DNA of 24,020 nucleotides from positions 1 through 24,020 of the IMG/VR virus record IMGVR_UViG_3300030339_000237, one strand, 5' to 3'. The position numbers were made by a program, and so were the translations under genes. This document shows, in pieces, positions 1-24,020 of the stretch. Position 1 is the first letter of the stretch, and each line of letters begins with the position of its first letter. Source of the stretch: a virus. The notes under the pieces are model-generated. The model made no database searches and was not told where the DNA came from. It was given only the letters and a program-made list of their open reading frames with translations.

Positions 1-4
1 AATT

Positions 5-331
5 ATGAAAGAACTATTAAAATCCGTTCAGACCTTAACCGCTGAAGAATTGGCGCGGTCATATGAAAAGTTTCCTAAGTTCAACAGCCCGCATGAGGGG
101 TACGCGGTGATAGCAGAGGAGATTGATGAACTGCGTGACGAATTTGAGGGCAGTGACAATATTCAAAGATCCGCTGAATGGTTATGGCATTGTGTAAAGC
201 ACAATAGCAAATATTCTGTCAATGCCGTTGAACAGTTGAAAGCCGCCGCAATAAGATCAGCTGCCGAAGCTATCCAAGTGGCTGCAATGGCGCAAAAATA
301 TATTGATTCGTTGGGCGGTGAGCAAAAATGA
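5..331 (+). CDS. MazG-like phage protein (108 aa)
   Basis: The protein is all-alpha in composition. It carries an acidic EEIDELRDE motif near residues 38-46, preceded by a SPHEGYAV segment, and ends in a helix of the type EAIQVAAMAQKYI. This pattern is typical of short phage proteins related to the MazG/all-alpha NTP pyrophosphatase fold, where the EExxE motif binds Mg2+. A second acidic metal-binding motif is not obvious, so catalytic activity is uncertain. The start lies five bases into the window, so its ribosome binding site and promoter cannot be judged. Its stop overlaps the next start as ATGA, which implies translational coupling in an early operon. Family assignment is by motif memory only. 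Confidence 0.6.
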   Translation: MKELLKSVQTLTAEELARSYEKFPKFNSPHEGYAVIAEEIDELRDEFEGSDNIQRSAEWLWHCVKHNSKYSVNAVEQLKAAAIRSAAEAIQVAAMAQKYIDSLGGEQK

Positions 332-720
332 GCTTTTGGATCAGCAAAATAGTCAAGCATACCAAAAAGCCACACCGTTGTGAGTTCTGCGGCGTGAAAA
401 TTCCAGTCGGCAGCAGCTGCCATAATGAAGTCGGTACATACTGCGGAGATTTCAATAATTACTATCTCTGCGAAAGATGCCGCACTCTTTTAACGTCAAA
501 ACAAGGGCCTTGGGACAACGACGGAGACGAACTTGGAGAATTTCATGATATCTTATTCGACTCTGATATGCTCGTTTGCCCTAAATGCGGTAAAAGCAAT
601 CATAGAGAATATGATTATTCAGATGATATGCTTTCGATTGACCTTGAATGCAATAATTGCGATCACAAATATACGGTCGACTTATCTGCTAAAGCTCTGA
701 TGGCCGGTGACACTCCATGA
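328..720 (+). CDS. Zinc-ribbon protein with three CxxC pairs (130 aa)
   Basis: The N-terminal half has CEFC (residues 18-21) and CERC (about 48-51), a likely treble-clef or zinc-ribbon pair. The C-terminal half has a second pair, CPKC (about 86-89) and CNNC (about 108-111), so two zinc sites are likely. Between them is an acidic, Asp/Glu-rich linker. No catalytic domain is visible; a nucleic-acid or protein binding role is inference. The ATG at 328 overlaps the upstream stop as ATGA and the gene ends in another ATGA overlap at 717-720, so it is translationally coupled on both sides. Confidence 0.75.
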   Translation: MSFWISKIVKHTKKPHRCEFCGVKIPVGSSCHNEVGTYCGDFNNYYLCERCRTLLTSKQGPWDNDGDELGEFHDILFDSDMLVCPKCGKSNHREYDYSDDMLSIDLECNNCDHKYTVDLSAKALMAGDTP

Positions 721-818
721 CCATAACAATCGCTCCGCACCCAGTTATCATATGTGTGGTTATTATCGTTCTGGCCGTTTACTGTTGTTGTGTAGTGGCG
801 GGGAGGGCGGATAGATGA
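717..818 (+). CDS. Small one-helix membrane peptide (33 aa)
   Basis: The frame opens with the ATG of an ATGA overlap with the upstream stop and closes in another ATGA overlap with the HTH gene at 815. The peptide has a run of hydrophobic residues from about position 5 to 28 (Ile/Val/Leu/Cys rich, including three consecutive cysteines) and a short basic tail ending GRADR, consistent with a single transmembrane segment. No family recognised. The perfect fit between two coupled genes is the main support. Its last codons also contain the ribosome binding site (GGGGAGGGCGGA) of the next gene. Confidence 0.55.
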   Translation: MTITIAPHPVIICVVIIVLAVYCCCVVAGRADR

Positions 819-1021
819 GTGAATTTGCAGAGAGGCTCAAACAGATCCGCTTAGACCGGGACGAGCATCAAAAACACGCCGCTTTAAAAATTGGGATTAT
901 GCCGCACCAATTGTTCGAATATGAATCAGGTCGGCACGAGCCGGGACTAATAATTCTGATTGCGATTTCGGATTACTACCATGTGAGTACAGATTATTTA
1001 CTGGGGAGGGCGGAGAAATGA
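815..1021 (+). CDS. Xre/Cro-family helix-turn-helix protein (68 aa)
   Basis: This is a single HTH_3 domain. It has an N-terminal helix (FAERLKQIRLDRDEHQ), a recognition segment near residues 25-40 with the YESGRHEPG motif, and a C-terminal DYYHVSTDYLLGR typical of Xre proteins. The family binds operator DNA as a dimer. The usual Q in the first HTH helix is replaced (KHAALKIGIMPHQL), so the DNA-contact helix is somewhat divergent. The gene is coupled to its neighbours by ATGA overlaps on both sides and sits inside an early operon rather than opposite a divergent repressor, so a transcription factor acting within the lytic program is more likely than the master repressor. Confidence 0.85.
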   Translation: MSEFAERLKQIRLDRDEHQKHAALKIGIMPHQLFEYESGRHEPGLIILIAISDYYHVSTDYLLGRAEK

Positions 1022-1179
1022 ATCTTTTAAAATTAATCCCACGCAAGCCAAAGCGTCAAAGCAATGAAAAAGGTGGATTTGTTTTTATCTGTCCGCACTG
1101 CAAGGAAATGGTTTCAGTAAATTGCAAACCGCATAAGTCGTGCTACTGGTGTGGGCAGAAAATAAAGGAGGAAAAATAG
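1018..1179 (+). CDS. Small zinc-ribbon protein (53 aa)
   Basis: The frame starts in an ATGA overlap with the HTH gene and runs to TAG at 1177. The protein has a basic N-terminus and two knuckles, CPHC (residues 25-28) and CYWC (residues 42-45), spaced as in a minimal zinc ribbon. The ribosome binding site in front of its ATG, GGGGAGGGCGGA, is identical over 12 bases to the one before the upstream gene. Its final codons (AAGGAGGAA) provide the ribosome binding site of the radical SAM gene. Function unknown; nucleic-acid binding is a guess. Confidence 0.7.
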   Translation: MNLLKLIPRKPKRQSNEKGGFVFICPHCKEMVSVNCKPHKSCYWCGQKIKEEK

Positions 1180-1180
1180 C

Positions 1181-1888
1181 ATGAAACCAATTTATGAGCC
1201 AAAAGGGAAAGCCAAAGAGTACGGAGATTTTGCAATCAATATCTATACAGGATGTCCACACAAGTGCTATTACTGCTTTGCTCCGAATGTGTTGCACCGG
1301 ACAAAAGAAGCGTTTCATAACTGCGTAGAACTGCGTAAGGGCATTGTTGAAGCCGTGAAACGCCAGTTAGATGCGGATAAAATAACTGATAAACTAATTC
1401 ATCTTTGCTTTGTCTGCGATCCGTACCCAGTTGGATACGATTCCACACCGACACGCGAAATTATCAAGGCAATTAAAGAGTCAGGCAACCATGTGCAAAT
1501 TCTTACAAAGGGTGGCAAGATGGCAGAACGTGATTTTGATTTGCTTGATAGTAAAGACAGGTTCGGAGTTACAGTATCCACTTTTGATGGACATTTACCC
1601 GAACCATTTGCGGCTCCGGTTTCAGATCGTCTTTATACTCTTTTTTCAGCAAAGCAAAAAGGAATTTTCACATGGGTTTCCTGTGAACCGGTTTTAGATG
1701 AAGAATCGATTTATCAACTAATTTCAACCATTGACACCATCGACCTGTACAAAATTGGAAAACTAAATTATCACCCGTCAGGCATTAACTGGAAAGAATT
1801 TGGACAAGAATGCGAACGACTTTGCAAATTGTACAACAGAAATTATTACATCAAAGACGGACTGCGGAAAGAAATGGAGGACATATGA
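1181..1888 (+). CDS. Radical SAM protein, SPL-like (235 aa)
   Basis: A CPHKCYYC motif at residues 25-32 gives the CxxxCxxC cysteines that ligate the 4Fe-4S cluster of radical SAM enzymes, preceded by the usual YTGC turn. The rest fits a short TIM-barrel: HLCFVCDPYP near residue 73, HVQILTKGG near 104, GVTVSTFD near 129 and WVSCEPVLD near 165. The sequence recalls the spore-photoproduct-lyase-like family sometimes found in phages and resembles small standalone members without a SPASM or other auxiliary domain. Substrate unknown; nucleic-acid modification is plausible but inferred. A strong AAGGAGGA site lies about 10 bases upstream of the ATG, inside the preceding gene. Confidence 0.8.
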   Translation: MKPIYEPKGKAKEYGDFAINIYTGCPHKCYYCFAPNVLHRTKEAFHNCVELRKGIVEAVKRQLDADKITDKLIHLCFVCDPYPVGYDSTPTREIIKAIKESGNHVQILTKGGKMAERDFDLLDSKDRFGVTVSTFDGHLPEPFAAPVSDRLYTLFSAKQKGIFTWVSCEPVLDEESIYQLISTIDTIDLYKIGKLNYHPSGINWKEFGQECERLCKLYNRNYYIKDGLRKEMEDI

Positions 1889-1924
1889 GCGCAAAAGATT
1901 ACATAGATCCGGGCGGTGATAATC

Positions 1925-2023
1925 ATGTGGATTAACCCTTTCATACCCGGCGGAATCACAATGATTTTGCTTGAAATATTAGCACTGTTTCTGTATGTAA
2001 TTTTGAATGGGAGGAAGCGATAA
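1925..2023 (+). CDS. Small one-helix membrane peptide (32 aa)
   Basis: The ATG at 1925 follows GGGCGGTGAT by a few bases. The peptide has a hydrophobic segment at about residues 9-28 (Ile/Leu/Phe rich) followed by a basic C-terminus NGRKR, giving a likely single-pass, positive-inside topology. It ends at TAA 2021, two bases before the next ATG, and its last codons hold the GGGAGG ribosome binding site of that gene. No family recognised; coding status rests on spacing, the ribosome binding site and composition. Confidence 0.45.
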   Translation: MWINPFIPGGITMILLEILALFLYVILNGRKR

Positions 2024-2024
2024 A

Positions 2025-2270
2025 ATGTTTAACGGCATTACTGCACGCGGAACTGATTCTGCTAAGGTAATCGAAGTTATTGAAACCAAAGCAATGAAAG
2101 GCACAGGCGTTCAAACTGATCCGGTGCGAATCGTAACACAATATTGGAGCCTTGACGGTAAGCTTTTAGCTGAGTGTGACCCGTCCGCTCTAATTATTCA
2201 AAGCGATATAATCCAAGACGAAAAGGATTTATTTGAACAGATGAAGCACCGCCACATATCGATTGATTAA
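2025..2270 (+). CDS. Conserved phage hypothetical protein (81 aa)
   Basis: I chose the ATG at 2025 rather than an in-frame ATG at 2007 because GGGAGG (2009-2014) lies between them at ideal spacing to 2025. The protein is small, soluble and mixed alpha/beta. It has a VIEVIETKAMKG segment followed by PVRIVTQYWSLDGKLLAE, a pattern I associate with a widespread uncharacterised protein of clostridial phages. The C-terminus is charged and helical (DEKDLFEQMKHRH). It is the last gene of the first block; the next transcription signal is the promoter at 2322. Confidence 0.7.
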   Translation: MFNGITARGTDSAKVIEVIETKAMKGTGVQTDPVRIVTQYWSLDGKLLAECDPSALIIQSDIIQDEKDLFEQMKHRHISID

Positions 2271-2321
2271 AATTATTTATGAATCTATACCAAGATTACA
2301 TATTGATTGAACTTTCCTGAA

Positions 2322-2350
2322 TTGACAACTAAATAATTAGGCGATATAAT
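2322..2350 (+). promoter_or_regulatory. Sigma-A promoter of leader cassette 1
   Basis: A perfect TTGACA (2322-2327) and a perfect TATAAT (2345-2350) are separated by exactly 17 bases. It drives the leader/terminator element at 2357-2445 and, by readthrough, the replication genes from 2482. The same arrangement recurs at 7890, 12645 and 23226. Confidence 0.85.
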
Positions 2351-2356
2351 GAAGGT

Positions 2357-2445
2357 ATAAATTAAATATCGGTCTGTGAGCACTCAAGTGCCGCCTAAAT
2401 TTGGAATGTTGAGAAATACATCCCTGTTTAGGTGGCACTTTTTAT
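2357..2445 (+). ncRNA. Leader RNA cassette 1 with intrinsic terminator
   Basis: The predicted transcript starts about 7 bases after the -10 box. It contains ATAAATTAAATATC, then TGAG, then a mini-hairpin GCAC-TCAA-GTGC (2380-2391). The 3' half of that mini-hairpin is also the start of a terminator: AAGTGCC (2386-2392) pairs with GGCACTT (2434-2440), and CCTAAA (2394-2399) pairs with TTTAGG (2427-2432). An inner ATGT/ACAT stem carries the loop TGAGAAAT. A T-tract follows directly. The two hairpins are mutually exclusive, as in an attenuator. It could instead be an autonomous small RNA. The HTH gene begins about 40 bases downstream. Confidence 0.7.
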
Positions 2446-2481
2446 TTTATCAAAAAATTGTTTCCGATAAGGAGGTCACTC

Positions 2482-2688
2482 ATGAAAATTACAGCAAAGC
2501 AAATATTTAGAGAATATCGGTTAAAGCACGGCTATTCAATAAAATCGCTTGCGAAAGAAGCTGGCACTTCTTATCGGATGGTATATCGACTTGAAACCGG
2601 CCATTCGGTTTATCCGACTTCCGCGAAGAAAATATGTACGGCTTTAAAATGTGAATTCGATGATGTGTTTCAGATAGAGGGCAACTAG
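2482..2688 (+). CDS. Helix-turn-helix protein, Xre/Cro type (68 aa)
   Basis: The start at 2482 is set by AAGGAGGT (2469-2476) at good spacing; an upstream in-frame TTG lacks such a site. The sequence has the order expected for an HTH_3 domain: REYRLKHGYSIKSLAKEAGTS, then YRMVYRLETGHSVYP, then a KKICTALKCEFDDVF segment as in small Cro-like proteins. It is the first gene after cassette 1 and sits one base before the primase-like gene, so it may regulate the replication module or help load replication proteins. It ends in TAG. Confidence 0.8.
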   Translation: MKITAKQIFREYRLKHGYSIKSLAKEAGTSYRMVYRLETGHSVYPTSAKKICTALKCEFDDVFQIEGN

Positions 2689-2689
2689 A

Positions 2690-3298
2690 ATGGATTCATT
2701 TATTTATCAGCAGATCAGAGAACGCACCAGCATCCTTGAAATTGCAGAGTTGTATGGAATTGAATTGAACAGGCAGCATGAAGCCTGCTGCCCATTTCAC
2801 AATGAAAAGACACCATCGTTTCGGGTGTATCCTCAAAATCAATCGTACTATTGCTTTGGGTGCGGTGAATCAGGTGATTCGGTTAAACTGGTGGCCAAGC
2901 TGAACCATATAAGTAATCACGAAGCGGCTAAGATTATCAATGTCCAGTTTGGCTTAGGCCTTGACTTTGATAATCAGAAAATAGATTTCAGGTTAGTAAT
3001 GCAGCGTGAAAAAGAACTAGCAATACGGCGTAAATTTGCCAAATGGGTTCATGATGCATTTATTGTTTTATCTACATATCGTCGGAAACTTTGGGCTGCG
3101 CGAAGCAATCCAGAATCAGATCTGTTTCAGGAGAGCTTGCAAAGCCTCGATACAATTGACTATTACCTTGACTGTCTGCGTGATGAGCCGCAGGAGTTCT
3201 ATAAAATTAACCGAAAAGTGGTGATGAATATTGAAAACAGAACCTATGGAGTCGGACAGCCTAACGACAGAGGAATTCTTAGAGAAGCTAACGGCTGA
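2690..3298 (+). CDS. CHC2 zinc-finger primase-like protein (202 aa)
   Basis: Residues 1-90 match the zinc-binding domain of DnaG-type primases: RTSILEIAELYGIEL, then CPFHNEKTPSF (zinc ligands C34 and H37), then YYCFGCGESGD (C55 and C58), then helices ending in the EAAKIINVQFG segment. The remaining 110 residues are helical and charged, without the TOPRIM catalytic domain, so this is a stand-alone primase zinc domain. It probably works with the helicase encoded by the following gene, whose start lies 68 bases inside this one. Such split zinc-finger/helicase pairs are common in phage replication modules. A primase catalytic centre is not visible in either protein. Confidence 0.85.
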   Translation: MDSFIYQQIRERTSILEIAELYGIELNRQHEACCPFHNEKTPSFRVYPQNQSYYCFGCGESGDSVKLVAKLNHISNHEAAKIINVQFGLGLDFDNQKIDFRLVMQREKELAIRRKFAKWVHDAFIVLSTYRRKLWAARSNPESDLFQESLQSLDTIDYYLDCLRDEPQEFYKINRKVVMNIENRTYGVGQPNDRGILREANG

Positions 3299-5141
3299 AA
3301 ATATTCTTGAAGATGAAACTTTCCTGCGAGTATTTGACATTGAAAATCAGCTTGAAAAGACGAAATTCATTACTGCTTTGCGCGGTAAATCAAAGAAGTT
3401 TGGATTGACAAAAGATTTTAATGACCTACTTCGCGGATGGCAAGCCGAATACACCGAGCGGACAAAGCAAGTCGGTTCCAATATAATCATGTTCACTGAT
3501 GCGCCGCTGGCTGCTTTACGTTGTGGAGACTGGTCCGCAAACGATCAGGGCATATGGAAGCGAGAGAATCAGAACAATTCGTCTTCATCTGTTACCGCTT
3601 GCACACATCCAATTGAGCCGATTGAACGGCTTTACAATATTGATACTCAAACTGAAAAAATTAAACTCGCGTTCTTCCGGGACCGTAAGTGGCAAAATGT
3701 TACGGTTGAATCCGGTATATGTGCCGACAAGAGCCAAATTGTCCGGGGTCTTGCCAACCGTGGTGTGGCTGTTAATTCAAAAAGTGCGCCGTACCTGGTC
3801 GAATACATATCAGATGTGATATCGAAGAATGAGCAGCAAATACCTCATTATAGCTCAGTAAGTCGGTTGGGGTGGGTTTTCAATGGGTTCGCACCTTATG
3901 ACGATAAAATTAAATATGACGGTGACAATGATTTTCGTGGATTATATGATTCCATTACCGAGCTGGGTGATTATGAGCAATGGAAATTATATGTTTCTAA
4001 TCTGCGCAAGAACAGTATCTATTTACGGCTGCAGATGGCCGCTTCATTTGCCTCACCATTAATCGATAAAGTATCAGCCCTACCATTTGTATTCCATCTA
4101 TGGGGCGATACGGGAACCGGTAAGACAGTCGGACTTATGGTGGCTATGTCAATATGGGGAAATCCGGCATTAGGCGGCCTTGTGAGAACCATGAATATGA
4201 CTGCTAACAACATGTCCAGTACGGCAAGCTTTCTCTATTCTGTTCCATTTGCTGGGGATGAGTTGCAGCTACTAAAATCCAATTGGGATAACAATTATGA
4301 CAAAATTATTATGTTCTGTTGTGAGGGCATTGACCGCGGCAGAAACGTATCGCGCAATGCGGTTGAACGTCTCAAAACGTGGAAGAACAGCTTTCTATTT
4401 ACAGGAGAGGAGCCAGTCACAAAATCAGCGTCCGGTGGTGGCGTAAAGAATCGCGTCATTGAGGCTGAAATAAAAACCTTTGTTGTTCAAAACGGTAACG
4501 ATGTGGTTAATTTCATAACAGATAATTACGGATTTTCCGGAAAGCATTTCATTGACTTCATTAAGAAGACCAACCTACGTCCGCAATATTCAGAAATATT
4601 TGGCCAGATTTTAAAAGAAACTGACACGACCGAAAAGCAAGCTATGGCTATGGCTTGTATGCTTCTGGCAGATGAACTGGCAACGAAGTGCATTTTTACG
4701 GGTGAAGTTCCACTCACGATTGAACAAATTAAACCGTTCTTAGCTAGTACAAGTGAGGTGGATTCGGCAACGAGGGCCTATGACTGGTCGGTTAACTGGG
4801 TCGCAAGGAATCAGAATCGTTTTTTGCAACCTGAAAACATTTCTTCCCATTCTGAAAACAATGGTGAAGTTTGGGGCAAGTTTGAGGACAACATTGCAAC
4901 TATAAATAAAGACGTTTTTGCAGAGCAACTTCGAAAAGCTGGGTTTGACTATTCAATGGTCAGCAAGTTTGCAGAGCGTGGACAGGTCGTTAAGAATTCT
5001 CAGAATAAATTGGTTCATCAAACTAAGGTATACGGGATTAAAGCCAGCTATATTAAACTCAAAATGAAGCTAAATTCAGATGAGGATGATATGGAAGAGC
5101 TGAACGACTTGGAAGAAGTCTTACCTCAAAATTTTAGGTAA
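3231..5141 (+). CDS. DUF927-type replicative helicase/ATPase (636 aa)
   Basis: The P-loop is GDTGTGKT (residues 292-299), preceded by FHLW and followed by VGLMVAMSIWGNP. A Walker B-like segment VPFAGDELQ falls near residues 339-346. These match the DUF927 domain, a superfamily-3-like helicase/ATPase typical of phage and plasmid replication proteins. The N-terminal 280 residues hold a helical domain and a mixed alpha/beta region, and the C-terminal part may bind DNA. The start is a TTG at 3231 behind GGTGAT, overlapping the zinc-finger gene by 68 bases; an ATG at 3246 is the alternative. The stop codon lies inside the first exact plus-strand box (5137-5144) of the downstream iteron-like cluster. 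Confidence 0.85.
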   Translation: MKTEPMESDSLTTEEFLEKLTAENILEDETFLRVFDIENQLEKTKFITALRGKSKKFGLTKDFNDLLRGWQAEYTERTKQVGSNIIMFTDAPLAALRCGDWSANDQGIWKRENQNNSSSSVTACTHPIEPIERLYNIDTQTEKIKLAFFRDRKWQNVTVESGICADKSQIVRGLANRGVAVNSKSAPYLVEYISDVISKNEQQIPHYSSVSRLGWVFNGFAPYDDKIKYDGDNDFRGLYDSITELGDYEQWKLYVSNLRKNSIYLRLQMAASFASPLIDKVSALPFVFHLWGDTGTGKTVGLMVAMSIWGNPALGGLVRTMNMTANNMSSTASFLYSVPFAGDELQLLKSNWDNNYDKIIMFCCEGIDRGRNVSRNAVERLKTWKNSFLFTGEEPVTKSASGGGVKNRVIEAEIKTFVVQNGNDVVNFITDNYGFSGKHFIDFIKKTNLRPQYSEIFGQILKETDTTEKQAMAMACMLLADELATKCIFTGEVPLTIEQIKPFLASTSEVDSATRAYDWSVNWVARNQNRFLQPENISSHSENNGEVWGKFEDNIATINKDVFAEQLRKAGFDYSMVSKFAERGQVVKNSQNKLVHQTKVYGIKASYIKLKMKLNSDEDDMEELNDLEEVLPQNFR

Positions 5142-5404
5142 GACATTAGGTAAGACATTTTTGAGCCGCAAAAACCGCATGGATACTGGATATTATTATA
5201 TATAAATATAAAAGTCTTACCATCTTACTTATCTTACCTACTTTTTAACGGTTATATAAAAAATATTAATTATGATGAAATTAATTATTTTCTTATAATA
5301 CGCTGACCCTACTGCGATTTTTAGGTAAGACGGTAAGACCATAGACGGGGCGCGGCTTTAAAGGGTGTAATTGTCTTACTTTTGGAACTTTTCAAAGGTA
5401 AGAC
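5118..5404. other. Candidate replication origin with GGTAAGAC iterons
   Basis: The octamer GGTAAGAC occurs exactly on the plus strand at 5137, 5149, 5324, 5332 and 5397. Its complement GTCTTACC occurs at 5118 and 5214. Seven-of-eight matches lie at 5231 (ATCTTACC) and 5373 (GTCTTACT), with a weaker one at 5222. Some copies are tandem, 8 or 12 bases apart. Between them are long A/T-only tracts (about 5190-5213 and 5246-5300) suited to strand opening. The cluster immediately follows the helicase gene. Iterons plus an unwinding region next to replication genes is the classic theta-origin layout; a transcriptional operator array is the alternative. No gene lies in 5142-5433. Confidence 0.65.
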
Positions 5405-5433
5405 ATCAACTATTATGATTAAGGAGAATTAAT

Positions 5434-6003
5434 ATGAGCGAAGAATTGTCCAAACAAGAAGCAGCAGAGCAACGCATATTGAAACGTACCAAAGAACATC
5501 CACCCAAAGCGTTAAAGAATATAAAAGGTGAAGAAATGGGTGCACACTTCAATCGAATGCAATTGTTTAACGAAGGAACTATTAAACGTAGGGAATCTGG
5601 ATTCAACAAGGCGGTGCTCACAGACACAGACGAATTCATTCACTCCATTGATGAATATGTCGATTTCGTAAATAGAATTAAGCTGTATCCATCGGTACAA
5701 GGGTTATGCTTATATCTTGATATTTCGGACAGTACGTTCTATGCAATCGAAAACTTGGGCGATTTGCGCTCGGAGATTATTAAAAAATACAAACTCTATA
5801 TTTCAGAGTTTTTTAACCAAAGTGGCCTTGCACAGTCAACAAATCCGGCATTCTCCATCTATTATGGCAAGTCCGTACTAGGCCAGTCAGACCAGACACC
5901 AATGACCCTGAACGTCAACATCGGACAACAGAATGCAATCCAACCCGCCGAGATACAGGATGTAATACAGCTCACGCCGGACGATTGGAAGCAGGGAGAG
6001 TAG
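5434..6003 (+). CDS. Probable terminase small subunit (189 aa)
   Basis: The protein has a charged N-terminus, then a central segment PSVQGLCLYLDISDSTFYAIE that reads as a helix-turn-helix, followed by a long helix (SEIIKKYKLYISEFFNQSG) and a stretch NPAFSIYYGKSVLGQSDQTP. This order (HTH, oligomerisation helix, then a region where other families have a KNNFGW-like motif) is that of many small terminase subunits, which recognise the packaging site. The C-terminus is proline- and acid-rich. It starts with AAGGAG at good spacing and ends in TAG. It is more than 3 kb from the large terminase, which is unusual; a general DNA-binding protein is the alternative. Confidence 0.55.
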   Translation: MSEELSKQEAAEQRILKRTKEHPPKALKNIKGEEMGAHFNRMQLFNEGTIKRRESGFNKAVLTDTDEFIHSIDEYVDFVNRIKLYPSVQGLCLYLDISDSTFYAIENLGDLRSEIIKKYKLYISEFFNQSGLAQSTNPAFSIYYGKSVLGQSDQTPMTLNVNIGQQNAIQPAEIQDVIQLTPDDWKQGE

Positions 6004-6007
6004 AGCG

Positions 6008-6181
6008 GTGCACTGTGTAGGCATGCTGAATAGACCGCACCAGTCCAAGCAGATCAGTCTTAATAGGCTGGTCTGCTGTTATTTTGCCCTGATTGATGTA
6101 CTGTACGCGCCAATATGGGCGGCTTTGATGGCTTGTCTTGTATCTGATTGGGTAACAGCGAACTACACTAATTACATATGA
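6008..6181 (+). CDS. Possible small membrane protein (57 aa)
   Basis: A GTG at 6008 follows GGGAGAG (5994-6000) by 7 bases; an ATG at 6023 is the alternative start (52 aa). The product has a basic N-terminus (MLNRPHQSKQ) and a hydrophobic stretch from about residue 25 to 48 rich in Leu, Val, Ile, Cys and Ala, consistent with one or two short membrane segments. No family recognised. A strong hairpin (6048-6077) lies inside the frame and may instead be the terminator of the upstream gene, so coding status is uncertain. Confidence 0.3.
   Translation: MHCVGMLNRPHQSKQISLNRLVCCYFALIDVLYAPIWAALMACLVSDWVTANYTNYI
6048..6083 (+). terminator. Possible terminator or cis-acting hairpin after the small terminase
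   Basis: AGCAGATCAG (6048-6057) pairs with CTGGTCTGCT (6068-6077) over ten positions with one G-T pair and a ten-base loop, followed by GTTATTTTG, an interrupted T-tract. It would end transcription of the small terminase, but it also lies within a plausible small ORF, so one of the two calls may be wrong. Confidence 0.35.
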
Positions 6182-6530
6182 TCGTGCCTTGTGCGGGCGC
6201 GTGTGGGCGGACAGATACATGTGCATAACGCTGATACATTCAAATCGATTTGGCTTGATTGTTTGAATTACACAATCACATTTATTGATTAAACGTAAAT
6301 TCAAATAATATATTCAAGATTAAACGTAATTTTAGCATTTTGAGCACAATAAAATAGACAGATACACCCACCGGGACCCTATTACAGGAATGCACCCCGC
6401 GGCGGTTGGTCAACCCTCCCAGCAAATTTTAAAATAAAAAAGCCGTTTATAGCGCGGAACACCGATTCTGAAAAATTTTTAAAATACAAAAAGGCCGTTT
6501 TGAGTAGATAAAATATATTTACATAAACTA
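6182..6530. other. Non-coding region with two pairs of direct repeats
   Basis: No credible gene is seen here. GATTAAACGTAA occurs at 6287 and again at 6318, 31 bases apart (about three helical turns), resembling paired operators. An A-rich repeat of about 27 bases, AAATTTTAAAATA(C)AAAAA followed by GCCGTTT, occurs at 6424-6449 and 6473-6501 with three single-base indels. The block 6360-6420 is notably C-rich (CACCCACCGGGACCC and CCCCGCGGCGG) and differs in composition from its surroundings. Its position just upstream of the recombinase gene fits recombinase control, an attachment site or a packaging site, but none can be established from sequence alone. Confidence 0.5.
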
Positions 6531-6559
6531 TTGCAAAGTAAAAGTAATTACGCTATAAT
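6531..6559 (+). promoter_or_regulatory. Promoter of the serine recombinase gene
   Basis: TTGCAA (6531-6536) and a perfect TATAAT (6554-6559) are separated by 17 bases. The recombinase ATG at 6598 follows a GGAGGGG ribosome binding site (6585-6591). Unlike the four cassettes, no terminator hairpin lies between this promoter and its gene. Confidence 0.75.
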
Positions 6560-6597
6560 AAGAGCATGAAATACAAATCGAATCGGAGGGGTTTAAA

Positions 6598-7359
6598 ATG
6601 AAAAATGTTGTTGCATACTGCCGGGTATCCACAGACGGCCAGACCGGGGAAGATAAGTTCGGAATAGAATCGCAAAAGCAGCAGATCATGGAATACTGCC
6701 AAAAGAACGATATGCAGATTTCAGACTGGTTCATTGATGAAGGTGTGAGCGGAGTTAAAGAAGATCGCCCAGCATTTGATTAGATATTGTTTGATGATGG
6801 TGTTAAAAATCCTCCGGTCGAATGTGTAGTGGTTGCTAAGAGTGACCGTATTGCAAGAGAAATCAAATTGTATTTTTACTATGAAATGCTGCTACAGAAA
6901 AAGGGAATTGAACTTATCAGCGTGTCAGAAGATTTTGGAGAGTTTGGAGCATTTGCCCCAATGCTGAAAGCGTTCACTATGATTATTGCAGAGCAGGAAC
7001 GTATTAACATAAACAAGCGCACATCGTTTGGTCGGGGCGTGAAGTCCAGAAGCGGCGGTTATTCGGGCGGTAAGGCTCCGTATGGCTATGTGGTGAGGAA
7101 TAAGCGACTTGAGATAAATGAGCCGGAAGCAGCAGTTGTCCGGTTGGTTTTTTCCGAAAGAGATAAAGATAACACGCTGAACACAATTTGTAATTTTCTA
7201 AATGATCAGGGATATAAAAGTCGTAAAGGCGGGCCGTTCTATATTTCAAACGTGCAAAGCATTTTAGGGAATAAAAACACTTATCTCGGCATGTACAAAT
7301 ACGGTAAAAGCGATCAGTGGGTTGAGGGGCAGCAGGAAGCGATTTTGACAGGGGAATAA
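6598..7359 (+). pseudogene. Serine recombinase interrupted by an in-frame amber codon
   Basis: Without the stop this would be a 253-residue serine recombinase. The resolvase domain begins VVAYCRVSTDGQ, with nucleophile Ser11 and Arg9, and continues through KSDRIAR and GEFGAFAPMLKAF. The DNA-binding recombinase domain follows, from GYSGGKAPYGY to the end. A TAG at 6781-6783 (codon 62) splits it inside RPAFD-stop-ILFDDG, a site where intact relatives have an ordinary residue; the frame is otherwise open and intact on both sides. There is no zinc-ribbon or coiled-coil region as in large integrases, so it resembles the short phage recombinase/invertase type. A single nonsense mutation or readthrough are both possible. 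Promoter and ribosome binding site remain intact. Confidence 0.85.
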
Positions 7360-7364
7360 AACCG

Positions 7365-7396
7365 AGCGCAGCACTTGAAAAGGTGTTGCGCTTTTT
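7365..7396 (+). terminator. Intrinsic terminator of the recombinase gene
   Basis: A 12-bp stem, AGCGCAGCACTT (7365-7376) with AGGTGTTGCGCT (7381-7392), is closed by a GAAA tetraloop and followed by a T-tract. It starts five bases after the recombinase stop. The 3' arm contains the -35 box of the next promoter. Confidence 0.9.
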
Positions 7397-7413
7397 GTCT
7401 GATATGGTATAAT
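7386..7413 (+). promoter_or_regulatory. Promoter of the membrane coiled-coil gene
   Basis: TTGCGC (7386-7391) and TATAAT (7408-7413) are spaced by 16 bases. The -35 box lies within the 3' arm of the preceding terminator, so the two signals are fused. The start codon is about 30 bases downstream. Confidence 0.65.
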
Positions 7414-7443
7414 TTGGATATATTTTAAGAAGGGAATGCACTT

Positions 7444-7881
7444 ATGGCCGAATATACTGCGAATATTGTTAAGTTTATAATGGAAATTTTTCCTATGATT
7501 GGAATTGTGTCCACGGCGACGGTAGCGTCAATCGCCACATCTTTATTGAGAGCCAAGTTTAAAAAATCAGATCCAAAGCCGTCTCTTGAAGTAAAAATTA
7601 AAAAGCTATCATCATCACTTTACGACTCTGCGAGTCTAATTAATGAAGTCGAAAAAGAAATAGCACAAAAAGAAGGAATTGTCGTAAAACTGCAAAAGGA
7701 TGCAGATACATATAGCGAACTGTCAAAGCTTAAAAAGAGTGAGGTAGAAGCAATCACAAGTGTGTTACAAACGACACTAGATAAGCAAGGTGATAAATCG
7801 TTTTGGTCAGGTGTCATTGTAAATGCGCTGTTCTTTATTGCCGGTGCTATTGTGTCCGTCTTAGTCTCATTCTTGAAATAA
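7444..7881 (+). CDS. Membrane-anchored coiled-coil protein, moron-like (145 aa)
   Basis: There is one hydrophobic segment near the N-terminus (about residues 8-36), a long charged helix likely to form a coiled coil (about 45-115, rich in Lys, Glu and Ser), and a second membrane segment at the C-terminus (about 120-143). The central helix would therefore sit on one face of the membrane, tethered at both ends. AAGAAGGG precedes the ATG. The gene has its own promoter and lies between a terminator and the next cassette promoter, which is the layout of a phage moron gene. Superinfection exclusion or a host-interaction role is inference; no family recognised. Confidence 0.7.
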   Translation: MAEYTANIVKFIMEIFPMIGIVSTATVASIATSLLRAKFKKSDPKPSLEVKIKKLSSSLYDSASLINEVEKEIAQKEGIVVKLQKDADTYSELSKLKKSEVEAITSVLQTTLDKQGDKSFWSGVIVNALFFIAGAIVSVLVSFLK

Positions 7882-7889
7882 AAACAATA

Positions 7890-7918
7890 TTGACAATCCT
7901 GCATTATAGCGGTACAAT
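7890..7918 (+). promoter_or_regulatory. Sigma-A promoter of leader cassette 2
   Basis: TTGACA (7890-7895) and TACAAT (7913-7918) are separated by exactly 17 bases, eight bases after the stop of the membrane coiled-coil gene. It drives the leader element at 7925-8021. Confidence 0.85.
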
Positions 7919-7924
7919 ATAGAC

Positions 7925-8021
7925 AGATTAATATAAATTTAATAAATTGCTCTGAGAGCGCTTTAAGCGCCGGCTAGTAGAAAGTTGGAAAATACTTTCT
8001 GTTTGGTCGGCGCTGTTTTTT
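7925..8021 (+). ncRNA. Leader RNA cassette 2 with intrinsic terminator
   Basis: The A/T-rich 5' end includes ATATAAATTTAATAAATT. CTGAGA leads a mini-hairpin, GCGC-TTTAA-GCGC (7958-7970), whose 3' half overlaps the terminator arm AGCGCCG (7966-7972). That arm pairs with CGGCGCT (8008-8014). An inner stem AGAAAGT (7979-7985) with ACTTTCT (7994-8000) has the loop TGGAAAAT, close to that of cassette 1. GTTTTTT follows. The next start codon is about 45 bases downstream. Confidence 0.7.
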
Positions 8022-8066
8022 ATTTAAACGCAGCGGAGCGAATTGAATCGGAATGGAGCGTTAATT

Positions 8067-8309
8067 ATGAAGTACAGAAAGAAGCCAGTTTCTATCGAAG
8101 CGATCCAATATGACGGAAACAATGCAAAGGAAATTCTTGATTTTGCTGGGACATCGAATGGCGTATGTATCTCTGACGGCTCATTACTAATCAAAACGCT
8201 TGAAGGAACCATGACTGCCAGCGTCGGCGATTTCATCATCAAAGGAGTAAATGGTGAGTTCTATCCCTGCAAGCCGGACATATTTGAGAAAACATACGAA
8301 CCGGCCTAA
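8067..8309 (+). CDS. Conserved phage hypothetical protein (80 aa)
   Basis: The protein begins [17 protein letters not shown] and ends with a segment in which [19 protein letters not shown] is followed by EKTYEPA. Both ends match a very widespread small protein of phages and prophages of Firmicutes and other bacteria, whose function is unknown. I chose ATG 8067 because family members start at MKYRKKP and a GGAATGGAG site precedes it; an in-frame TTG at 8043 is less likely. It is the first gene after cassette 2. Confidence 0.85.
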
Positions 8310-8338
8310 TTAATCCGCTTACACCTTTTTTCCTCCTA

Positions 8339-8370
8339 CCGCCCCGGTTTTCTTTCATTTTCCGGGGCGG
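8339..8370. repeat. GC-rich perfect inverted repeat
   Basis: CCGCCCCGG (8339-8347) and CCGGGGCGG (8362-8370) form a perfect 9-bp stem around a 14-base pyrimidine-rich loop (TTTTCTTTCATTTT). No T-tract follows on either strand, so it is not a standard intrinsic terminator. It sits in a 156-base gap between two small genes and could be an RNA stability or processing element. Confidence 0.6.
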
Positions 8371-8465
8371 ACATATGCCAGCTGAGCGCGGTAGTAATCG
8401 CGGCCATGCAAGCCCGACACTTGCGGCTGGAACCAGAATGATTTTATTTTAATTGAGGTAAGAAC

Positions 8466-8750
8466 ATGAAATTTCATATTGACACAGGCAGCAACATTTC
8501 TCATACATGCACATTGTGTGGAAAGCGTATGAAGAAAAATATATATCCGTTCAGCTATATGGACGAAGAAATATTTCATTGGTGGGTATTCTTCCATTAC
8601 TTGTTTAAGCATGGCATAGGTGATTGGAAAGTCAAAACAATCATAAAGCATATTTTTATTTTAATCTTGACGATTTCCATTACAGCAATTACAGCGCCGA
8701 TAAAATTAATTTGCTTGCCATTTTGGTTGTTGTACGAATATGTACTTTAA
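8466..8750 (+). CDS. Hypothetical membrane protein with a CxxC knuckle (94 aa)
   Basis: The N-terminal part has CTLCGKRM (residues 16-23), half of a zinc knuckle, and an aromatic-rich middle with FHWWVFFHYLF near residue 37. The C-terminal third is strongly hydrophobic (about residues 62-92: Ile/Leu/Thr rich, broken by TAPIKLICLP), likely one or two membrane helices. TTGAGGTAAGAAC precedes the ATG. No second CxxC pair is present, so zinc binding would need a partner. Function unknown. Confidence 0.65.
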   Translation: MKFHIDTGSNISHTCTLCGKRMKKNIYPFSYMDEEIFHWWVFFHYLFKHGIGDWKVKTIIKHIFILILTISITAITAPIKLICLPFWLLYEYVL

Positions 8751-8810
8751 ATAATTTATGGAGGTACAGTCCAATGCAGCGTTAATCGGTACGAACATAA
8801 TTTTATAATT

Positions 8811-8835
8811 GCGCTCTGTGGGACTAGCAGAGCGC
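8811..8835 (+). repeat. Perfect hairpin upstream of the tRNA-like element
   Basis: GCGCTCTG (8811-8818) pairs perfectly with CAGAGCGC (8828-8835) around a nine-base loop, TGGGACTAG. No T-tract follows. It lies nine bases before the tRNA-like minihelix and could be part of one processed transcript. Confidence 0.6.
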
Positions 8836-8843
8836 ACATACAT

Positions 8844-8898
8844 GCACTGCGGCGGTAAAACGTAAAAGCGTGAGAGGGTTCGAATCCCTCGCGGTGCA
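8844..8898 (+). tRNA. tRNA-like minihelix (truncated tRNA)
   Basis: The T-arm is perfect: GAGGG, TTCGAAT, CCCTC (8874-8890). It is followed by GCGGTGC and a discriminator A (8891-8898), which pairs with GCACTGC (8844-8850) over seven positions with one G-T pair. Only 23 bases separate the 5' acceptor arm from the T-arm, where a full tRNA has about 42, so a normal D arm plus anticodon arm cannot form. A small ACG/CGT hairpin is possible there. CCA is not encoded. It is either a deleted tRNA or a tRNA mimic. Confidence 0.6.
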
Positions 8899-8962
8899 AA
8901 ACATAGTTTCGTGAAGCTGCGCACAACTCATGAAGCTGACAGCCGGCAAAGACCGGCAACAT

Positions 8963-9048
8963 GGTAAAGTATGCAAACGGTTAAAGCTGGCTGCCTGTAA
9001 AGCAGTTCCCTTCGGGGTTCGATAGTTCGAATCTATCCTTTACCACCA
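8963..9048 (+). tRNA. tRNA-Tyr (anticodon GUA)
   Basis: The acceptor arm GGTAAAG (8963-8969) pairs perfectly with CTTTACC (9038-9044), followed by A and an encoded CCA (9045-9048). The anticodon loop CTGTAAA (8995-9001) gives GTA at 8997-8999. The variable arm is long (CCC-TTC-GGGG), as expected for bacterial tRNA-Tyr, and the T-arm is GATAG, TTCGAAT, CTATC. The D stem is weak, with only two clear pairs. The length is 86 bases. Phage tRNAs supplement host decoding. Confidence 0.9.
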
Positions 9049-9079
9049 AATTAACAAAAATGGCAGGAGAAAACAAAAT

Positions 9080-9367
9080 ATGAAAGCAGTTAATCTCAAT
9101 ATTTATGGGGTAAAATGCGATAACCCAAACTGTGATTATAGGGACATGACGGTGCCTATAAGTGATTATAAGAAATACTTAAATAAGCCTTGCCCAAAAT
9201 GTGGAGCAAACCTGTTGACCAAAGCAGATTATAAAGCAATGAAGCGGCTTATGAGGATTGCAAAGTTTTTCAATTTTGTTTTCCGCCACAAATATTGTAA
9301 TCCGGCCGAAATGGTAACAGGCCATATCGAAATGAACGGAACAGGGAAAATGAAGATAAACTTATAA
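9080..9367 (+). CDS. Zinc-ribbon hypothetical protein (95 aa)
   Basis: Two knuckles, CDNPNC (residues 13-18) and CPKC (residues 38-41), frame a short beta-rich segment with DMTVPISDYKKYLNKP, a classic zinc-ribbon layout. The second half is basic and helical (MKRLMRIAKFFNFVFRHKY) and ends in a glycine/methionine-rich tail. GGCAGGAG precedes the ATG. It sits directly upstream of the large terminase with a 27-base gap, so it may be co-transcribed with packaging genes. Specific function unknown. Confidence 0.7.
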   Translation: MKAVNLNIYGVKCDNPNCDYRDMTVPISDYKKYLNKPCPKCGANLLTKADYKAMKRLMRIAKFFNFVFRHKYCNPAEMVTGHIEMNGTGKMKINL

Positions 9368-9394
9368 AATCAGCACGGCGAAAGGAGCAATAGC

Positions 9395-11179
9395 ATGGGA
9401 CGTAAACCACTGGCACAACCGAATCCAGCTATCGCTCAAAGTATGCAGCGTGACAAGGCGACACAGGATGTTGAGCGGCTTAAACAAGAATTGCACGGAA
9501 TTCGTTCAGGGCCAGAATTCGGACTGTATCAAAGCACCATAAAACGCGGCGCTCTGGTCAAAGCTTATAAAACACTCGGTGAAACATACCTTATGTGTTC
9601 TACCGCTCGCGAATTAATTTCTATGGTTAAGGAGCGTAACGATGAAATCGGTGCAATCCCAGACAGCCATAAAACGGCGATATGGAATCACTTTAAGGCT
9701 GCATATCGGGAACTTGGCCCATATTCTTTTTATCACTTTTTAGTGTATATGGAATGGAGTTATCCGCCCGAAATGAAATTCTACGCGAATAGAATCTGCG
9801 TACTACAGAATTGGGCATATCAGCTTGAAAGACTTGAATTCGGTGAGCTGGACATTCTTGGACTGTCCGCGCCGCCACGTTCCGGTAAGACTGGTATAGG
9901 GGAGCTTTATTTATCATGGGTTATGGGACGTCACCCGGATAAAAGCATTTTGTTTGCCACACATACAAACGGTATGGCGGTAAAGGCTCAGGCCGATGTT
10001 TATAATCTGATTACCGATCCCCGCCGCGGATGGGGAGAAATATTTCCGGGATTCACGATTGATAAAAGTGCCGAATACTTGTGGGTTGACCTATCGCCAA
10101 AAAGCGCTCCAAACATGTACAAGTCAATTTACTTCCGAGGGATCGACGGTTCGTTCGCAGGTATTTTGGAAGCATCATGGCTGATATATTGCGATGATTT
10201 AATCAAGAATATTGAAGAAGCCATGAACCCGGACAGATTAGATAACGCTTGGCAGAAATACGGCACCGATATTTCGCAGCGCCGTGTGGACGATAACGTA
10301 AAGGAATTGCACATTGCGACTCGCTGGTCGATCAACGATGTTGTTTCAAGGTTGGAAGACGAAAACGAAGGAAATCCGCGCGCAGAATTTATTAAAGTGC
10401 CCGGGCTGAACGAAAGCGGAGAAAGCAATTTCATGTTCCCATGTCGGCCTATGACAAAAGAACATTTCGAGAAGCTCCGCAACAAAATGGACGATGTTTC
10501 ATTCGAGTGTATTATTCAGCAAAACCCGATTGAGCGGGACGGGCTGTTATTCCCCGAGAGTGTATTGGTTTCAAACGAATACGATGTTTTGCCGCCGGGA
10601 GAACCAGATAGAATATGTTTCGCTTGTGATGTGGCCTGGGGCGGAGGGGATTACCTGTCAATGCCGTTTGGAAAAGTATACGGAATGGATGTCTATATTG
10701 ATGATGTGGTGCATTCACCGGCTGATAAGTATACGACGAAGCCGCTCGTTGTAGGTGCAATTATCCGGAATAATGCGACTGCCGGATTTTTCGAAGCGAA
10801 CAATGGTGGCGATGAATATTCGGACGACATCGAGAGATCGCTTCGTGAAAAAGGTTATCGGTGTGCTATTCGATGGGCTAGAGCACCCACAAATAAGAGC
10901 AAACTAGACCGTATTGTCGCTTGTTCACCGGAAATCAAAGGAGCCATACAGGACGGCAGTGGGTACCGGCTACATTTTAAATCAAAGAAACTCCGTAAAG
11001 GTGATAAGGATTACGAAATGTATATGAAGCACCTGACCGGATTTAATCAGGGATCAAAATATCAAGGCAAGCAAAAGGATGATGCGGCTGATGGTACGGC
11101 CTCATTGATTACAAACGTTCTCGGAGGAGTACCCACCGGAAAAGTTGGCACATTTTCAAGAAGTTTACTCGGAATATAA
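9395..11179 (+). CDS. terL: Terminase large subunit (594 aa)
   Basis: This is the packaging motor and headful/cos nuclease. The ATPase domain has a Walker A motif SAPPRSGKT (residues 158-166) and a Walker B segment WLIYCDD with acidic pair D267-D268. The coupling region follows (ELHIATRWSINDVVSRLED). The RNase H-like nuclease domain has FACDVAWGGGD with D412 as likely metal ligand, then GFFEANNGGDEYSDD and a late DDAADGTASLI segment that supplies the last acidic residues. Length is normal for phage TerL with a long N-terminal extension. GAAAGGAG precedes the ATG, and the portal gene follows after 12 bases. Confidence 0.95.
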   Translation: MGRKPLAQPNPAIAQSMQRDKATQDVERLKQELHGIRSGPEFGLYQSTIKRGALVKAYKTLGETYLMCSTARELISMVKERNDEIGAIPDSHKTAIWNHFKAAYRELGPYSFYHFLVYMEWSYPPEMKFYANRICVLQNWAYQLERLEFGELDILGLSAPPRSGKTGIGELYLSWVMGRHPDKSILFATHTNGMAVKAQADVYNLITDPRRGWGEIFPGFTIDKSAEYLWVDLSPKSAPNMYKSIYFRGIDGSFAGILEASWLIYCDDLIKNIEEAMNPDRLDNAWQKYGTDISQRRVDDNVKELHIATRWSINDVVSRLEDENEGNPRAEFIKVPGLNESGESNFMFPCRPMTKEHFEKLRNKMDDVSFECIIQQNPIERDGLLFPESVLVSNEYDVLPPGEPDRICFACDVAWGGGDYLSMPFGKVYGMDVYIDDVVHSPADKYTTKPLVVGAIIRNNATAGFFEANNGGDEYSDDIERSLREKGYRCAIRWARAPTNKSKLDRIVACSPEIKGAIQDGSGYRLHFKSKKLRKGDKDYEMYMKHLTGFNQGSKYQGKQKDDAADGTASLITNVLGGVPTGKVGTFSRSLLGI

Positions 11180-11191
11180 AGGGGTGACAAA

Positions 11192-12667
11192 ATGTTTAGA
11201 GGGCGCAGACAGATTTTAACATCCTGCTTGCCAAAGCAGATGCAACCGAAAGGGTATTCAGGGGCCACACTAGATCAAAACACACTGCCCAAGGAAATTT
11301 CAAGCGCAATAATGATTCATAACCGAAATGTTGAGGATATTCGCAAATTGAGGGCCGTTTTTAAGGGCGATCAGGATATTTTAAAGCGCGGCAAGGATGG
11401 CACTGACCGGTTCGTAAATAATATGGTTGTCATAAATTATGCGAACGCTTTCACCCGGCAAATTGTGGGATATACATATCCTGATGGGATTCAGTTTGTC
11501 CAGAACGATGAAACTTTTTTGGTCGACGTGGAAAAAATCAATCGGTTCATGAAAGCCGAAGATAAAAACACGCTCGATAAAATCATGGCGGACGAGCAAT
11601 CTATTTTTGGTACTCATTTCAGAGCAATTTTGCCCGATGCGATTATGCCGGACGAAACTCCGTTTGAAATCGTAAATTTGAACCCTGATTATACATTTGT
11701 CGCGTATTCTTCTTATAACACGCAGCTACCTGTGTACGGTTGCACGTTCTACCCGATTTTAGACGGGCAGACCATCACCGGATATGTTTACCAGATTTAT
11801 ACAAGCAATATGTGTTACACCTATAAGTCTATATCCACTTACGGAGTTCAAACACAGGATTTTGTATCAGCCAAACCGCATATTTTACGGTCGGTTCCAA
11901 TTATAGAGTACGCAAACAATGAGTTCCGCATGGGTGACTGGGAAATGGCGGTTGAACTGTTCAACTCAATCAATAATATGGCATCGGATAGCTTGAATGA
12001 TGTTACGCAGACAGTACTTTCTTATCTTGTATTGTTTGGAGTGGATACACCTACGCCAGAAGAACTCGCAGACATGAAAAAGAATCGCACCATGACGTTT
12101 CCGGGCGCTGTGGGAGTCACACAGAACGCAAAGTTCTTGACTGCACAGCTTGACGGCAGTTCGGCAGATTTGCTCCGTACATATCTTGAAAATGCGCTGC
12201 GCGTGGTTGTTGGAATCCCTGATCGAAACAGTTCCGGCGGCGGTGATACGGGAGCGGCAATCGATGCGAAGAACGGTTGGCGTGAAATTGATACGGTTGC
12301 GCGGAATAAGACAATGTTTACCGAAGCGGCTGAACGGAAACTGTTAAGAATTGCATTGCAGATCCTTTCACCAAAACATGTTTCTTCTGACCTGACCGTC
12401 GTCGATGTTGACATTAAAATTCCAAGAAACAAGAGCGATAACCTGCAGACCAAAACACAGGCTGCGCTCAACATGAGCCAGATGGGTATGGATAAGGCTG
12501 ATATTGTGGAAGTATTGGACACAACCACAGACCATGAAGGGCAAATTAAGCGCTGGGAAGCGGCGGAAAAGCAGAAGCAAGTTGCATCGGTTAAGGCCAC
12601 ACCGCCCGACCCAAATAAAACTGATCCAGTCCAGCCCGTACCTGTTGACAATTCTGCGAAACAATAA
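11192..12667 (+). CDS. Portal protein, SPP1 gp6 type (491 aa)
   Basis: The dodecameric portal forms the DNA entry vertex. The sequence follows the SPP1-like family: an N-terminal helical region (HNRNVEDIRKLRAVFKGDQDIL), NMVVINYANAFTRQIVGYTYPDG, an alpha/beta domain with PFEIVNLNPDYTFVAYSS, and a long helical C-terminal clip/stem part with NSSGGGDTGAAIDAKNGWRE. The tail is Gln/Lys/Pro rich. GGGGTGAC precedes the ATG. The last codons also encode the -35 box of cassette 3: the TTGACA at 12645 lies in the Val-Asp-Asn codons, and the stop is immediately followed by its -10 box. No MuF-type minor head gene follows, which is uncommon for this family. Confidence 0.92.
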   Translation: MFRGRRQILTSCLPKQMQPKGYSGATLDQNTLPKEISSAIMIHNRNVEDIRKLRAVFKGDQDILKRGKDGTDRFVNNMVVINYANAFTRQIVGYTYPDGIQFVQNDETFLVDVEKINRFMKAEDKNTLDKIMADEQSIFGTHFRAILPDAIMPDETPFEIVNLNPDYTFVAYSSYNTQLPVYGCTFYPILDGQTITGYVYQIYTSNMCYTYKSISTYGVQTQDFVSAKPHILRSVPIIEYANNEFRMGDWEMAVELFNSINNMASDSLNDVTQTVLSYLVLFGVDTPTPEELADMKKNRTMTFPGAVGVTQNAKFLTAQLDGSSADLLRTYLENALRVVVGIPDRNSSGGGDTGAAIDAKNGWREIDTVARNKTMFTEAAERKLLRIALQILSPKHVSSDLTVVDVDIKIPRNKSDNLQTKTQAALNMSQMGMDKADIVEVLDTTTDHEGQIKRWEAAEKQKQVASVKATPPDPNKTDPVQPVPVDNSAKQ

Positions 12668-12673
12668 TATAAT
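12645..12673 (+). promoter_or_regulatory. Sigma-A promoter of leader cassette 3, inside the portal 3' end
   Basis: Perfect TTGACA (12645-12650) and perfect TATAAT (12668-12673) are separated by 17 bases. The -35 box and spacer lie entirely inside the portal coding sequence, and the -10 box starts one base after its stop. It feeds cassette 3 and then scaffold and capsid genes, a sensible place to boost structural-protein expression. Confidence 0.85.
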
Positions 12674-12679
12674 AATATT

Positions 12680-12751
12680 AATTAAATATCACGAAATGAG
12701 CGCTTGACGCCGATTGACTTGTAGAAATACAGGCCAGTCGGCGTTTTTTTA
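12680..12751 (+). ncRNA. Leader RNA cassette 3 with intrinsic terminator
   Basis: The 5' end has ATTAAATATCACG and then ATGAG, as in cassette 4. A weak mini-hairpin GCG-CTTGA-CGC (12700-12710) overlaps the terminator arm. ACGCCGA (12707-12713) pairs with TCGGCGT (12738-12744) and extends inward with one mismatch and a few G-T pairs to the apical GT-AGAAAT-AC loop, matching cassettes 1 and 2. Seven T residues follow. The scaffold gene starts about 80 bases later. No gene is seen in 12668-12831. Confidence 0.7.
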
Positions 12752-12831
12752 TTTATCAAAAAAAGTGCGAAGATGCACGGTAAAAAGTACGAAAGACAAA
12801 GAAGTCTTTAAAATGCAAAAGGAGAATTATT

Positions 12832-13377
12832 ATGGCAGATTTAAAAACACTTTTAGGCGACCAATTCAAAGAGGGCATGACCATCGAAGAAATCACCGCG
12901 GCACTGGCAGATAAAACTTTTGTGGATCCGTCCACTTTGCCGAAATCGGTTACTAAGGATATTTTCGATAAAACCGCAAGTGAACTGGCAAAGGCAAAAA
13001 AAGACCTCGCCGCAAAGCTGACCACTGATGAACAGACAGTCGCCGCGCAAAAAGAAATTCAAGACCAAATGGCGGCACTTCAAAAGGAAAATTCCCAAAT
13101 GAAGCTGAAAGAAAGTTTCATCACAAACGGTTATGATGCTAAAACGGCTGCGGAACTCGCAACAGCATATTCCGAGGGCGACATGGGCAAATTCGCCACA
13201 TTAAATGCAAAGTTCATGGAAGGCACAAAAACAGCGTTACAGGCAACCATAAAAGAACAATTGCTAAAAGATACACCTGGTCTGCAGGCGGGAAATCCGG
13301 ACAATCCCGACTCTCCGAGTGCCGGAGCCGCAGCGGCCCAAGCGTACAATCAGCAGTTCGTACAACAGAAGGAGTGA
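12832..13377 (+). CDS. Capsid scaffold protein (181 aa)
   Basis: The protein is acidic and helical. A short N-terminal region has MTIEEITAAL, a long coiled coil spans about residues 45-95 (Ala/Lys/Gln/Glu rich), and an alanine/proline-rich tail with PDNPDSPSAGAAAAQ follows. Its position between portal and decoration/major capsid genes and its helical, low-complexity character are those of GP20-type scaffolds, which guide procapsid assembly and are removed before DNA fills the head. AAGGAG precedes the ATG. No protease gene is visible nearby, so exit without proteolysis is likely (inference). Confidence 0.85.
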   Translation: MADLKTLLGDQFKEGMTIEEITAALADKTFVDPSTLPKSVTKDIFDKTASELAKAKKDLAAKLTTDEQTVAAQKEIQDQMAALQKENSQMKLKESFITNGYDAKTAAELATAYSEGDMGKFATLNAKFMEGTKTALQATIKEQLLKDTPGLQAGNPDNPDSPSAGAAAAQAYNQQFVQQKE

Positions 13378-13383
13378 TAACTT

Positions 13384-13725
13384 ATGAGCCACATTAACGT
13401 AGAAACCTATTCAAAGCAGCCTGCGTTTATCGCAAGCGAAGTCGGATTGAGAAGCAATTCTCAAACAATCCCGCAGACCATGGGTGTACAGGACGGTATC
13501 TATAAATTAGTTGCTGTCGGTACTATTTTCCCGGCAAACGATGCAACCGCGATCGGCGTAATCTATGAGCCGGTGAATGTTACATTCGGAGACCATGAGG
13601 GCGGCGTAATCATTGGCGGCCACTTGTATGGAAACAGACTTCCGGTAGCTCCTGCAGCCGCCGCAATCACAGCATTGCAGGCTAAAGGGTTATATTTTGA
13701 AGATGCAGTTGGGATGGTGAGATAA
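13384..13725 (+). CDS. Head decoration protein (113 aa)
   Basis: The protein is small and beta-rich with many Gly, Ala and Val residues, including GVIYEPVNVTFGDHEGGVIIGGHLYG split around position 60-85. Placement between scaffold and major capsid protein, and overall composition, match lambda gpD-like decoration proteins, which bind the outside of the expanded shell as trimers. AAGGAGTGATAACTT precedes the ATG, and the capsid gene starts two bases after its stop. Confidence 0.7.
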   Translation: MSHINVETYSKQPAFIASEVGLRSNSQTIPQTMGVQDGIYKLVAVGTIFPANDATAIGVIYEPVNVTFGDHEGGVIIGGHLYGNRLPVAPAAAAITALQAKGLYFEDAVGMVR

Positions 13726-13726
13726 A

Positions 13727-15037
13727 ATGCCTGATATTTTAACGATGATAACCGAAAAAGATCGGTTGGACTTTTCTCAGAATTATGGCGTAAGGCGCAA
13801 TTATGACGGCGATACTGAGTTTCCGGACATGAAAACGCAATACCTTGAAGCAGAGTATTACAGATTATCTGATTCGCTGCAGCTTCCTACAGCTGCCATG
13901 GTTCATGCGCTCAACTCTGAGGCAAGAACTGGTACCCGCCCAACTGCCGAAAAGGTCACAATTGAGAAACTCTTGATTAAAGAGAAAATAAACCAAGACG
14001 AGCGTGTAATGCTCCTGAGCAACAGGGGCGTTTCCGGCACAGAAGCATTACAAAGATACATATTTGACGATATGACTCGCTTGGCTGAAAGCGTAAAGAC
14101 TCGTACCGAAGTTGCAAAGCAGGAGCTTCTTTCCACAGGTAAAGTAACCGTGAAAGAAAACAATCTTGACCTTTCCATGGATTACGGTGTACCGGCTGAA
14201 AATTTCTATACTCTTGACTGGAACGATCCGGATCATGACATTCTGGGCGATATTCAGGGAATGGTGAATTATGCGCGATCAATTGGCAAGAACCCGGTTC
14301 GCGCCAAAACTTCCACTGCAACACTCATGAAGATGCAGAAGAACAACGGTATTCAAAAGGCAATTAACGGCGTTTATATGGTGGGTGCCTTGCTTACTCC
14401 GACTACAATTGGAAATCTCATGGCGCAGATGTTCGGATTCATCTTGAAGGTAAACGACAATGTTTATGCTTATCCGAACGCAGATGGCACAAAATCCTCC
14501 AAGCGGTATTTTGACCAGAATAAATTTGCTCTGTACACTGTGGGCATCAACGGCGCGGTAGGCACCGGCTTATGGGGCGAAACATCTGAGGAAAGAGAAT
14601 ACGGCCAATACAGCGCAAAGTCGGCACAACAGTTCATTACCATTACGCAGTGGGCAGAAAAAGACCCTCCGGCTGTCTGGACAAAAGCAAGCGGCCTGTT
14701 CATTCCGGTTCTGCCTGATCCTTACGGCTTGTTTATCGCCACAGTATCGCAGGATACGCTCGGAGCCTTGACGGTTACATCCGCTGCGGGTACAACGTCC
14801 GGAACCACTAAAGTTACTGTGTTGCCTGCTTTGACAAGCGGTAACAGCTACAAGTATAAGACCGGTTCGTCTCTGACTGTGCCGACATTCAATCAGTTGA
14901 TTTCTGGCGGTTATACGAACTGGGACGGTGCGGCTGATATTACCGCAACAACCGGAAACAGCGTTCTTATTGTTGAGGTTGATTCAACCGGCAAGGCTAA
15001 GAAGGCTGGACAGGCAACAGTTACAGCTAAAGTTTAA
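13727..15037 (+). CDS. Major capsid protein, lambda gpE family, with C-terminal extra domain (436 aa)
   Basis: The first 340 residues follow the gpE-type capsid family: ITEKDRLDFSQNYGVRR, LQLPTAAMVHALNSEA, KLLIKEKINQDERV, YIFDDMTRLAESVKTRTE, and an ending in KDPPAVWTKASGLFIPVLP. This family builds the icosahedral shell in HK97 fold. Residues about 345-436 add a Thr/Ser/Gly/Val-rich beta domain (ALTVTSAAGTTSGTTKVTV to ATVTAKV) typical of surface-displayed Ig-like or BIG-type add-ons. The start is two bases after the decoration gene stop, so translation is probably coupled. Copy number must be high, and the nearest upstream promoter is cassette 3. Confidence 0.92.
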   Translation: MPDILTMITEKDRLDFSQNYGVRRNYDGDTEFPDMKTQYLEAEYYRLSDSLQLPTAAMVHALNSEARTGTRPTAEKVTIEKLLIKEKINQDERVMLLSNRGVSGTEALQRYIFDDMTRLAESVKTRTEVAKQELLSTGKVTVKENNLDLSMDYGVPAENFYTLDWNDPDHDILGDIQGMVNYARSIGKNPVRAKTSTATLMKMQKNNGIQKAINGVYMVGALLTPTTIGNLMAQMFGFILKVNDNVYAYPNADGTKSSKRYFDQNKFALYTVGINGAVGTGLWGETSEEREYGQYSAKSAQQFITITQWAEKDPPAVWTKASGLFIPVLPDPYGLFIATVSQDTLGALTVTSAAGTTSGTTKVTVLPALTSGNSYKYKTGSSLTVPTFNQLISGGYTNWDGAADITATTGNSVLIVEVDSTGKAKKAGQATVTAKV

Positions 15038-15057
15038 TTTTGAGGAGCTGAAAGTAT

Positions 15058-15363
15058 ATGGCAGAGCAAATTGATACGCTGAAAGCATTAATAACCGGTA
15101 CGGATTTAGACCGGTACGCGACAAATGATACGGTGCTTGATTATGCTCTGTCCTATGCGGAAGGCGAAATTCTGAAACGCCGCAACGCGACCGAATTAGA
15201 AGCGCAATATCTTACAAATCAGATTCAAGGCGCAATCTATTATTTAAGTCGTATTGGCGCAGAGGGATATAAAAGCACCGCAGAAAACGGTGTGACCGTA
15301 AACTGGCAGGACGTTCCCGAATGGCTTCAATCGGTAGTTCAGAGACTGGGCGTGATTAAGTAA
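15058..15363 (+). CDS. Head-tail connector protein (101 aa)
   Basis: The protein is all-helical, with DTLKALITGTDLDRYATND at the start, then DYALSYAEGEILKRRNA and a tail EWLQSVVQRLG. These features and the position just after the capsid gene match the gp15/gp6-like adaptor family that docks to the portal. GAGGAGCTG precedes the ATG. The stop shares its last base with the next start (TAATG). Confidence 0.8.
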   Translation: MAEQIDTLKALITGTDLDRYATNDTVLDYALSYAEGEILKRRNATELEAQYLTNQIQGAIYYLSRIGAEGYKSTAENGVTVNWQDVPEWLQSVVQRLGVIK

Positions 15364-15692
15364 TGCTTGAACGCAACAAAAAGCCCCTGTATTACTGCGA
15401 ACGGTTTATCCAGGACGATGTGGAACAGTTCAAACCGCCTGTGAAACGGTATTTGAATTTCAAGTCGATCAGTGGTGAAGCAATGCTGACCACTGGCGGC
15501 GAAGTCAACAAGAAAGACCTTGTTGGGAAAATCTATGTCGGAGAGCCTCAGTATTTCGAGAATGACCGGTGCTATATTTATAAAACACCGCCCGAGACAT
15601 TTGACCCGCTATGTAGCGATGCGGATTACAGAGTTACAGCGGTTCTGCCGGTTAAAAATGTGGTTGAAGTCTTATTGGAAAGGACGGCGTGA
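15363..15692 (+). CDS. Head closure / stopper-like protein (109 aa)
   Basis: The protein is beta-rich, with YYCERFIQDDVEQFKPPVKRY, a central KKDLVGKIYVGEPQYFEND and a C-terminal RVTAVLPVKNVVEVLLER. Size, gene order and the VGEPQYFENDRCYIYK-type strand pattern are those of head-completion proteins in clostridial phages. These close the capsid after packaging and form the tail interface. Start overlaps the previous stop by one base. No strong motif, so the assignment relies mostly on synteny. Confidence 0.65.
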   Translation: MLERNKKPLYYCERFIQDDVEQFKPPVKRYLNFKSISGEAMLTTGGEVNKKDLVGKIYVGEPQYFENDRCYIYKTPPETFDPLCSDADYRVTAVLPVKNVVEVLLERTA

Positions 15693-15693
15693 T

Positions 15694-15927
15694 ATGAAAC
15701 CTTCGACTTTTGAACAATCCAATTTAACTATGGTCGCTGAAGATTGTCTGGATTTGCCTGTATATCACGATAATCTGCAATCAATAAGTTGTTGGAAACC
15801 GAACGAAGACGAACTTGCAGAGATCAACCGAACAGGGATTGTCTGGCTTTCTGTGATTGGCAGACATCCCCCGGTAATGTTAAGTGGGAACTCTCCGTTT
15901 GTGGGGAAACCAGATGCCCACCTATAA
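15694..15927 (+). CDS. Conserved small phage protein (77 aa)
   Basis: The ATG at 15694 (behind AAGGACGGCGTGAT) gives MKPSTFEQSN and then a central ISCWKPNEDELAEI followed by GIVWLSVIGRHPPVMLSG. This layout, KPSTFEQSN, then SCWKP, then VWL with a PPV turn, is a widespread uncharacterised phage protein found near head-tail genes. A longer in-frame start at 15520 lies inside the upstream gene and lacks a ribosome binding site. It overlaps the next gene's start at 15914 by 14 bases. Confidence 0.75.
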   Translation: MKPSTFEQSNLTMVAEDCLDLPVYHDNLQSISCWKPNEDELAEINRTGIVWLSVIGRHPPVMLSGNSPFVGKPDAHL

Positions 15928-16402
15928 AGCAGACCTCTCCGTTTCTTCCCTTGATGAACTTCTCCGAAGCGTGAATGACTACAAATCCAAACTGGAAGCT
16001 GCCCCCGCTAAGATTGTTTCCGAACTGGCCGTGATTGGACGGAACGAGATTCAGGCTAATATAAACGGCATTACCGACAAGGACGGAAACCGTCTTGCCA
16101 CAGCGGGCGAATTTACTTTCGGTGATACTGGATTTGCGTATATGGAGGGCGAACAGGGGCAATTTTTGGAATACGGCACAGGCGTTCAAGGTCAATCCTC
16201 ACCGCACCCACAGGCCAGTAAAGCAGGATGGAATTATAACAGCGGCAAAACAATTCACGCAAAGGGCAGATGGGCTTATTGGGATCCGGTACGACATCAA
16301 CATATATGGACAAACGGTATTCCAGCGCAAATGCCGGTATTGAGAGCGGCACTCACAATGCGCCGCAGACTACGTGAAGTTGCGAAAGGGGCGTTAAAAT
16401 GA
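15914..16402 (+). CDS. HK97 gp10-like tail completion protein (162 aa)
   Basis: The start ATG at 15914 follows GTGGGG; the GTG at 15884 gives a longer form but lies deep in the upstream gene. The protein has an N-terminal helical segment with LLRSVNDYKSKLE, a central NEIQANINGITDKDGNR, a Gly-rich middle ending FLEYGTGVQG, and a basic helix RAALTMRRRLREVA at the end. The EYGTG segment and basic tail are typical of the HK97-gp10 family, which completes the head-tail joint. It is coupled to the next gene by an ATGA overlap. Confidence 0.8.
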   Translation: MPTYKADLSVSSLDELLRSVNDYKSKLEAAPAKIVSELAVIGRNEIQANINGITDKDGNRLATAGEFTFGDTGFAYMEGEQGQFLEYGTGVQGQSSPHPQASKAGWNYNSGKTIHAKGRWAYWDPVRHQHIWTNGIPAQMPVLRAALTMRRRLREVAKGALK

Positions 16403-16821
16403 TTCAGATTGGAGCAGATTTAATAGCTACCTTATCCGCAGCTACATATACGGTGTCTGGCGTGACCGTCAAGGACTTTTACTCTGTATCCTCAATAGTT
16501 TGTCCTCAATTGACTTTGGATGAACTGCCGGGAAATGACGGGATATATTTGGACAATCAGCCCGTAATTGTCCACAATGTTTTTACCATGGAAGCTTATG
16601 CAAAAAACATGATGGTGTCTGGAAAGCCCGTGACAAAAAAAGCCGCTGCAATGCTTATGATTACAGAAGCGGACAAGGTTCTTAATGAGCAGTTCGGATT
16701 AACCATGCAAGGCGAAATCACAATCGCACCGTACACAGATTCAACGATTATCAGGGCGGTTGCTCGATATATCGCGTACATAGATACAAGAAACAATACG
16801 ATTTTAAGGGGGATTATTTAA
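16399..16821 (+). CDS. Tail terminator-like minor protein (140 aa)
   Basis: The protein is mixed alpha/beta. It has IGADLIATLSAATYTVSGVT at the start and a two-helix segment VTKKAAAMLMITEADKVL followed by a beta region with GEITIAPYTD. Gene order (between gp10-like and tail tube genes) and size fit the tail terminator that caps the tube before head joining. It has no diagnostic motif that I can name. ATGA overlap with the upstream gene indicates translational coupling. Confidence 0.6.
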   Translation: MIQIGADLIATLSAATYTVSGVTVKDFYSVSSIVCPQLTLDELPGNDGIYLDNQPVIVHNVFTMEAYAKNMMVSGKPVTKKAAAMLMITEADKVLNEQFGLTMQGEITIAPYTDSTIIRAVARYIAYIDTRNNTILRGII

Positions 16822-16822
16822 T

Positions 16823-17266
16823 ATGCCTGACATTATTAAAAGTTACAAGGTTTCCTATGCGCCTTATGCAGCAATAGCGCCGACTACTGGATTCCTTCCG
16901 CTGACAAACTGCATCAAGTCATTGCCTAACTTTTTCCCTGACCCGGACGATGTTGACACAAGCGTTGTGACGAACGAAGGTGCAACTTCAATGGCAGGAA
17001 TTGAAAAGGCCGCGGCCTTCGATTTTAAAGTTCTCGTGGACGCAGACTTCTTGACCGCGCATACTGCAATGGTTACGGACCAATCCGATTCTGCAAAAGG
17101 ATTTTTCTGGATGCAGATTGAACTAACCAACCGCAAACAGTCCATTACGTTCAAGGCGACAACCGTAAAATATTTGCCTACGCCTGAGGGAGAACTTGGC
17201 GCGTTGGATTCAATTACCTGGAAGGTATACAAACAAGCTGACGCTGTAATCGCGGCACTCAGCTAA
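16823..17266 (+). CDS. Major tail (tube) protein (147 aa)
   Basis: The protein is beta-rich, with DIIKSYKVSYAPYAAIAPTTG, then TNEGATSMAGIEKAAAFDFK and a C-terminal ITFKATTVKYLPTPEGE ending in WKVYKQADAV. The position directly before the G/GT chaperones, which bind tail tube subunits, is that of the tube protein. The start is two bases after the upstream stop. It is smaller than many siphophage tube proteins but in range for a single-domain tube fold. Confidence 0.75.
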   Translation: MPDIIKSYKVSYAPYAAIAPTTGFLPLTNCIKSLPNFFPDPDDVDTSVVTNEGATSMAGIEKAAAFDFKVLVDADFLTAHTAMVTDQSDSAKGFFWMQIELTNRKQSITFKATTVKYLPTPEGELGALDSITWKVYKQADAVIAALS

Positions 17267-17291
17267 TTAAAATAACAGGAGGAAATAAAAC

Positions 17292-17648
17292 ATGGCAGAA
17301 ATTTTTGAACCTACGATTTTTGATATTGACGTTGGCGGCAGAACTCACACCATTGAGTTTGACCGTGAAGCGCTGAAAGAAGCAGACGGATTGGGAATTT
17401 TCAATGACGGCAAAGGCATCCTGTCCGAGCGCCCAACCATTATTCTGTATGCCGGTCTGAAAATGCATAAGCCGGATATTACAATTAATCTTGCTAAGAA
17501 AATCTGGGAAACCATGATGGATGAGGGTTACTCAATAAAGGACTTCAACGATACAATCGGTGATGAATTTACGAGGTGCTTCAAACATTTTTTCCCGGAG
17601 AACGGCACGAAGAAGATCGTGTCGAGAAAGCTCAAACAGATCAAATAG
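17292..17648 (+). CDS. Tail assembly chaperone gpG-like (118 aa)
   Basis: GGAGGAAATAAAAC precedes the ATG. The protein is mostly helical, with FDIDVGGRTHTIEFDREALKE and a C-terminal FTRCFKHFFPEN. By position (tube gene, this gene, frameshift extension, tape measure) it is the lambda gpG equivalent, which coats the tape measure during tail assembly. Its 3' end contains the slippery heptamer TTTTTTC (17588-17594), and it ends in TAG when no shift occurs. Confidence 0.85.
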   Translation: MAEIFEPTIFDIDVGGRTHTIEFDREALKEADGLGIFNDGKGILSERPTIILYAGLKMHKPDITINLAKKIWETMMDEGYSIKDFNDTIGDEFTRCFKHFFPENGTKKIVSRKLKQIK

Positions 17649-17983
17649 TGTCCGGCTGGGACGAACAATGTGCGCAGGCGTTGAGTTGGGGAATGCCATA
17701 TGAATTATATTGGCGTGGGCCGCTCAACGCCCTTTTTATATATGCAGAAAAAGCCAGAATCGAACGAGAGCGTGAAAACTCGCTTGCATGGCTAAACGGT
17801 ATCTATATAAAGCGGGCCGTTGTGAGTGCATTCAACAAAGATGCACCATACCCTACGGAACCAATCAAAGCGCAGCCAAAAATTACTCCTGAGCAGGAAC
17901 GTAAAAATCAAAAAATATCTGAAATGATTAAGGAACATAACTTACTCATTAATGCACAATTGGAGGCGAATACTCATGGCTGA
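17292..17983 (+). CDS. Tail assembly chaperone gpGT fusion by -1 frameshift (230 aa)
   Basis: The first 101 codons are those of the gpG-like protein. A slip of -1 on T-TTT-TTC at 17588-17594 moves reading into a second open frame that has no usable start of its own and runs to 17983. The T part is helical, with VSGWDEQCAQALSWGMPYELYW, a segment typical of phage T-domain extensions, and a charged C-terminus. Lambda-like tail assembly needs both forms in a set ratio. The fusion's stop lies eight bases inside the tape measure gene. Confidence 0.8.
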
Positions 17984-20900
17984 GGCAACAATTGACAGAC
18001 TTCAAATTGAAATAAATGCAAAAGCAAGTAACAGCGTTGACGGTCTGGAAAAGCTTGCACAGAGTATTCAAAAACTAAAATCGTCTGTAGGAAGCGGTGT
18101 GGACAAATTGTCTGGCATCGCTTCTTCGCTAAGTAATTTGAATACCTCCATTACAAGCTTAAAAGGCAAGTCCGGCACGATAACGTCTCTTGTAAGCAGT
18201 CTGGACAAATTGAACAATGTTGATACGAGCAAAATCGGTGGTAAAATTGAATCTTTAAAAACTTCTTTGAATTCGCTCGGCTCTATGTCCAGCGAAATTA
18301 AAACACTCGTGAACAGTTTAGGCAATCTGGCTGGTTCTGATACTGGAAACGTAAGTCAGAACGCACTAAAAACGGAAGCAGCAATTGCGAAAGCGCAGGC
18401 CACAATTGATAAATCCGCATTGACTTCTGCAAAGTCACAGCAGGGTTTAGTTGAGATTGCTGCTAAAAACAATCAGATCGCCGAATCCGCGAAGTTTGCC
18501 GCAGAAGCTGAACAAAGTTTAAATGATGCGATCGCGCGGGCTACATCGAAATCTCCGGTTAGCACCGGAACGCTGCCGACCTCTGCAACACGAATCCCGT
18601 CGGCTACAGCAAGTGAAATCACAGGGTCCGGGAACCTTGGACTAACTGAATCAATGGAATCGTTTTCTTCCTCTGCAAAGAATGCCTCCAAGTCGGTTAA
18701 AGAAGTTAAGGATTCAACGGATTCCGCAAAGAAAAGCGTAAGTTCATTTGGAGAATCAGCAAATAATGCATTTAGATTGGCAAACCTATACGCTGCATAT
18801 TACATTTTGAAGCGGGTCGAAAGCGTCCTGAGCGGATTCATTACGAACATAACCAGTTACATCGAAAACATGAATTTGTTTGACGTAGCTATGGGCAGCG
18901 CGGCTCAGTCAGGGGAGAAGCTTGCCAACAGTTTGCAGAATGTGCTCGGAATCGATTCAGGCGAAGCAGAACGGTATATGGGACTGTTTCAGCAGATCGA
19001 TACATCATTCGGTGTTACGAATAAACAGGCTGTTACAATGTCAGAGAACCTTACACAACTTGGATATGATATTGCATCATTTTATAACATATCCACAGCC
19101 ACAAGCTTTGAAAAGTTGGAATCAGGCATCACAGGCCAAACTAAGGCGCTCCGGCAACTAGGAATCGACACTTCACAGGCGAGATTGCAACAGGAACTCT
19201 ACGACCTTGGAATCAAAGCAAAAGTTACAGATTTGAATCAGGCCGATAAAGCGGAATTGAGATACATTGCAATTATGAAGCAGACTGGGAACGCTCAGGG
19301 CGATATGGCTCGCACAATTCAGACTCCTGCCAATGCTCTCCGCGTACTTACGGCCCAGCTTGCTATAGCTGGCCGTGCAATTGGTTCAATTTTCATTCCT
19401 GCGTTGGAATCAATTCTGCCACCTGTTATAGCTGCAGTTGAAGTAATTGGAGATATGGCTTCTGAACTGGCTTCACTGGCTGGATTTGAAATGCCTAAGA
19501 TCGATTATTCATCACTCAAAGATGTTACATCCGAAGCGGATGATGCAGCTACAGCGACCTCCGCGATTGGCGACAATGCGGATAAATCTAAAAAACAGAT
19601 TCAAAATTTAATTGGTGGATTCGATGAATTGAACATTTTGGATACAAGTAGCACAGAAACATCGGCTGGAGCTGGTACGGACGGAACCGGAAGTGTGCTA
19701 GGCGGAATTGATTTACCGTCATATAATGCACTGAGCACCGCGGTGAGCGGTAATATTAAAAAGCTTAAGGCTGAAATAATGGATTTTCTCGATGCGTTGA
19801 AAACAGATCCGCTGAAAGTGTTTTCGGATGCGCTTTACGGTGTGAATGGAGCTTTCACGGATTTGTGGAAGTGGTTGACTAAATTGGATTATGCCGATAT
19901 TCTCACTGGAATCAGCGCAGCAATTATGACATATGGATTAACAAAAAATCCGCTTCTTGCACTGGCGGTTGGTGCCATTACTACGGCTTTATCAGTGCTA
20001 TTACCACAAGCGACAAAAATAGATCTGCTGGGCGGTTCCCTTGCAACTTTGGGGTTGGCACTGGTTATGAAAACTCTGACAGGAATGCCGTTTAATATGG
20101 CACTTGGAATTTCAGCACTGGCAACCTCTGGACTGGTTGAACTACTTGGCAAGGATAATGCAATTAAGCTTCTTGCTACGGCAGTCACGGCGCTCGGAGT
20201 AGGGCTACTGACATACAAAGCTACTGGAAATCTTCCGCTTGCCGTTGCGGTTGGAGCTGCATCTGCCGCCGTTGCTGGAATTTCGTTACATTTTTCTGAC
20301 ATGAAACTGGCATCGTCACTTTTGGCCGGAGTATCCGCTGCATTGTTAACATTTAAGTGGGGCGAATTTTCTGCTGGTTCAGCCGGATTAGTCGGGCTAG
20401 GCGTTGCTGTTGCATCTTTTGCAGAACTCAACAGCTTTGCTCCTGTGCTGAACGCTGGGTTGCTCGGACTGGCTGGAATGATTACAGGGGTTGGATTGGC
20501 AATAAAGCTTGGATTTGGAGTGGATGGTGCAATCGCTTTAGCTGTTGTCGGTGCCATAGTCGGAATCGGGACAGCTGTTTGGCAAGCATCCGAAGATGCT
20601 AAAAAGGCCGATCTTGAAAGTAGGTTCGGAAGTATTGCATTGTCGGCACAGGACGTTGAAGACGTTGCAAAAAGAATCACCACAACGCCGTGGACTGTGA
20701 AAATTGATGCGGCAATCGATGCAGCAGATAAAGTCAAAACATTTGAAACCACACTGAAAACAGAAATTGAAACGCTGAATAAGCTGGATTGGAAAGTCTC
20801 TGTGGGAATCAAACTGACGAAAGACGAACAGAGCACCTATAAATCTACGATTACAAGTTTCATTTCCGATGCGAAATCTTATGTTCAATCGCAGCAGTAT

Positions 20901-22685
20901 GCAGTCACGCTGGCAATCAATGCGATTCTTGAGCCGGGAACGGCAACATATGACAATCTCACAAAATTTACGAATAAGTATTACAGCGACACACAGGCAG
21001 AGCTTGACAAACTGGGCACCCAATTGTCTAACGAAGTAAATAAAGCTTTCGCAGACAACGTTCTGACTGAGGGCGAAATGATTAATATTCAGAAGATTCA
21101 AGCAAAAATGTCTGAATTACTTCAAAAAATCGCAGATCAAAAATATAAAGCAACATTGACTTCGCTCGAAATGGATACCAAAGGGGCAGAAATCACAGCA
21201 GATAGTTTTAAAGCACTCCAAGCAAAAATACAAAGTGGAATTGATGAAGAATTAAAGTCAGCTGGAACATCAAAAATCACGCTTATTACTCAGGCACAGA
21301 CAAAGCTTGAGGTTGACAGTAAAACAAATGCAACTCAGGCAAAAATAGCTTACGATCAAACCGTGTCAGACATTCAGTACGCTTATAATAAGGAAAAAGC
21401 TACTCTAGAAATTTCTGGATTGAATGTTAGTTTAAACACACTAAATGCTAAATTCAAGACAGAGGTTGCTGGCGCATCAACAATTTGGTCAACAAACTTA
21501 ACAGATGCATTCAACAACGCTATAAAAAATACAAGTCCAGACCCAAACTCAGTTAAGTCAACCGTAACGAGCTTAGAATTACTCTATAACAACGAACTCA
21601 GCAAAATGAATATTTCAGATTCCACAAAAAGCGCTTTGAAAGACCTGTTAAAACAGATAGAACCCACGGAAACAAGTCTTAAAGAAATCAGAGCTTCCGC
21701 ACTTGCGGCGGGGCAAAAAGTTCCAGAAGGTATAAACAGCGCATTAACCCAAATTGAAACACTAAAGGCGATATCTGGAGATGTTGATGCTATTGATTAC
21801 TTGATCGGGCAACATCTTTCGACGGATCCAAAATTTTTAGAAACCGTAAACAAAGCGCAACAGGGCGGCATTAAAATTAGCGACACATTTAGAGATGGAC
21901 TGCTTTCTGGCAAAGCTGCAACGGAAAAAAGTGCAAACGATTTGGGAGCAGGAACGGCCAATAGTGTTGTAAGTGGTGCAAATAACAAGGTGCCAGATCT
22001 AACAGAAGCGGGGAAAAACACAATTCAAGGACTTTGGGACGGAATGATCAGCAAGAAAAAAGAAATGGATCCGTGGATGGTGACGATGTCCGAAAACCCA
22101 TTGAAAGCTTTTAACGAAGCAAACGGAATACATTCACCATCAACAAAGTTTGAAGAAAGTGGTGAAAACATTGTTCAGGGCTTGTGGAATGGTATTTCCA
22201 CAGTGTGGGATAAATTTACGACATGGTGGGAGGGCCTTAAACTCAAAACCCCTCATTTGGAATTCACATGGGAAAGTTTAGACAACTACGATAATCTTGC
22301 TGCAAAGGCTGCTAAAAAGCTTGGGCTCTCAAGTGTCCCAACGGTTAGCGTTGATTGGTACGCTCAGGGCGGTATTTTTGATTCTCCTACTATGATTGGT
22401 GTGGGAGAAAAAGGGAAAGAAGCGGTTGTTCCACTTTCAGAAGATTCCGAATGGATTAAGAGTCTATCCACACAGATTAATAAGGATACTGAAAAATCGT
22501 CAAATTCAGGCAGTAGCAGCAATGCAAACGATATGACAAAAATTGCACTAATGGCTGAACAAAACAAATTATTGCAGGCACTTCTTGAAAAGGACACAAC
22601 AATTAAAGTCAACGAGAAAGTGTTGGCGAAAAGCGTAAATAAAACCAATTCAAATAGTGGTTACAATTTAGGATTACAATCATAA
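17976..22685 (+). CDS. Tape measure protein (1569 aa)
   Basis: The start ATG at 17976 follows GGAGG (17962-17966) at nine bases; a longer in-frame start at 17952 is upstream of that site. The N-terminal 260 residues are coiled-coil and Ser/Lys rich. Residues about 260-520 are the core tape-measure region, with AYYILKRVESVLSGF and IMKQTGNAQGDMARTIQTPAN. About 640-870 is a long Gly/Ala/Leu-rich hydrophobic block, probably inserted into the host membrane at injection. Helical repeats follow, and the C-terminus has YAQGGIFDSPTMIGVGEKG with EAVVPLS. At about 0.15 nm per residue the tail would be near 235 nm (rule-of-thumb estimate). Confidence 0.95.
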   Translation: MAEATIDRLQIEINAKASNSVDGLEKLAQSIQKLKSSVGSGVDKLSGIASSLSNLNTSITSLKGKSGTITSLVSSLDKLNNVDTSKIGGKIESLKTSLNSLGSMSSEIKTLVNSLGNLAGSDTGNVSQNALKTEAAIAKAQATIDKSALTSAKSQQGLVEIAAKNNQIAESAKFAAEAEQSLNDAIARATSKSPVSTGTLPTSATRIPSATASEITGSGNLGLTESMESFSSSAKNASKSVKEVKDSTDSAKKSVSSFGESANNAFRLANLYAAYYILKRVESVLSGFITNITSYIENMNLFDVAMGSAAQSGEKLANSLQNVLGIDSGEAERYMGLFQQIDTSFGVTNKQAVTMSENLTQLGYDIASFYNISTATSFEKLESGITGQTKALRQLGIDTSQARLQQELYDLGIKAKVTDLNQADKAELRYIAIMKQTGNAQGDMARTIQTPANALRVLTAQLAIAGRAIGSIFIPALESILPPVIAAVEVIGDMASELASLAGFEMPKIDYSSLKDVTSEADDAATATSAIGDNADKSKKQIQNLIGGFDELNILDTSSTETSAGAGTDGTGSVLGGIDLPSYNALSTAVSGNIKKLKAEIMDFLDALKTDPLKVFSDALYGVNGAFTDLWKWLTKLDYADILTGISAAIMTYGLTKNPLLALAVGAITTALSVLLPQATKIDLLGGSLATLGLALVMKTLTGMPFNMALGISALATSGLVELLGKDNAIKLLATAVTALGVGLLTYKATGNLPLAVAVGAASAAVAGISLHFSDMKLASSLLAGVSAALLTFKWGEFSAGSAGLVGLGVAVASFAELNSFAPVLNAGLLGLAGMITGVGLAIKLGFGVDGAIALAVVGAIVGIGTAVWQASEDAKKADLESRFGSIALSAQDVEDVAKRITTTPWTVKIDAAIDAADKVKTFETTLKTEIETLNKLDWKVSVGIKLTKDEQSTYKSTITSFISDAKSYVQSQQYAVTLAINAILEPGTATYDNLTKFTNKYYSDTQAELDKLGTQLSNEVNKAFADNVLTEGEMINIQKIQAKMSELLQKIADQKYKATLTSLEMDTKGAEITADSFKALQAKIQSGIDEELKSAGTSKITLITQAQTKLEVDSKTNATQAKIAYDQTVSDIQYAYNKEKATLEISGLNVSLNTLNAKFKTEVAGASTIWSTNLTDAFNNAIKNTSPDPNSVKSTVTSLELLYNNELSKMNISDSTKSALKDLLKQIEPTETSLKEIRASALAAGQKVPEGINSALTQIETLKAISGDVDAIDYLIGQHLSTDPKFLETVNKAQQGGIKISDTFRDGLLSGKAATEKSANDLGAGTANSVVSGANNKVPDLTEAGKNTIQGLWDGMISKKKEMDPWMVTMSENPLKAFNEANGIHSPSTKFEESGENIVQGLWNGISTVWDKFTTWWEGLKLKTPHLEFTWESLDNYDNLAAKAAKKLGLSSVPTVSVDWYAQGGIFDSPTMIGVGEKGKEAVVPLSEDSEWIKSLSTQINKDTEKSSNSGSSSNANDMTKIALMAEQNKLLQALLEKDTTIKVNEKVLAKSVNKTNSNSGYNLGLQS

Positions 22686-22690
22686 AAATA

Positions 22691-22721
22691 GCAGCCAGTG
22701 TAAAAACTGGCTGCTTGTTTT
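22691..22721. terminator. Bidirectional intrinsic terminator after the tape measure gene
   Basis: GCAGCCAGT (22691-22699) pairs perfectly with ACTGGCTGC (22706-22714) around GTAAAA, with TTGTTTTT after it on the plus strand and TATTTTTA after it on the minus strand. It ends the tape measure transcript and the convergent minus-strand gene. Confidence 0.9.
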
Positions 22722-23165
22722 TCATTCGTAAACCCAATTTCCGTTATCATCTTTCCACCGATGCGAACTCTTTGTAGGGGCTGAATCAGCGTTTGATTTA
22801 TCAGATCTGATTGGCTCATTTGCACCACTTGGCTTGTCTGGCTGGCCTACTTGACTTTTGTTGAGGACTGCTTCTCGCGCCGCTTTCAGTTCAAAAAATA
22901 TATTTTCTTGCCTTTGAATAATAGTGCCTAAGCAGTAGAAAAGAAAACCGCATAGAGCGGAAGAAGCTGTAACCGTGAAGAAGATTGCCCAGCCGAATAC
23001 ACGAGGTGCTACGTCTAATGGGTATAGAGCAGGGTCACTAAGATTATTGGTTAGATAATCTGCTGGGATAGTCTTTAAAACACAGCCACATATTATAGCC
23101 ACAATAAAGCCAATCACAATTATTACAATTGCTATCTTCTGAATACCATTTTTTTCATTACTCAT
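22722..23165 (-). CDS. Two-helix membrane protein on the minus strand, moron-like (147 aa)
   Basis: Two membrane segments fall at about residues 10-30 (IAIVIIVIGFIVAIICGCVL) and 57-83, with a short loop between. A charged helix follows (about 84-105), then a Pro/Ser/Asn/Lys-rich linker and a C-terminal WKDDNGNWVYE tag-like end. GGAGGGG precedes the ATG. It is the only convincing minus-strand gene in the window, wedged between the tape measure and distal tail genes with its own promoter and sharing a bidirectional terminator. This is the usual mark of a moron, expressed independently and possibly from a prophage. Function unknown. Confidence 0.8.
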   Translation of the reverse strand: MSNEKNGIQKIAIVIIVIGFIVAIICGCVLKTIPADYLTNNLSDPALYPLDVAPRVFGWAIFFTVTASSALCGFLFYCLGTIIQRQENIFFELKAAREAVLNKSQVGQPDKPSGANEPIRSDKSNADSAPTKSSHRWKDDNGNWVYE

Positions 23166-23183
23166 ATAATCCCCTCCATTACC

Positions 23184-23214
23184 ATTATAATATCATTATG
23201 TGCGGAAAAGTCAA
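23184..23214 (-). promoter_or_regulatory. Promoter of the minus-strand membrane protein
   Basis: Read on the minus strand, TTGACT (23214-23209) is followed by TATAAT (23189-23184) at 19 bases, or by TATTAT at 16 bases. The gene's ribosome binding site and ATG lie just downstream. It stands back to back with the cassette 4 promoter. Confidence 0.65.
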
Positions 23215-23225
23215 TAAAAACCATC

Positions 23226-23254
23226 TTGAATACTTTGAATAATCATGATATAAT
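23226..23254 (+). promoter_or_regulatory. Sigma-A promoter of leader cassette 4
   Basis: TTGAAT (23226-23231) and perfect TATAAT (23249-23254) are separated by 17 bases. It is divergent from the minus-strand promoter, 11 bases away, and drives leader element 4, restarting tail transcription after the moron gene. Confidence 0.8.
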
Positions 23255-23260
23255 AAAATC

Positions 23261-23330
23261 ATAAATTAAATACCACGCAATGAGGCTTTAAGCCCGATAG
23301 ACCGATTGATTTCGGTTTATCGGGCTTTTT
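23261..23330 (+). ncRNA. Leader RNA cassette 4 with intrinsic terminator
   Basis: The 5' end is ATAAATTAAATACCACG, nearly the same as in cassettes 1 and 3, then ATGAG. Mini-hairpin GGCT-TTA-AGCC (23284-23294) overlaps the terminator arm. The terminator stem runs from AAGCCCGATA (23290-23299) through ACCG (23301-23304), pairing with CGGTTTATCGGGCTT (23313-23327), and is closed by ATTGATTT; it differs from the GAAAT loop of the other three. A T-tract follows. The distal tail gene starts 30 bases later. Confidence 0.7.
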
Positions 23331-23359
23331 ATTATTTAATCGGAAGGGGCGGTAACTTA

Positions 23360-23737
23360 ATGCCAGCATTTATCATAATCAACGGAAAAGAGTTTCCCGC
23401 TCCGGCTCGGGGCCTTGGATTTGAAATTGAAACAACCGTTACTGCAGGGAGAAATGCAAGTAATCAGTTTGTCGGGCAGAAAGTCGGACGGGACCAGCAA
23501 AAAATACCTGATTTGACGTGGCCGCATCTAACCGCCGAAGTGTGGGCATCCATGCTGCAGGAACTTGAAAAATTTGAGCTGACGGTTACTTATCCTGATA
23601 TGGTTCACAATGCATGGAAAACCATAAAAATGTATCCGGGTAACAGAACCGCTACAGTATTCAAGGTTGATCCAACCACCGGCCTTCCCAGCGAGTATAT
23701 AAATTGCAAATGCAGCATTGTAGATATGGGCTTATAA
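23360..23737 (+). CDS. Distal tail protein (125 aa)
   Basis: The ATG at 23360 follows GGAAGGGGCGG. A longer in-frame start at 23306 would lie in the terminator stem and is rejected. The protein has MPAFIIINGKEFPAPARGLGF near the start (split for length), then FVGQKVGRDQQKIPDLTWP and NAWKTIKMYPGNRTA, a pattern I associate with a clostridial phage tail protein encoded after the tape measure. It is mostly beta with a helical middle (TAEVWASMLQELEKF). A role in the tail tip is by synteny. Confidence 0.7.
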   Translation: MPAFIIINGKEFPAPARGLGFEIETTVTAGRNASNQFVGQKVGRDQQKIPDLTWPHLTAEVWASMLQELEKFELTVTYPDMVHNAWKTIKMYPGNRTATVFKVDPTTGLPSEYINCKCSIVDMGL

Positions 23738-23750
23738 GGAAGTGAATTAA

Positions 23751-24020
23751 ATGCAAACCGTAAGTACCGCGTACAAATCGCAGATACAGAAACCGCTTCG
23801 CAACCGTTCGTATGTCCGTGTATCTTACGGCGTATTTAATCTCATTGCCACTCAGCAGGCTCAATTCGTAGATAACGGTCACGCTCCATTCAGTAATCTT
23901 ACGATTAATGATGATGTTCTTCCATCGAAACGATACATTACATTTGAAAAGGATTACTGGCGGGTTGATGGTTCTCAATATATTTTACCCGCGGCAGGCC
24001 CATACGATTACACCGGATTC
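23751..24020 (+). CDS. Tail protein, 5' part only (90 codons, runs off the end)
   Basis: ATG at 23751 follows AAGGAAGTG. The readable N-terminus is beta-rich, with SYVRVSYGVFNLIATQQAQF and a C-terminal readable portion DYWRVDGSQYILPAAGP. Its start is 13 bases after the distal tail gene. By position it is a distal tail, tail-tip or baseplate component. The remainder lies outside the window, so the product cannot be named precisely. Confidence 0.7.
   Translation, partial: MQTVSTAYKSQIQKPLRNRSYVRVSYGVFNLIATQQAQFVDNGHAPFSNLTINDDVLPSKRYITFEKDYWRVDGSQYILPAAGPYDYTGF

Follow-up and report, generated by a model that had tools for sequence, protein, structure and literature searches.

To our knowledge, the timing of late gene expression in phages of Gram-positive anaerobes is poorly known next to that of lambda. 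Among the closest described systems, RAT leaders carry a small hairpin that shares bases with the lower stem of a rho-independent terminator, the two being mutually exclusive (PMC9981650), and in the ANTAR RNAs (EutV, NasR) a mini-hairpin upstream of the terminator yields an arm to the terminator (PMC3369931). Lambda Q requires a binding site in the DNA and sigma-dependent pausing, both adjoining the promoter (PMC7171158); the LoaP leaders (dfn, mln) have a separate UNCG hairpin and a terminator, with a NusG paralogue as the factor and a Gram-positive host (PMC12691694); and conAn, put and EAR act from the leader RNA of mobile or host operons, enabling polymerase to read through intrinsic terminators (PMC8955417). 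Here we compare with these a promoter-leader-terminator unit that occurs four times in one phage record.

Cassettes ahead of different gene blocks

The DNA analysed (the window) is the 24,020-base IMG/VR viral record IMGVR_UViG_3300030339_000237, which has its head and tail genes (terminase, portal, capsid, tape measure) in one block and primase/helicase genes in another; at 24 kb the record is probably partial, and the host is probably a member of the Clostridia. The architecture reported in the initial annotation, i.e. a sigma-A promoter whose spacer is 17 bases long, followed by a short leader and then a strong intrinsic terminator, was found in all four cassettes (C1-C4, Table 1), which precede different gene blocks as described there, namely replication (C1), phrog_419, tRNA and terminase (C2), scaffold and capsid (C3) and distal tail (C4). 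In a consensus scan of the window, few or no plus-strand sites scored better than their promoters, and the terminator hairpins folded at -26.6 to -33.7 kcal/mol with z of -4.2 to -6.0 versus shuffles. The next gene, placed 25-90 bases downstream by the annotation, starts about 32-88 nt away in the window copies when measured from the stem.

Table 1. Cassette parts and neighbouring features in the window
Feature	Position	Strand	Basis or remark
C1, whole cassette	2322-2450		
C1 sigma-A promoter, TTGACA-17-TATAAT	2322-2350	+	12/12 consensus match
C1 leader, AAATTAAATA-N8-TGAG	2359-2380	+	sequence
C1 mini-hairpin, GCAC-TCAA-GTGC	2380-2391	+	candidate antiterminator; folding, covariation, core scan
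C1 intrinsic terminator	2386-2450 (stem 2386-2440, then U-rich tail)	+	5' arm overlaps mini-hairpin
C1 downstream gene, small HTH regulator	2482-2688	+	followed by primase and helicase genes
C2, whole cassette	7890-8024		
C2 sigma-A promoter, TTGACA-17-TACAAT	7890-7918	+	11/12 consensus match
C2 mini-hairpin, GCGC-TTTAA-GCGC	7958-7970	+	3' of TGAGA; folding, covariation, core scan
C2 intrinsic terminator	7966-8024 (stem 7966-8014)	+	folding, covariation
C2 downstream gene, phrog_419	8067-8309	+	no assigned function; followed by tRNA and terminase genes
C3, whole cassette	12645-12755		
C3 sigma-A promoter, TTGACA-17-TATAAT	12645-12673	+	12/12 match; overlaps portal gene end
C3 mini-hairpin, GCG-CTTGA-CGC	12700-12710	+	folding, covariation, core scan
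C3 intrinsic terminator	12707-12755 (stem 12707-12744)	+	folding, covariation
Two tandem hexaloop hairpins, GTGC-GAAGAT-GCAC and AAAGAC-AAAGAA-GTCTTT	12765-12809 (12765-12778, 12792-12809)	+	between C3 terminator and scaffold gene
C3 downstream gene, probable scaffold	12832-13377	+	position; scaffold relatives
Capsid gene, after the scaffold gene	starts 13727		identified as major head protein
C4, whole cassette	23226-23337		
C4 sigma-A promoter, TTGAAT-17-TATAAT	23226-23254	+	10/12 consensus match
C4 mini-hairpin, GGCT-TTA-AGCC	23284-23294	+	folding, covariation, core scan
C4 intrinsic terminator	23290-23337 (stem 23290-23327)	+	folding, covariation
C4 downstream gene, phrog_1194	23360-23737	+	distal tail region

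By pattern and covariance searches, four further copies were recovered from two diverged contigs, L021 (IMGVR_UViG_2156126002_000375) and L238 (IMGVR_UViG_3300038365_000209), whose terminases are about 43% and about 38% identical to that of the window, respectively, while the L238 capsid is 69% identical to the window capsid. The single L021 copy lies upstream of tRNAs and terminase and corresponds to C2. The three copies in L238 (L238_2, L238_3 and L238_4) correspond to C2, preceding a sigma-like gene and terminase, to C3, at the portal gene end ahead of scaffold, and to C4, after an antisense accessory gene and ahead of the distal tail block; C4 and its counterpart have nearly the entire terminator hairpin in common.

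Several neighbouring genes were recorded besides. A serine recombinase gene of the window (6598-7359) is broken by an in-frame TAG (6781-6783), and the L238 homologue spans both halves. Between the tape measure gene and C4 (22690-23214), a bidirectional terminator (22690-22715) is followed by a small antisense gene with its own promoter, and the matching position of L238 holds another antisense gene, which is lipoprotein-like. The C2-equivalent cassette of L238 is flanked by genes for an MqsA-type antitoxin, a SecB-like chaperone and then the sigma-70-like protein (7573-10001), and an MqsR toxin domain was detected among 30 proteins of L238, L021 and the window. A gene at 11087-11518 (minus strand) of L467, a contig of L238, encodes a Spo0A C-terminal DNA-binding domain (E 1.3e-30).

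The cassette was absent from the near relatives L236, L240, L470 and L478, and since close relatives such as L236, L470 and L478 do without it, phages of this type do not depend on it. A strict-pattern scan of genomes from 84,980 species yielded no family member; judging from these genomes, the family is either rare among sequenced species representatives or the scan pattern is too strict, and the IMG/VR scans likewise used strict patterns. The covariance model R1 gave no match in 391 Clostridia genomes, though with only 10 candidates scored per genome, too few for the result to be informative; protein searches for host prophages returned partial or distant relatives, none with the cassette, phage and plasmid collections contained relatives that all lacked the core, and BLASTN of C4 against phages produced chance matches only. 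A locus in an unrelated phage (L060, 6077-6230), in which scaffold and capsid genes are preceded by a promoter of perfect consensus, the identical tract TATAAATTAAATA and two terminators in succession, was considered as a member and rejected, having a different structure and failing the core scan described below; its leader GGCATGAG is complementary to the terminator 3' arm, which makes it a possible analogue in which the pairing choice is reversed. In L249 (5040-6200), several promoter and hairpin-terminator units with a repeated TTGACTTCATC..TATAAT promoter stand in a row and form another kind of array of short transcription units.

A short hairpin sharing one arm with the terminator

The mini-hairpin and the terminator had been listed as successive parts of the unit; both were present, but not as separate elements, since in 8/8 copies the 3' arm of the mini-hairpin is the start of the terminator 5' arm and the two structures are mutually exclusive. 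The C1 leader, for example, reads UGA-GCAC-UCAA-GUGC-CG, of which GUGCCG begins the terminator 5' arm and pairs again with the 3' arm, and the arm pairs held in common with the terminator are GCAC/GUGC in C1, GCGC/GCGC in C2, GCG/CGC in C3 and GGCU/AGCC in C4. UGAG and CCG were invariant in all eight copies, whereas the loop length varied from 3 to 7 nt and only three pairs of the mini-hairpin were certain in four of the eight. CCG follows the mini-hairpin and, together with the UG-A of UGAG, can lengthen the stem by two pairs, G-C and U-G, with a bulged A, a shape that we take to recall protein-bound hairpins such as the MS2 coat-protein operator and treat as a lead. The mini-hairpin alone folded at -2.2 to -6.4 kcal/mol versus -26.6 to -34.4 kcal/mol for the full RNA; being far weaker than the full fold, it should leave termination as the default unless it is stabilised.

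That stem sequences differ while pairing is kept, as first proposed from the window copies, was borne out by compensatory changes across the eight copies. In an alignment trimmed by hand (loops cut, C2 and L021 stripped of the two extra bases), 91.7% of the mini-hairpin pairs were standard and covariation scored 0.405, against 0.105 for shuffles, of which 1/500 scored as high, and slid versions of the alignment all scored far lower; the terminator reached 97.5% pairing and a score of 0.771, equalled by 0/500 shuffles. In an exact permutation test on the outermost three bases of the 5' arm, 48 of 40,320 orders paired fully (p = 0.0012), a value that, like all these counts and statistics, overstates independence, the eight copies representing only four positional groups on three contigs. 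Because the mini-hairpin 3' arm doubles as the terminator 5' arm, three strands change together. Beyond the window, the arm-sharing pairing is kept in the L021 and L238 copies.

The core was then scanned without regard to promoters, as UGA(GA)GNN..N'N'C-CG followed by a terminator, on both strands of 484 fetched loci (4.5 Mb). Nine matches were obtained, of which eight were the family members and one was a tRNA-like false match, and 16 control motifs gave 0-4 matches each. In an earlier scan for TGAG with an arm-sharing mini-hairpin and terminator (466 loci, 4.2 Mb, both strands), all six unique matches belonged to the family, with 0-3 matches for eight control tetramers; the loci had been fetched partly by related patterns, so that these scans measure specificity and not true abundance. 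Upstream of 8/8 family members the promoter matched the consensus at 9-12 of 12 positions, while of all TGAG sites in these records, family sites included, only 7.8% had a match of at least 9/12.

These counts bear on a simpler explanation, by which each cassette merely joins a constitutive promoter to an insulating terminator, the short hairpin arose by chance and the genes are served by leaky readthrough. C4 does restart transcription after the bidirectional terminator at 22690-22715 and the antisense accessory gene, and arm-sharing mini-hairpins do arise by chance, at 18 of about 407 terminators with family members counted. However, all eight copies carry the arm-sharing hairpin with invariant UGAG and CCG, for which independent chance at that background would be very small, and it is hard to see why essential late genes should stand behind a promoter that runs straight into a strong terminator unless there is an opening route. 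We regard simple insulation as distinctly improbable.

The leader tract was less constant than the core. The initial annotation had reported an AAATTAAATA-like tract with a looser match in C2; the tract was indeed present in C1-C4 (10/10 in C1 and C4, 9/10 in C2 and C3), but C2 is no looser than C3, and the distance from tract to TGAG is exactly 8 nt in all four window copies. Outside the window, the tract matched at 9-10/10 in L021 and 9/10 in L238_3, and at only 6-7/10 in L238_2 and L238_4, no better than a shuffled leader. Although stressed in the initial annotation, it is poorly kept in two of the three L238 copies, and with the tract weak or absent there it is not essential; it may belong to the recognition site in some lineages only, outside the core. 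The combination of promoter and tract was discarded as a family signature, most matches in viral contigs being unrelated leaders, including many from marine phages, and those in genomes being riboswitch-like leaders. Control by a leader peptide was discarded as well: a three-codon frame at TGAG occurs in C3 (ATG AGC GCT TGA), C4 and L238_2 with no ribosome site upstream, and is absent from C1, L021, L238_3 and L238_4.

A tract near identical in all four window copies, and a promoter and terminator proper to each unit, would suit autonomous small RNAs of about 75-100 nt that act in trans or serve as decoys for one RNA-binding protein. Against this, every copy has a co-directional gene starting a short way past its terminator, the terminator stems and loops diverge, which limits the common seed to the AU tract and UGAG, with the tract not kept in L238_2 and L238_4, and the competing hairpin is left unexplained; we consider such RNAs very unlikely.

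Tandem hairpins ahead of the scaffold gene

The window contains a further pair of hairpins, with purine hexaloops, in the stretch that separates the C3 terminator from the scaffold gene (Table 1). Tandem arrays of two or three hairpins with the loop AGAGAA (range RRAGAW), spaced 26-36 nt, were found at 19 distinct phage loci including the window (12765-12809), L469 (8947-9017), L236 (3965-4038), L240 (6144-6222), L307 (6713-6783), L260 (11268-11340), L286 (13737-13804) and 12 more. Each array lies shortly upstream of a gene of about 180-207 codons, whose start codon mostly lies 24-44 nt after the start of the last loop, and TAA..CGCA spacers often follow; two of the genes tested matched the PHROG head scaffolding family, the others being placed by position. 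When all hexamer loops were enumerated, AGAGAA came first with 25 tandem pairs, followed by AGGGAA with 5 and AGTGAA with 3, and unrelated loops gave one. Double-sided changes occurred in 54/108 stem cells with 100% pairing and a nearly invariant loop; as the arrays had been selected for paired stems, the independent evidence lies in the loop and the position.

Eight array loci compared with Rfam gave no match to the element, and these sequences indicate that the array is probably an undescribed cis-acting RNA element. Its hexaloops fit the A1, G4 rule of ANTAR RNAs, by resemblance only, but no terminator overlaps them. Since the scaffold of phage P22 is known to autoregulate, the array perhaps controls scaffold synthesis by analogy. 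The related phage contig L286 also encodes a Pistol ribozyme (6532-6604, minus strand).

Candidate mechanism and comparison with described systems

Starting from what was observed directly, i.e. the promoter sequence, the order of the parts, the mutual exclusion of the two structures and the conservation of core and position, we on balance favour the reading that each cassette is a transcription attenuator heading a transcription unit and opened by a factor that stabilises the mini-hairpin. The attenuator was one of the options offered at the outset, and the mutual exclusion strengthened it. The host sigma-A promoter would fire constitutively, and the nascent leader would form the small hairpin directly 3' of UGAG, ahead of the terminator; unheld, the hairpin would lose its 3' arm to the stronger terminator and the RNA would end at ~75-100 nt. 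A RAT- or ANTAR-like factor, most likely a phage RNA-binding protein, would bind the UGA-bulge hairpin and block the terminator, letting polymerase enter the gene block. Recognition in RNA is favoured over a fixed DNA site because the core lies anywhere between 17 and 52 nt from the -10 box, depending on the copy. With the same core preceding several blocks, a single factor could open these jointly, and a host factor is also conceivable; in L238 the candidates are two sigma-like proteins (904-1425 and 9453-10001). A multi-site, phage-wide RAT-like regulon, in which one phage RNA-binding protein opens all blocks via the bulged-A hairpin, is put forward from these sequences more tentatively, as possible rather than probable.

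The main competitor to an attenuator is processive antitermination as practised by lambda Q or LoaP, in which the hairpin would be a loading site that alters polymerase, so that this and later terminators are ignored, and its overlap with the terminator would be incidental. The strong promoter, short leader and terminator, followed by a late gene block, are indeed laid out like lambda pR'-tR', a LoaP leader likewise joins a small RNA hairpin to an intrinsic terminator (PMC12691694), and processivity would benefit several blocks per genome. The general layout is as far as the pR'-tR' likeness drawn in the initial annotation holds: a strict Q reading is weakened by the unconserved spacers and the variable core distance, the cassettes occur as several units per genome, and no member of the Q family was found among the phage proteins scanned. 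Unlike the LoaP hairpins, the cassette mini-hairpins have no UNCG loop, and a joint scan of 30 proteins of L238, L021 and the window detected no NusG/LoaP, ANTAR or CAT_RBD domain; the strict sharing of one arm is also left unexplained, and we judge processive antitermination unlikely.

The view that no named RNA family fits was upheld by Rfam 15, all matches apart from tRNAs falling below the gathering score: the window gave only a tRNA at that score, and C1, C4, L021 and one L238 copy searched at E<=1, like the C3 region, gave sub-threshold matches only, besides tRNAs. The conAn, put and EAR elements, compared in sequence through Rfam scans only, differ in that one element heads one long operon. 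The literature searched contained no description of a unit of this type standing ahead of multiple blocks in a single phage, and an attenuator-type unit repeated in this way appears to be new. Repeated ahead of every block, an attenuator would give the phage a compact switch acting across the genome and, if true, could offer a route to a new RNA-binding regulator. Its core motif (UGA bulge, GC stem, CCG and the common terminator arm) is specific enough to be searched for without protein homology.

As in the BglG/SacY/LicT RAT leaders, hairpin and intrinsic terminator are mutually exclusive in 8/8 cassette copies; unlike them, the cassettes show no conserved RAT sequence of about 30 nt, their stems varying around UGAG and CCG as the only invariant parts, their hairpin is shorter, and they precede many phage blocks. 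No CAT_RBD domain was detected among the 30 proteins, though the window is probably partial and the factor could be the host's. ANTAR RNAs have two tandem hexaloop hairpins (A1, G4), whereas a cassette has a single hairpin with a variable loop. The cassette is therefore not filed under RAT, ANTAR, Q or LoaP, whose defining sequence features it lacks; by analogy, its mechanism would resemble RAT and ANTAR more than lambda Q.
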